Source: an uncultured Bacteroidales bacterium (GTDB taxonomy: Bacteria; Bacteroidota; Bacteroidia; Bacteroidales; Bacteroidaceae). Taken from it: DNA of 41,374 nucleotides. Of this stretch, positions 1-41,374 are shown piece by piece. Each line of letters begins with the position of its first letter. The first letter of the stretch is position 1. Where the stretch lies: positions 1-41,374 of the forward strand of contig CACZJU010000017.1 of NCBI GenBank assembly GCA_902781515.1, given 5' to 3'. The notes under the pieces are model-generated. The model was not told the DNA's origin. It saw only the letters and a program-made list of their open reading frames with translations, and did no database searches. A program made the position numbers and the translations under genes.

Positions 1-1
1 A

Positions 2-1069
2 CCGGCCGAAGGGGAAACGGCTTCCGGTTTCCGTCCGCTGACACAGGAGGCGCTGAACAGCATCATCCTCCGTGCTAAGCGAGAGGAAGTTGACGACAAC
101 CCGAAGTCGGACATCGTGGAGTACGTCAACTCGGAGGAGATTCCTACGCACAATCCCATCAGGGAGTTCCTCGAGGGACTGCCCGCTTGGGACGGGCACA
201 ACCACGTGGCTGATCTCTTCGGACGCCTGCCGGGCATCAGCAGCGAACAACTGTCGTTCCTCAGTATCTGGCTCCGTTCGACTGTAGCTCATTGGCTGCA
301 GATGGACACCCTTCATGGCAACGAGTGTGTGCCTACACTCATCGGATCGCAGGGTTGTGGAAAGACAACCTTCCTTCGCCGACTTCTGCCTAAGCACCTG
401 CGTCAGTATTATCTCGACCATCTGAATCTCTCGAACAAGTTCGACAAGGAGATGGCTCTGACGAACAACCTGCTTGTCAACCTCGACGAACTGGATGCTA
501 TCCGTCCCAGTCAGCACGCAGCCTTGAAGCAGACACTTTCGAAGAGCAAGGTGAACGGTCGTCCCATCTTCGGAAAGGCTCAGGAAGACCGTCTGCGCTT
601 CGCCTCCTTCGTGGCAACCACCAACAATCCACATCCCCTGACCGACGCAACTGGCAGTCGTCGCTACATCTGTCTCCATATTCCGCAGGGACAGTATATT
701 AATAATGTAGGGGACATCGATTACGAGCAGCTTTACGCGCAGGTTCTGCACGAGGTGCGTGAGGAGAAGGCTCCCTACTGGTTCAACAACGACGAGGTGG
801 CTCGCATTCAGCAACTCAACATCGAGTTCACGGAGAAGAAGGACATAGGCGAGATGGTGGCAGCCTGCTTCCGTAAGCCACAGAAAGGGGAAGTGGTGAA
901 GCCGCTGAACACTCAGCAGATGCTGCAGTTGATGCAAAGCAAATACCCAAGTCTTAAAATTAACCACAGCGCAAAGGTGCATCTGGGACAGGCGATGAAG
1001 GAACTTGAATACGAGCACATTGACCGTTGTCATGTAGCCTACTATAGGGCTGTGCCGCTGGCTGCATGA
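2..1069 (+). CDS. VapE-family primase/helicase-like protein, 3' part (5' end outside window)
   Basis: The frame is open from base 2, so the true start lies upstream of the window. The visible part has the VapE layout: a P-loop (GSQGCGKTT, bases about 344-370), a Walker B-like LLVNLDELDAI, and a sensor-like FVATTNNP followed by GSRRYICL. The last ~100 residues resemble the DUF3874 tail found on Bacteroidetes VapE proteins. VapE proteins are superfamily 3-like ATPases, often the helicase part of a primase-helicase in phages, satellites and integrative elements. Here it is probably a mobile-element remnant or a solitary accessory gene, because no integrase, amidase or phage gene follows. It ends just before iteron-like repeats and a strong hairpin. 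The family call is secure; activity and element type are inferred. Confidence 0.85.
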   Translation, partial: PAEGETASGFRPLTQEALNSIILRAKREEVDDNPKSDIVEYVNSEEIPTHNPIREFLEGLPAWDGHNHVADLFGRLPGISSEQLSFLSIWLRSTVAHWLQMDTLHGNECVPTLIGSQGCGKTTFLRRLLPKHLRQYYLDHLNLSNKFDKEMALTNNLLVNLDELDAIRPSQHAALKQTLSKSKVNGRPIFGKAQEDRLRFASFVATTNNPHPLTDATGSRRYICLHIPQGQYINNVGDIDYEQLYAQVLHEVREEKAPYWFNNDEVARIQQLNIEFTEKKDIGEMVAACFRKPQKGEVVKPLNTQQMLQLMQSKYPSLKINHSAKVHLGQAMKELEYEHIDRCHVAYYRAVPLAA

Positions 1070-1075
1070 GATCTG

Positions 1076-1107
1076 TATGAGGTGTCTATGAGGTGTCTAT
1101 GAGGTGT
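1076..1107 (+). repeat. 11-bp direct repeat, three copies
   Basis: TATGAGGTGTC occurs at 1076 and 1087, and TATGAGGTGT at 1098, head to tail with an 11-bp period, starting 6 bases after the VapE stop codon. Further partial copies are at 1165-1172 (TATGAGGT) and, inverted, around 1215-1222. Short direct repeats near one helical turn apart beside a primase/helicase gene resemble replication iterons, but there is no functional evidence. Confidence 0.85.
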
Positions 1108-1139
1108 TGGAATACCACCTCATAGGCACCTTTCCCTTT
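1092..1139 (+). terminator. Strong hairpin after the VapE gene, probable terminator
   Basis: Bases 1092-1106 pair with 1116-1130 over 15 bp (14 Watson-Crick pairs and one G-T) around a 9-base loop. A T-rich stretch (TTTCCCTTTATTTA) follows. The left arm is made from the 11-bp repeats. Its place right after the gene fits an intrinsic terminator, although the T-run is interrupted by C. Confidence 0.6.
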
Positions 1140-1223
1140 ATTTATCGGGGTTCAACTGGCATTTGTATGAGGTCTTGCAAATTTTGAAAAAAGCGTGATC
1201 CTCAGGATTGTAGTCCCTCATAA

Positions 1224-1446
1224 AAGGTTAATATAACCTAAGGTCGAAGGTTAAGTTAACCTTTGCGCTTAAGTTGGCGAACCTATTATCAAAGGTTCAC
1301 CGCCTTGTTGCGATAAGACCTAGGTCTTGTTGCGATAAGGTCTAGGTCTTATGACGAGAGGAATAGTAATGTTAAGCATGGAGCATTACTATCGCTTCCC
1401 CCGAAGCATTACTAATCCTCCGTGCCAAGGGATACTATCGCGATGC
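1224..1446. repeat. Array A: about ten dyad-symmetric units at ~22.5-bp pitch
   Basis: Successive units carry inverted-symmetric cores whose centres fall near 1232, 1255, 1277.5, 1299, 1321.5, 1343.5, 1366, 1389, 1412 and 1435. Clear cores are GGTTAATATAACC (1226-1238), AAGGTTAAGTTAACCTT (1247-1263), AAGACCTAGGTCTT (1315-1328, a perfect palindrome) and AAGGTCTAGGTCTT (1337-1350). The last four units are variants of ATTACTAAT at 1362, 1385, 1408 and 1431, exactly 23 bp apart. Most of the 457-bp gap between the VapE and GH43 genes is this array. It is not a CRISPR, because units are degenerate and there are no spacers. A second array of the same design is at 27115-27392. Confidence 0.8.
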
Positions 1447-1480
1447 GCATAGGGTGGGGGGCGTTGCGTCTTTTAAACTA

Positions 1481-1507
1481 TTTGGCATTTGGGGCGTCAT
1501 ATTTTTG
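1481..1507 (+). promoter_or_regulatory. Possible promoter of the GH43 gene
   Basis: TATTTTTG at 1500-1507 matches the Bacteroidetes -7 box TAnnTTTG, 20 bp before the chosen ATG at 1527. TTTG at 1481-1484 lies upstream, but the gap is only 15 bp rather than 19-20, so this is a weak call. Confidence 0.3.
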
Positions 1508-1526
1508 TTGGAATATAACGCAAATT

Positions 1527-2657
1527 ATGAATAGAAGGCTGTTTGTTTTCTTGTTGCTCGTGACTATGGTCGTTGGGGCGGCAGTGGCTGCGCAGGAGCA
1601 GGATAGTGTTTGCAATGGCGAACAGTGGCTCGACGATGGTGGAAAGCATATTAATGCCCACGGCGGCGGAGTTTTGAAATATGGCGATACGTACTATTGG
1701 TTCGGAGAGCACAGGACTGACCATTCGTTTGTGACGTTGGTAGGTGTGAGGTGTTATGCTTCAAAAGACCTCATAAACTGGCGGAACTGCGGTGTGGCTC
1801 TGAGTGTTGTTGATGAGAAGGGTCACGACATTGAGCGCGGATGTATCATCGAGCGTCCAAAGGTTATATATAATAAGGAAACGGGGAAGTTCTGCATGTG
1901 GTTTCATCTGGAGCTGAAAGGTCGCGGTTACGACGCTGCCCGATATGGAGTCGCCGTTGCCGACCGTCCGGAAGGTCCGTATGAGTTTCTCTATTCGCAG
2001 CGGGCAGATGCTGGCAAGTGGCCTTTGGAATTCGGCGAACGGGAACTGGCCGTAGTGGATACGTTGAACGAAGCCAACTACAAGAAATGGTGGACTCCGG
2101 TCTGGCGGAAGTCTGTGGATGAAGGGCTCCTCGTTAAGCGTGACTTCGACAGCGGACAGATGTCACGGGATATGACGCTCTTTGTTGACGACGATGGCAA
2201 GGCGTACCACATTTTCTCATCCGAGGAGAATCTGACGCTGCATATCGCAGAGCTGACCGACGACTATCTGCATCATACCGGTCGCTACACTCGTGTGGCA
2301 CCTGCAGGTCACAACGAGGCTCCTGCACTCTTCAAGCACAATGGGACTTATTGGATGATAACTTCTGGTTGTACTGGTTGGGAGCCCAACGAGGCCCGTT
2401 TGTTCTCTGCATCCAGCATCTGGGGGCCTTGGACGCAGCATCCCAACCCCTGTCGCGGTCCGTTGGCAGAAAAGACATTCGGCGGACAGTCAACATTCAT
2501 CTTGAAACTCGATGACGGTCGTCATATCTTCATGGCAGACATCTGGCACCCCCGCCGCCTAAGCGATTCCCGCTACATTTGGCTCCCCATCTCCTTCGAA
2601 GGCTCCCTCCCCATCCTCCAATGGCGCTCCACCTTCCAGCCCCTTATTGACAAATAA
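1527..2657 (+). CDS. Secreted glycoside hydrolase family 43-type enzyme
   Basis: A 376-residue protein with a Sec signal peptide (MNRRLFVFLLLVTMVVGAAV, cleavage probably near AAQ). An in-frame start at 1422 would put the signal peptide internally and run into the repeat array, so ATG 1527 is preferred. The mature part begins with HINAHGGGVLKYGDTYYWFGE, the blade-one signature of the GH43 exo-beta-1,3-galactanase-like subfamilies. It continues with RPKVIYN, MWFHLE, and NEAPALFKHNGTYWMITSGC, whose Glu is the likely general acid by position. The fold should be a five-bladed beta-propeller. Likely substrates are galactan or arabinogalactan side chains of plant polysaccharide, in the periplasm or at the surface. 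It stands alone here, 6.5 kb from the pectin locus, which it may assist. Family is fairly sure; substrate is inference. Confidence 0.8.
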   Translation: MNRRLFVFLLLVTMVVGAAVAAQEQDSVCNGEQWLDDGGKHINAHGGGVLKYGDTYYWFGEHRTDHSFVTLVGVRCYASKDLINWRNCGVALSVVDEKGHDIERGCIIERPKVIYNKETGKFCMWFHLELKGRGYDAARYGVAVADRPEGPYEFLYSQRADAGKWPLEFGERELAVVDTLNEANYKKWWTPVWRKSVDEGLLVKRDFDSGQMSRDMTLFVDDDGKAYHIFSSEENLTLHIAELTDDYLHHTGRYTRVAPAGHNEAPALFKHNGTYWMITSGCTGWEPNEARLFSASSIWGPWTQHPNPCRGPLAEKTFGGQSTFILKLDDGRHIFMADIWHPRRLSDSRYIWLPISFEGSLPILQWRSTFQPLIDK

Positions 2658-2698
2658 TGCCCTTTTGATATAACTGCGTATGGGAAAAGCCTTTCTGA

Positions 2699-3076
2699 TT
2701 AGAGGGAGGCGATAACTTCGATTTCGATTTGGGCGGACTTGGGCAGGGTCTTTACGGCTACGGCGGAACGGGCAGGGTAGGGTTCGGTGAAGAATTCGGA
2801 ATAGACGGCGTTCATGTCGGCGAAGTCGCCCATGTCGGCAAGGAATATGGTGGTCTTCACCACATTAGCCATAGACAGGCCTGCTGATTCAAGTATGGCC
2901 TGTACGTTTTTCAGCGATTGGCGAGTCTGCTCCTTGATGCCTCCTTCTGGGAATGAACCGGTAGCTGGGTCGATGGGAAGCTGACCGGATGTGTAAACCA
3001 GATTTCCTACTTGTATGGCCTGACTGTAGGGACCAATGGCAGCAGGGGCCTTTGATGTGCTGATTGCTGTTTTCAT
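2699..3076 (-). CDS. ridA: RidA family enamine/imine deaminase
   Basis: A 125-residue YjgF/YER057c/UK114 protein of normal length. It has the N-terminal KAPAAIGPYSQAIQVGNLVYTSGQ, the central VKTTIFLADMGDFADMN, and the conserved PARSAVAVKTLPKSAQIEIE near the C-terminus, where the Arg binds the substrate carboxylate. RidA trimers hydrolyse reactive 2-aminoacrylate and other enamines released by PLP enzymes, in the cytoplasm. It is a single-gene unit, convergent with the GH43 gene and divergent from nrdD, with its own promoter in the shared gap. Confidence 0.93.
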   Translation of the reverse strand: MKTAISTSKAPAAIGPYSQAIQVGNLVYTSGQLPIDPATGSFPEGGIKEQTRQSLKNVQAILESAGLSMANVVKTTIFLADMGDFADMNAVYSEFFTEPYPARSAVAVKTLPKSAQIEIEVIASL

Positions 3077-3130
3077 ATTCGTTAGGATTATGTCAGAACT
3101 GTGTCTAAAATATTAATGTATTTGTGCCCG

Positions 3131-3163
3131 CAAATATACTAAAAAATACTGATAATTTGCAAG
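3131..3163 (-). promoter_or_regulatory. Promoter of ridA
   Basis: On the minus strand TATATTTG (bases 3138-3131) matches TAnnTTTG, with CTTG (3163-3160) 21 bp upstream as a near-consensus -33 box. The predicted transcript would start near 3124 and have a leader of roughly 48 nt. Confidence 0.55.
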
Positions 3164-3188
3164 TTGCGCGAAACTTTTTTTAAGCGTG

Positions 3189-3351
3189 AAAGTTTTCCTT
3201 TTAAACAAACATAGTTTCAGCATAAAATAACTTTTTGGAAAACTTTTGCTATAGTGGCAAAGTATTAAAACGCTAATAATCAAGTGCTTGGCTTTTCGTT
3301 TTGGAAAACTTTTGATTTTCTTAAATTATTTTTGTGTTTTGTTTTGGAAAA
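3189..3351. repeat. Repeated GGAAAACTTT motif upstream of nrdD
   Basis: TTTTGGAAAACTTTTG occurs twice, at 3233-3248 and 3299-3314. TTTTGGAAAA is at 3342-3351, overlapping the -33 box of the nrdD promoter. An inverted copy, AAAGTTTTCC, is at 3189-3198. The 340-bp ridA-nrdD gap otherwise holds only the two promoters. The layout suggests operator sites for a regulator of anaerobic nucleotide reduction. It does not match the NrdR box known from other phyla. Confidence 0.55.
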
Positions 3352-3374
3352 TTCGAATAAGTGTTTTAACTTTG
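3343..3374 (+). promoter_or_regulatory. Promoter of nrdD-nrdG
   Basis: TTTG at 3343-3346, a 20-bp gap, then TAACTTTG at 3367-3374: a full match to the Bacteroidetes vegetative promoter. Transcription should start near 3381, about 37 bases before the nrdD ATG. Confidence 0.75.
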
Positions 3375-3417
3375 CATCGATTTCGCGGTAAAAAGAATTT
3401 ATAGCATAAATAATATC

Positions 3418-5577
3418 ATGATTGTAATCAAAAGAGACGGCTCGCAGGAGGAATTTAACAGAGCCAAAATTAAGAGCGCTATCATCGGCGCGTTCCAGTC
3501 GGTTTCGACTTTGGACGAAGAGAAAATAAAGAGTGTAGCCACCGACTTGAGTGAGAGTATCTCGGTGCGCGACGGGTTCACGGTTGAGGAGATTCAGAAC
3601 CGTGTGGAAACTGCTTTGATGCAGAATGGCTATTATGCAGAGGCAAAGTCATACATTCTGTATCGTCAGGCTCATGCCGAGGCACGTTTCATCAAGGAGC
3701 GCATCGACTACATGAACGAATACAGTCAGTCGGCAGACAACGCAGCAACCGCTTCTGAGACAGACGCCAATGCCAATGTTACCATGAAGAACGTGGCTAA
3801 CTTGGAAGGTGAGGTCTATAAGACCACCAACCGCGTCATCCAGCGTCAGCGCATGAAGGACAAGCTGAACCAGATGTATCCAGAAGTTGCCAAGCAGTAC
3901 GAAGCTGACCTTAATCATCATATTATATACACGCACGATGAGGCTTCAACTCCCGTACTGAAGCAGTATTGTATGGCTGTCAGCCTCTACCCCCTGATGA
4001 CCGAGGGCGTTGGTAACATCGATGGTGTCACCCCTGGTCCTCCAAACGACCTCCAGTCGTTCTCCGGTCAGATTACAAACCTGACTTTCCTCCTGTCGTC
4101 TCAATGTAAAGGAGCCGTCGCTTTTGGCGAATACTTCGTGGTGCTCAACTATTATATTATTGCCGAGTTCGGTCCCGATTGGTACGATCACATGGACTTG
4201 GTAGCCACTTCAAGTTGCTGTCTGCAACAGCGCACAATCCGCGACCACATCATCAAGGCATTCAAGCAGTTCGTGTGGGGCATCAACCAGCCTGCCGGTA
4301 ACCGCTCATATCAGTCGCCTTTCACCAACGTGTCTTACTACGACCATACTTACTTCGAGAGCCTGTTTGCCGACTTCTGCTATCCCGATGGCACAAAGCC
4401 CGAGTGGAAGGCCGTTGACACACTGCAGCGCATGTTCATGAAGTGGTTCAATAAGCTGCGTCTGAAGCAGGTGCTCACATTCCCTGTAGAGACAATGGCA
4501 ATGGTGTACGACCCAGAAACTGGCGACATCATCGACCAGGACTACAAGGACTTCACAGCCGAGATGTATTCCGAAGGACATTCCTTCTTCACTTACATCA
4601 GTGACAGTGCTGACTCATTGGCTTCTTGCTGCCGTCTGAAGAACGAGCTGACGGAAAATACCTTCAATCCCACCAGTGGTCTGACAGGTGTGATGACAGG
4701 TTCGTGCAACGTAATCACCCTGAACATCAACCGTATCGTGCAGGATGCCAAGCGCACAGTTGCCGGAACCGAGGGCGACCACGATTTCTATGCCTTCCTG
4801 CGCCTCTATCTGACAAACATCTTGGAGCGTGTCTATAAGTACCACATTGCCTATAAGACTATGCTCTATGAAATGGAGGACCGCGGTATGTTCGCTGCAT
4901 CCAACGGTGGTTACATCTACATATCGAAGCTGTATAGCACCATCGGTATCAACGGCTTGAACGAGGCAGCACGCTTCTTGGGTCTTGAGGTTGGCAACAA
5001 TCCAGAATACATCAAGTTCCTGCAACTCATTCTGGGCACCATCAAGGAAGAGAACAAGCGTCACTCAATTGGTGACAAGAAGAAGCCCTTCCTGTTTAAC
5101 TCCGAAGTGGTACCAGCCGAAGGTCTTGGCGGCAAGAACTACCGTTGGGACAAGGAAGACGGATATTGGGTTCCAGAGGACGAGAACCTCTACAACTCAT
5201 ATTTCTACGATGCCCACGACGAGACTCGTGTTCTGGACAAGTTTATCCTGCACGGCCGTCAGACATATCAGTACACCGATGGCGGTTCAGCCCTGCACTG
5301 CAATCTTCAGGATCACCTCTCTAAGGAGCAGTATCTGAAACTGATGGACTTCGCCATAAAGAATGGTACATCGTACTTCACATACAACATCCCCAACTCG
5401 AAGTGTGAGGATTGCGGTCACATCATCAAGAAGCCCATCGATGTATGTCCCTGCTGCGGTTCTACAAAGATTACCCAGTACACCCGCATCATCGGTTACC
5501 TGCGTCCCATCCCAGCCTTCGGTCGCGACCGTCAGATTGAGGCTGCCAAGCGCACCTACAGTTGTAACTTGGGATGA
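3418..5577 (+). CDS. nrdD: Anaerobic ribonucleoside-triphosphate reductase, large subunit
   Basis: A 719-residue class III ribonucleotide reductase, which makes deoxynucleotides without oxygen using a glycyl radical. Residues 1-90 form an ATP-cone (MIVIKRDGSQEEFNRAKI), the allosteric activity domain. The barrel follows. ASCCRL at 402-407 carries the probable thiyl-radical cysteine (C404 or C405). A C-terminal zinc ribbon uses C663, C666, C677 and C680, and RIIGYLRP places the radical glycine at G693. The chain continues 26 residues past the glycine. It overlaps the activase gene nrdG by 4 bases, so the two are co-translated. The upstream GGAAAACTTT repeats may regulate the pair. Function is secure. 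Confidence 0.97.
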   Translation: MIVIKRDGSQEEFNRAKIKSAIIGAFQSVSTLDEEKIKSVATDLSESISVRDGFTVEEIQNRVETALMQNGYYAEAKSYILYRQAHAEARFIKERIDYMNEYSQSADNAATASETDANANVTMKNVANLEGEVYKTTNRVIQRQRMKDKLNQMYPEVAKQYEADLNHHIIYTHDEASTPVLKQYCMAVSLYPLMTEGVGNIDGVTPGPPNDLQSFSGQITNLTFLLSSQCKGAVAFGEYFVVLNYYIIAEFGPDWYDHMDLVATSSCCLQQRTIRDHIIKAFKQFVWGINQPAGNRSYQSPFTNVSYYDHTYFESLFADFCYPDGTKPEWKAVDTLQRMFMKWFNKLRLKQVLTFPVETMAMVYDPETGDIIDQDYKDFTAEMYSEGHSFFTYISDSADSLASCCRLKNELTENTFNPTSGLTGVMTGSCNVITLNINRIVQDAKRTVAGTEGDHDFYAFLRLYLTNILERVYKYHIAYKTMLYEMEDRGMFAASNGGYIYISKLYSTIGINGLNEAARFLGLEVGNNPEYIKFLQLILGTIKEENKRHSIGDKKKPFLFNSEVVPAEGLGGKNYRWDKEDGYWVPEDENLYNSYFYDAHDETRVLDKFILHGRQTYQYTDGGSALHCNLQDHLSKEQYLKLMDFAIKNGTSYFTYNIPNSKCEDCGHIIKKPIDVCPCCGSTKITQYTRIIGYLRPIPAFGRDRQIEAAKRTYSCNLG

Positions 5578-6035
5578 AATACGTAGATGCCAAAGAGGTA
5601 TTTGCTGAGATTCCCGACGAGATAACGTTGGCTATCAGCATCAGCGGCTGTCCCATACACTGCAGCGGATGCCATAGCAAGTACCTTTGGGCTGATACGG
5701 GCGAAGAACTGAATTCCGAAGTGCTCTCCACGATGTTGGAGGAGCATTTCGGAATTACTTGTGTTTGTCTGATGGGTGGTGACCAAGACCCTTCCTACAT
5801 TAACCACTTGGCACACTATGTCAAGCAAAACAGCGATGTGAGGGTGGCTTGGTACAGCGGTCGCGATGATATAGACGAAAACATTGAGCTGGAAAATTTC
5901 GACTACATCAAGGTCGGTCCGTATATCGACGAACAAGGCCCATTGAATGTGCAGACCACAAACCAACGCCTTTATCGTGTCTTAGACGGCAAGTTGGAGG
6001 ACATTACATCACGATTCTGGAAACCTAAATACTAA
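5574..6035 (+). CDS. nrdG: Anaerobic ribonucleotide reductase-activating protein (radical SAM)
   Basis: A 153-residue radical SAM activase that produces the glycyl radical on NrdD. The CxxxCxxC cluster motif is C26-PIH-C30-SG-C33 (CPIHCSGC). MGGD near residue 65 corresponds to the SAM-binding GGE motif. The protein is short, as usual for NrdG. The start overlaps the nrdD stop (ATGA), which supports stoichiometric co-expression. The stop codon lies within two TAAATAC heptamers (6026-6039) that run up to the next gene. Confidence 0.95.
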   Translation: MKYVDAKEVFAEIPDEITLAISISGCPIHCSGCHSKYLWADTGEELNSEVLSTMLEEHFGITCVCLMGGDQDPSYINHLAHYVKQNSDVRVAWYSGRDDIDENIELENFDYIKVGPYIDEQGPLNVQTTNQRLYRVLDGKLEDITSRFWKPKY

Positions 6036-6039
6036 ATAC
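6026..6039. repeat. Two TAAATAC heptamers across the nrdG stop
   Basis: TAAATAC is present twice in tandem, spanning the nrdG stop codon and ending one base before the next start codon. It is the shortest of the window's 7-bp tracts and could be chance alone; it is listed because its period matches the others. Confidence 0.5.
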
Positions 6040-6040
6040 T

Positions 6041-6547
6041 ATGGAAGCAAAAGAAATTAAGGCGCTATGGCGCACGTTGCCTTTGGCAAAAGACAACAAT
6101 TTACAGCAACTCGATTCACAGATAGAGTGCAGTCCCAAGGTATGGCAGGCTGTTGCCGAATGGCTGAAGCAGACCGACTTCGAGGCTCTGCCTTTGGGGC
6201 GTAACGAGATTGGTGAGGGGGCTTATGCCAACGTTGCTGAGTACGAAACCAAGTTGCAGAACGTTTATGAACTGCATCGTCGCTACATCGATGTGCAACT
6301 GTTGGGACATGGTGAAGAGAATGTGTTTGTTGCTCCAAAGGAGAATGGTCGCGAGCAACAGGGCGAGTTCAACGAAGAAGGCGATTTCGTGCTCTTTGCA
6401 GATGCCGACAATGCCCGTTGCCTTGTTGTCAGTCCCAGTAGTTACCAACTGTTCTTCCCTTCCGATGCTCACAAACCTTGCATGGCTGTCGATGGTAAAC
6501 CGCAGCCCGTTCGCAAGATTTGCGTGAAGGTACCTGTTAGTCTTTAG
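6041..6547 (+). CDS. YhcH/YjgK/YiaL family protein
   Basis: A 168-residue cupin-like protein of the DUF386 group, at full family length. Features include YETKLQNVYELHRRYIDVQ, where the H and D are typical metal-site or catalytic residues, then FVLFADADNARC and the C-terminal FFPSDAHKPCMAV. Members are linked to sugar metabolism (YhcH in sialic acid use, YiaL beside ketogulonate genes, and Bacteroidetes homologues near glycosidases), but the reaction is often unknown. It follows nrdG by 5 bp and may be read through from that operon. Its stop overlaps the stop of the convergent nucleotidyltransferase by 4 bases. Cytoplasmic; family sure, substrate unknown. Confidence 0.88.
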   Translation: MEAKEIKALWRTLPLAKDNNLQQLDSQIECSPKVWQAVAEWLKQTDFEALPLGRNEIGEGAYANVAEYETKLQNVYELHRRYIDVQLLGHGEENVFVAPKENGREQQGEFNEEGDFVLFADADNARCLVVSPSSYQLFFPSDAHKPCMAVDGKPQPVRKICVKVPVSL

Positions 6548-7287
6548 CCTAAAATCTCTGCAGCGCGGGGTAAAGCTTCCACCTTGCCACAGTCTACCCA
6601 CCGGCAGTCTTGTGGCAGGGTGGTGTGCATTATGCGATGACTGATGCAAGCCGACAGGTAAAAGTCGATGATAGAGAACACTTCTCCCTCGTAGTCAGCC
6701 AACGCCTGGAATATGCTGGGCATAAGAACGTGGATGCCAGTGAAGGGCAGGCGTTCGAGTTCTCCGACATTCTCATTACCCATAGCCTTCCATACATCGC
6801 TTTCTGGCTTTTCGTTGAGCCATCCTCGCAGCAGACCTTCTTTGTTGAAGAGTAGAAAACGGCTTGTCTTGCGTTGGTTCGTCACCATAAGTGCATCGCC
6901 ATCTGTTCCCATTTGTTCTGCTTTGTGATAGATGCCAGCGAGGTCTATGTCGCAGGCAATATCGACATTGTGTATGAGAATGGGTTCCGTGGGGGAGAAG
7001 AGAGGCAGTGCAGCCTTGATGCCGCCGCCTGTATTCAGTAGGAGTTGGCGTTCGTCGCTCACCTTGATATCGAGTCCGAAGTTGTTGTTCTGTCTGAGAA
7101 AATCTATAATCTGTTGTCCGAAATGATGGACGTTGACAACAATGTGTTCGAACCCCTGATTCTTCAACTTGAGGATTATGTGTTCCAGCAAAGGGCGTCC
7201 GGCAACTTCCACCATAGCCTTCGGGCGGTCGTTTGTAAGTGGCTGCAGGCGTGTTCCCAGTCCTGCAGCAAAAATCATTGCTTGCAT
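6544..7287 (-). CDS. Sugar-1-phosphate nucleotidyltransferase
   Basis: A 247-residue Rossmann-type nucleotidyltransferase starting MQAMIFAAGLGTRLQPLT, with the GxGTRL...PK nucleotide-binding signature at the extreme N-terminus (PKAMVEVAGRPLLEH follows). IHNVDIACDIDL supplies the metal-binding Asp. An upstream in-frame start at 7320 would add 11 residues before the Rossmann strand and overlap the promoter, so 7287 is chosen. The closest functional models are MurU/HddC-type enzymes that activate a sugar phosphate with UTP, CTP or GTP for cell-wall recycling or surface glycans. There is no sugar-kinase neighbour to fix the substrate. Confidence 0.88.
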   Translation of the reverse strand: MQAMIFAAGLGTRLQPLTNDRPKAMVEVAGRPLLEHIILKLKNQGFEHIVVNVHHFGQQIIDFLRQNNNFGLDIKVSDERQLLLNTGGGIKAALPLFSPTEPILIHNVDIACDIDLAGIYHKAEQMGTDGDALMVTNQRKTSRFLLFNKEGLLRGWLNEKPESDVWKAMGNENVGELERLPFTGIHVLMPSIFQALADYEGEVFSIIDFYLSACISHRIMHTTLPQDCRWVDCGKVEALPRAAEILG

Positions 7288-7309
7288 ATCAGTATGTTTT
7301 ATTTGTCTG

Positions 7310-7317
7310 CAAAGATA
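7310..7317 (-). promoter_or_regulatory. -7 box for the nucleotidyltransferase gene
   Basis: The minus strand reads TATCTTTG at 7317-7310, a perfect TAnnTTTG, 23 bases before the ATG. No good TTTG is found 19-20 bp further upstream, so only the -7 half is clear. It stands back to back with the ssb promoter. Confidence 0.45.
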
Positions 7318-7360
7318 CAAAATAATGCATTAGCATTATGCATAATTCATATTTATTTCG

Positions 7361-7368
7361 TAATTTTG
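7361..7368 (+). promoter_or_regulatory. -7 box for ssb-gldE
   Basis: TAATTTTG matches TAnnTTTG. The expected start near 7375 gives a leader of about 48 nt that contains the heptamer tract at 7394-7417. The -33 region is poor. Confidence 0.45.
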
Positions 7369-7393
7369 CGAAGTATCTAAAAATTATAAGCTG

Positions 7394-7417
7394 TTAATTC
7401 TTAACTCTTAATTCTTA
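7394..7417. repeat. Heptamer tract in the ssb leader
   Basis: TTAATTC, TTAACTC, TTAATTC and a partial TTA lie in tandem with a period of exactly 7 bp, ending 5 bases before the ssb start codon. Confidence 0.75.
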
Positions 7418-7422
7418 TCAAG

Positions 7423-7818
7423 ATGTCACTGAATAAAGTAATGCTGATTGGTAACGTGGGCAATGAGCCCGAGGTTAAATACATAGAGCAAGGTGTTCCC
7501 TTGGCAAACTTCCGTCTGGCAACAAGTGAAAGAGCACGTACCCTGCAAAACGGTACACAGGTGCCAGAACGTACGGAATGGCACAATGTAGTTGCATGGC
7601 GCAGACCTGCAGAGTACATTGAGAAGTTTGTTCACAAAGGCGACAAATTGTTTATTGAGGGACAGTTGCATACCCGCAGTTACGATGACCGTAATGGTAT
7701 CACGCGCTATGTTACTGAGGTGTGGGTTGACCGCGTGGAGAATTTGTCGACACCACGACAGAATGCGCCCGAACAGCCTTCCGCTCCTGCCGCTGACACT
7801 ACACAGGCTCCCTTCTGA
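7423..7818 (+). CDS. ssb: Single-stranded DNA-binding protein
   Basis: A 131-residue SSB, short as is usual in Bacteroidetes. Residues 1-105 form the OB fold (MSLNKVMLIGNVGNEPEVKY, EWHNVVAWRRPAEYIEKFVHKGDKLFIEG). A Pro/Ala/Gln-rich linker leads to an APF end, a reduced form of the acidic DDIPF tip by which SSB recruits partner proteins. It binds ssDNA in replication, repair and recombination. It overlaps gldE by one base (TGATG), so the two are translationally coupled; ssb next to gldE is a known Bacteroidetes arrangement. Confidence 0.96.
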   Translation: MSLNKVMLIGNVGNEPEVKYIEQGVPLANFRLATSERARTLQNGTQVPERTEWHNVVAWRRPAEYIEKFVHKGDKLFIEGQLHTRSYDDRNGITRYVTEVWVDRVENLSTPRQNAPEQPSAPAADTTQAPF

Positions 7819-9125
7819 TGGACTTATCGGTTTTTCAGCAAATCGTGGTCTCAGTACCCGATCTGTCCAGCATTGTTGCCATATCTTTGGCAGTAGTGCT
7901 GTTGTTCTGTTCTGCATTTGTATCTGCCAGTGAAGTGGCATTCTTCTCTCTTACCCCTTCGGATATGAGTGATGTTGAGGAAGAGCGTCATAGTAGTGAT
8001 GAAAAGATAATCCAGTTGCGCAACGATAGTGAACGCCTCCTGGCTACAATCCTTATTTCGAACAACTTGGTGAATGTGGCTATAATCATGTTGCTCAACT
8101 ATGCCCTGATGCAAATCTTCCATTTCGGAGCACCATGGATAGAGTTCCTTTTGATGACGGTTGTCCTCACCTTCCTGTTGTTGCTCTTCGGCGAGGTTAT
8201 GCCCAAGATTTATTCGGCTCAACACCGTCTTTCATTCTGTCGTATGGCTGCTCCTGTATATTTGGTGCTCAATAAGTTGTGCTGGCCTGTTTCCTCATTA
8301 CTTGTACGTTCTAAGGTGATAACAGAGCGCATCATGGCACACGAGGCAGAGTCCTTGACAGTCGATGAATTGGAACAAGCTCTCGAACTGACCGACCAAA
8401 AGGAGATTGCCGAGGAGAGCAGTATGTTGCAAGGCATCATACGTTTCGGAGGCGAAACTGTGCGTGAGGTGATGACTCCGCGTGTGGATATGGTGGACCT
8501 TGAAATGCGCACCCCTTTCCCAGAGGTTCTGAAATGCATTGTCGAGAACAACTATTCGCGTATTCCTGTTTTCAGCGAGACGGAGGACAATATCAAAGGT
8601 GTACTCTACATCAAAGACTTGTTGCCGCATCTTACCAAGCCTGCAACCTTCCGTTGGCAGTCGCTCATACGTCCGCCATATTTTGTGCCGGAAACAAAGA
8701 TGATTGACGACCTGTTGCGCGACTTCCAGCAAAACAAGGTTCACATCGCCATCGTTGTAGACGAGTTCGGAGGCACAAGCGGTATAGTCACGATGGAGGA
8801 TATTCTGGAGGAGATAGTGGGAGAGATAGACGATGAATACGATGACGTAGAGCGTCCTTATCAGCGCCTCAATCAGAACACTTATGTATTCGAAGCCAAG
8901 TGCCCGCTCACAGATTTCGTGCGTACACTGAAACTCGACGACGACTTCTTCGAGGATGTAGAGGGCGAGGCAGACTCTTTGGCCGGTTTGCTGCTTGAGT
9001 TGAAGGGCGAGTTCCCTCGACTCCACGAGCGTCTTACTTTCCGCAACCTTACCTTTGAGGTTCTTGAGATGGATAACCGTCGTCTCGTACGTATCAAGGT
9101 CATCGTCGGCAAAAACACAGAATAA
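7818..9125 (+). CDS. gldE: GldE-type CNNM/CBS membrane protein (hemolysin C-like)
   Basis: A 435-residue protein with about four N-terminal membrane segments forming a CNNM/DUF21 domain (LLFCSAFVSASEVAFFSLTP is the typical first-helix signature). A CBS-domain pair follows around residues 200-330 (VMTPRVDMVDLE, NYSRIPVFSE, VDEFGGTSGIVTMEDILEEI), and then a CorC/HlyC transporter-associated domain. It belongs to the CorC/YtfL group linked to Mg2+ or other ion transport. The ssb-linked orthologue in gliding Bacteroidetes is GldE, needed for motility and type IX secretion. In a non-gliding gut or rumen relative a role in type IX secretion is plausible but inferred. Confidence 0.88.
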   Translation: MDLSVFQQIVVSVPDLSSIVAISLAVVLLFCSAFVSASEVAFFSLTPSDMSDVEEERHSSDEKIIQLRNDSERLLATILISNNLVNVAIIMLLNYALMQIFHFGAPWIEFLLMTVVLTFLLLLFGEVMPKIYSAQHRLSFCRMAAPVYLVLNKLCWPVSSLLVRSKVITERIMAHEAESLTVDELEQALELTDQKEIAEESSMLQGIIRFGGETVREVMTPRVDMVDLEMRTPFPEVLKCIVENNYSRIPVFSETEDNIKGVLYIKDLLPHLTKPATFRWQSLIRPPYFVPETKMIDDLLRDFQQNKVHIAIVVDEFGGTSGIVTMEDILEEIVGEIDDEYDDVERPYQRLNQNTYVFEAKCPLTDFVRTLKLDDDFFEDVEGEADSLAGLLLELKGEFPRLHERLTFRNLTFEVLEMDNRRLVRIKVIVGKNTE

Positions 9126-9145
9126 TAATAAATTAATATAGTACT

Positions 9146-12100
9146 ATGAAAAATGTAAGACTCCTTGTGGCAGCGAGTGTGATGCTTCTGACCATGACAA
9201 TGAGCGCACAACGGTTGCTGCAGCCGTTGGATCGTGGCGTAGTGGCAGTGAATCGTTCAGGCAGCACTATTCGCAGTGTCACCTCGTCGGGCGGAACAGG
9301 CAATCTCATTTCTTGGCGCAAACTGGCACAGGAGCCGGAGGGTACTACATATAATGTGTATAAGCGAGCTGCAGGAAGCGGCGAATACACAAAGATGAAC
9401 TCCACACCATTGAAGAAGACTAATTATGCACCTTCAAGTCTGAACAACAATACAGAGTATGCTGTTACGGCTATTAGTCCAGAGGGAGTAGAGGGTGAGA
9501 AGAGTGCTCCATTCCTTTATAAGACACAGCCTTGGCCTAATGTATGGCTGAACATCGATTTTGATAATACGGTTATACCTCGTAATGACTATCGTACGAA
9601 ATTCTGCTGGCCTATGGATACTGATGGCGATGGCGAGTACGATGCAGTAGTTGTTGACCGTTTATACGCAGGTGCTGCATCTGGTGAAGAAGACACTGAA
9701 AACACGGCCACCACGACGCACAAGATACAGGCCTACCGTTTTACGGGCGAATTGCTGTGGACAGTGGATATGGGACCGAATGTGAACATCTGTGCAGGTC
9801 AGAACGATATGGTGGTGGCGTGGGATATAAACTGCGACGGACGCTGCGAGGTTATGGTACGCAGTTCTGACGGCACCCGTTTCTGGGACAAACAGAACGA
9901 GACCTGGGGCAAGTATGCTATGGGAAGCGACAAAGCCGATGTGGATGGCGATGGTATTGTAGATTATCGCACACAGACCGTTCGCAACCGTCCCTTCTAT
10001 ATTTCTGTGATTGATGGTCTGACAGGTGAAGAGATTGCTGCCAGCGAACTGAAATACAACGAGGTTACTGACGGCTCGGATAGTTATACCCGTACAAATC
10101 GTGCAGACTATATGAGCGACGGCTATGCAGCAATGGACGGACACTTCTGTATCTGTTATCTCGATGGTATTCATCCCTCGTTGGTGATGGAGTGTCTGGA
10201 CCGCGATAACAACAAGACCCACCACAACTATGTCTTCACTTGGGACTACGACTGGAACGGTTCTTTAGCATCAAATTGGCATCACTCCCATACATGGAGC
10301 CGCAACGACAAGCGTCCTTGGCCTGCAGAGTTCCACATGCTACGCGTAGCCGACGTAGATGGTGACGGCAGGGACGAGATGATTCAAGGAGGCTATTCAG
10401 TGAATCCTCTTACAGGATGGTTCGCCAGTCCTGGCATTGGTCATGGTGACCGTTTCGTGCTCAGCGACATTGACCCAGACCGACCAGGTCTTGAAGTCTA
10501 TGCCATTCAACAGAGTGCGCTCTTGGGCCAGTTGCTCTACGATGCCTGTACTGCTGAACGCATCAAGGAGTGGTACTTGCCCAGTGTCTATGACGTAGGT
10601 CGTGGTACCTGTCTCGATATGGACGCATCGCATAAGGGATATGAGATTCTAAGCTATGCCGATGAGTTTGTTTATGACTGCAAAGGAGAGAAAACAGGAC
10701 AGACCCGTAGCGGCTCGATGTTCGAAGGCTGTTGGTGGGACGGTGACTTGCAGCGTGAATGGCTTAATTCACCTGGCGGCGACGGTTGGGGCACCAATCT
10801 GATGGTGTCGAAGGTGCTTGGCGACCGTCTGGCAGAGTTCTCACAGGAGGCAAGTTGGGCGACACATGCAGCCACAGGCACACGTCCAGCCTTCATGGGT
10901 GACATCATCGGCGACTGGCGCGAGGAAGTTCTCTTGGCAAAGCAGGACGATAATGGTTGTACTGGTCTTGTTGGCTACACCACAGCCATGTCCACCAACT
11001 ACAGCATCTACTGCCTGCAGCAAGACCCGCACTATCGCGGCGACTGCACCACACGCGGCTACTACCAGCATCCCAATACAGGGTTCTATCTTGGTGGAGG
11101 AATGCCAATGCCTCCTCTTCCACCTGTCTTCGAGGCAGATGTTCGTAACCAGATGGCAAGCGGAAAGAGTGTAATGTTCGACCTTCAAGGGGATACTGGA
11201 GCTACGTTCAACGTGAATGGTGAGGCTCCAACCGTCATTTATATGATGAATCCACGCGGACATAATTACACCTTCAGCGGTACTGGTACAACTGGCGACG
11301 GCCAGCTCATAAAATCAATGCAGGGTACAGCAACATTCAACTGCGATCTTGGACACACAGGCTTGAACCTCATTAGTGAAGGAACACTCTGCGTTAATGG
11401 TGAGATAGCTGGTCCTGTGGAATTGAGAGCAAGAGGCACACTAAGTGGCAATGCCACTCTGAAGGATACCATCACTTTCGAAGGAGCTTTGAATTACGAG
11501 GGTTGCCGCCTGAGGCTGGGTTCTGATGGCTTCGGCGTTGTCACTTCAAAGAAGAGTATAGTGGTACCAGGTAATGTATATATCGAGGTTGGTGTTGCAA
11601 CCGAAATTGCTACAAGCATTCCTCCTCACAGTTATTACTACTCTGGATGTTTGAAGGTGGAGGGCGACCTAACCTTTAAGGGAACCAACTACATAACAGT
11701 AAATAATACGACGAAAGGATTTGAGGGCGAATACGTCATTGCTGAATGTACTGGCGCGCTGACCTGCACAGTGTCGAAACTCCAGACACGCGGTTTGGAA
11801 GGCATCAACTACGACTTTGAGGTTCGTGATAACAAATTGTTGCTCATCATTCACGACACTCGTGCTCCACAGCAGGATGTAGTATGGACAGGTAGCGAGA
11901 GCAAGGTGTGGGACTACAAGGCCCAGAACTTCCAGACTACCGAACAGACTTCGTTTGTAGCTGGCGACGTAGTTGTCTTCAATGATCAAGCAGCGAAGAA
12001 GACGGTGACGGTCAACGAAATGATGGTCACCAATGGCGTAATCTTTGATAGCGGTACATACACATTCTCTGGCGATGGAGGCATTAGTGGTACAGGCGAT

Positions 12101-13621
12101 TTGACAGTGAACAAGGACGCTGCCGTTACGCTGAATATGAAATACAGCGACTATACTGGTAAGACTATAGTCAACGGAGGCACACTTACTGTTCCCAACT
12201 TCTACGATGGTGGTCAGAAGAGTGCACTTGGTGCAGCCACAGCCGATAAAGGCAATCTGCAACTTAATGGCGGCACACTTGTGCTCTCGAAAGACAATAT
12301 GGGAACCGACCGCCAGATAACAGTCGCTGATACTGCCACCATCCGTGTTTCCCAGTCTAATAGTGCCCTCTCTTTGAAGGGCGCAGTCAGCGGAACGGGT
12401 TATTTGGTGAAGGATGGCGCTGGTCAGCTTAATTTTACTTATGGTGGAGCTAACAGTTTTGCAGGACTGATAGTGAAGAAGGGCATTGTGGCACAAGGCG
12501 CTTGGAACTCTACATTCGGAAAGAGTGGTTCGCCCATGTTGTTGGCAGGAGGCGAGGTACACCAGATTGATGTCAACAGCACAAGTACTGTTCCCACATT
12601 CAACCACGTCGTGACTGTTCAGGAGGGAACCACCAACAAGATTGTGGGCTCTTCGCGTGGTAAGATTAATGGTAGCGTGAAGGGTAAGGGCAACCTTACC
12701 ATAGTATCGAAATACGTGCGTTGTGACATCGGATTGAACTTTGCAAACTATGAAGGCACACTGACAGCATCTGGCAGCCAGTGGCGACTGATGAGTAACG
12801 TAACAGATATGTCGAAGGCCACACTGAAAGTTGATGCCGCTACAAATATAGCTCACTACGCCAGTGCCAGTGGCACGCAGCAGTCGGCAACGCTGAAGAT
12901 AGGTGCCATAGCCGGTACTGCTACTGATGGTGTGCTCGAAGGACAGACCACCTATCAGATAGGTTACCTGAATACAGACATGACTTTCTCTGGTCTTTTC
13001 AAGGGAACTTCTGTATCCAAGGTGGGAACGGGTAAGCTGACATTGAAGACAGTGGGCAGTACATCGCCCATAACAGTAAGTGCCGGAACTCTGGAACTAA
13101 CCAACAGCTCTTCCACTGCCATCACTACAGGTAACATTACTGTTGCCTCGAAGGCAAACATCACTGGAACTGCCGCTGTGCAGAACCTAACACTTAACAA
13201 AGGAGCCACCACAATCTGTCAGCTCAAGGCATCAAGCAATACTCGTCTCACGGTGAAGGGCAACCTCAAGCACAATGGTGACACCATTCTCGTTGTTGTT
13301 CCCACTAGTCGTCAGTTGAACGTTGGTGATGAAATCACGGTCTATAATGTCAGCGGCACACATACAGGTACATTTGTTGTTAAGGTTGACGATGGTGGCG
13401 TGGGGTATGAGTTCGACACATCAAGCCTGCTCACTGACGGAAAACTGCGCGTATCGGCAATCACAGCTATTAATGGGGTGAGAAATTCAGAAAATGAGAA
13501 AATGAGAAAGGACGTGTATGACCTGTCAGGTCGTCGTGTCCTCTCACCTCTCACCTCTCACCCCTCACCTCTAAAAAAGGGAGTTTACATCAAGAACGGT
13601 AAAAAGGTATATAATAAATAA
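9146..13621 (+). CDS. Rhamnogalacturonan lyase (PL11) fused to beta-strand repeats and a secretion tail
   Basis: A 1491-residue secreted protein. Residues 1-21 are a signal peptide. Residues ~22-640 are a family 11 polysaccharide lyase: LLQPLDRGVVAV start, fibronectin-like segment, then an eight-bladed propeller with calcium loops (DTDGDGEYDA at 159-168, DVDGDGIVDY, DVDGDGRDEM). PL11 enzymes cut rhamnogalacturonan I of pectin by beta-elimination. Residues ~920-1400 hold glycine/threonine-rich strands such as GTGYLVKDGAGQLNFT and GTGKLTLKTVGS, typical of autotransporter-associated beta-strand repeats and likely a beta-helix. The end reads VYDLSGRRV...KKGVYIKNGKKV, a type IX secretion-like tail. 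Two tandem-repeat tracts (13482-13505, 13543-13570) sit in frame just before and inside that tail. The gene begins 20 bp after gldE with no clear promoter. GH2 follows 3 bp later. Confidence 0.92.
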   Translation: MKNVRLLVAASVMLLTMTMSAQRLLQPLDRGVVAVNRSGSTIRSVTSSGGTGNLISWRKLAQEPEGTTYNVYKRAAGSGEYTKMNSTPLKKTNYAPSSLNNNTEYAVTAISPEGVEGEKSAPFLYKTQPWPNVWLNIDFDNTVIPRNDYRTKFCWPMDTDGDGEYDAVVVDRLYAGAASGEEDTENTATTTHKIQAYRFTGELLWTVDMGPNVNICAGQNDMVVAWDINCDGRCEVMVRSSDGTRFWDKQNETWGKYAMGSDKADVDGDGIVDYRTQTVRNRPFYISVIDGLTGEEIAASELKYNEVTDGSDSYTRTNRADYMSDGYAAMDGHFCICYLDGIHPSLVMECLDRDNNKTHHNYVFTWDYDWNGSLASNWHHSHTWSRNDKRPWPAEFHMLRVADVDGDGRDEMIQGGYSVNPLTGWFASPGIGHGDRFVLSDIDPDRPGLEVYAIQQSALLGQLLYDACTAERIKEWYLPSVYDVGRGTCLDMDASHKGYEILSYADEFVYDCKGEKTGQTRSGSMFEGCWWDGDLQREWLNSPGGDGWGTNLMVSKVLGDRLAEFSQEASWATHAATGTRPAFMGDIIGDWREEVLLAKQDDNGCTGLVGYTTAMSTNYSIYCLQQDPHYRGDCTTRGYYQHPNTGFYLGGGMPMPPLPPVFEADVRNQMASGKSVMFDLQGDTGATFNVNGEAPTVIYMMNPRGHNYTFSGTGTTGDGQLIKSMQGTATFNCDLGHTGLNLISEGTLCVNGEIAGPVELRARGTLSGNATLKDTITFEGALNYEGCRLRLGSDGFGVVTSKKSIVVPGNVYIEVGVATEIATSIPPHSYYYSGCLKVEGDLTFKGTNYITVNNTTKGFEGEYVIAECTGALTCTVSKLQTRGLEGINYDFEVRDNKLLLIIHDTRAPQQDVVWTGSESKVWDYKAQNFQTTEQTSFVAGDVVVFNDQAAKKTVTVNEMMVTNGVIFDSGTYTFSGDGGISGTGDLTVNKDAAVTLNMKYSDYTGKTIVNGGTLTVPNFYDGGQKSALGAATADKGNLQLNGGTLVLSKDNMGTDRQITVADTATIRVSQSNSALSLKGAVSGTGYLVKDGAGQLNFTYGGANSFAGLIVKKGIVAQGAWNSTFGKSGSPMLLAGGEVHQIDVNSTSTVPTFNHVVTVQEGTTNKIVGSSRGKINGSVKGKGNLTIVSKYVRCDIGLNFANYEGTLTASGSQWRLMSNVTDMSKATLKVDAATNIAHYASASGTQQSATLKIGAIAGTATDGVLEGQTTYQIGYLNTDMTFSGLFKGTSVSKVGTGKLTLKTVGSTSPITVSAGTLELTNSSSTAITTGNITVASKANITGTAAVQNLTLNKGATTICQLKASSNTRLTVKGNLKHNGDTILVVVPTSRQLNVGDEITVYNVSGTHTGTFVVKVDDGGVGYEFDTSSLLTDGKLRVSAITAINGVRNSENEKMRKDVYDLSGRRVLSPLTSHPSPLKKGVYIKNGKKVYNK
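13482..13505. repeat. 8-bp tract before the PL11 sorting tail
   Basis: GAAATTCA, GAAAATGA and GAAAATGA in tandem encode part of RNSENEKMR. The surrounding 29 bases (13481-13509) are identical to 40177-40205 in the HEIGH-motif protein gene, in the same reading frame and at the same place relative to the C-terminal tail. Confidence 0.8.
13543..13570. repeat. Heptamer tract inside the PL11 sorting tail
   Basis: Four tandem heptamers, CTCACCT, CTCACCT, CTCACCC, CTCACCT, encode the linker SPLTSHPSP between GRRV and KKGVYI of the C-terminal domain. The tract does not break the frame. Confidence 0.85.
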
Positions 13622-13624
13622 GGT

Positions 13625-16600
13625 ATGAGAAGGAGCCTTTTCTTCGTTTTCGTATTGTTTGTCATAGGCGGGCAGACGGCGTACGCCATAGAGCGACAGA
13701 AAATATCCTTCAATGCCGACTGGCGACTGAAGGTGGGCGATTTTGCAGAAGCTGCACAGCCTGATTTCGACGATTCAGGGTGGAAACAAGTGACTCTGCC
13801 TTATGCTTTCAATGGTGTTGAGGCTTTCCGCAAGGATATCGTTGACCTGACGGATACTGTTTGTTGGTACCGGAAAGAGTTGAGAGTTGAGAGTTTAGAG
13901 TTTAAAGACAAGAAATATTTCATTGAATTTGAGGGCGCACGACAGGGAGCCGATGTTTATCTCAATGGACATAAGGTGGGATTCTCGGATAATGGAGTCA
14001 TGGCTTTCGGCTTCGACCTGACACCTTATATAAAAGAAGGAAAAAACGTGCTGGCGGTACGTTGCGACAACAGTTGGACCTATCGCGACCGCGTGCTTAA
14101 TAGCCGCTATCAGTGGAACGATAAGAACTTCAACGCCAACTATGGCGGTCTGCCCAAGAACGTGTGGTTGCATATCACTGACAAACTCTATCAGACACTA
14201 CCACTTTACTCGAACCTCGGCACAACGGGCACTTATGTCTATGCCACAGACTTCGATATAGCTGGTCACAAAGCCGTGATTCATGCCGAGAGCGAGGTAA
14301 AGAACGAGGACACGAAGGAACGTTCGTTCACATTCTTTGCTAAGGTGCTCGACATTGACGGCAAGGAAGTTGCCCATCTTGATGGTGAGCGTGTTACCTT
14401 ACAGCCTGGCGAGACGCGCATCGTGTCTGTTTCTAAGGAGGTCAGTGGACTTCATTTCTGGTCGTGGGGCTACGGCTATCTCTACACGGTGAAGACGCTG
14501 TTGAAGGCTGACGATGGTTCGAAAATCGACGATGTCATCACACGCACGGGCTTCCGCAAGACGAGTTTTGGCGAGGGCAAGATATGGCTCAACGATCGTG
14601 TGATGATGGTTCACGGCTATGCTCAGCGCACATCGAACGAGTGGCCTGGTGTGGGGCTTAGTGTTCCCGCTTGGCTCAGCGACTATTCGAATGGACTGAT
14701 GGTGGAATCAGGTGGTAATATGGTTCGTTGGATGCACGTTACTCCTTGGAAACAGGACATTGAGTCGTGCGACCGCGTGGGTTTGCCACAGGCTATGCCA
14801 GCAGGCGACTCGGAGAAGGATGTGGAGGGAGCACGTTGGGAGCAGCGCAAGGCCTTGATGCGCGATGCCATCATCTACAATCGCAACAATCCCTCCATTC
14901 TGTTCTACGAGAGTGGCAACGAAAGTATCAGTCGCGAACACATGCTGGAAATGAAAGCCATCCGCGACGAGATTGACCCACATGGAGGCCGTGCCATCGG
15001 CAGTCGCGAGATGTTGGACATCAACGAAGCTGAATATGGCGGCGAGATGCTCTATATCAACAAATCACATAAACACCCGATGTGGGCGATGGAGTATTGT
15101 CGCGACGAGGGGCTACGCAAATATTGGGATGCGTGGAGCTATCCCTACCATAAGGAAGGCGAAGGTCCTCTCTATCGAGGTAAGCCTGCTACGGAGTACA
15201 ACCACAATATGGACGAGTTCGCCATAGAGATGGTGCGCCGTTGGTACGACTATTGGTTGGAGCGTCCGGGCACAGGCACTCGTGTTTCCTCGGGTGGCGT
15301 GAAGATTGTGTTCAGCGATACCAATACTCATCATCGTGGCGAATCGAACTATCGAACGAGTGGAGTGGTGGATGCTATGCGAATCCCCAAGGATGCATTC
15401 TTCGCCCATCAGGTGATGTGGGATGGTTGGGTAGAGCCGGAGGAGGCGAGGACATACATCATTGGGCATTGGAACTATGACAATTCAAAATTGACAATTG
15501 ACAAATCGCAATTAAAGAAGCCAGTGTATGTGGTATCTACGGCAGACAGCGTAGAGCTGTTCCTGAATGGTCGCTCGCTTGGCTATGGCAGGCAGAGCTG
15601 TCGTTATCTGTTTACCTTCGAGAATGTGAAATTCGAACCTGGAACGCTGGAGGCAGTCGGTTCCGATGGCAGTCGCTATAAATTGGAGACTGTAGGCGAG
15701 CCATATCAATTGAAGCTCACAGCCATTACTAATCCACAGGGCACGAAGGCCGATGGGGCAGATATGGTGCTCGTACAAGTTGAGGTGGTTGACAAAAAAG
15801 GTCGCCGATGTCCTTTGGATGACCGTATGATTAACTTTGAACTCTCTGGCGAAGGAGAATGGATTGGTGGCATCGCTACACGCAACAATCAGCAATTGCA
15901 ACGACCAGATACAGGCAATCGCGAAGGTTTGCTTGACGCTGCAGCCACGAAGAATGTTTCTGACAACTATGTTGGTGCCATGTCTTTACCAGTGGAGTGT
16001 GGCATCAACCGTGTGCTTGTCCGCACCACGACTAAAGCTGGCAAGATTTGCCTCAAGGCCACTGCCAAAGGCATGAAAAGTGAAAAGTTAATACTGAAAA
16101 GTGAAAAGGGAGAAGCAAAAGATAATTACCATTTGCCATTTGCCATTTACCATTTACCATTTAGTCGTGGTGAAACACCGCTCACGCCCTCTTTCACGGA
16201 ACAGGCTCGTGGCATAGAGATCCTTTCTGCAAAAGCAGGTTACGACAGCGAGCACGCCTCCCATAGCTTCGATGATAACGAACTTTCCGAGTGGAAAAAC
16301 GACGGCAGACTTTCAACGGCTTGGATTACCTACAAGTTGGCTGAGAGGTCTATCGTGGATGATATATGCCTGAAGTTAACTGGATGGCGTTTGCGTAGCT
16401 ATCCGCTTGATATATATGCTGGCGACCAGCTCATTTGGAGCGGCGAGACGGAGCGCAGTCTCGGTTATGTTCACCTCAAGCCCATGCATAGTGTAGCGAC
16501 TGATGAAATCACCATCCGCTTGCGTGGTGCAGGCAAGGACGAAGATGCCTTTGGTGGTATTACAGAGGTGACAGAACCTGCTGCTGGCGAGCTCGACCTT

Positions 16601-16678
16601 TTCAAGGCTGTGAATGGTGCAGAGACAAAGAACGAGCTCCGCATTGTGGAGATAGAATTCCTCCAGTCACTCAAATAG
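13625..16678 (+). CDS. Secreted GH2 glycosidase (beta-galactosidase-like) with discoidin-like C-terminus
   Basis: A 1017-residue protein with a signal peptide (MRRSLFFVFVLFVIGGQTAYA). The GH2 order is visible: sugar-binding domain (DFDDSGWKQVTLPYAFNG), immunoglobulin-like domain, catalytic barrel with NNPSILFYESGNES, whose E433 is the acid/base, and a likely nucleophile E490 in PMWAMEYC. Residues ~855-1010 resemble an F5/8 type C (discoidin/CBM32-like) carbohydrate-binding domain. It sits 3 bp after the PL11 lyase and should share its message, pointing to beta-galactosyl side chains of rhamnogalacturonan I. Three blocks of 7-bp tandem repeats lie in frame (13876-13903, 15483-15503, 16075-16162); the last adds a block including YHLPFAIYHLPF that looks foreign to the family. 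The exact substrate is inferred. Confidence 0.9.
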   Translation: MRRSLFFVFVLFVIGGQTAYAIERQKISFNADWRLKVGDFAEAAQPDFDDSGWKQVTLPYAFNGVEAFRKDIVDLTDTVCWYRKELRVESLEFKDKKYFIEFEGARQGADVYLNGHKVGFSDNGVMAFGFDLTPYIKEGKNVLAVRCDNSWTYRDRVLNSRYQWNDKNFNANYGGLPKNVWLHITDKLYQTLPLYSNLGTTGTYVYATDFDIAGHKAVIHAESEVKNEDTKERSFTFFAKVLDIDGKEVAHLDGERVTLQPGETRIVSVSKEVSGLHFWSWGYGYLYTVKTLLKADDGSKIDDVITRTGFRKTSFGEGKIWLNDRVMMVHGYAQRTSNEWPGVGLSVPAWLSDYSNGLMVESGGNMVRWMHVTPWKQDIESCDRVGLPQAMPAGDSEKDVEGARWEQRKALMRDAIIYNRNNPSILFYESGNESISREHMLEMKAIRDEIDPHGGRAIGSREMLDINEAEYGGEMLYINKSHKHPMWAMEYCRDEGLRKYWDAWSYPYHKEGEGPLYRGKPATEYNHNMDEFAIEMVRRWYDYWLERPGTGTRVSSGGVKIVFSDTNTHHRGESNYRTSGVVDAMRIPKDAFFAHQVMWDGWVEPEEARTYIIGHWNYDNSKLTIDKSQLKKPVYVVSTADSVELFLNGRSLGYGRQSCRYLFTFENVKFEPGTLEAVGSDGSRYKLETVGEPYQLKLTAITNPQGTKADGADMVLVQVEVVDKKGRRCPLDDRMINFELSGEGEWIGGIATRNNQQLQRPDTGNREGLLDAAATKNVSDNYVGAMSLPVECGINRVLVRTTTKAGKICLKATAKGMKSEKLILKSEKGEAKDNYHLPFAIYHLPFSRGETPLTPSFTEQARGIEILSAKAGYDSEHASHSFDDNELSEWKNDGRLSTAWITYKLAERSIVDDICLKLTGWRLRSYPLDIYAGDQLIWSGETERSLGYVHLKPMHSVATDEITIRLRGAGKDEDAFGGITEVTEPAAGELDLFKAVNGAETKNELRIVEIEFLQSLK
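13876..13903. repeat. In-frame heptamer tract 1 in GH2 gene
   Basis: Four tandem heptamers, AGAGTTG, AGAGTTG, AGAGTTT, AGAGTTT, encode KELRVESLEF in the sugar-binding domain. The same words appear in the intergenic tract at 29245-29286. Confidence 0.85.
15483..15503. repeat. In-frame heptamer tract 2 in GH2 gene
   Basis: ATTCAAA, ATTGACA and ATTGACA in tandem encode NSKLTID, at a domain boundary after the catalytic barrel. Confidence 0.75.
16075..16162. repeat. In-frame double heptamer block in GH2 gene
   Basis: Bases 16075-16109 are five phased heptamers (GAAAAGT, GAAAAGT, TAATACT, GAAAAGT, GAAAAGG). Bases 16128-16162 are five more of another type (ACCATTT, GCCATTT, GCCATTT, ACCATTT, ACCATTT). 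Together they insert roughly 30 residues between the beta-sandwich and the discoidin-like domain without a frameshift. Confidence 0.9.
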
Positions 16679-17482
16679 TTACTTGAGGAAAGGCTTGATT
16701 TGCTGGATGGCTTCCTCGAACTCGTTGGGACGGAAGCCGTGACCTGCGCCGGGTATGATGTGAAGGCGAGCGTCCTTGTACATCTTCTGGGCATCTACGG
16801 AATACTGGAAGGGCACCACGGGGTCTTTGTCGCCATGTATGATGAGTACAGGCCGTTTGTATTTGGCGATGTACTTTACGGCTGGAAGTTCACGTATCTC
16901 GCGGAAGAAACGGCGTCCCAGAGGTACACCCCACAGACGTGTGGTATCGGGCACGTTCTCAAGCATGGGGTAGCGCTCGTTCCAGTTGTCGGGTATGCAT
17001 AGGGCAGGGTAGATGAGTATCAGTTTCTCTATCTCCTTGGGATGTTCGGCAGCAGTGAGGGCAGATACCAGCCCGCCCTGACTCTCACCAATAACCACGA
17101 TGCGGTTGGCATCCACATCCTTTTGTTTCTTGAAGTATCTGATTATTGCCACAAGGTCGCTTTCCTCATCGCGAATAGACATATTCATGGTATTCGAGTC
17201 GCTGCGACTATTTACCGAACCACATGGAAAATCGAAGGTGTAGGCCTGATAGCCCAAGCTGTTGAGAGCTTGGAAGTATGCCTTTCCGCCGTGGTGCGTG
17301 CCGTTGAATCCGTGGGCAATGATTGCCACAGGCTGCTTCTCGCCAGTATATTTCGGACGACTAATCAAGCCATAGATATGTCGCTTACCGTTGTCAATCC
17401 ACAACGTATCCTCAAGTATAATTCCACAATAGGAAAGAGTGAATTGAGAGATTAGAAGCAGTAGAATTCCAAGTCTTTTCAT
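16679..17482 (-). CDS. Exported alpha/beta hydrolase (esterase/peptidase type)
   Basis: A 267-residue alpha/beta hydrolase with a hydrophobic N-terminal export signal (MKRLGILLLLISQFTLSYCG). The Cys at 19 could be a lipidation site, but Tyr before it is unusual. The catalytic triad is visible: S134 in GESQGG, D220 in HGDKDPVVP, and H248 in GAGHGF. AHGFNG gives the oxyanion-hole strand. It resembles the S33/BD-FAE-type hydrolases that remove acyl groups or act on small esters. It is convergent with the GH2 gene, its stop directly abutting, but has its own strong promoter. A role in deacylating pectin fragments is possible from the neighbourhood only. Confidence 0.85.
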   Translation of the reverse strand: MKRLGILLLLISQFTLSYCGIILEDTLWIDNGKRHIYGLISRPKYTGEKQPVAIIAHGFNGTHHGGKAYFQALNSLGYQAYTFDFPCGSVNSRSDSNTMNMSIRDEESDLVAIIRYFKKQKDVDANRIVVIGESQGGLVSALTAAEHPKEIEKLILIYPALCIPDNWNERYPMLENVPDTTRLWGVPLGRRFFREIRELPAVKYIAKYKRPVLIIHGDKDPVVPFQYSVDAQKMYKDARLHIIPGAGHGFRPNEFEEAIQQIKPFLK

Positions 17483-17506
17483 AGTTATATCTGTTTAATT
17501 TGGCTT

Positions 17507-17538
17507 CAAAGATACGATTAAGTGAGCGAAAACGCAAA
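17507..17538 (-). promoter_or_regulatory. Promoter of the alpha/beta hydrolase gene
   Basis: On the minus strand TTTG (17538-17535), a 20-bp gap, then TATCTTTG (17514-17507): full consensus, 25 bases before the ATG. Confidence 0.7.
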
Positions 17539-17556
17539 TTTTGGAGCAGCGAATAC

Positions 17557-17598
17557 AATGATATGCTTGCATAATCATTGTTGAGTCGCGACAACAAT
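17557..17598. other. Two overlapping hairpins in a 324-bp gene-free gap
   Basis: CAATGAT (17557-17563) pairs with ATCATTG (17574-17580), enclosing a further short ATGC/GCAT stem. ATTGTTG (17577-17583) pairs with CAACAAT (17592-17598) around GTCGCGAC. The two share the bases ATTG, so only one can form fully. They lie upstream of the minus-strand promoter. Nothing else is recognised in the gap except the two promoters. Confidence 0.4.
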
Positions 17599-17751
17599 TC
17601 GACGAAGTCAAATTAATTTGCAGTTTTCCGAACGATAGTATCTTAGACCGAAGGTCAGAGATACGAATACTTTGGCACACGACAAACGCCGCGAAGTGTT
17701 AAAATAATGTTAATATAATGAAATTATGTATTATATCTCGATGATAGTTGA

Positions 17752-17759
17752 TACATTTG
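17752..17759 (+). promoter_or_regulatory. -7 box for the SPFH operon
   Basis: TACATTTG matches TAnnTTTG, 47 bases before the ATG at 17807. The -33 region has no clear TTTG. Confidence 0.4.
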
Positions 17760-17806
17760 CAATATCAAAATGATATCAATATGTTTAACCGAAAATAATT
17801 GTAACT

Positions 17807-18769
17807 ATGGAAACGAAAGAGAAGAAGTTTTCTGGAACTGTATGTAATGGATTCCTGATGTTGTTTGTTAATCTTTTGCTCACGCTGGGCTCTCCGGCAT
17901 TGTTTATTTACGGTCTTGCACTCCAAAATACAGGATGTGTTTCTGCTACATTCATGATTACCGGATTTGTGGGTCTAATTGTAGCCATCGCGCTGTGGTG
18001 CGGTTTCATAATGCTGGAACCCAATGAGGCTCGTGTCGTCACTTGGTTTGGTAAGTATTCCGGTACCTTCGCACAGGCAGGTTACTACTGGATTAACCCC
18101 TTCTACGGTACGAAGAAACTGTCGTTGCGTGCTCGCAACCTCGATGCCGAGCCCATTAAGGTAAACGATAAGGTTGGTAACCCCGTGATGATAGGTCTGG
18201 TGTTGGTATGGAAACTAAAGGATACATACAAGGCACTGTTCGAGGTTGACACGCAGACTATGGCAACAACGGCTCCTGGTGCAGTGGGTACGGATGTGAA
18301 GAGCATTATGAACGCCCTTGAGAAGTTCGTTCGCGTACAGAGCGATGCTGCTCTACGTCAGGTTGCCGGACAGTATGCCTACGACGATGAGGACGGAGGT
18401 GCCGGACAGTTGACTCTGCGTTCTGGTTCCGACGAAATCAACGACCTGCTGGAGCACAAGCTCGACGACCGTCTGGCACTGGCTGGCATAGAGGTCGTTG
18501 AGGCTCGCATCAACTATCTGGCTTATGCTCCAGAGATTGCTGCCGTGATGCTGCGTCGCCAGCAGGCTTCTGCCATCATCACAGCTCGTGAGAAAATTGT
18601 GGAAGGTGCTGTGTCTATGGTGAAGATGGCGCTCGACAAACTCAAGAACGAAGATGTTGTGGACTTGGACGACGACAAGCGCGCAGCCATGGTGAGCAAC
18701 CTACTCGTTGTGCTCTGCGGCGACGATTCTGCCCAGCCCGTTGTAAACACAGGAACCCTCAATCATTAA
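17807..18769 (+). CDS. SPFH/Band 7 (stomatin-like) membrane protein
   Basis: A 320-residue protein with two N-terminal membrane segments (about residues 12-37 and 45-68). An SPFH domain starts at MLEPNEARVVTWFGKYSGTF and includes AGYYWINPFYGTKKLSLRAR and VNDKVGNPVMIGLVLVWKL. The C-terminal third (LAYAPEIAAVMLRRQQASAI) has the Ala/Glu-rich helical character of stomatins, which oligomerise into rings at membrane microdomains. It leads a three-gene unit with a DUF4177 protein and an Arc-like DNA-binding protein. The role is unknown; membrane organisation or stress response is only a family-level guess. Confidence 0.9.
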   Translation: METKEKKFSGTVCNGFLMLFVNLLLTLGSPALFIYGLALQNTGCVSATFMITGFVGLIVAIALWCGFIMLEPNEARVVTWFGKYSGTFAQAGYYWINPFYGTKKLSLRARNLDAEPIKVNDKVGNPVMIGLVLVWKLKDTYKALFEVDTQTMATTAPGAVGTDVKSIMNALEKFVRVQSDAALRQVAGQYAYDDEDGGAGQLTLRSGSDEINDLLEHKLDDRLALAGIEVVEARINYLAYAPEIAAVMLRRQQASAIITAREKIVEGAVSMVKMALDKLKNEDVVDLDDDKRAAMVSNLLVVLCGDDSAQPVVNTGTLNH

Positions 18770-18780
18770 ATTCTTAAGGT

Positions 18781-18918
18781 ATGAAACGTTTTGAATACAA
18801 GACAGTGTCGATTCTTTGGAAGACTGAACGTAAGTTGAACCAACTTGGTTATGAAGGATGGGAACTGGTTGCTGTTATGAACGGAACCTTGTACCTGAAA
18901 CGCGAATACAACGACTGA
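18781..18918 (+). CDS. Small DUF4177-like protein, 45 residues
   Basis: A complete 45-residue frame (MKRFEYKTVSILWKTERK..., ending LYLKREYND), 11 bp after the SPFH gene. The FEYKTV start, LNQLGYEGWELVAV centre and LYLKR end match the DUF4177 pattern of small proteins with a conserved GWEL. Its stop overlaps the next start by one base (TGATG). Size, family match and coupling make it a real gene despite its length. Function is unknown. Association with the SPFH protein is suggested by linkage only. Confidence 0.85.
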   Translation: MKRFEYKTVSILWKTERKLNQLGYEGWELVAVMNGTLYLKREYND

Positions 18919-19091
18919 TGGCCGATAAGAAGAACACCACAAAACCTTTTATGCTGCGCGTCGATGCTGCTACGATGTCGGCAATCGAAGCATGGGCTGC
19001 CGATGAGTTTCGCAGCACCAACGGGCAGTTGCAATGGATAATCACCGAGGCCCTGCGTCGCGCCAAGCGTCTCCCAGTGCCGAAAGGATAG
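18918..19091 (+). CDS. Arc-family ribbon-helix-helix DNA-binding protein
   Basis: A 57-residue protein. KPFMLRVDAATMSAIEAWAA gives the beta-strand and first helix, and RSTNGQLQWIITEALRRA the second helix of an Arc/MetJ ribbon-helix-helix fold. FMLRV holds the strand residues that usually contact the operator. The start at 18918 overlaps the DUF4177 stop; an in-frame upstream start at 18858 would lie inside that gene and is rejected. It may repress its own operon. No toxin gene is adjacent, so this is not an evident toxin-antitoxin pair. Confidence 0.85.
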   Translation: MADKKNTTKPFMLRVDAATMSAIEAWAADEFRSTNGQLQWIITEALRRAKRLPVPKG

Positions 19092-19114
19092 TAAGGCTCC
19101 GTGCTTATGGATAG

Positions 19115-20212
19115 TTATTTCGAACGGTAGATGGCGATTTCGCCGCTGCCGTAGCAGATGCGGTGGTCGGCGTCGTAGATGCAGCCGAACTGTCCAGGGG
19201 CGATGCCTTGTATTGGTTCGTCGGAGTGGATGTGGTAGCCCTCGTCGTCGAGAGTGATGGTGCCCTGCATGAAATGGTCGACGTGACGAATCTTGAAGCT
19301 GATGTCCCAAGATTGAGGGCCTTCCTCATACCTCCTACCTCCTACCTCCCACGGATTTTGGGTGATGAAGTGCATGTCGGCCAGACGGAAGTCGTGACCA
19401 TACTGCAGTTGGGTGTCCCATCCGTGTGCCACGAAGATGATGTTCTTCTTCACGTTCTTTTTCACTACGAACCATGGACCGCCGCTGAGACCGAGTCCCT
19501 TGCGCTGTCCGATGGTGTGGAACCAGAAGCCACGATGCTTGCCTACGACCTTGCCTGTCTCAATGTCTATTACGCGCCCTTCCTTCTCACCCATGAACTT
19601 GCGGAGGAAGTCGTTGTAGTCGATCTTGCCAAGGAAGCAGATGCCCTGACTATCCTTGCGGCGAGCGGAGGGCAGACCGGCACGGATGGCAATGTCGCGC
19701 ACTTGCTCCTTCAGCAGATGTCCGATGGGGAATATGGTGTGGCTGAGCTGTTCGTAGGTGAGCTGTGCGAGGAAGTCGGTCTGGTCCTTCACTGGGTCTT
19801 TGGCTGTGCCGAGCCACACCAGTCCGTCGTGTTCCACACGGGTGGCGTAGTGACCAGTGGCTACGAGGTCGTAGTTCTTGCCGACAAGTTCCTCGAAGGC
19901 TCCGAACTTTATGAATCGGTTGCACATGACATCGGGGTTGGGCGTGAGTCCCTGCCGTACGCGTTCTATGGCATAGCCCACCACACGCTCCCAGTATTCC
20001 TTCTGCAGGTCTGTGACTTCCAGCCGCAAGCCATACTTGCGTGCCGTTGCCTGCGACAGTTCGATGTCCTCCTCGGCGGAGCACGATGAATCCTCGCCCT
20101 CCATACCTATTTTAATATAGTGGAGGTCGGGCTTGTAGCCTTGCTCGCACAACTGGTGAACCACCACTGCGGAGTCCACTCCTCCCGATATCAGTACTGC
20201 TATATTCTCCAT
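19115..20212 (-). CDS. mnmA: tRNA-specific 2-thiouridylase
   Basis: A 365-residue MnmA, which thiolates U34 of Lys, Glu and Gln tRNAs with sulfur from the IscS/Tus relay. The PP-loop SGGVDS is at 9-14. [13 protein letters not shown] carries the first catalytic Cys, and [15 protein letters not shown] the second. [18 protein letters not shown] is the conserved middle, and a beta-barrel domain ends the protein. A tandem heptamer tract (19325-19352) encodes [11 protein letters not shown] in the barrel. It is convergent with the SPFH operon and has a promoter inside the terminator zone of the next gene upstream. Confidence 0.94.
19325..19352. repeat. In-frame heptamer tract in mnmA
   Basis: CTCATAC, CTCCTAC, CTCCTAC and CTCCCAC in tandem (plus-strand reading), in phase at 7 bp, within the C-terminal barrel of MnmA. 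Confidence 0.8.
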
Positions 20213-20220
20213 TTCACCTG

Positions 20221-20252
20221 CGAAATTACGAATAAATTTTCACGTGACCAAG
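20221..20252 (-). promoter_or_regulatory. Possible promoter of mnmA
   Basis: On the minus strand CTTG (20252-20249), a 20-bp gap and TAATTTCG (20228-20221): one mismatch in each box. The predicted leader would be only a few bases long. Confidence 0.4.
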
Positions 20253-20281
20253 AAAAAGCGCGGCCCGTTGTGGGTCGCGCT
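20247..20281 (-). terminator. Terminator after the lipocalin-like lipoprotein gene
   Basis: Bases 20257-20266 pair with 20272-20281 over 10 bp (one G-T) around a 5-base loop. On the minus strand the stem is followed by TTTTCTTGGT. It ends the lipoprotein transcript 27 bases after its stop and abuts the mnmA promoter. Confidence 0.75.
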
Positions 20282-20307
20282 CTTGTATTATGCGTTGTGA
20301 GTGATGC

Positions 20308-21465
20308 TTAAAGTTTCCTCAGGTTGACGCTCATTTCCTGTCCCAAAGACCATACGGCTTGGGTGCCAGAAGCCAAATTGCCATCGTACTGAAGTGTGCC
20401 AGTTTCATCTATCATGCTGATGTACAGTTGCTTTGAAGAGGAAGTCCAACGATAGCTTCCAACATGTGAGTCGCCCTCAACATAGAGTTCGCCGTTCTGA
20501 CCGAATACCAGCACCATGCCTACCTTCGGACCTTCATCCATATTATTCAGTTCTCTTGGACCGGTTATCTCCCAACGACCAAGAATGCCATCGGAAGGAA
20601 TAGAGTAGCCTGGTTTCTGCAGTACGAGCATTTCCCAGTCTCCACCATTGTCCTGACATTCGCCGTTCAGTACGTTGCCGTTCTGTACTACGATAAGTTT
20701 GCACTCAGTATAAACACCGTTGCTGAATCTGATGTAGCATCTGATGCGGTTGTCTTGCCATTCGTTGCTATAGGTGAATGTGAGATTGCCCATGCGTCCT
20801 GTGCCTTCCTTGGTGAATGTGATAGAGTCTGCATCGAGATTTTGGTCGCTGCACTGAGCAATAAACCATGTGCCAACTACTTCCGTTGCCTTGACGTCGC
20901 CGCCCTGAATAAGACCACCTTCGTTGCCAGAAGTAGAGTCATTGGGATTGCTGGGAATAGAGTCATTGGGATTGCTGTTGTTCTTTTTAGCAATCAGGTC
21001 TTCTATAACGGTTTGGATGTTCTGACTTTGAGCCATACGATAGAGTGGCATGGTCTCGGTCTTTCCATCATCAACGTAACGAACCTCACCTGTGCCATCG
21101 GTATAGAGATATACATCGCCTTCGCGAATCTCACCTTGAATATCCATCTTCAGATGATTGCCATTAAGGGTGTATGTCATGTGGCTGGCGAAAGACTGTA
21201 TTTGCCAGTTGTTGTTGGCTTTTGCCTTGGATTCGGCAAAGGCACCATTACCATTCTCATAGAAGGAGATTACGTCGATTTCAATCCTCTCATCAGTGTT
21301 TTCAGGAATCACATACCAACTTCCGATGATGGCTGAAGCCAAATCACTTACCTGAGTCTTCTTGGAACTTGGACCGTCATCCTCGTCGTCGCCACAGGAA
21401 ACGAACATGAATGCACCCATAATCAGCAGTGCTATTGCACTAAGCCATTTGATACTCTTTTTCAT
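20308..21465 (-). CDS. Lipoprotein with three lipocalin-like repeats
   Basis: A 385-residue lipoprotein: signal MKKSIKWLSAIALLIMGAFM, lipobox FVSC at 24, then GDDEDD, the acidic surface-export style tail common in Bacteroidetes. Three repeats each open with a G-x-W motif: IIGSWYVIP (~residue 45), VVGTWFIAQC (~200) and ILGRWEITG (~295). GxW starts and alternating strands suggest lipocalin-like beta-barrels of about 85-100 residues. A low-complexity SNPNDS repeat links the first and second. A paralogue of the same design is at 40412-41245. The ligand is unknown. It is probably on the outer membrane or cell surface. Confidence 0.8.
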   Translation of the reverse strand: MKKSIKWLSAIALLIMGAFMFVSCGDDEDDGPSSKKTQVSDLASAIIGSWYVIPENTDERIEIDVISFYENGNGAFAESKAKANNNWQIQSFASHMTYTLNGNHLKMDIQGEIREGDVYLYTDGTGEVRYVDDGKTETMPLYRMAQSQNIQTVIEDLIAKKNNSNPNDSIPSNPNDSTSGNEGGLIQGGDVKATEVVGTWFIAQCSDQNLDADSITFTKEGTGRMGNLTFTYSNEWQDNRIRCYIRFSNGVYTECKLIVVQNGNVLNGECQDNGGDWEMLVLQKPGYSIPSDGILGRWEITGPRELNNMDEGPKVGMVLVFGQNGELYVEGDSHVGSYRWTSSSKQLYISMIDETGTLQYDGNLASGTQAVWSLGQEMSVNLRKL

Positions 21466-21508
21466 AACTTTCTGTATTAAAGGTTAATAATTCTTATATG
21501 TTTGCAGG

Positions 21509-21516
21509 CAAAGATA
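21509..21516 (-). promoter_or_regulatory. -7 box for the lipocalin-like lipoprotein gene
   Basis: The minus strand reads TATCTTTG at 21516-21509, 44 bases before the ATG. No good TTTG is present at -33. Confidence 0.4.
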
Positions 21517-21531
21517 TGTACAAAGAACCGA

Positions 21532-21569
21532 ATAAAAAACTATTTAACACCTTTTAACTCTTTAAAGGT
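21532..21569 (-). terminator. Weak terminator at the end of the NigD-like gene
   Basis: ACCTTT (21549-21554) pairs with AAAGGT (21564-21569). On the minus strand the stem is followed a few bases later by TTTTTT (around 21532-21537). The stem overlaps the stop codon. It is short and AT-rich, so tentative. Confidence 0.35.
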
Positions 21570-22161
21570 TCCATTCGCGTAAGCCGGAGAAGGTGTTGAT
21601 GCGAATGGTTATGCTGTCGGCTGCTATGTCTTGGAGATAGAGCGAAGCATATACGTCTGTGGTATAGGCTGTTGGGTCGTCGCCTTGACGATGATGGAGG
21701 CGCAGGTAGGCGCGTTTTCCCACTATGCTGTCAGTGATGAAGCCCCATGTTTGCTGACCACCCTGCGTCTTTGGTTGGAGGTGGAAATTGAAGTATCGCT
21801 TGGTGCGCCAGACGCTGACCACTTTTAATGGGTCGGTCTGTGCTACGGCTGTCGAGTCGTGGAGCAGGGCCGCCGCTTTCAGTTGGTAGAGGGTTGCTTT
21901 TCCGTCTGTCAGTGTGTATCCAGCCAGGGCACGGTAGGTTACGCTTGGCTTCAGGTCAGATAGTGGGTTGGTGAGTGATAGTTGTGTATTGTCGTCCAGC
22001 ACTATCTTCGTCAGTTGTCCTGCAGCGTCAGTCGGACAGTCCACCATTTCCGTCACAATACTGGGGTAGGGAGCATCATCCTTGTCATCACCACACGAAC
22101 AGAAAAGGGGAGTTAAAAGGAAAAGAAGGGGAGTTAAAGGGGAGTTAAAGGGACGGTACAT
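21562..22161 (-). CDS. NigD-like lipoprotein
   Basis: A 199-residue lipoprotein beginning MYRPFNSPLTPLLFLLTP, lipobox FCSC, then GDDKDD. The frame is open much further upstream, but only this ATG gives a signal peptide; upstream in-frame residues overlap the acyltransferase gene. The mature part has the NigD pattern: an OB-like half (VDCPTDAAGQLTKIVLDDNTQL), then a beta-sandwich half with VVSVWRTKRYFNFHL, WGFITDSIV and RAYLRLHHRQGDDPTAYTT. NigD-like proteins are common outer-membrane lipoproteins of Bacteroidetes with unknown function; the name comes from a bacteriocin locus. Its signal-peptide codons contain 11-bp repeats (22107-22152). Confidence 0.82.
   Translation of the reverse strand: MYRPFNSPLTPLLFLLTPLFCSCGDDKDDAPYPSIVTEMVDCPTDAAGQLTKIVLDDNTQLSLTNPLSDLKPSVTYRALAGYTLTDGKATLYQLKAAALLHDSTAVAQTDPLKVVSVWRTKRYFNFHLQPKTQGGQQTWGFITDSIVGKRAYLRLHHRQGDDPTAYTTDVYASLYLQDIAADSITIRINTFSGLREWNL
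22107..22152. repeat. 11-bp repeats GGGGAGTTAAA in the NigD signal peptide region
   Basis: GGGGAGTTAAA starts at 22107, 22128 and 22139 (spacing 21 and 11 bp). An inverted set with the same core lies at 22230-22262, on the other side of the start codon at 22161. Confidence 0.75.
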
Positions 22162-22229
22162 ATTTCTATTGAATAAACATTCAAAGGTTATTAGTGTTGT
22201 CCTTTTAACTTCACGAGCAAAGCGAGTAT

Positions 22230-22262
22230 AACTCCCTTTTAACTCCTTTATAACTCCTTTAT
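22230..22262. repeat. 11-bp repeats AACTCCTTTAT upstream of the NigD gene
   Basis: AACTCCCTTTT (22230), AACTCCTTTAT (22241) and AACTCCTTTAT (22252) lie in tandem with an exact 11-bp period and overlap the acyltransferase stop codon. They are complementary to the 22107-22152 set, so the two arms could pair in the NigD message or DNA around the start codon. Confidence 0.8.
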
Positions 22263-23422
22263 AATGTGGCTTCATAGTTGAGGACGGGGTTGGCATACAT
22301 TGTGAGTAGGCGCTCGCGGAGGAAAGCATCGTCGCGGTTGGGCAGGTCGATGAGTGCGATACGCTCTTTAATATATTGCTCGAATACCAGTTTCTCTTTG
22401 TGGGTGTAGTGACCGACATGTGTGGGAGTTCCGCTGAGCAGGTCGGCAGCCACATAGTTGCCAGGGAAGAGTCGGTAGTTGGCATGAATCTCGCGGTCGA
22501 TACGATTCGCCAGTTCTGTGTAGAATTCATTCTCTGGCAATTCAGCCAATTCGTCTATCCATTCCTTCACAGGTCGGCCTGTCTGGTAGTGGATATGTCC
22601 CTTTTGTCCGAAGATGCCCGTCTTCATGTTTATGAGGTCGTCCTGCTTCGACTTCTTCCACGATGGGTCGTCGCGCTTTTGCTGAAACTCCTTGGCCTTC
22701 AGATAGTCACATGGGTCGTATTCATAACTGATGGCGAGTGGAACGATGTTGAGTTCTTTGAAGTGAGATGTGAGAGGTGAGGAGTGAGATGTGTCGGAGG
22801 CCATTGCGAGCATTTTCAGCAGTGACACCTGAGTTTGGTCGCTCGAATCCTTAGCACGTCCCTCGCGTTGAGCCATCCACACGTTTTCGTGCTTCTGCGT
22901 GATGGCATAGTGTATGTAGCGGCTCATCAGTTGACTGCTTTCGTAGAGTTCGCGACGTGATATGTTGCGACGGACTATGAATGCTTTGTTCAACCTTACC
23001 AATGTCTTAATCCAAGGATAGATGAGCAGATTGTCGCCAATGGCTATTTCGCACGTTGTGGGGAACTTTTCATCGTTGAGCATGATGTCGAGTATGGCAC
23101 TGTCCAGAACGATGTCGCGATGATTGGACAGGAAAAGGAATCGTTCCTCGCCAGGCGCTATGCCTTTGTGGGTGAAGGTGTGAGCAGTGGAGCATTTACT
23201 CAGTACGTGCTTAACGACGGGCTTCATGAACCGCAGTTGGAAACCCAGTGTCGATTTGATGCCCAGAGTCGTTAGTTTCAACATACCACGACTCATTCCC
23301 AATGGTAGGAACGGTACTACACTCTTCAGTATGTGGGAGAACTGTCTGTCCTGCAACAAACTGTTTATGGCCTCACGCACTTCGTCGTCGTTGTACGGCC
23401 TTATAGCATCAAATTCTTTCAT
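22259..23422 (-). CDS. Glycerol-3-phosphate/1-acylglycerol-phosphate acyltransferase-like protein
   Basis: A 387-residue PlsC-type acyltransferase. LSNHRDIVLDSAILD holds the catalytic NHxxxxD-type motif (His and Asp of NHRDIVLD). QREGRAKDSSDQTQ matches the substrate-binding EGxR-like block, and LNIVPLAISYEYDP the later VPxxI block. It is longer than classical PlsC because of a ~150-residue C-terminal extension. ATG 23422 (MKEFDAIRPYND) is chosen over an in-frame TTG at 23437 that lies in a heptamer tract. A second tract (22763-22790) encodes SHSSPLTSH just before LNIVP. It is likely membrane-associated and makes phospholipid or another acylated lipid; the acceptor is unknown. Confidence 0.85.
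   Translation of the reverse strand: MKEFDAIRPYNDDEVREAINSLLQDRQFSHILKSVVPFLPLGMSRGMLKLTTLGIKSTLGFQLRFMKPVVKHVLSKCSTAHTFTHKGIAPGEERFLFLSNHRDIVLDSAILDIMLNDEKFPTTCEIAIGDNLLIYPWIKTLVRLNKAFIVRRNISRRELYESSQLMSRYIHYAITQKHENVWMAQREGRAKDSSDQTQVSLLKMLAMASDTSHSSPLTSHFKELNIVPLAISYEYDPCDYLKAKEFQQKRDDPSWKKSKQDDLINMKTGIFGQKGHIHYQTGRPVKEWIDELAELPENEFYTELANRIDREIHANYRLFPGNYVAADLLSGTPTHVGHYTHKEKLVFEQYIKERIALIDLPNRDDAFLRERLLTMYANPVLNYEATL
22763..22790. repeat. In-frame heptamer tract in the acyltransferase gene
   Basis: GTGAGAT, GTGAGAG, GTGAGGA and GTGAGAT in tandem (plus-strand reading) with exact 7-bp phase. The minus-strand product is a Ser/Thr/Pro/His-rich loop between two conserved acyltransferase blocks. 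Confidence 0.85.
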
Positions 23423-23430
23423 AACACTGA

Positions 23431-23465
23431 ATTTCAATTTTCAATTCTCAATCCTCAATCTTCAA
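23431..23465. repeat. Heptamer tract between ddl and the acyltransferase gene
   Basis: Five phased heptamers: ATTTCAA, TTTTCAA, TTCTCAA, TCCTCAA, TCTTCAA. The tract spans the ddl stop codon and ends nine bases before the acyltransferase ATG. Confidence 0.85.
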
Positions 23466-24432
23466 TAATCTCCGTCAGCACATCCTTGATGTCGAGCCCG
23501 GCAGCACGCACCTGTTGGGGGATGAAGCTGGTAGCCGTCATTCCAGGTGTGGTGTTTATTTCAAGGAGGTTAATTTTATCGCCCTCGGTGATGATGTAGT
23601 CGATGCGGATGATGCCGTGACAGCCCAGAATGTCGTATATCATAGAGGTCAGTTGCTGCACGCGTTCTGTCAGACGGTCGGAGATGCGGGCAGGAGTAAT
23701 CTCGTCGCTCTCGTTGTTGTACTTGGCAGCATAGTCGAAGAATTCGTTCTTGGAAACAACCTCCGTGATGGGGAATACGTGACCGCCTGTCTTTGTCTTG
23801 TAACAGCCGCATGTGATTTCCGTTCCCTGCATGAAGGCTTCCACCATCACGTCCTCGCCCTCCTTGAGAGCTACCTCTATGGCTGGGCGCAGTTGCTCGG
23901 CGGTCTTCACCTTTGTGGTACCAAACGAACTACCTCCACGAGCAGGCTTCACGAAGCAAGGCAGACCGATGCGCGAGATGATGTCCTCGTCCGTCACTTC
24001 CTTGTCGTGCCCAATCTTAACAGTAAGGCTGTCTGCCACCGATACGCCAAGTCCACGCATATAGTTGTTCAGCACGAACTTGTCGTAGGTCATTGCCTCT
24101 ACCAATACGTTACAGGTGGAGTAGGGCATACCGATGAGGTCGAAGTAGCCTTGCAGGATGCCGTTCTCGCCTGGAGCACCATGAATGGTGATATAGGCAT
24201 AGTCGGGATGTATGGTCTTGTCGCCGTCCTTGAACGAGAAGTCATTCCTGTCAACAACACTACGCGAACCGTCAGCAAGAATTGCTTCCCAATGACGTGC
24301 GTGTATTTCTACCTTATATATATTATAGCGCTCCTTGTCGAGGAACGACTCGATGCCTGCTGCGCTGCGCATGCTGACATCGTGCTCTGCAGAGTCGCCT
24401 CCGCAGATGATTGCTATTGTCTTTTTCTCCAT
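23455..24432 (-). CDS. ddl: D-alanine--D-alanine ligase
   Basis: A 325-residue ATP-grasp ligase that makes the D-Ala-D-Ala dipeptide of peptidoglycan. Visible blocks: ICGGDSAEHDVSMRSA (N-terminal signature), HGAPGENGILQGYFDLIGMP, PCFVKPARGGSSFGTTKV (ATP-binding loop), RIDYIITEGDKINLLEINTT with the metal-binding Glu/Asn, and PGMTATSFIPQQ. The start overlaps the end of rluD by 19 bases, placing it in the PASTA-rluD-ddl-acyltransferase operon, with cell-wall and lipid genes side by side. Confidence 0.96.
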   Translation of the reverse strand: MEKKTIAIICGGDSAEHDVSMRSAAGIESFLDKERYNIYKVEIHARHWEAILADGSRSVVDRNDFSFKDGDKTIHPDYAYITIHGAPGENGILQGYFDLIGMPYSTCNVLVEAMTYDKFVLNNYMRGLGVSVADSLTVKIGHDKEVTDEDIISRIGLPCFVKPARGGSSFGTTKVKTAEQLRPAIEVALKEGEDVMVEAFMQGTEITCGCYKTKTGGHVFPITEVVSKNEFFDYAAKYNNESDEITPARISDRLTERVQQLTSMIYDILGCHGIIRIDYIITEGDKINLLEINTTPGMTATSFIPQQVRAAGLDIKDVLTEIIED

Positions 24433-25460
24433 TTATCTAATAGTTGAGTTATATCGTTTGGTAATTCACTTGTAAAATCCATTTCTTCGCCAGTACGGGG
24501 GTGACGGAAGCCAAGGGTGCGGGCATGAAGAGCCTGACGGGGGCAAAGTTCGAAGCAGTTGTGGATGAACGCTTTGTACGAGCTGGTGCGGTCGCCTCGC
24601 AGGATTTCCTGCCCCCCATAGCGTTCGTCGTTGAAGAGTGTGTGACCGATGCTCTTCATGTGGACGCGAATCTGATGAGTGCGACCCGTTTCGAGTCGGC
24701 ATTCCACGAGAGTAACGTGCCCCAGGCGTTCCAATACGCGATAGTGTGTGACAGCCGGTTTGCCCGTTGGATTATCGTCAGGCAGGATAGTCATCTGCAG
24801 GCGGTCCTTGGGGTTGCGACCGATGTTGCCTCTGATGGTGCCTTCGTCTTCTGCGAATGGTCCCCATACGAGAGCGTTGTAGAGACGGCGTGTTGAGTGG
24901 ACGAAGAATTGGTTGCAGAGACTGGTCTTTGCCTCTGGCGTTTTGGCAATTACCAGCAGTCCGCTGGTATCCTTATCGATACGATGAACAAGTCCTACGG
25001 TAGGGTCGTTGGGGTCGAAACGCTTGTCGTCACGCAGATGCCAAGCCAGAGCATTCACCAACGTGCCGCTGAAGTTTCCACAACCTGGGTGAACCACCAG
25101 TCCAGCGGGTTTGTTCACAACGAGCAGGTCGTCGTCTTCGTAAACAACATCGAGAGGAATATCTTCTGGAATAATCTCCCAATCGCGCTTGGGACGGTCG
25201 AGCATCAAGGTCACTACATCGTTGGCCTTGACCTTGTAGTTGCTCTTTACGGACTGACCGTTGACCTGTATGAAACCTGCATCGGCAGCTTTCTGAATAC
25301 GGTTGCGACTGGTGTCGCCAAGATGATCCATCAGGAACTTGTCAACGCGCATCGGGTTCTGCCCCTTGTCGGCTACAACACGGCGATGCTCATAGAGGGT
25401 CTCGATTTCCTCTTCCGCTTGTTCCAGTTCTTCGTCTAACAGTTCTTCCTCTTCAATCAT
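24414..25460 (-). CDS. rluD: RluD-type 23S rRNA pseudouridine synthase
   Basis: A 348-residue RluA/RluD-family enzyme. An acidic N-terminal stretch precedes an S4 RNA-binding domain (MRVDKFLMDHLGDTSRNRIQ, about residues 37-95). The catalytic domain contains VGLVHRIDKDTSGLLVIAKT with the catalytic Asp, and GRTHQIRVHMKSIGHTLFND. RluD modifies helix 69 of 23S rRNA. The ATG at 25460 overlaps the PASTA gene stop by 8 bases (ATGATTGA) and is preferred over longer upstream frames inside the PASTA gene. RluD rather than RluA/RluC is inferred from domain layout. Confidence 0.9.
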   Translation of the reverse strand: MIEEEELLDEELEQAEEEIETLYEHRRVVADKGQNPMRVDKFLMDHLGDTSRNRIQKAADAGFIQVNGQSVKSNYKVKANDVVTLMLDRPKRDWEIIPEDIPLDVVYEDDDLLVVNKPAGLVVHPGCGNFSGTLVNALAWHLRDDKRFDPNDPTVGLVHRIDKDTSGLLVIAKTPEAKTSLCNQFFVHSTRRLYNALVWGPFAEDEGTIRGNIGRNPKDRLQMTILPDDNPTGKPAVTHYRVLERLGHVTLVECRLETGRTHQIRVHMKSIGHTLFNDERYGGQEILRGDRTSSYKAFIHNCFELCPRQALHARTLGFRHPRTGEEMDFTSELPNDITQLLDKWRKRQ

Positions 25461-26094
25461 AGTTGAATGTTTCGGATTCTGTATCAGTGTCTGCGTCGTC
25501 CGAAGTTTCTTCATCGTCGTAGTCGAACTCTTCTTCTTCAGTGATGCCCTTGCCCACGATGAGCGTGATAACGGCATCGGTGGGTACGCGCTGACCGGAT
25601 ATTACTGTGCGACCTTGGCACTTGACGCCGTACACCCAATCCTTGTCGCCGTCCACCTGTTCAACAGGTCCTATGCGGAAACCCAACTGGCGCAGGCGGT
25701 CCTGTGCCTCACGCATCGAGCAGTTGTCGGCAATGTCGGGCATCGCCACCATTGGAGAGTTCTTGGAATTTATGGTAAGGTATATTTCTCGTCCAGACTT
25801 AACCTTACTGCCGGCTTTTGGAAGTTGAATCACGATTTCTCCTGTAGGTTTTTTGTGGTCGTAGGTTGAGTCTATGACCACAGCTTTCAAATCAAGCATT
25901 TCCAGTGTGTATTCAGCATCTCCAATCAGGCGTCCTTCCACGTTGGGCACCATTATCTCTTCGCCGTGATGTGTATATTTGTCGAGCCATAACCAAATGC
26001 CTATGGCTATAGCCACACATGCCAGTCCCATCAGCAAGAGGTTGCCCCATAGGATAGGGCTGAGCATTTTCTGTTTGAATTCTTTTCCTGTCAT
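25453..26094 (-). CDS. Membrane protein with PASTA domains
   Basis: A 213-residue protein: a short cytoplasmic start, one membrane helix (about 16-36), then an extracytoplasmic part with two PASTA repeats. The first is at ~44-108 (IMVPNVEGRLIGDAEYTLEM, PTGEIVIQLPKAGSKVKSG) and the second at ~115-178 (PDIADNCSMREAQDRLRQLG). An acidic tail follows (EEEEFDYDDEETSDDADTD). PASTA domains bind peptidoglycan fragments or beta-lactams in kinases and PBPs. Here there is no kinase domain, a form common in Bacteroidetes. Co-transcription with ddl fits a wall-sensing or wall-assembly role, by inference. Confidence 0.88.
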   Translation of the reverse strand: MTGKEFKQKMLSPILWGNLLLMGLACVAIAIGIWLWLDKYTHHGEEIMVPNVEGRLIGDAEYTLEMLDLKAVVIDSTYDHKKPTGEIVIQLPKAGSKVKSGREIYLTINSKNSPMVAMPDIADNCSMREAQDRLRQLGFRIGPVEQVDGDKDWVYGVKCQGRTVISGQRVPTDAVITLIVGKGITEEEEFDYDDEETSDDADTDTESETFNYD

Positions 26095-26121
26095 ACTACG
26101 CGTAATTTGCGTGTAAAGTTA

Positions 26122-26129
26122 CAAATTTA
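26122..26129 (-). promoter_or_regulatory. -7 box for the PASTA-rluD-ddl operon
   Basis: The minus strand reads TAAATTTG at 26129-26122, 27 bases before the ATG. No TTTG lies at the right distance upstream; that region is the rpmH terminator. Confidence 0.4.
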
Positions 26130-26138
26130 TTTTATATA

Positions 26139-26173
26139 ATAAAAGAAAGGTGTGTCAAAATCATTGACACACC
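26139..26173 (-). terminator. Terminator of rpmH
   Basis: GGTGTGTCA (26149-26157) pairs perfectly with TGACACACC (26165-26173) around a 7-base loop. On the minus strand TTTCTTTTAT follows. It starts 25 bases after the rpmH stop. Confidence 0.85.
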
Positions 26174-26198
26174 CTCTTAAATTCTTAATCTCGTCAGA

Positions 26199-26354
26199 TT
26201 ATTTGCCGTGATGTTCGTCAGCTACGGTCAACTTCTTGCGACCCTTAGCACGACGTGCAGCAAGTACTCGGCGACCATTTGCGGTAGCCATTCTCTGACG
26301 GAAACCGTGCTTGTTGTTGCGACGGCGATTGTGGGGTTGGAATGTTCTTTTCAT
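26199..26354 (-). CDS. rpmH: 50S ribosomal protein L34
   Basis: A 51-residue basic protein starting [20 protein letters not shown], the standard L34 signature, then [20 protein letters not shown]. The ATG at 26354 is fixed by this start; the frame is open further upstream but that part is the promoter region. It is monocistronic, with a perfect terminator and a promoter interlocked with that of efp. L34 is close to dnaA in many bacteria; here it neighbours efp. Confidence 0.96.
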
Positions 26355-26386
26355 CTTTTTATATCGTTTTTTGTTATTTCGGCGTG

Positions 26387-26418
26387 CAAAATTACAGACT
26401 TTTTTTGAGACATGCAAA
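26387..26418 (-). promoter_or_regulatory. Promoter of rpmH
   Basis: On the minus strand TTTG (26418-26415), a 20-bp gap and TAATTTTG (26394-26387), full consensus. Its upstream half overlaps the efp promoter on the other strand. Confidence 0.75.
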
Positions 26419-26434
26419 TTTTTTTGTACTTTTG
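26404..26434 (+). promoter_or_regulatory. Promoter of efp
   Basis: TTTG (26404-26407), a 19-bp gap and TACTTTTG (26427-26434), full consensus. The leader is about 40 nt. The -33 box lies between the two boxes of the divergent rpmH promoter. Confidence 0.75.
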
Positions 26435-26483
26435 CAGCCGAAAACGAGATAAATAGGTATTTATTCAAAATAAAACAACTCTT

Positions 26484-27050
26484 ATGATTAACTCACAAGA
26501 CATTAAGAAGGGTACTTGCATTCGCATGGATGGCAAGCTGTATTTCTGCATCGACTTCCTGCATCGCAAGCCAGGAAAGGGTAACACCATCATGAACGTG
26601 ACATTGAAGGACGTAGTCAGCGGTAACGTGTTGGAGCGTCGCTTCAATATCGGTGAAAAGCTGGAAGACGTACGCGTAGAGCGTCGTCCCTATCAGTATC
26701 TTTATCAGGAGGGTGCCGACTATGTTTTCATGAACAATGAGACTTTCGAGCAAATCAACATCCCTGAGGATCAGATTACCGGTGTGAAGTTCATGAAGGA
26801 AGGTCAGAATGTGGAGGTTGTTGCTGATGCCAGCACCGAGACAGTCCTCTATGCCGAACTTCCTGCAAAGGTTCATCTGCAAATCACTTGGACAGAGCCC
26901 GGTTTGAAGGGTGACACCGCTACAAACACCCTGAAGCCTGCAAAGGTTGAGACAGGTGCTGAAATCCGTGTTCCCCTGTTCATCAACGAAGGTGAAATCG
27001 TGGAGGTTGACACTCGCGATGGTTCTTACCTCGGTCGTGTAAAGGCATAA
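26484..27050 (+). CDS. efp: Elongation factor P
   Basis: A 188-residue EF-P, the normal length. It has three beta-barrel domains: the KOW-like N-domain ([20 protein letters not shown]), the tip loop RKPGKGN whose Lys is the usual modification site, and the OB-like domains with [20 protein letters not shown] and the C-terminal [20 protein letters not shown]. It relieves ribosome stalling at polyproline. No EpmA/EpmB-type modification gene is nearby. It is a single-gene unit, closed by a strong terminator. Confidence 0.97.
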
Positions 27051-27078
27051 GGAGCGAGTTCCTTCCCTCTTATTTATT

Positions 27079-27115
27079 AAAGGTTGTGTCCTAAGCGATA
27101 CAACCTTTCTTTTTT
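27079..27115 (+). terminator. Terminator of efp
   Basis: Bases 27079-27090 pair with 27097-27108 over 12 bp (AAAGGTTGTGTC with its complement, one G-T) around a 6-base loop, followed by CTTTTTT. It begins 29 bases after the efp stop. Confidence 0.9.
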
Positions 27116-27392
27116 AGCATTACTAATGCTTCGGTCATAAGATTACTAATGCATCGTCCTTAAGATTACTAATGTATCGGTCTTAAGATTACTAATGTTT
27201 GAGCCATAAGATTACTAATGTTTCAGAGGTAAAATAGTATCCCTTATTCCTTAATCTAAAATAAGTTTAAAAAATAGGTAATATTAATCTATGGCGGTAA
27301 GTAATATTAACCTTTGGCTATAGGTAATATTAACCTTCGGCTATAGGTAATATTAACCTTTGGCTATAGGTTATATTAACTTATCGAGTGAG
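27115..27392. repeat. Array B: about twelve dyad units at 22.5-23-bp pitch
   Basis: ATTACTAATG starts at 27119, 27142, 27165, 27188 and 27211, exactly 23 bp apart, joined by a linker like CTTCGGTCATAAG. A second set, G(T/A)AATATTAA-like words with linker CCTTCGGCTATAG, starts at 27278, 27301, 27324, 27347 and 27370 (the last is GTTATATTAA), again exactly 23 bp apart. The gap between the last centre of set one (27215) and the first of set two (27282.5) is 67.5 bp, three pitches, so two decayed units probably lie between (ATAGTAT is centred at 27237). The array fills the 422-bp efp-glycosyltransferase gap apart from the terminator and the promoter. Confidence 0.9.
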
Positions 27393-27417
27393 GTTCGTGG
27401 TGAATTGTCTGCAAATA

Positions 27418-27449
27418 TTTGTTGCATTACGGGCTTTTCATTAACTTTG
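27418..27449 (+). promoter_or_regulatory. Promoter of the glycosyltransferase-radC-lpxH operon
   Basis: TTTG (27418-27421), a 20-bp gap and TAACTTTG (27442-27449), full consensus, 23 bases before the ATG. It begins 26 bp after the end of array B. Confidence 0.75.
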
Positions 27450-27472
27450 TTGAGAAAACATGTTAATACGAT

Positions 27473-28561
27473 ATGAAATACTCCATTATAATACCCGTTT
27501 TCAATCGCCCAGACGAGGTGGACGAACTGCTGGAGAGCCTGACAAGACAGACCTGCAAGGACTTTGAGGTCGTTATCGTGGAGGATGGCTCCGAGGTGCG
27601 TTGCGAAGACGTGGTGAAGAAGTATGCCAACCGTTTGGATGTGCAGTATTTCGAGAAGCCGAATTCAGGTCCTGGACAAAGTCGTAACTACGGCGCAGAG
27701 CGCAGTAGAGGTGAATATCTGATAGTGCTCGACAGCGATGTGGTGTTGCCAGAGGGGTATTTGGCAGAAGTGGAAAAGGAACTTAGCGAGAATCCTTGTG
27801 AAGCCTTTGGCGGCCCTGACCGTGCTCACGAGAGTTTCACTCCTGTGCAGAAAGCCATCAACTACTCTATGACCTCCTTCTTCACCACTGGCGGCATTCG
27901 CGGTGGAAAGAAGAAACTCGACAAGTTCTATCCGCGTTCCTTTAATATGGGCATCAAGAAGTCGCTCTATCAGGAGCTCAACGGCTTCTCGAACATGCGC
28001 TTTGGTGAGGACATCGATTTCAGCATCCGCATCTTCAAGAGCGGTGCCCGTTGTCGTCTGTTTCCAGAGGCTTGGGTGTGGCACAAGCGTAGGACGGACT
28101 TCCGCAAGTTCTTCCGTCAGGTCCACAACAGCGGTATCGCGCGTATAAATCTATATAAGAAGTATCCCGAAAGCCTGAAGCTTGTGCACCTGTTGCCTGC
28201 CGTTTTCACCATCGGCATCTTCACCCTCGCTGCCATTTTCCTGACAGGATTGGTGTTCCTGCTCCTCGGACTATATGTTGGTTTCTATGGCGGGACAGGC
28301 TGCAATATGGGGCTCGTGGTTGCATACTTAGGTGGGGCACTGATGATTCTCGCCCTATTGCCAATTATGTTGTATAAGCTCATCATTTTCACCGACTCGT
28401 CTATAAGGAACCGAAGCCTGTGGGTGGGCGTGCTCAGCATTCCTGCCTCCTTCATCCAACTCTTCGGCTACGGCACAGGCTTCCTGCGTGCATGGTGGCT
28501 GCGCTGCATCTGCGGTCGCAACGAGGAACTGCAAGCTTTCCGCAAAACCTTCTATAAATGA
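27473..28561 (+). CDS. Family 2 glycosyltransferase, membrane-anchored
   Basis: A 362-residue GT2 enzyme. The GT-A start MKYSIIIPVFNRPDEVDELL binds the nucleotide sugar. VIVEDGS and LIVLDSDVVLP (the DxD-like metal site) follow, and FGEDIDFSIRIFKSG supplies the catalytic ED-type base region. Residues ~240-330 have two or three membrane helices, so it works at the inner membrane, probably on surface polysaccharide or lipid-linked sugar. The donor and acceptor are unknown. It overlaps radC by 4 bases (ATGA) and heads a run ending with lpxH. Confidence 0.9.
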   Translation: MKYSIIIPVFNRPDEVDELLESLTRQTCKDFEVVIVEDGSEVRCEDVVKKYANRLDVQYFEKPNSGPGQSRNYGAERSRGEYLIVLDSDVVLPEGYLAEVEKELSENPCEAFGGPDRAHESFTPVQKAINYSMTSFFTTGGIRGGKKKLDKFYPRSFNMGIKKSLYQELNGFSNMRFGEDIDFSIRIFKSGARCRLFPEAWVWHKRRTDFRKFFRQVHNSGIARINLYKKYPESLKLVHLLPAVFTIGIFTLAAIFLTGLVFLLLGLYVGFYGGTGCNMGLVVAYLGGALMILALLPIMLYKLIIFTDSSIRNRSLWVGVLSIPASFIQLFGYGTGFLRAWWLRCICGRNEELQAFRKTFYK

Positions 28562-29241
28562 AAGTTAATATCAAAGATTTACCTCTGGACGAACGGCCAC
28601 GCGAGAAGATGATGGTTCAAGGCCCTGCAGCCTTGAGCGATGCTGAATTGCTGGCGATACTCATAGGTAGTGGCAACAGCGAGGAAACGGCAGTGGGACT
28701 GATGCAACGTGTGCTGAGGGATTGTCAGGGGAGCCTGAACACTTTGGGTCGAATGACCATGAATGACCTGATGAGTCGCTATAAAGGTATAGGCGAGGCT
28801 AAGGCCATAACCCTGTTGGCTGCGTGTGAACTTGGTAGTCGGCGGAGGAGAGAAGAGGTCGTTGAGAAAAGAAAGATTGACAAGAGCAGTGATGCCTACG
28901 AATACTTTTCATCGATGCGTGACCTGCAACTGGAGGAATGTCACGTGCTTATGCTTCGTCAGAATCATACGATAATAGGCGAGGCAATAGTGAGCAAGGG
29001 CGGCATAACGGGAACAGCAGTAGATGTGCGCGAGGTAATGCGTCATGCAGTAATGAATCGTGCTACGGCTATCGTGCTCTGTCACAATCATCCGAGTGGC
29101 AACCTGCGGCCCAGTCATGATGATGACAACTTGACAAAACGTGTAGATGACGCTTGTCGCGTGATGAATATACAATTCATCGACCATATTATAGTGTCAG
29201 AAATCGGCTATTACAGCTATAGAGAGCAAGGGAGGATATAA
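28558..29241 (+). CDS. radC: RadC-family JAB1/MPN protein
   Basis: A 227-residue protein with an N-terminal helix-hairpin-helix part (SRYKGIGEAKAITLLAACEL) and a C-terminal JAMM metalloprotease-like fold. The motif is GEAIVSKGGITG plus HNHPSG at 176-181 and a downstream Asp pair (SHDDD). The family was named from an E. coli DNA-repair allele, but that role is disputed and the true substrate is unknown. It is 4 bp into the end of the glycosyltransferase gene. A six-copy heptamer tract follows its stop. Confidence 0.93.
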   Translation: MKVNIKDLPLDERPREKMMVQGPAALSDAELLAILIGSGNSEETAVGLMQRVLRDCQGSLNTLGRMTMNDLMSRYKGIGEAKAITLLAACELGSRRRREEVVEKRKIDKSSDAYEYFSSMRDLQLEECHVLMLRQNHTIIGEAIVSKGGITGTAVDVREVMRHAVMNRATAIVLCHNHPSGNLRPSHDDDNLTKRVDDACRVMNIQFIDHIIVSEIGYYSYREQGRI

Positions 29242-29244
29242 TAA

Positions 29245-29286
29245 AGTTTAGAGTTGAGAGTTTAGAGTTGAGAGTTGAGAGTTTAG
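29245..29286. repeat. Six-copy heptamer tract between radC and the SufT-like gene
   Basis: AGTTTAG, AGTTGAG, AGTTTAG, AGTTGAG, AGTTGAG, AGTTTAG in exact phase, filling nearly all of the gap and ending 4 bases before the ATG. Confidence 0.9.
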
Positions 29287-29290
29287 AGAT

Positions 29291-29605
29291 ATGAGTGAAT
29301 TGGAGATACAAGAGAGGGTGGTGGAACTGTTGCGAACGGTTTATGACCCAGAGATACCTGTCAACGTGTACGATTTAGGTCTCATCTATCGCATAGAGTT
29401 GAACGAGGCTGGCGACGAGCTAAGTGTCGATATGACACTGACTGCTCCCAACTGTCCTGCTGCCGACTTCATCATGGAAGATGTGAGACAGAAGTTGGAA
29501 ACCATCGATGGACTGAAACGTGTGGATGTTAATCTTGTCTTCGAACCCGCTTGGGATAAGGACATGATGAGCGAAGAAGCAAAACTGGAACTGGGAATGC
29601 TATGA
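29291..29605 (+). CDS. MIP18/DUF59 (SufT-like) iron-sulfur assembly protein
   Basis: A 104-residue protein with the family core DPEIPVNVYDLGLIYRIEL and TAPNCPAADFIMEDV, whose Cys is the conserved one. FEPAWDKDMMSEEAKLELG is the typical C-terminus. Relatives (SufT, PaaD, MIP18/CIA2) help mature iron-sulfur proteins. No suf genes are near. It overlaps lpxH by 4 bases (ATGA). Confidence 0.92.
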   Translation: MSELEIQERVVELLRTVYDPEIPVNVYDLGLIYRIELNEAGDELSVDMTLTAPNCPAADFIMEDVRQKLETIDGLKRVDVNLVFEPAWDKDMMSEEAKLELGML

Positions 29606-30369
29606 AGAACGTATATTTTCTTTCTGATGCCCATTTGGGTAGTCGTGCACTTAAGCACACCCGTCAGCAGGAACGCCGACTGGTCCGTTTCCTCGATGAG
29701 ATAAAGGATAAGGCCGAGGCAGTTTATCTGTTGGGAGATATGTTCGATTTCTGGTATGAATACCGAACAGTGGTGCCCAAGGGCTTTACCCGTTTCCTGG
29801 GAAAGGTGAGCGAACTTACGGATAATGGGGTGGAGGTGCACTTCTTCACTGGTAATCACGATATATGGGCGTGGGACTATCTGCGAAATGAATGTGGTGT
29901 TACCATACACTACGAACCCATTACAATCTCCATTGCCGACAAGACATTCTATCTGGGACACGGCGACGGGCTGGGACGTACAGATACTGGTTTCCGCATC
30001 ATCCGCTCCATCTTCCATTGTCGTCCGCTACAGCGTATGTTCCGTTGGATTCATCCCGACATTGGTGTGGCATTAGGCCTTAATTGGGCAAAGCACAGCC
30101 AGATTAAGCACATGGAGAAGGGCGAACCGGAGTATATGGGCGAGAATATGGAACCGTTGGTCCTATATGCCAAGAATTACCTGCAGTCGCATCCCGATGT
30201 CAACTATTTCCTCTTTGGGCATCGTCACATCGAGCTCGACCTTATGCTCACTCACCAGTGCCGTATGCTCATTCTCGGCGACTGGATTCGTCAGTTCACC
30301 TATGCAGTCTTCGACGGAGAAAACCTCTACATGGAGAACTACATCGAAGGCGAATCGGCACCAATCTAA
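29602..30369 (+). CDS. lpxH: UDP-2,3-diacylglucosamine diphosphatase
   Basis: A 255-residue calcineurin-like phosphoesterase that makes lipid X in lipid A synthesis at the inner membrane. The five metal motifs are present: SDAHLGS (D9, H11), LLGDMFDFWYEY, FTGNHDIW, YLGHGDGLG and FGHRHIELD. A helical cap (SIFHCRPLQRMFRWIHP) with aromatic and basic residues fits LpxH. Its stop overlaps by 4 bases the stop of the convergent tcdA. Confidence 0.92.
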   Translation: MKNVYFLSDAHLGSRALKHTRQQERRLVRFLDEIKDKAEAVYLLGDMFDFWYEYRTVVPKGFTRFLGKVSELTDNGVEVHFFTGNHDIWAWDYLRNECGVTIHYEPITISIADKTFYLGHGDGLGRTDTGFRIIRSIFHCRPLQRMFRWIHPDIGVALGLNWAKHSQIKHMEKGEPEYMGENMEPLVLYAKNYLQSHPDVNYFLFGHRHIELDLMLTHQCRMLILGDWIRQFTYAVFDGENLYMENYIEGESAPI

Positions 30370-31103
30370 GATTGAGGATTGTAAATATCTTTTATCACTA
30401 AGCCTGCCAGCATCATTCCGAATGTCGCGGTGATGTGCGATAGCGAGCCGTTGGCATGGACCTTATGGAACTGGTTTTCTTCCAGTTCCATTTTTTCTTT
30501 GTTTTCTAAAAGCTCGTCAGAATAGACACACAAGAACTTATGGGCAGGGAACTGCTTAGTGCGCTTGAATGTGTTGCGCAGGGCACGAGCCAATGGGTCG
30601 CCCGTAACCTTCCAGAACTCTGCCACACGGATGCGTGTAGGGTCTATCTTCAGCGCAGCACCCATCGACGAAAGCAATTTTGCATTCGTTTGTGTTGCCA
30701 GTCGGATGAGAAGGGCCTTGTCGCGCAGCGAGTCTATGGCGTCGATGATGTAGTCGTATGTGTCCAGGGGAAATTTCTCGGCAGTGTCTTCTGTGAAGAT
30801 GTCCTGAATGGCTGTGATTTCAGCCTCTGGATTGATGCTTAGAAGACGCTCCGTCAGAGCCTCCACCTTTGGACGTCCTATTGTTTCGCGCGTAGCCATC
30901 AACTGACGGTTGAGATTTGTTACAGCCACGCTGTCGCTGTCCACAATTGTCAGATGCGTGATACCTGTGCGGATGAGGCTTTCGGCGCACCACGAACCAA
31001 CGCCGCCCACGCCAAACAATATGACGCTGACTTTGGCGAGACGTTCCGTTCCCTCGTCGCCCATCAGCAACCTTGTCCGCTGCATCCAGTCGCTATCGTT
31101 CAT
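30366..31103 (-). CDS. tcdA: tRNA threonylcarbamoyladenosine dehydratase
   Basis: A 245-residue ThiF/MoeB-like ATP-dependent enzyme of the TcdA (CsdL/YgdL) group, which cyclises t6A37 of ANN-decoding tRNAs. The ATP-binding loop is LFGVGGVGSWCAESLIRTG, and then DSDSVAVTNLNRQ. YDYIIDAIDSLRDKA is the typical DAID strand, and ARALRNTFKR follows near the C-terminus. No ubiquitin-like or sulfur-carrier partner is adjacent, which fits TcdA better than MoeB or ThiF. It overlaps the upstream creatininase gene by 11 bases. Confidence 0.9.
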   Translation of the reverse strand: MNDSDWMQRTRLLMGDEGTERLAKVSVILFGVGGVGSWCAESLIRTGITHLTIVDSDSVAVTNLNRQLMATRETIGRPKVEALTERLLSINPEAEITAIQDIFTEDTAEKFPLDTYDYIIDAIDSLRDKALLIRLATQTNAKLLSSMGAALKIDPTRIRVAEFWKVTGDPLARALRNTFKRTKQFPAHKFLCVYSDELLENKEKMELEENQFHKVHANGSLSHITATFGMMLAGLVIKDIYNPQS

Positions 31104-31878
31104 ACAAGTCCTCTGGCTTATTCGTTTTCTTCAGTTCTGTTAGCAACTGGGCATAGCGTTCTGCTACAGCCTTTGCAAAGCGTGCTCCCTTTTCGGCTGT
31201 CGCTGGATGAGGATTACCGATTCCCGTATCGTCAGTCACCAAGTTCCAATGACGAGGCAGCCATGCTGTCTTCTGACGGAGGGAAGGAAGGGCAAAGGGG
31301 TGTGAATCACCATTTCCGGCTAAATCCATGCGCACCAGTTCTGGGTGATAGTGAAGCATAACGGAGGTTTCCAGTTCGTCGGCATGGTCACCCGGCTGGT
31401 CGAAGTATTCCTTGGCTGGACATACGGTGAACCACTCACTTGAAAGGATGAGCATATCGGGATAATCGACTGCCAAGTCGCGGATGAAGCCCTTGAACGA
31501 GTTGCCGCCGTGTCCGTTCACGATGAGCAACTTGCGCAGCCCTTGGTGATAGATGCTTTCCACTATGTCGCGTAGGATTGTTTCCTGAGTACGTTGACGA
31601 TAGTGGATGCAGAACTGCAGGTCGCGCTGCCCAGGGTTCTGTGCTCCCATCATCACAGGCGGCAACACCATCGCCTTCACTTTGCTCTGTTCCCATGCCA
31701 GTCGAGCCGCATCTACAGCCACATCGTGCGACAGAATGCAGTCTGTCAGGTAGGGTAGATGCTGATTGTGTGGCTCTGTTGCCCCCCAGGGCAATATTGC
31801 AATGTCATACTTCTTTTCGCCCACCATTCCGTAGGTCGATGCTGCCAAATCCACAGCCATTTCCTTTTTCTCTTCCAT
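31093..31878 (-). CDS. Creatininase-family amidohydrolase
   Basis: A 261-residue protein with the creatininase metal motifs: ILPWGATEPHNQHLPY (Glu and His), NGHGGNSFKG, and DHADELETSVMLHYHPE. The family includes creatininase, formamide hydrolases of flavin synthesis (ArfB-like) and the mycofactocin protein MftE. The true substrate cannot be told here. It is co-transcribed with tcdA. A heptamer tract begins exactly at its start codon. Confidence 0.9.
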   Translation of the reverse strand: MEEKKEMAVDLAASTYGMVGEKKYDIAILPWGATEPHNQHLPYLTDCILSHDVAVDAARLAWEQSKVKAMVLPPVMMGAQNPGQRDLQFCIHYRQRTQETILRDIVESIYHQGLRKLLIVNGHGGNSFKGFIRDLAVDYPDMLILSSEWFTVCPAKEYFDQPGDHADELETSVMLHYHPELVRMDLAGNGDSHPFALPSLRQKTAWLPRHWNLVTDDTGIGNPHPATAEKGARFAKAVAERYAQLLTELKKTNKPEDLYER

Positions 31879-31898
31879 TCTTAATTCTTAATTCTTAA
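31878..31898. repeat. Heptamer tract upstream of the creatininase gene
   Basis: TTCTTAA three times in tandem (plus-strand reading) plus a decayed fourth, directly upstream of the minus-strand start codon. This is the position a ribosome would cover. Confidence 0.75.
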
Positions 31899-31909
31899 TT
31901 CTTTCTCCG

Positions 31910-31938
31910 CTTCGCTATGAAAGCGCTTCGCGATTACT
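31910..31938. repeat. 29-bp dispersed element, copy 1 (intergenic)
   Basis: CTTCGCTATGAAAGCG followed by CTTCGCGATTACT, ending at the stop codon of the FAD oxidoreductase gene. It matches 27 of 29 bases of copy 2 at 36169-36197. It holds the palindrome AAGCGCTT. Both copies are flanked by heptamer tracts. Confidence 0.8.
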
Positions 31939-33506
31939 TAATTATTTTTTACGTATTCCGCTGCCGCTTCTGCACAACGCTCTCCATCCACACCGGCACT
32001 CACTATACCGCCTGCATATCCAGCTCCCTCGCCACAAGGGAAAAGCCCTTGCAGACGGATGTGTTGCAGGGTTTCGTTGTCGCGTAGGATGCGGACGGGA
32101 CTGCTCGTGCGTGTTTCCACACCAATGACGGTAGCCTCGTTGGTCAGGAATCCGTGTTTCTGTCTGCCCCATGTTTTGAAAGCCTCCTGCAGACGGTGGC
32201 GTATGGGTTCGGGCATCCAGAAGTGGAGGGGCGAGCTGATGAGACCTGGAGCATACGATGAATCGGGCAGGTCGTAGCTGAGGCGGTTGTTCACGAAATC
32301 AGCCATACGTTGCGATGGGGCAGTCTGCTTCATGTTGCCCTGTTGCCAGCAGGTGCGTTCCAGCTCCTCCTGAAAGCTCATCATCTTCAGCGCATCATCG
32401 TCTGATACGTCTTCCGGACGTATTTCCACCACCATACCGCTGTTGCTCCAACGCCCATTGCGGCCTGAAGGACTCATACCGTTCACCACAATCTGTTCTG
32501 GTCCGCTGGCAGCAGGAACTACGAAGCCGCCCGGACACATACAGAAACTGTACACGCCGCGTCCGTCAACCTGTTGCACCATGCTGTATTCGGCAGCCGG
32601 CAGATAGTCGCCGCGTCCTCGTTTGTTGTGGTATTGTATCTGGTCGATGAGCTGTGCAGGGTGTTCCAATCGCACGCCCACTGCCAGTCCCTTTGCTTCT
32701 ATCTCTACATCATTGTCATATAGCCAGCGGTACACATCGCGAGCCGAGTGTCCCGTTGCCAGTATCACCGGCCCCCTGAACTCCCTTCCATCGGCACACA
32801 CAATGCCCTCCACATTTGACATTTGGCATTTGACATTTGACATGAGCAACGCCGTCATCCGCGTTTCAAAGTGCACTTCGCCTCCACATCTGATGATGGT
32901 CTCGCGCATGTTCTCGATGACGCGCGGGAGTTTGTCCGTACCAATGTGGGGATGGGCATCGCTTAGGATGCTCGGACTGGCACCATGCTGACAAAATACG
33001 CGCAGAATCTTCTCGCCATTTCCGCGTTTCTTGCTTCTGGTGAATAGTTTTCCATCGGAGTAAGCCCCTGCACCTCCCTCACCGAAAGCGTAGTTACTTT
33101 CTGGGTCAACCTTTTGTTCAGGACGTATTCGGGCAAGGTCCTTCTTGCGGTCGCGCACGTTCTTACCTCTTTCCACCACAATGGGGCGCAGTCCCAGTTC
33201 TATCAGTCGCAGGGCAGCAAACAGTCCACCCGGACCAGCTCCCACAACAATCACCTGCGGTCTGTCGCTCACATCGTGATACTCCACTGGCTCGAATTCT
33301 TCCACGGGTGGCTGTTCGTTTATGAACACCCTGACGGTCAGGTTCACAAAGACCTCCCTCTGCCGGGCATCAATGCTTCGCTTCAGTGTTCTCACGCAGG
33401 TAATAGTCCTCTCGTCCCAACCCTGCTCTCGAGCCACGTATCGCCGTATCGACTGTTCATTGTAACCGTCCCTCGGCGTCACCCTCAGTTGCAACTCCTT
33501 TATCAT
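31938..33506 (-). CDS. FAD-dependent oxidoreductase (FixC/HI0933-like dehydrogenase)
   Basis: A 522-residue flavoprotein. Residues 1-80 are a small N-terminal domain with repeated Arg and Lys residues. The FAD-binding Rossmann motif is VIVVGAGPGGLFAA (G89-G94), then VVERG, and FGEGGAGAYSDGKLFTRSKK is a family signature. VILATGHSARDVYRWL is the second dinucleotide-side strand, and LFPCGEGAGYAGGI the C-terminal FAD contact. Substrate and partners are unknown. An in-frame heptamer tract encodes NVKCQMSNV between domains (32813-32840). The start at 33506 is 16 bp past the radA stop, so the pair is probably one transcript. Longer upstream frames overlap radA and lack family similarity. Confidence 0.88.
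   Translation of the reverse strand: MIKELQLRVTPRDGYNEQSIRRYVAREQGWDERTITCVRTLKRSIDARQREVFVNLTVRVFINEQPPVEEFEPVEYHDVSDRPQVIVVGAGPGGLFAALRLIELGLRPIVVERGKNVRDRKKDLARIRPEQKVDPESNYAFGEGGAGAYSDGKLFTRSKKRGNGEKILRVFCQHGASPSILSDAHPHIGTDKLPRVIENMRETIIRCGGEVHFETRMTALLMSNVKCQMSNVEGIVCADGREFRGPVILATGHSARDVYRWLYDNDVEIEAKGLAVGVRLEHPAQLIDQIQYHNKRGRGDYLPAAEYSMVQQVDGRGVYSFCMCPGGFVVPAASGPEQIVVNGMSPSGRNGRWSNSGMVVEIRPEDVSDDDALKMMSFQEELERTCWQQGNMKQTAPSQRMADFVNNRLSYDLPDSSYAPGLISSPLHFWMPEPIRHRLQEAFKTWGRQKHGFLTNEATVIGVETRTSSPVRILRDNETLQHIRLQGLFPCGEGAGYAGGIVSAGVDGERCAEAAAEYVKNN
32813..32840. repeat. In-frame heptamer tract in the FAD oxidoreductase gene
   Basis: CATTTGA, CATTTGG, CATTTGA, CATTTGA in tandem (plus-strand reading), encoding NVKCQMSNV on the minus strand, between RMTALLMS and GIVCADGREF. 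Confidence 0.9.
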
Positions 33507-33522
33507 ATCTTGAGAATATTTT

Positions 33523-34959
33523 TTAGCCGAAAAGGGCGCGGACGGCCTCGGCGACGCGACGGACGGGGACGAGTTCGATAGCAAGTTTCTTCTGGTCAAT
33601 GCCCTTGAGGCCTTGGGCAGGGACGAGCATACGGCGGAAACCGAGTTTCTCGGCTTCGGCGATACGCTGTTCCAGTCGGGCAACGGGACGAATCTCGCCA
33701 CTCAGTCCCACCTCTCCACACATACAGGTATCAGGTTCGATGGCTGCGTCCACGTTGCTGGAGAGTACGGCGGCAATGACGCTGAGGTCCATAGCAGGGT
33801 CTGTTACGCGCAGACCGCCCGCAATGTTCAGGAATACATCCTTCTGCGCCAGTTTGAAGCCGACGCGCTTCTCCAATACAGCCAGTAACATACCCAAGCG
33901 ACGATTGTCGAAACCTGTAGCAGAGCGCTGTGGGGTTCCGTAGGCGGCTGTAGAGACGAGAGCCTGAGTCTCGATGAGCAGAGGACGCACACCCTCTACC
34001 GCAGCGCAGATGGCAATGCCACTCAGCCCCTCGCGACCTTCCGTCAGCAGCAGTTCGCTGGGATTGCTGACCTGTCGCAATCCACCTTGTAACATCTCGT
34101 AAATACCAAGTTCCGAGGTACTTCCGAAGCGGTTCTTCTGTGCTCGCAGAATGCGGTACATATAGTGTTGGTCGCCCTCGAACTGCAGAACACAATCGAC
34201 GATGTGTTCCAGCACTTTGGGACCTGCCAGCGTGCCCTCCTTGGTGATGTGGCCGATGAGTATGACACATGGTACGACCCCTCTCCCGTCCTCCCCCGAG
34301 GGGAAGGATTTCTTTGATTTGACATACCTGAGGAGCGAGGCGGCACACTCGCGAATCTGGCTGAGACTGCCAGCCGATGATTCCACAGTCTCTGTGGATA
34401 TTGTTTGTATGGAGTCTATGACAACAAGGTCGGGCTGTTCGGCTTCAATGTGTTCGTATATGGCTTCGAGCGAGGTTTCACAGAGGATTAAGAGGTTGGA
34501 GGTGAGAGGTGAGAGGTGAGAAGATTCTTGTAGGCGGTCGGCACGAAGCTTGATTTGGCGGGCGCTTTCTTCTCCGCTGATGTACAGCACTTTGATGTTG
34601 TCCTGTAGGCGCAACACGGTTTGCAGTACGAGGGTACTCTTGCCGACACCTGGTTCACCACCAAGCAAGACAAGGCTGCCCTTCACCAGTCCGCCGCCAA
34701 GGACGCGGTTAAGCTCCTGGTCGCCCATATCAATACGCACCTCGGCATCCGCCTCAATATCGCCCACTGCAATCGGACGGTTCTCTTGTCCCTCGCCCAA
34801 CGTCATTTTGAATTTTGAATTTTGAATTTTAGACTGGCTTCCAGCCACCTTAAATTCCTTCATCGTGTTCCAACGACCACAGTTGGGGCATTTACCCATC
34901 CATTTCGTTGTTTCCTGTCCACATTCCTCGCAGACATACATTACCTTGTCTTTTGCCAT
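33523..34959 (-). CDS. radA: DNA repair protein RadA/Sms
   Basis: A 478-residue RadA. The N-terminal zinc finger is CEECG...CPNCG, the Walker A GGEPGVGKSTL. The RadA-specific KNRFGS motif sits in KNRFGSTSELG, and a Lon-like C-terminal domain ends the protein. RadA is a hexameric helicase that drives branch migration in recombination. The start at 34959 (MAKDKVMYVCEECG) is preferred to 34977. It is longer than E. coli RadA, and two heptamer tracts account for part of this: one encodes QSKIQNSKFKM after the zinc finger (34806-34826), the other encodes SSHLSPLTSN in the ATPase domain (34492-34519). Confidence 0.95.
   Translation of the reverse strand: MAKDKVMYVCEECGQETTKWMGKCPNCGRWNTMKEFKVAGSQSKIQNSKFKMTLGEGQENRPIAVGDIEADAEVRIDMGDQELNRVLGGGLVKGSLVLLGGEPGVGKSTLVLQTVLRLQDNIKVLYISGEESARQIKLRADRLQESSHLSPLTSNLLILCETSLEAIYEHIEAEQPDLVVIDSIQTISTETVESSAGSLSQIRECAASLLRYVKSKKSFPSGEDGRGVVPCVILIGHITKEGTLAGPKVLEHIVDCVLQFEGDQHYMYRILRAQKNRFGSTSELGIYEMLQGGLRQVSNPSELLLTEGREGLSGIAICAAVEGVRPLLIETQALVSTAAYGTPQRSATGFDNRRLGMLLAVLEKRVGFKLAQKDVFLNIAGGLRVTDPAMDLSVIAAVLSSNVDAAIEPDTCMCGEVGLSGEIRPVARLEQRIAEAEKLGFRRMLVPAQGLKGIDQKKLAIELVPVRRVAEAVRALFG
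34492..34519. repeat. In-frame heptamer tract 1 in radA
   Basis: GAGGTTG and three copies of GAGGTGA in phase (plus-strand reading). It encodes a Ser/Pro/Thr-rich loop in the RecA-like core, next to LLILCETSLEAI. Confidence 0.85.
34806..34826. repeat. In-frame heptamer tract 2 in radA
   Basis: TTTTGAA three times in tandem (plus-strand reading) and a partial fourth, encoding KIQNSKFKM in the linker between zinc finger and ATPase core. Confidence 0.85.
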
Positions 34960-34983
34960 AATGCTGCGAAGATACAAAAAATA

Positions 34984-35018
34984 TCTGAAAATTGAAAATT
35001 GAAAGTTGAAATTTGAAA
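34984..35018. repeat. Heptamer tract in the radA-U32 divergent gap
   Basis: TCTGAAA, ATTGAAA, ATTGAAA, GTTGAAA, TTTGAAA in phase. The tract supplies the GTTG that serves as -33 box of the U32 promoter. Confidence 0.85.
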
Positions 35019-35035
35019 ATATGTTAGTATCTTTG
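35005..35035 (+). promoter_or_regulatory. Promoter of the U32 gene, nearly leaderless
   Basis: GTTG (35005-35008), a 19-bp gap and TATCTTTG (35028-35035). The -7 box ends 7 bases before the ATG at 35043, so the transcript would start at or within a few bases of the start codon. Confidence 0.55.
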
Positions 35036-35042
35036 TGGGGAA

Positions 35043-36905
35043 ATGAGAGAAATAGAGTTGCTGGCGCCGGCTAAGGACTTGGCGACGGGCATTGAAGCTA
35101 TTAAGCATGGAGCAGATGCCGTGTACATCGGAGCAAGTCGCTTCGGAGCGCGTGCTGCAGCTGGCAATTCTGTTGACGACATTCGTCAGCTTGTGGACTT
35201 TGCCCACCCCTATGGAGTTAAGGTCTATGTCACTCTGAATACCATCATCTTCGATAGCGAACTATCAGATGTTCAACGACTTGTCGAGCAGCTTGCAGAT
35301 GTTGGCGTTGATGCCATCATCGTTCAGGATATGGCATTGCTCAATTCAAAATTAAAAATTAAAAAGGCAAAATTGAGGCTGCACGCGAGCACTCAGATGG
35401 ACAACAGAACTGCGGAGAAGGTGGCGTGGCTTAGGGACTTGGGCTTCCGTCAGGTGGTGCTGGCACGTGAACTTACCCTCGACGAGATTCGCGATATACA
35501 CGAGCGGGTGCCCGATGTCAGGCTGGAAGTGTTTGTGCATGGTGCCATCTGTGTGTCGTACAACGGTCAGTGCTACGCCTCGCAACACCTGTTCAAGCGT
35601 TCTGCCAACAGAGGCGAGTGTGCCCAGTTCTGTCGTATGCCGTTCGATTTGATAGAGGTTAGAGGTGATGGGGCAGAGGAGAAAGTGCTGATGCGACAGA
35701 AGCATCTGCTCTCGTTGCGCGACATGAATCGTAGCAACGAATTGGAGGCTCTTCTTGATGCCGGAGCTTCGAGCCTGAAGATTGAGGGACGACTGAAAGA
35801 TGTGGCTTACGTGAAGAACGTGGTGGCATACTACAGGCAGCGTCTCGATGAGATTTTCAGTCGTCGGAAAGAGTACTGCCGCAGTTCGTTGGGTAAGGAG
35901 ACCGTAACCTTTAGTCCTAATTTAGCAAAATCTTTTAACCGTCTGGCTACTAATTACTTTTTGAATGGTAGAACTCGTGATATGGCGAACATATATACAC
36001 CCAAAAGTATGGGTGAGCCTGTTGGCGAGGACACTGAATTACACAATGGGGACGGGCTGTGCTACATCAACGAGGAAGGGCAGTTGGAAGGATTCCGCGT
36101 GAATCGTGTCGAGGGCAAAAAGATATATCTCAGCAATGGTAATATCCTACCTCTCACTTCTTGCTCCTCTTCGCTACGCAAGCGCTTCGCGATTACTCAC
36201 CTCTCACTCTACAGGAACTACGACCATCAGTTCGAGCAGCAACTGGCAAAGCCTACAGCCACTCGGAAGGTGAGTGTAAGGTGGCACTTGCGCGATGTCG
36301 AGGACGGTTTTGTGCTACGCCTGATTCGTGAGGATGGGGTAGAGGTGGAGCAACATTTCCCCTACACCCACGAGGTGGCACGTTCGTCCCAACGGGAGCA
36401 GATAGAACGCCAGCTCTCGCGTCTTGGCGACACTCCCTACGAGTCCGTGGAAGTAGAGGTGGAGATGACGGACAACTGGTTCATCCCGGGCAGCGTCCTT
36501 GCCGACTGGCGCAGAAAGACTGTTGAACGGATGATGGACGCTAAACCACAAAAGGAAGAGAGCGAAGGTCCTGCACCTGTAGCCAACTTTAGTCCTTTGC
36601 CTTTTGCCATTAGTCACATTCAATACCTCGGCAATGTGGCGAACAAGGTGGCGCGACAGTTCTACCTCGACCACGGAGCCACGAAGGTTGATTGGGCAAT
36701 GGAGGTGGAACATCCCAAGGGCGAGGAACATTTGCTGATGACCTGCCGCTACTGCATCCGATACGAGCTTGGAATGTGCAACAAATTGAAGATGGAAGAT
36801 GGAAAATTGAATAGTGGCACTTTATTCCTACGGCTGGCTGATGGAAGAAGGTTCCGTCTGCACTTCGATTGTAAGAATTGTCAAATGAGGGTTTACTCGG
36901 TTTAA
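35043..36905 (+). CDS. U32-family protein, probably RlhA-like RNA hydroxylation factor
   Basis: A 620-residue protein. The U32 barrel starts MREIELLAPAKDLATGIEAI and includes GADAVYIGASRFGAR and the signature VFVHGAICVSYNGQCYASQH with SANRGECAQFCRMPF, whose four Cys may bind an iron-sulfur cluster. A long C-terminal part ends with CRYCIRYELGMC and DCKNCQMRVYS. Long U32 proteins with a DUF3656-type extension include RlhA, which hydroxylates C2501 of 23S rRNA; shorter ones (TrhP) act on tRNA U34. The old peptidase label is doubtful. Three repeat inserts lie in frame: 35344-35371, 36147-36210 (with the 29-bp element) and 36785-36812. Confidence 0.85.
   Translation: MREIELLAPAKDLATGIEAIKHGADAVYIGASRFGARAAAGNSVDDIRQLVDFAHPYGVKVYVTLNTIIFDSELSDVQRLVEQLADVGVDAIIVQDMALLNSKLKIKKAKLRLHASTQMDNRTAEKVAWLRDLGFRQVVLARELTLDEIRDIHERVPDVRLEVFVHGAICVSYNGQCYASQHLFKRSANRGECAQFCRMPFDLIEVRGDGAEEKVLMRQKHLLSLRDMNRSNELEALLDAGASSLKIEGRLKDVAYVKNVVAYYRQRLDEIFSRRKEYCRSSLGKETVTFSPNLAKSFNRLATNYFLNGRTRDMANIYTPKSMGEPVGEDTELHNGDGLCYINEEGQLEGFRVNRVEGKKIYLSNGNILPLTSCSSSLRKRFAITHLSLYRNYDHQFEQQLAKPTATRKVSVRWHLRDVEDGFVLRLIREDGVEVEQHFPYTHEVARSSQREQIERQLSRLGDTPYESVEVEVEMTDNWFIPGSVLADWRRKTVERMMDAKPQKEESEGPAPVANFSPLPFAISHIQYLGNVANKVARQFYLDHGATKVDWAMEVEHPKGEEHLLMTCRYCIRYELGMCNKLKMEDGKLNSGTLFLRLADGRRFRLHFDCKNCQMRVYSV
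35344..35371. repeat. In-frame heptamer tract 1 in the U32 gene
   Basis: ATTCAAA, ATTAAAA, ATTAAAA and a decayed AGGCAAA in phase. They encode NSKLKIKKAK inside the barrel, just before LRLHASTQMDN. Confidence 0.8.
36169..36197. repeat. 29-bp dispersed element, copy 2 (in frame in the U32 gene)
   Basis: CTTCGCTACGCAAGCG followed by CTTCGCGATTACT, 27/29 identical to copy 1 at 31910-31938. It is bordered on both sides by CTCACTT/CTCACCT-type repeats and encodes SLRKRFAIT within LTSCSSSLRKRFAITHLSL, a stretch with no look of U32 sequence. Confidence 0.85.
36785..36812. repeat. In-frame heptamer tract 2 in the U32 gene
   Basis: ATTGAAG, ATGGAAG, ATGGAAA, ATTGAAT in phase, encoding KLKMEDGKLN directly after the conserved GMCN Cys motif. 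Confidence 0.8.
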
Positions 36906-36932
36906 TAGTTTAATAGTTTAAGAGTTTAAGAT
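36901..36932. repeat. 8-bp tandem tract at the end of the U32 gene
   Basis: TTTAATAG, TTTAATAG, TTTAAGAG, TTTAAGAT: four copies running from the U32 stop codon into the next start codon. Confidence 0.85.
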
Positions 36933-37875
36933 GAAGAAATTTTTCACTTTTCACTATTCACTATTACCTTTCTTGCTTCTCATTGTCAGTTGCAAGCCAT
37001 CGCCAGTGGGGGAGATTGAGGGGACGGAGCGCATGTGGGACGTGGACTACAACTTTGTTCTCTCTGGCGACAGTCTGGTGCTGCAGGAGGACCGTCCTAT
37101 GCACCTGCAGATAGTGCCTGACGAAGCCGACTCGTTTGTGGTGTACAAGAACGACCACCTTGTGGTGGCACAGATAGAGGTGATTCCAGAGGACTCGATA
37201 GACAGCGTGTGGGTGAAGGTGGCTCGCGACCAGTTGACGCAGGGCTGGGTGCACGAATCGGCACTGATGGAAGCCGTGGTGCCCGACGATCCCATTTCGC
37301 AAGGCATACACCTGTTTAGCGACAGTCACGTCATAGCCGCCGTAGCCCTGTTCATGGTGGCACTCGTAGCCTGGCTGGTGCGTCGCGGACTGAAACGGCG
37401 TTTCCACATCGTCCACATCGACGACATCGCCTCGCCCTATCCCATGCTCCTGTGCCTATGTTTTGCCGCAGCAACGGTGCTCTACACATCGATACAAATC
37501 TTCGTACCGCAGGTGTGGGCAGAGTTCTATTTCAATCCCACGCTCAACCCCTTCGGACAGCCTACGCTGCTCTGTCTGTTCCTTGCCTTGGCATGGGTGA
37601 TAGTGATTCTCACCATTGCTTCGCTCGACGACATCCGCCGTTCGCTCACAGCCACCGAGGCCGTGCTCTACACCCTCTCGCTCTTGGCCTTTCTGGCTGT
37701 CATATACATATTCTTTTCCATTACCACGCAATATCTCTTGGGCTATTTCCTGTGGATGGCGTATGCTGCCATTGCGGTATGGCAATATTGGCGCCGCCAC
37801 CGTCCGCGTTACCGTTGTGCCCACTGCGGTGCTCCGCTTCACGACCGTTCCTCGTGTCCCAAGTGCGGACTGTAA
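36931..37875 (+). CDS. Membrane lipoprotein with SH3-like and zinc-ribbon parts
   Basis: A 314-residue protein not assigned to a named family. It begins with a lipoprotein signal (lipobox LIVSC at residues 17-21). A ~100-residue periplasmic segment (GDSLVLQEDRPM, VKVARDQLTQGWVHESAL) resembles a bacterial SH3-like domain; WVHES is a typical SH3b ending. Four or so membrane helices follow between ~130 and 285. The C-terminus is a zinc ribbon (CAHCG...CPKCG). The signal-peptide codons for FTFHYSLLPF contain a heptamer tract (36943-36963). The start ATG overlaps an 8-bp tandem tract. Role unknown. Confidence 0.8.
   Translation: MKKFFTFHYSLLPFLLLIVSCKPSPVGEIEGTERMWDVDYNFVLSGDSLVLQEDRPMHLQIVPDEADSFVVYKNDHLVVAQIEVIPEDSIDSVWVKVARDQLTQGWVHESALMEAVVPDDPISQGIHLFSDSHVIAAVALFMVALVAWLVRRGLKRRFHIVHIDDIASPYPMLLCLCFAAATVLYTSIQIFVPQVWAEFYFNPTLNPFGQPTLLCLFLALAWVIVILTIASLDDIRRSLTATEAVLYTLSLLAFLAVIYIFFSITTQYLLGYFLWMAYAAIAVWQYWRRHRPRYRCAHCGAPLHDRSSCPKCGL
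36943..36963. repeat. Heptamer tract in a lipoprotein signal peptide
   Basis: TTCACTT, TTCACTA, TTCACTA in phase, encoding most of FHYSLL in the h-region of the signal peptide. Confidence 0.75.
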
Positions 37876-37914
37876 ACCATAAACCGTAAACCGTAAACTG
37901 TAAACCATAAACAT
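37873..37914. repeat. Six-copy heptamer tract abutting a start codon
   Basis: TAAACCA, TAAACCG, TAAACCG, TAAACTG, TAAACCA, TAAACAT: exact phase from the stop codon of the membrane lipoprotein gene to the base before the ATG at 37915. It is the entire gap. Confidence 0.95.
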
Positions 37915-40320
37915 ATGAAACGAATCTTTACCTTATTGTTGATGACAGTGTCCTTAGGAATATGGGCACAGGAAGACAAGACAAGTCTCATCCAGAACCC
38001 TTCGTTCGAAACCGACGGAACGTCAGGATGGACTGTTAACAACATGCAAACACAGAGCAACTCGGTGTTCACGCGCAAGGCCGGTACCTACTATCTGGAA
38101 AAGTGGGTCAACATCGGTCAGCAGATTGGCGAGGCCAGCGTGGTGCAGACCCTCAAGAACCTGCCGCAGGGTAACTACCAACTGACGGCAGGAGCGCTGC
38201 ACATACAGCAGTCGGGTAGTGGCAGCACCACCAACAGCGGCTCGGCACAGACCGGAGCCTATATCGTTGCTGGAACCGCGCGACAGGTCGTTACGACTAT
38301 GAAGCAGTACACGCTCTCATTCTCCGTGCTCGCAGCTACCGAAAATGTGGAGATAGGTCTCGTGGCAGAACAGGCAACAGGCAACTATCTGTGTGTCGAT
38401 AACTTCAAGCTGAAATACATGGGAGCCATAGATGCCTCGAGCTATATCGGCGAAATCCAGAATCTTCTGACAGAGGCACAGGCTCTGCTCGACAAGGGCG
38501 TGCAGCAGACAGCCGCCAACAAACTTACGGCAGCCATAGAGACGGCAAACACAGCTATCGAGGGCACAGACATCGAAACGCTTTCGGCAGCCTACGATGG
38601 ACTGAAGACCGCCATCGCTGCCGGTAAAGCCTCGCGTGCTCTCTACGATGCCCTGCAAGCCCGCATCGACTATGCCCTGAAGGTCGTGAGCTGGTGGGAA
38701 AACTTGGAAAGCAAGGCCACAAAGGTTGCAACTCTGCGTACTGCCATAGAAACGGCACAGGGCAAGATGAACGACTACACGCTGAGCGACACCAAGCTGA
38801 AAACGGCCGTGAGCACCCTCAACAACAAGATTACTCCCGTTGACAAGAAGATATACTACAGCACCAATGCCTGCGGCACCTCGGATGATATGAAGGTCGC
38901 CACCAACCAGTGGTGCAACGCTCGCTCAATGCAGTCGAAGCACTGGGTTCTCTATTGGGAGGCAGGTTACGGCACCAATGTGCCCTCTGCCGTGCCCGGA
39001 ATCCTTGAGAATGCCGACCGCATCTTTGAGTTCTATGCCGACAGCCTGCAGTTCATCACCATCAACCAAGGCAAGTCGAAGACCGACACCTACAAGATGA
39101 TTATCCGCCTGCGCCACACCACCGATTGGGAAGCCAGCGGCAGCGGCATCGACGACCAGATAGGTCTGCTCACACTCTCCAATGGTGCCCACACCTCGCG
39201 CAGCGGTCAGACCGTAGCCCATGAGATAGGTCACTGCTTCCAGTATCAGACCCATTGCGACAACAGCGACACCGATGGCTTCAATTATAACTGGGGACAG
39301 TCCTCGCTGAACGTCTTCTGGGAGATGTGCGCCCAGTGGCAGGCCTACAAGTTCTATCCCACGATGCAGTTCGTGTGGGACAGCGGACAGGGTAACGACT
39401 GGTTCGGAGCTACCATCAACGGCCTCCATCGCCACCCCTTCAGCGTACACCTGCGCTACAACAACTACTTTATTCAGGACTACATCTGCCACCGTCACGG
39501 CATGGGTGCGATAGGTGCTCTCTGGAACAGTTCTAAGAGATACGACGACCCCTTCCAGGTGTATATGAAGAAATACATGACTGGCACCACGGCCGAGAAA
39601 ATCAGTCAGCTCGGCGACGAGATGTGGGAATACGGAGCACGCATGACCACCTTCGACCTCGACCCCATCCGTCAGTACGCAGGTTGGCGCATCCTTTTCC
39701 GCGACCAGACAGCCCTCAATCAGGAGGACGACGGATTCTGGAGCCCTAAGGCTGACAACTGCATCGAGAACTGGGGCAACAACGCCATCCGACTCAATGC
39801 CGCCTCCAACAAGACTGTCTTCGTGGAGTTCGTGGGCGAAGCTGGCAAGGAAGGCTACACTGCCCTGAACACCGAAAAAGCAGGCTGGCGCTACGGATTC
39901 GTGGCAATGCTCAAGGACAGCACCCGCGTCTATAGCGACATCGGACGTGCCACATACGCCGAACCCTCGGGCGTGCTCTCCTTCCAGTGCCCTGCCAACT
40001 GCAAATACCTGTGGCTCGTGGTCAGCGGAGCCCCCACCACATACTGGACACGCGACTGGCCAAGTTGGGATGCTGAAAGCACAGCCGAACAGTGGCCCTA
40101 TCGCGTCAAGCTCTATCAGACCAACGTCTATGGCAAGACCAACAACAACACCTTCCCCGACGGCATAGAGGAAATCAGAAATTCAGAAAATGAGAAAATG
40201 AGAAATGAGGTGTACGACCTCGCTGGTCGCCGCATCTCTGTGCCCTCTGGCTCCTCTGCGTCCTCTGTGCTCCCGAAGGGTATCTACATCATCAACGGCC
40301 GTCGTGTCCTCGTGAAGTAA
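37915..40320 (+). CDS. Secreted HEIGH-motif (DUF6055-like) metallopeptidase-type protein
   Basis: An 801-residue secreted protein. After a short signal peptide comes a carbohydrate-binding-like sandwich (SLIQNPSFETDGTSGWTV, ~22-165). A helical FIVAR-like segment follows (~175-305, LLTEAQALLDKG, KLTAAIETANTAI). The core domain (~310-720) contains TVAHEIGHCFQYQTHC with H436, E437 and H440 forming a zinc HExxH-type site, and DWFGATINGLHRHPFSVHLR. The end, VYDLAGRRI...LPKGIYIINGRRVLVK, is a type IX secretion-like tail. The layout recalls secreted glycoprotein- or glycan-targeting proteins of gut Bacteroidetes. Catalysis is inferred from the motif. Two tandem tracts interrupt the tail region (40177-40205, 40236-40271). 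Confidence 0.82.
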   Translation: MKRIFTLLLMTVSLGIWAQEDKTSLIQNPSFETDGTSGWTVNNMQTQSNSVFTRKAGTYYLEKWVNIGQQIGEASVVQTLKNLPQGNYQLTAGALHIQQSGSGSTTNSGSAQTGAYIVAGTARQVVTTMKQYTLSFSVLAATENVEIGLVAEQATGNYLCVDNFKLKYMGAIDASSYIGEIQNLLTEAQALLDKGVQQTAANKLTAAIETANTAIEGTDIETLSAAYDGLKTAIAAGKASRALYDALQARIDYALKVVSWWENLESKATKVATLRTAIETAQGKMNDYTLSDTKLKTAVSTLNNKITPVDKKIYYSTNACGTSDDMKVATNQWCNARSMQSKHWVLYWEAGYGTNVPSAVPGILENADRIFEFYADSLQFITINQGKSKTDTYKMIIRLRHTTDWEASGSGIDDQIGLLTLSNGAHTSRSGQTVAHEIGHCFQYQTHCDNSDTDGFNYNWGQSSLNVFWEMCAQWQAYKFYPTMQFVWDSGQGNDWFGATINGLHRHPFSVHLRYNNYFIQDYICHRHGMGAIGALWNSSKRYDDPFQVYMKKYMTGTTAEKISQLGDEMWEYGARMTTFDLDPIRQYAGWRILFRDQTALNQEDDGFWSPKADNCIENWGNNAIRLNAASNKTVFVEFVGEAGKEGYTALNTEKAGWRYGFVAMLKDSTRVYSDIGRATYAEPSGVLSFQCPANCKYLWLVVSGAPTTYWTRDWPSWDAESTAEQWPYRVKLYQTNVYGKTNNNTFPDGIEEIRNSENEKMRNEVYDLAGRRISVPSGSSASSVLPKGIYIINGRRVLVK
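40177..40205. repeat. 29-bp stretch identical to 13481-13509
   Basis: AGAAATTCAGAAAATG followed by AGAAAATGAGAAA, with 8-bp internal periodicity. It is identical to the PL11 locus and in the same codon phase (RNSENEKMR), just before the VYDL(A/S)GRR tail. Confidence 0.9.
40236..40271. repeat. 9-bp tandem tract in the sorting tail
   Basis: CTCTGTGCC, CTCTGGCTC, CTCTGCGTC, CTCTGTGCT: four in-frame 9-bp units encoding SVPSGSSASSVLP between GRRI and KGIYI. This is the same linker that holds heptamers in the PL11 protein. Confidence 0.85.
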
Positions 40321-40337
40321 AAAAGTTGGCGTAAATG

Positions 40338-40368
40338 TTTGGTAATTAGTTTATAATAACTAAATTTG
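40338..40368 (+). promoter_or_regulatory. Promoter of the second lipocalin-like lipoprotein gene
   Basis: TTTG (40338-40341), a 19-bp gap and TAAATTTG (40361-40368), full consensus, followed by an A-rich leader of about 36 nt with no Shine-Dalgarno sequence. Confidence 0.7.
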
Positions 40369-40411
40369 TAGGCGACAATAACTTAAAACAATCTTTTATA
40401 ACAACAAAAAA

Positions 40412-41245
40412 ATGAAAAAGACATTAAAAACATTGAGCCTCTTGTTAGGCTTCGCAGTATGCATTGCGGGAAGCATGACGCTCGCATCATGTGGTGACGA
40501 CGATGACGAGGTTACCATTCCAAACTCTTCTGACAACATTTCCACCTCTGACCTTGTTGGTACATGGAACATAGCCGGACAAGACGGTCATTCCACATGG
40601 GTTTTCACCAACGACAAACTGACTATTACCAACTGGGGTACTCAGGAATTCGACGGTCCCTACACGGTCAATGGTGACAAGATTACCTACAGAACAAAGT
40701 ATCGGCAATACAATCCGCAGACCCAACAACAGGAAGAAGTAGAGGGTGACATCACGGTCAAGATTGGTCTCATCTGCGACAAGGCAGTGCTTGTGCTGAA
40801 GAGTGAGGTGCAGAACGAGCAGGGCACCGACTACGAGTTCTCTTACGTCATGTTCAAGGAGGGCAAGAACATTACTGCTACCGCCAACGACATTCAGGGA
40901 ACATGGGATTGGTACATGCATGGCGACCAAACCTACGTCAGAACACGTTTGACCATCAGCGGCAACACGTTCGACATGATTATCACTCCTTGGGGACAAC
41001 GCTACACAGGTACCTTCACCTATGCCAATGGATATATTACGCTTAACACCGAGCATGGCTACACCACACGTGAGGAAGGCTCTGGCGACGGCTTTGGCGA
41101 AGGTGACTTAGACCCAGAAACCCTTGAGGGCACATGGAAGAATCTCAACAACTGGTATATCTGGGAAAAGATGCCATTCGTTGCCAACGGCAATGAAGCC
41201 TACGGCATTGTAGCCAATCTGTCCGCTCTTTTCTACAAGAAGTAA
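40412..41245 (+). CDS. Lipoprotein with lipocalin-like repeats
   Basis: A 277-residue lipoprotein: signal MKKTLKTLSLLLGFAVCIAG, lipobox LASC at about 27, then GDDDDE. GxW-type repeat starts are at LVGTWNIAGQDG (~49), IQGTWDWYMHG (~163) and LEGTWKNLNNW (~243). The first two open lipocalin-like barrels (STWVFTNDKLTI; RLTISGNTFDMIITPWG). The third is short and may close the second. The design is shared with the protein at 20308-21465, so the two are probably paralogues. It is likely exported to the outer membrane. Ligand and role are unknown. Own promoter and strong terminator make it a single-gene unit. Confidence 0.8.
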   Translation: MKKTLKTLSLLLGFAVCIAGSMTLASCGDDDDEVTIPNSSDNISTSDLVGTWNIAGQDGHSTWVFTNDKLTITNWGTQEFDGPYTVNGDKITYRTKYRQYNPQTQQQEEVEGDITVKIGLICDKAVLVLKSEVQNEQGTDYEFSYVMFKEGKNITATANDIQGTWDWYMHGDQTYVRTRLTISGNTFDMIITPWGQRYTGTFTYANGYITLNTEHGYTTREEGSGDGFGEGDLDPETLEGTWKNLNNWYIWEKMPFVANGNEAYGIVANLSALFYKK

Positions 41246-41281
41246 AAGATTAGACGATAATCCAAATACTTATCGCAAAGC

Positions 41282-41319
41282 AAAAGCCCCCGCGCCACAT
41301 CGGCACGAGGGCTTTTTTT
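41282..41319 (+). terminator. Terminator of the lipocalin-like lipoprotein gene
   Basis: AAAAGCCC (41282-41289) pairs with GGGCTTTT (41109+200 to 41116+200, that is 41309-41316), with further inner pairs up to 41296/41302, and is followed by a run of T to 41319. It starts 37 bases after the stop. Confidence 0.88.
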
Positions 41320-41321
41320 GG

Positions 41322-41342
41322 TATACAGTATACAGTATACAG
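41322..41342. repeat. Three TATACAG heptamers
   Basis: Three perfect tandem copies of TATACAG just after the terminator. The rest of the window to 41374 shows no gene. Confidence 0.9.
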
Positions 41343-41374
41343 TTTCTATTTGCATGGGTGTGTATGCTTACTTA

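Follow-up and report, generated by a model that had tools for sequence, protein, structure and literature searches.

The heptamer tracts of the window (the whole stretch of 41,374 nt that was analysed) are best read as a population of short patches that repeat every 7 bp, prefer a size near 32 bp and derive by copying from arrays elsewhere. We give this reading a probability of about 0.42, the copying being what we infer from the arrays. The size preference was observed in every context examined, and a fifth of the non-genic arrays are placed before a TAnnTTTG box. Arrays are also found in protein loops and in N termini that look like signal peptides, and at some orthologous sites the same place is reused with different words. 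The original prediction did not include the preferred size, the promoter anchoring, the signal peptides or this reuse.

The original prediction listed 20 tracts, all of which are present, a TRF period-7 array being found no more than 5 bp from the start given for each. Their placement in leaders, across a stop codon and in frame in genes was likewise seen in the feature list of the window, in which gene calls come from a simple longest-ORF script. The tracts were also said to carry a different word each, which has to be amended to 16 classes among the 20 after rotation and strand folding, a class being common to the tracts at 7394 and 31877, 13540 and 34491, 13876 and 29245, and 23432 and 34986. 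No Rfam family reached the gathering threshold in the window. With regard to the tracts at gene borders, a 24-bp TTAATTC array (7394..7417, + strand) ends 5 bp upstream of the ATG of ORF 7423, a TTTCAAT array (23432..23466, −) overlaps the facing ends of ORFs 23455-24432 and 22259-23437, a 44-bp AGTTGAG array (29245..29288, +) fits between the stop at 29241 and the ATG at 29291, and an ATTCTTA array (31877..31903, −) adjoins the start codon of ORF 31093-31878. Between the divergent radA and U32 peptidase genes, a TGAAAAT array (34986..35020, +) stands 7 bp upstream of the −7-type box TATCTTTG (35028..35035, +), itself followed by an ATG at 35043. A GTAAACC array (37872..37912, +) spans the stop at 37875 and lies 2 bp upstream of the ATG at 37915, and a GTATACA array (41321..41343, +) is found downstream of ORF 40412-41245, near the window end.

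The remaining tracts are coding. The RGL11-family protein 9146-13621 has a CCTCTCA array of 33 bp (13540..13572, +) within the reading frame of its C-terminal domain, where the loop (GRRV-LSPLTSHPSPLKK-GVY) is about 8 residues longer than in L057. The GH2 gene 13625-16678 harbours four in-frame arrays on the + strand, namely, AGAGTTG (13876..13902), TGACAAT (15478..15504), TGAAAAG (16074..16108) and, 17 bp past the latter, TTACCAT/CCATTTG (16126..16163). On the − strand, in-frame arrays are present in the tRNA methyl transferase gene 19115-20212 (19320..19349; Pfam tRNA_Me_trans), which we take to be MnmA-type, in the acyltransferase-domain gene 22259-23437 (22763..22793), in an FAD-dependent protein gene (ACATTTG, 32 bp, 32812..32843), and twice in radA (AGAGGTG, 34491..34521; ATTTTGA, 34805..34830). 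The U32 peptidase gene carries an in-frame AATTAAA array (35343..35365, +) and a weak GAAGATG one of only 2.4 copies by TRF (36788..36804, +). A TTCACTA array (36943..36965, +) codes for part of an apparent lipoprotein signal peptide (MKKFFTFHYSLLPFLLLIVSC) in ORF 36931-37875; when judged by eye, about 22 of 30 N-terminal arrays have a signal-peptide-like context. A hairpin pairing a leader array with a signal-peptide array was hinted at by a few loci and dropped, as pooled leader arrays lack a purine bias (85/153).

The 7-bp period stands far above chance. In the window, 17 exact lag-7 matches of at least 10 were counted versus 0.1 per dinucleotide shuffle (20 shuffles), and the other lags from 1 to 30 gave 0 to 3 each, except for lag 21 (five) and lag 23 (nine). 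Lag 21 is a multiple of 7, and lag 23 is reflected in two 23-bp TRF arrays. The peak at 7 predicted for the period histogram appeared in 841,374 bases of the source genome (34% of it): arrays with at least three exact copies numbered 51 for period 7, 10 for period 4, six for period 8, three for period 9, and 0 to 1 for each of periods 5, 6 and 10 to 40. Period 3 gave 500, but its threshold there is merely 9 bp. When 12 matches were required at every period, period 7 led with 90, followed by periods 14 (34), 23 (29), 21 (25) and 8 (22), the rest being at most 9. Among congeners, period 7 ranks top of periods 4 to 13 in 11 of the 12 sampled species, the twelfth having no array at all. The proposal that a shared period with varying words points to a generating process therefore holds, congeners included. 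The accompanying claim of no shared sequence fails, as the source genome has word families, mostly AATTNNN, and words are partly species-specific "dialects". Of 1172 possible classes, 61 occur among the 198 heptamer rows reported by TRF in the source-genome sample, the commonest being AAAATTG (32), AAAAATT (13), AAGAATT (13), AATTGAC (11) and AATTATC (10), and across the 12 species identical words occur in 6.7% of comparisons within species versus 2.7% between them (maximum of 200 permutations, 4.2%). The AATT pattern is found in 110 of 139 congener genomes, with 0 to 343 matches per genome, and the array-bearing group is probably made up of Prevotella relatives from ruminant guts.

The 317 strong period-7 arrays of the 12 species have a median size of 32 bp and a median of 4.57 copies. 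The median lies between 31 and 33 in each of six contexts, and 156 of the 317 arrays measure 30 to 34 bp. In the AATT family, 32 bp corresponds to five 4-bp boxes and four 3-bp spacers. This size is a preference and no fixed length: 67 of the 179 arrays of the "other non-genic" class exceed 34 bp, and the longest array of the source genome reaches 143 bp.

At orthologous sites, 21 of 71 site-species pairs hold a period-7 array, with another consensus word in 18 of the 21, the same one in three, and any heptamer class in common in five; 43 of the 71 lack arrays of period 7 and of period 8 alike. All 21 occupied pairs come from a single source-genome stretch (C2, 7-72 kb), and a few arrays of relatives were counted twice, at two neighbouring source-genome sites. 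Control occupancy is 45/1501 in genes (45/786 with a stricter control) and 26/188 between genes, against which the 11/38 of intergenic slots is a modest excess. Alignment to orthologues, proposed as a check on whether each tract is an insertion, showed one in the C-terminal loop compared with L057 and in the stop-start gap at C2:30328, where the array is missing in all eight relatives and the source genome is 40-50 bp longer. In PyrK and the signal peptide at C2:31623, replacement with little length change was seen. In the PyrK loop (30 sequences retrieved, compared by eye), the source genome, G115 and G074 carry three unrelated array words, and loops with an array exceed the commonest length by 2 to 3 residues, a length that also varies in sequences without arrays. 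By-eye alignment of RadA placed an array of the same length as the 34491 one in L100 (G072), with other inserts in other species, and an array at the 34805 position in L098, L108 and L100, the last having a second, different array added onto it. Related words are kept in the RadA arrays at about 75% nucleotide identity, so word turnover, as judged from these sequences, is not always fast. The idea of a conserved array upstream of radA was set aside, this region being non-syntenic among the compared congeners and so uninformative.

Stepwise slipped-strand mispairing at each site, by polymerases prone to 7-bp slips, would make the words local and the size a balance of gain and loss. It accounts for the dominance of period 7 with many words and for the existence of long arrays, and the excess of heptanucleotides in many bacteria is already in print, but the array data fit it poorly and we hold it to be unlikely. 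AATT chains, which number 186, 47, 42 and 49 for two, three, four and five boxes, drop to five with six boxes and one with nine, that is, from 49 to 6 beyond five. Furthermore, the medians are alike in all contexts, words recur at unrelated loci, and arrays sit in frame within conserved genes. Between the close species G134 and G140, none of the 10 arrays compared (of 13) showed a clean 7-bp change; four were changed, of which one (L257:19621) could include a lost unit, as slippage would have it. Neighbouring units were no more similar than others in 151 irregular arrays of all words, so that the similarity gradient expected from slippage is lacking. An avoidance between adjacent units, noticed post hoc in 38 irregular five-box AATT arrays (P 0.0019), was absent from these 151, and our claim on unit order is for this reason limited to the absence of a slippage signature.

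Selection on a binding site or promoter part offers another account, in which boxes phased at 7 bp ahead of the −7 box would be read by a DNA-binding protein or RNA polymerase, and selection would keep their size and place. Around the 327 non-genic arrays, 80 TAnnTTTG boxes lie 4-11 bp from an array end versus about 13 expected, and none at 16-19 bp versus 7.2 expected; moreover, array promoters often lack the usual TTG at −23/−22, which is present in about 13% of 79 compared with about 35% of 444. A box at 2-12 bp accompanies 66 of the 327 (on both sides in 21 of those 66). However, it is missing from the other 261, in-gene arrays are similar in median size without promoters (two boxes at 5-9 bp around 61 arrays of the source genome), and at one promoter compared across species the words differ and five species are array-free. 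This account seems rather improbable to us. Rickettsia palindromic elements are short palindromes that lie in frame inside conserved genes and have a sequence common to the family. If arrays of about 32 nt were inserted in a similar manner by a dedicated mobile element or a writer enzyme, this would explain the preferred size, the in-frame loop insertions and the patchiness among congeners, and insertion into conserved genes (the C-terminal loop, RadA, PyrK) is a shared trait. In contrast to those elements, the arrays have no common sequence, with 61 word classes and only period and preferred size shared, and a larger dispersed carrier was ruled out, as arrays at different loci hardly ever resemble one another in their flanks (six similar pairs among 160 arrays of the source genome). 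We consider such an agent unlikely. The same low standing is given to a dedicated DNA-writing activity that would write 7-periodic patches of about 32 nt into promoters, leaders and coding stretches able to tolerate them, and re-write these patches with species-specific words; if it existed, machine-made repeats would make up some of the signal peptides and a part of the promoter DNA in the genus.

Patch copying, the preferred reading, would proceed as follows. A new array would arrive at its site all at once, as a finished patch copied from an array elsewhere in the genome, for which short-patch templated repair, template switching and ectopic conversion are candidate routes; one-step entry is favoured because growth by 7 bp at a time would throw conserved genes (PyrK, RadA, tRNA_Me_trans) out of frame. 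The patch would either insert between genes or overwrite a tolerant stretch, and an earlier patch may later be overwritten by another. Survivors would be found where about 10 residues or 32 bp of wording are free, namely, upstream of the −7 box and in leaders, signal-peptide cores, loops and C-terminal linkers. This would produce the species dialects, the arrays that stay in frame within conserved genes, and a common period and size whatever the word. The foreign word at C2:30328 counts in favour of copying, because the array-less stretches of the eight relatives contain no AATT. In G134/G140, one block change of unchanged length matches an array at another locus, but it is a single case, and ordinary conversion between paralogous regions explains the match, because the similarity of the two loci extends into their neighbouring sequence. 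Also against copying, mutation and local homogenisation could give rise to related words such as AAAATTG and AAAGTTG, and neither a copying event nor an enzyme has been observed.

Both an excess of heptamers and a preference for four units are already published. An excess of long heptanucleotide simple sequence repeats was noted in 2007, and polymerase-contact slippage was proposed for it, the cause still being a hypothesis (Mrazek et al. 2007, as cited in PMC4679880 and PMC4692102). The present arrays share tandem 7-nt units far above chance with those repeats and, as far as the citing papers describe them, add the preference for about 32 bp, a change of word at reused sites, and positions a few bp upstream of −7 boxes or in N termini that resemble signal peptides. 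The GGGNATC/GGGGAYT heptamers of Xanthomonas and Nostoc are, in the sections of PMC4692102 consulted, genome-wide, with four units preferred, heterogeneous units and inverted pairs, and all these features recur here (median of 4.57 copies, as given above). Their four-unit preference was linked to G-quadruplexes (PMC4692102). Here, the leading words AAAATTG, AAGAATT, AATTATC and AAAAATT lack a tract of at least three G, and G-rich words are rare, so G-quadruplexes cannot set array size; as AT-rich arrays keep a size similar to G-rich ones, another cause is needed. Words also mostly differ at occupied orthologous sites, unlike in the portrayal of the GGGNATC repeats, of which only 7-8% lie between divergent ORFs, whereas divergent promoters are used here (PMC4692102, in part). 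TAACTGA repeats are described in the consulted part of PMC4679880 from Beggiatoaceae, Cyanobacteria and five Bacteroidetes, with two to six copies in BOGUAY. Like the present arrays, they precede start codons and occur occasionally in ORFs, mostly near protein ends, but they consist of a single word, compared with 61 word classes in one genome sample here (PMC4679880, same part). Their necklace class (AACTGAT) is absent from these 61. For promoter anchoring, signal peptides and word turnover of heptamer arrays, a limited literature search found no precedent.

With 139 genomes, pattern counts from 0 to 343, and orthologous sites holding different words, the genus makes the birth, size control and re-writing of such arrays testable. 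Heptamer arrays inside proteins should not be mistaken for conserved domains. More generally, these arrays suggest that low-complexity repeats can serve as building material for promoters and signal peptides.

All 20 tract starts listed in the original prediction have a TRF period-7 array no more than 5 bp away. Exact lag-7 matches of at least 10 number 17 in the window versus 0.1 per dinucleotide shuffle (20 shuffles), and the other lags up to 30 give 0-3 each, with the exception of lags 21 (5) and 23 (9). The anticipated peak at 7 in the period histogram was recovered in a sample of 841,374 bases, window included, of the draft genome (2,458,429 bases in 46 contigs, the window being G000:C17), where arrays with at least three exact copies number 51 at period 7 versus 10, 6 and 3 at periods 4, 8 and 9; the 500 at period 3 arise because three copies there span just 9 bp. 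In this sample, 90 exact-run tracts of at least 12 matches occur at lag 7.

The window also harbours other repeats. The genome sample peaks again at lag 23, with 29 exact-run tracts of at least 12 matches; in the window, TRF gives two arrays of this period, at 27119-27224 and 27274-27380, whose 23-bp units differ. Two 11-bp-period arrays about 75 bp apart (22104-22152 and 22227-22264) have roughly inverse-complementary units, AAAGGGGAGTT and TATAACTCCCT. An 11-bp-period TATGAGGTGTC array (1066-1107) lies at and past the stop codon that ends ORF 116-1069. Octamer arrays, with TGAGAAAA among their units, occupy 13479-13509, 36900-36929 and 40172-40205, two of them coding for ENEKM-type stretches in C-terminal protein parts.

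The claim that the word differs from tract to tract did not hold: with rotations and strands pooled, the 20 tracts reduce to 16 classes, of which four occur twice. The 198 TRF heptamer rows of the sample, some overlapping, use 61 of 1172 word classes, and the leading ones mostly consist of AATT plus three bases. Pairs of AATT occur 264 times at spacing 7 in this genome versus 10-20 times at spacings 4-6 and 8-13. Among 342 arrays from 10 species (at most 60 per species), 6.7% of array pairs within species share a word versus 2.7% between species, the maximum of 200 label permutations being 4.2%.

Array size shows a strong preference. In this genome, chains of AATT boxes at exact 7-bp steps comprise five boxes 25 times and six never; in a 12-species set (2,288,352 bases, including one species, G012, without arrays), chains of 2, 3, 4, 5, 6 and 9 boxes number 186, 47, 42, 49, 5 and 1. 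Strong period-7 arrays of any word (n = 317) have a median of 32 bp, and medians in six contexts all lie at 31-33 bp. The share at 30-34 bp is 28/36 and 13/16 in two promoter contexts, 31/48 in mid-gene, 13/23 in N-terminal and 11/15 in C-terminal positions, and only 60/179 among other non-genic arrays; since 67 of these 179 are longer, the size is a preference rather than a rule. Period-8 arrays of the same set (n = 67) have a median of 34 bp, a weak hint that total length, not copy number, is held constant.

Among 327 non-genic arrays from 12 species, TAnnTTTG, which we take to be the Bacteroidetes -7 element, was observed 56 times at 4-7 bp from the array end (6.2 expected from random intergenic stretches), 24 times at 8-11 bp (6.7 expected) and never at 16-19 bp (7.2 expected). 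It stands 2-12 bp off in 66 of them, on both sides in 21. A TTG 22-23 bp upstream of AT-rich TAnnTTTG accompanies about 35% of 444 elements without arrays versus about 13% of 79 with arrays. In contig C1 of the same genome (about 34955-35030, in L003), a 21-bp inverted repeat, TTCATGCCACAAAGGTACAAA..TTTGTACCTTTGTGGCATGAA, flanks an array and yields mirrored -7-type boxes. Within genes, 30 of 122 arrays (12 species) begin at most 75 nt from the ORF start, the pyrimidine-rich strand being sense in 28; about 22 of the 30 look by eye like candidate signal peptides, e.g. MKRLLLFFLIVNCQLSIVNSLYAQ, as does the array-coded candidate of window ORF 36931-37875. Searches of one open-licence library with a few fixed words listed no paper on such arrays, whether in Prevotella, at TAnnTTTG or in signal peptides.

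Arrays are also present inside conserved genes. Relatives of the window's RGL11-family gene (Pfam) were found in 42 loci, named metagenome-assembled records of mostly ruminant origin; its array is present in none of the 41 alignable at the C terminus. There, the protein of the window exceeds that of L057 by about 8 residues, in many other relatives the C terminus takes another form, similar in length, and the L080 protein carries its own array elsewhere, with CAATGGT units. For RadA (closest solved chain 5lkm), one array has an equal-length match in G072 at about 75% nucleotide identity, and visual inspection shows different arrays, or inserts that are GC-rich and palindrome-like, in the same loop of other species. 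Such inserts, of the CCCCTCTCCCCGCTCC..GGGGGAGAG type, are seen in orthologues L099, L101, L102 and L105, in the RadA loops where other species have heptamer arrays. A search for PyrK at E 1e-40 gave hits in 127 of 139 genus genomes. Among 30 sequences compared (G108 without DNA), one loop holds, by eye, three unrelated array words in the window's genome, G115 and G074, 2-3 residues above the commonest form; longer loops without a clear array occur in G141, G027, G047 and G078.

The 26-40 kb region of contig C2 matches all 13 near relatives. One promoter there carries TTTTTAA in the window's genome and G121, TTTCAAC in G043, G108 and G139, CAATTAT in G047, and no array at the same -7 box in G001, G072, G128, G136 and G141. 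One signal peptide has CAATTTT in the window's genome, CAACTTT-type units in G043 and G121, an octamer array in G001, G027 and G074, and none in G128. In the stop codon-start codon gap at C2:30328, the array is absent from eight of eight relatives, whose stretches are 40-50 bp shorter and contain no AATT. Anchored orthologous sites for 23 of 160 arrays of the window's genome gave 71 site-species pairs: 21 with a period-7 array, 7 with an octamer array only and 43 with neither. Occupancy was 10/33 in genes and 11/38 between genes, versus 45/1501 (45/786 for compared stretches of at least 36 bp) and 26/188 in random controls; the pairs are not independent, since all 21 occupied ones come from a single stretch of this genome (C2, 7-72 kb) and a few arrays of relatives enter the count twice, at adjacent sites. 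The consensus word is common to 3 of the 21, and some heptamer class to 5.

The close pair G134 and G140 shares 96.7% identity across 3.76 kb of the pyrK locus, and 10 of 13 period-7 arrays on two G134 stretches could be compared. Copy number is unchanged in six, two of them with a 1-bp gap at the end; none of the four differing arrays shows a clean 7-bp change, the one at L257:19621 (G134) possibly including a lost unit. Beside one unchanged array, a promoter-side repeat stretch differs by an equal-length block substitution, the G140 version matching at 35/36 bases an array about 5 kb away in G140 (9 kb in G134), with a 40-bp core and neighbouring sequence common to both loci. In G134 (L257:8500-8740 and 17480-17800), and also in G140, the 40-bp core, TCTGCAAAGAGGATGATTTTGAACAATTTTTAGATTCTTA, is shared by two promoter regions and lies between arrays. 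At L257:4693-4832 versus L300, the two species differ in what fills one intergenic slot, an octamer array in one case and a heptamer-like array in the other, and an additional difference of about 68 bp lies nearby.

Together, the 42 named loci cover 842,882 bases; there, lag 7 still ranks top of lags 1-30 with 31 tracts of at least 12 matches, a weaker lead than in the genome sample (lags 21 and 22, 25 each; lag 14, 22). Overlapping hits to the pattern (AATTN3)3AATT range from 0 to 343 per genome across the genus, where 110 of 139 genomes have it; among 247 genomes drawn from the phylum, 103 have it, with at most 62 hits outside the window's genome, which both sets include. These counts gauge one word family only, and zero hits does not mean absence of arrays. 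The control, the pattern read backwards and itself a 7-spaced TTAA pattern, exceeds it in some genomes (G115, 104 vs 71; G140, 100 vs 48).

A heptanucleotide repeat result and a polymerase hypothesis of Mrazek et al. (2007) are relayed in passages of PMC4692102 and PMC4679880. For the present arrays, stepwise slippage is disfavoured by the preferred size, the in-frame arrays in conserved genes, the turnover of words and the species dialects, as well as by the absence of the words from sites empty in relatives. A further reading is selection for a putative promoter-binding architecture, which leaves the arrays in coding sequence unaccounted for; another is a candidate dedicated element or enzyme making them. 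Overall, the evidence against slippage argues for one-step patches: an array would arise in a single step as a patch taken from a pool, and we infer patch copying as the mode.
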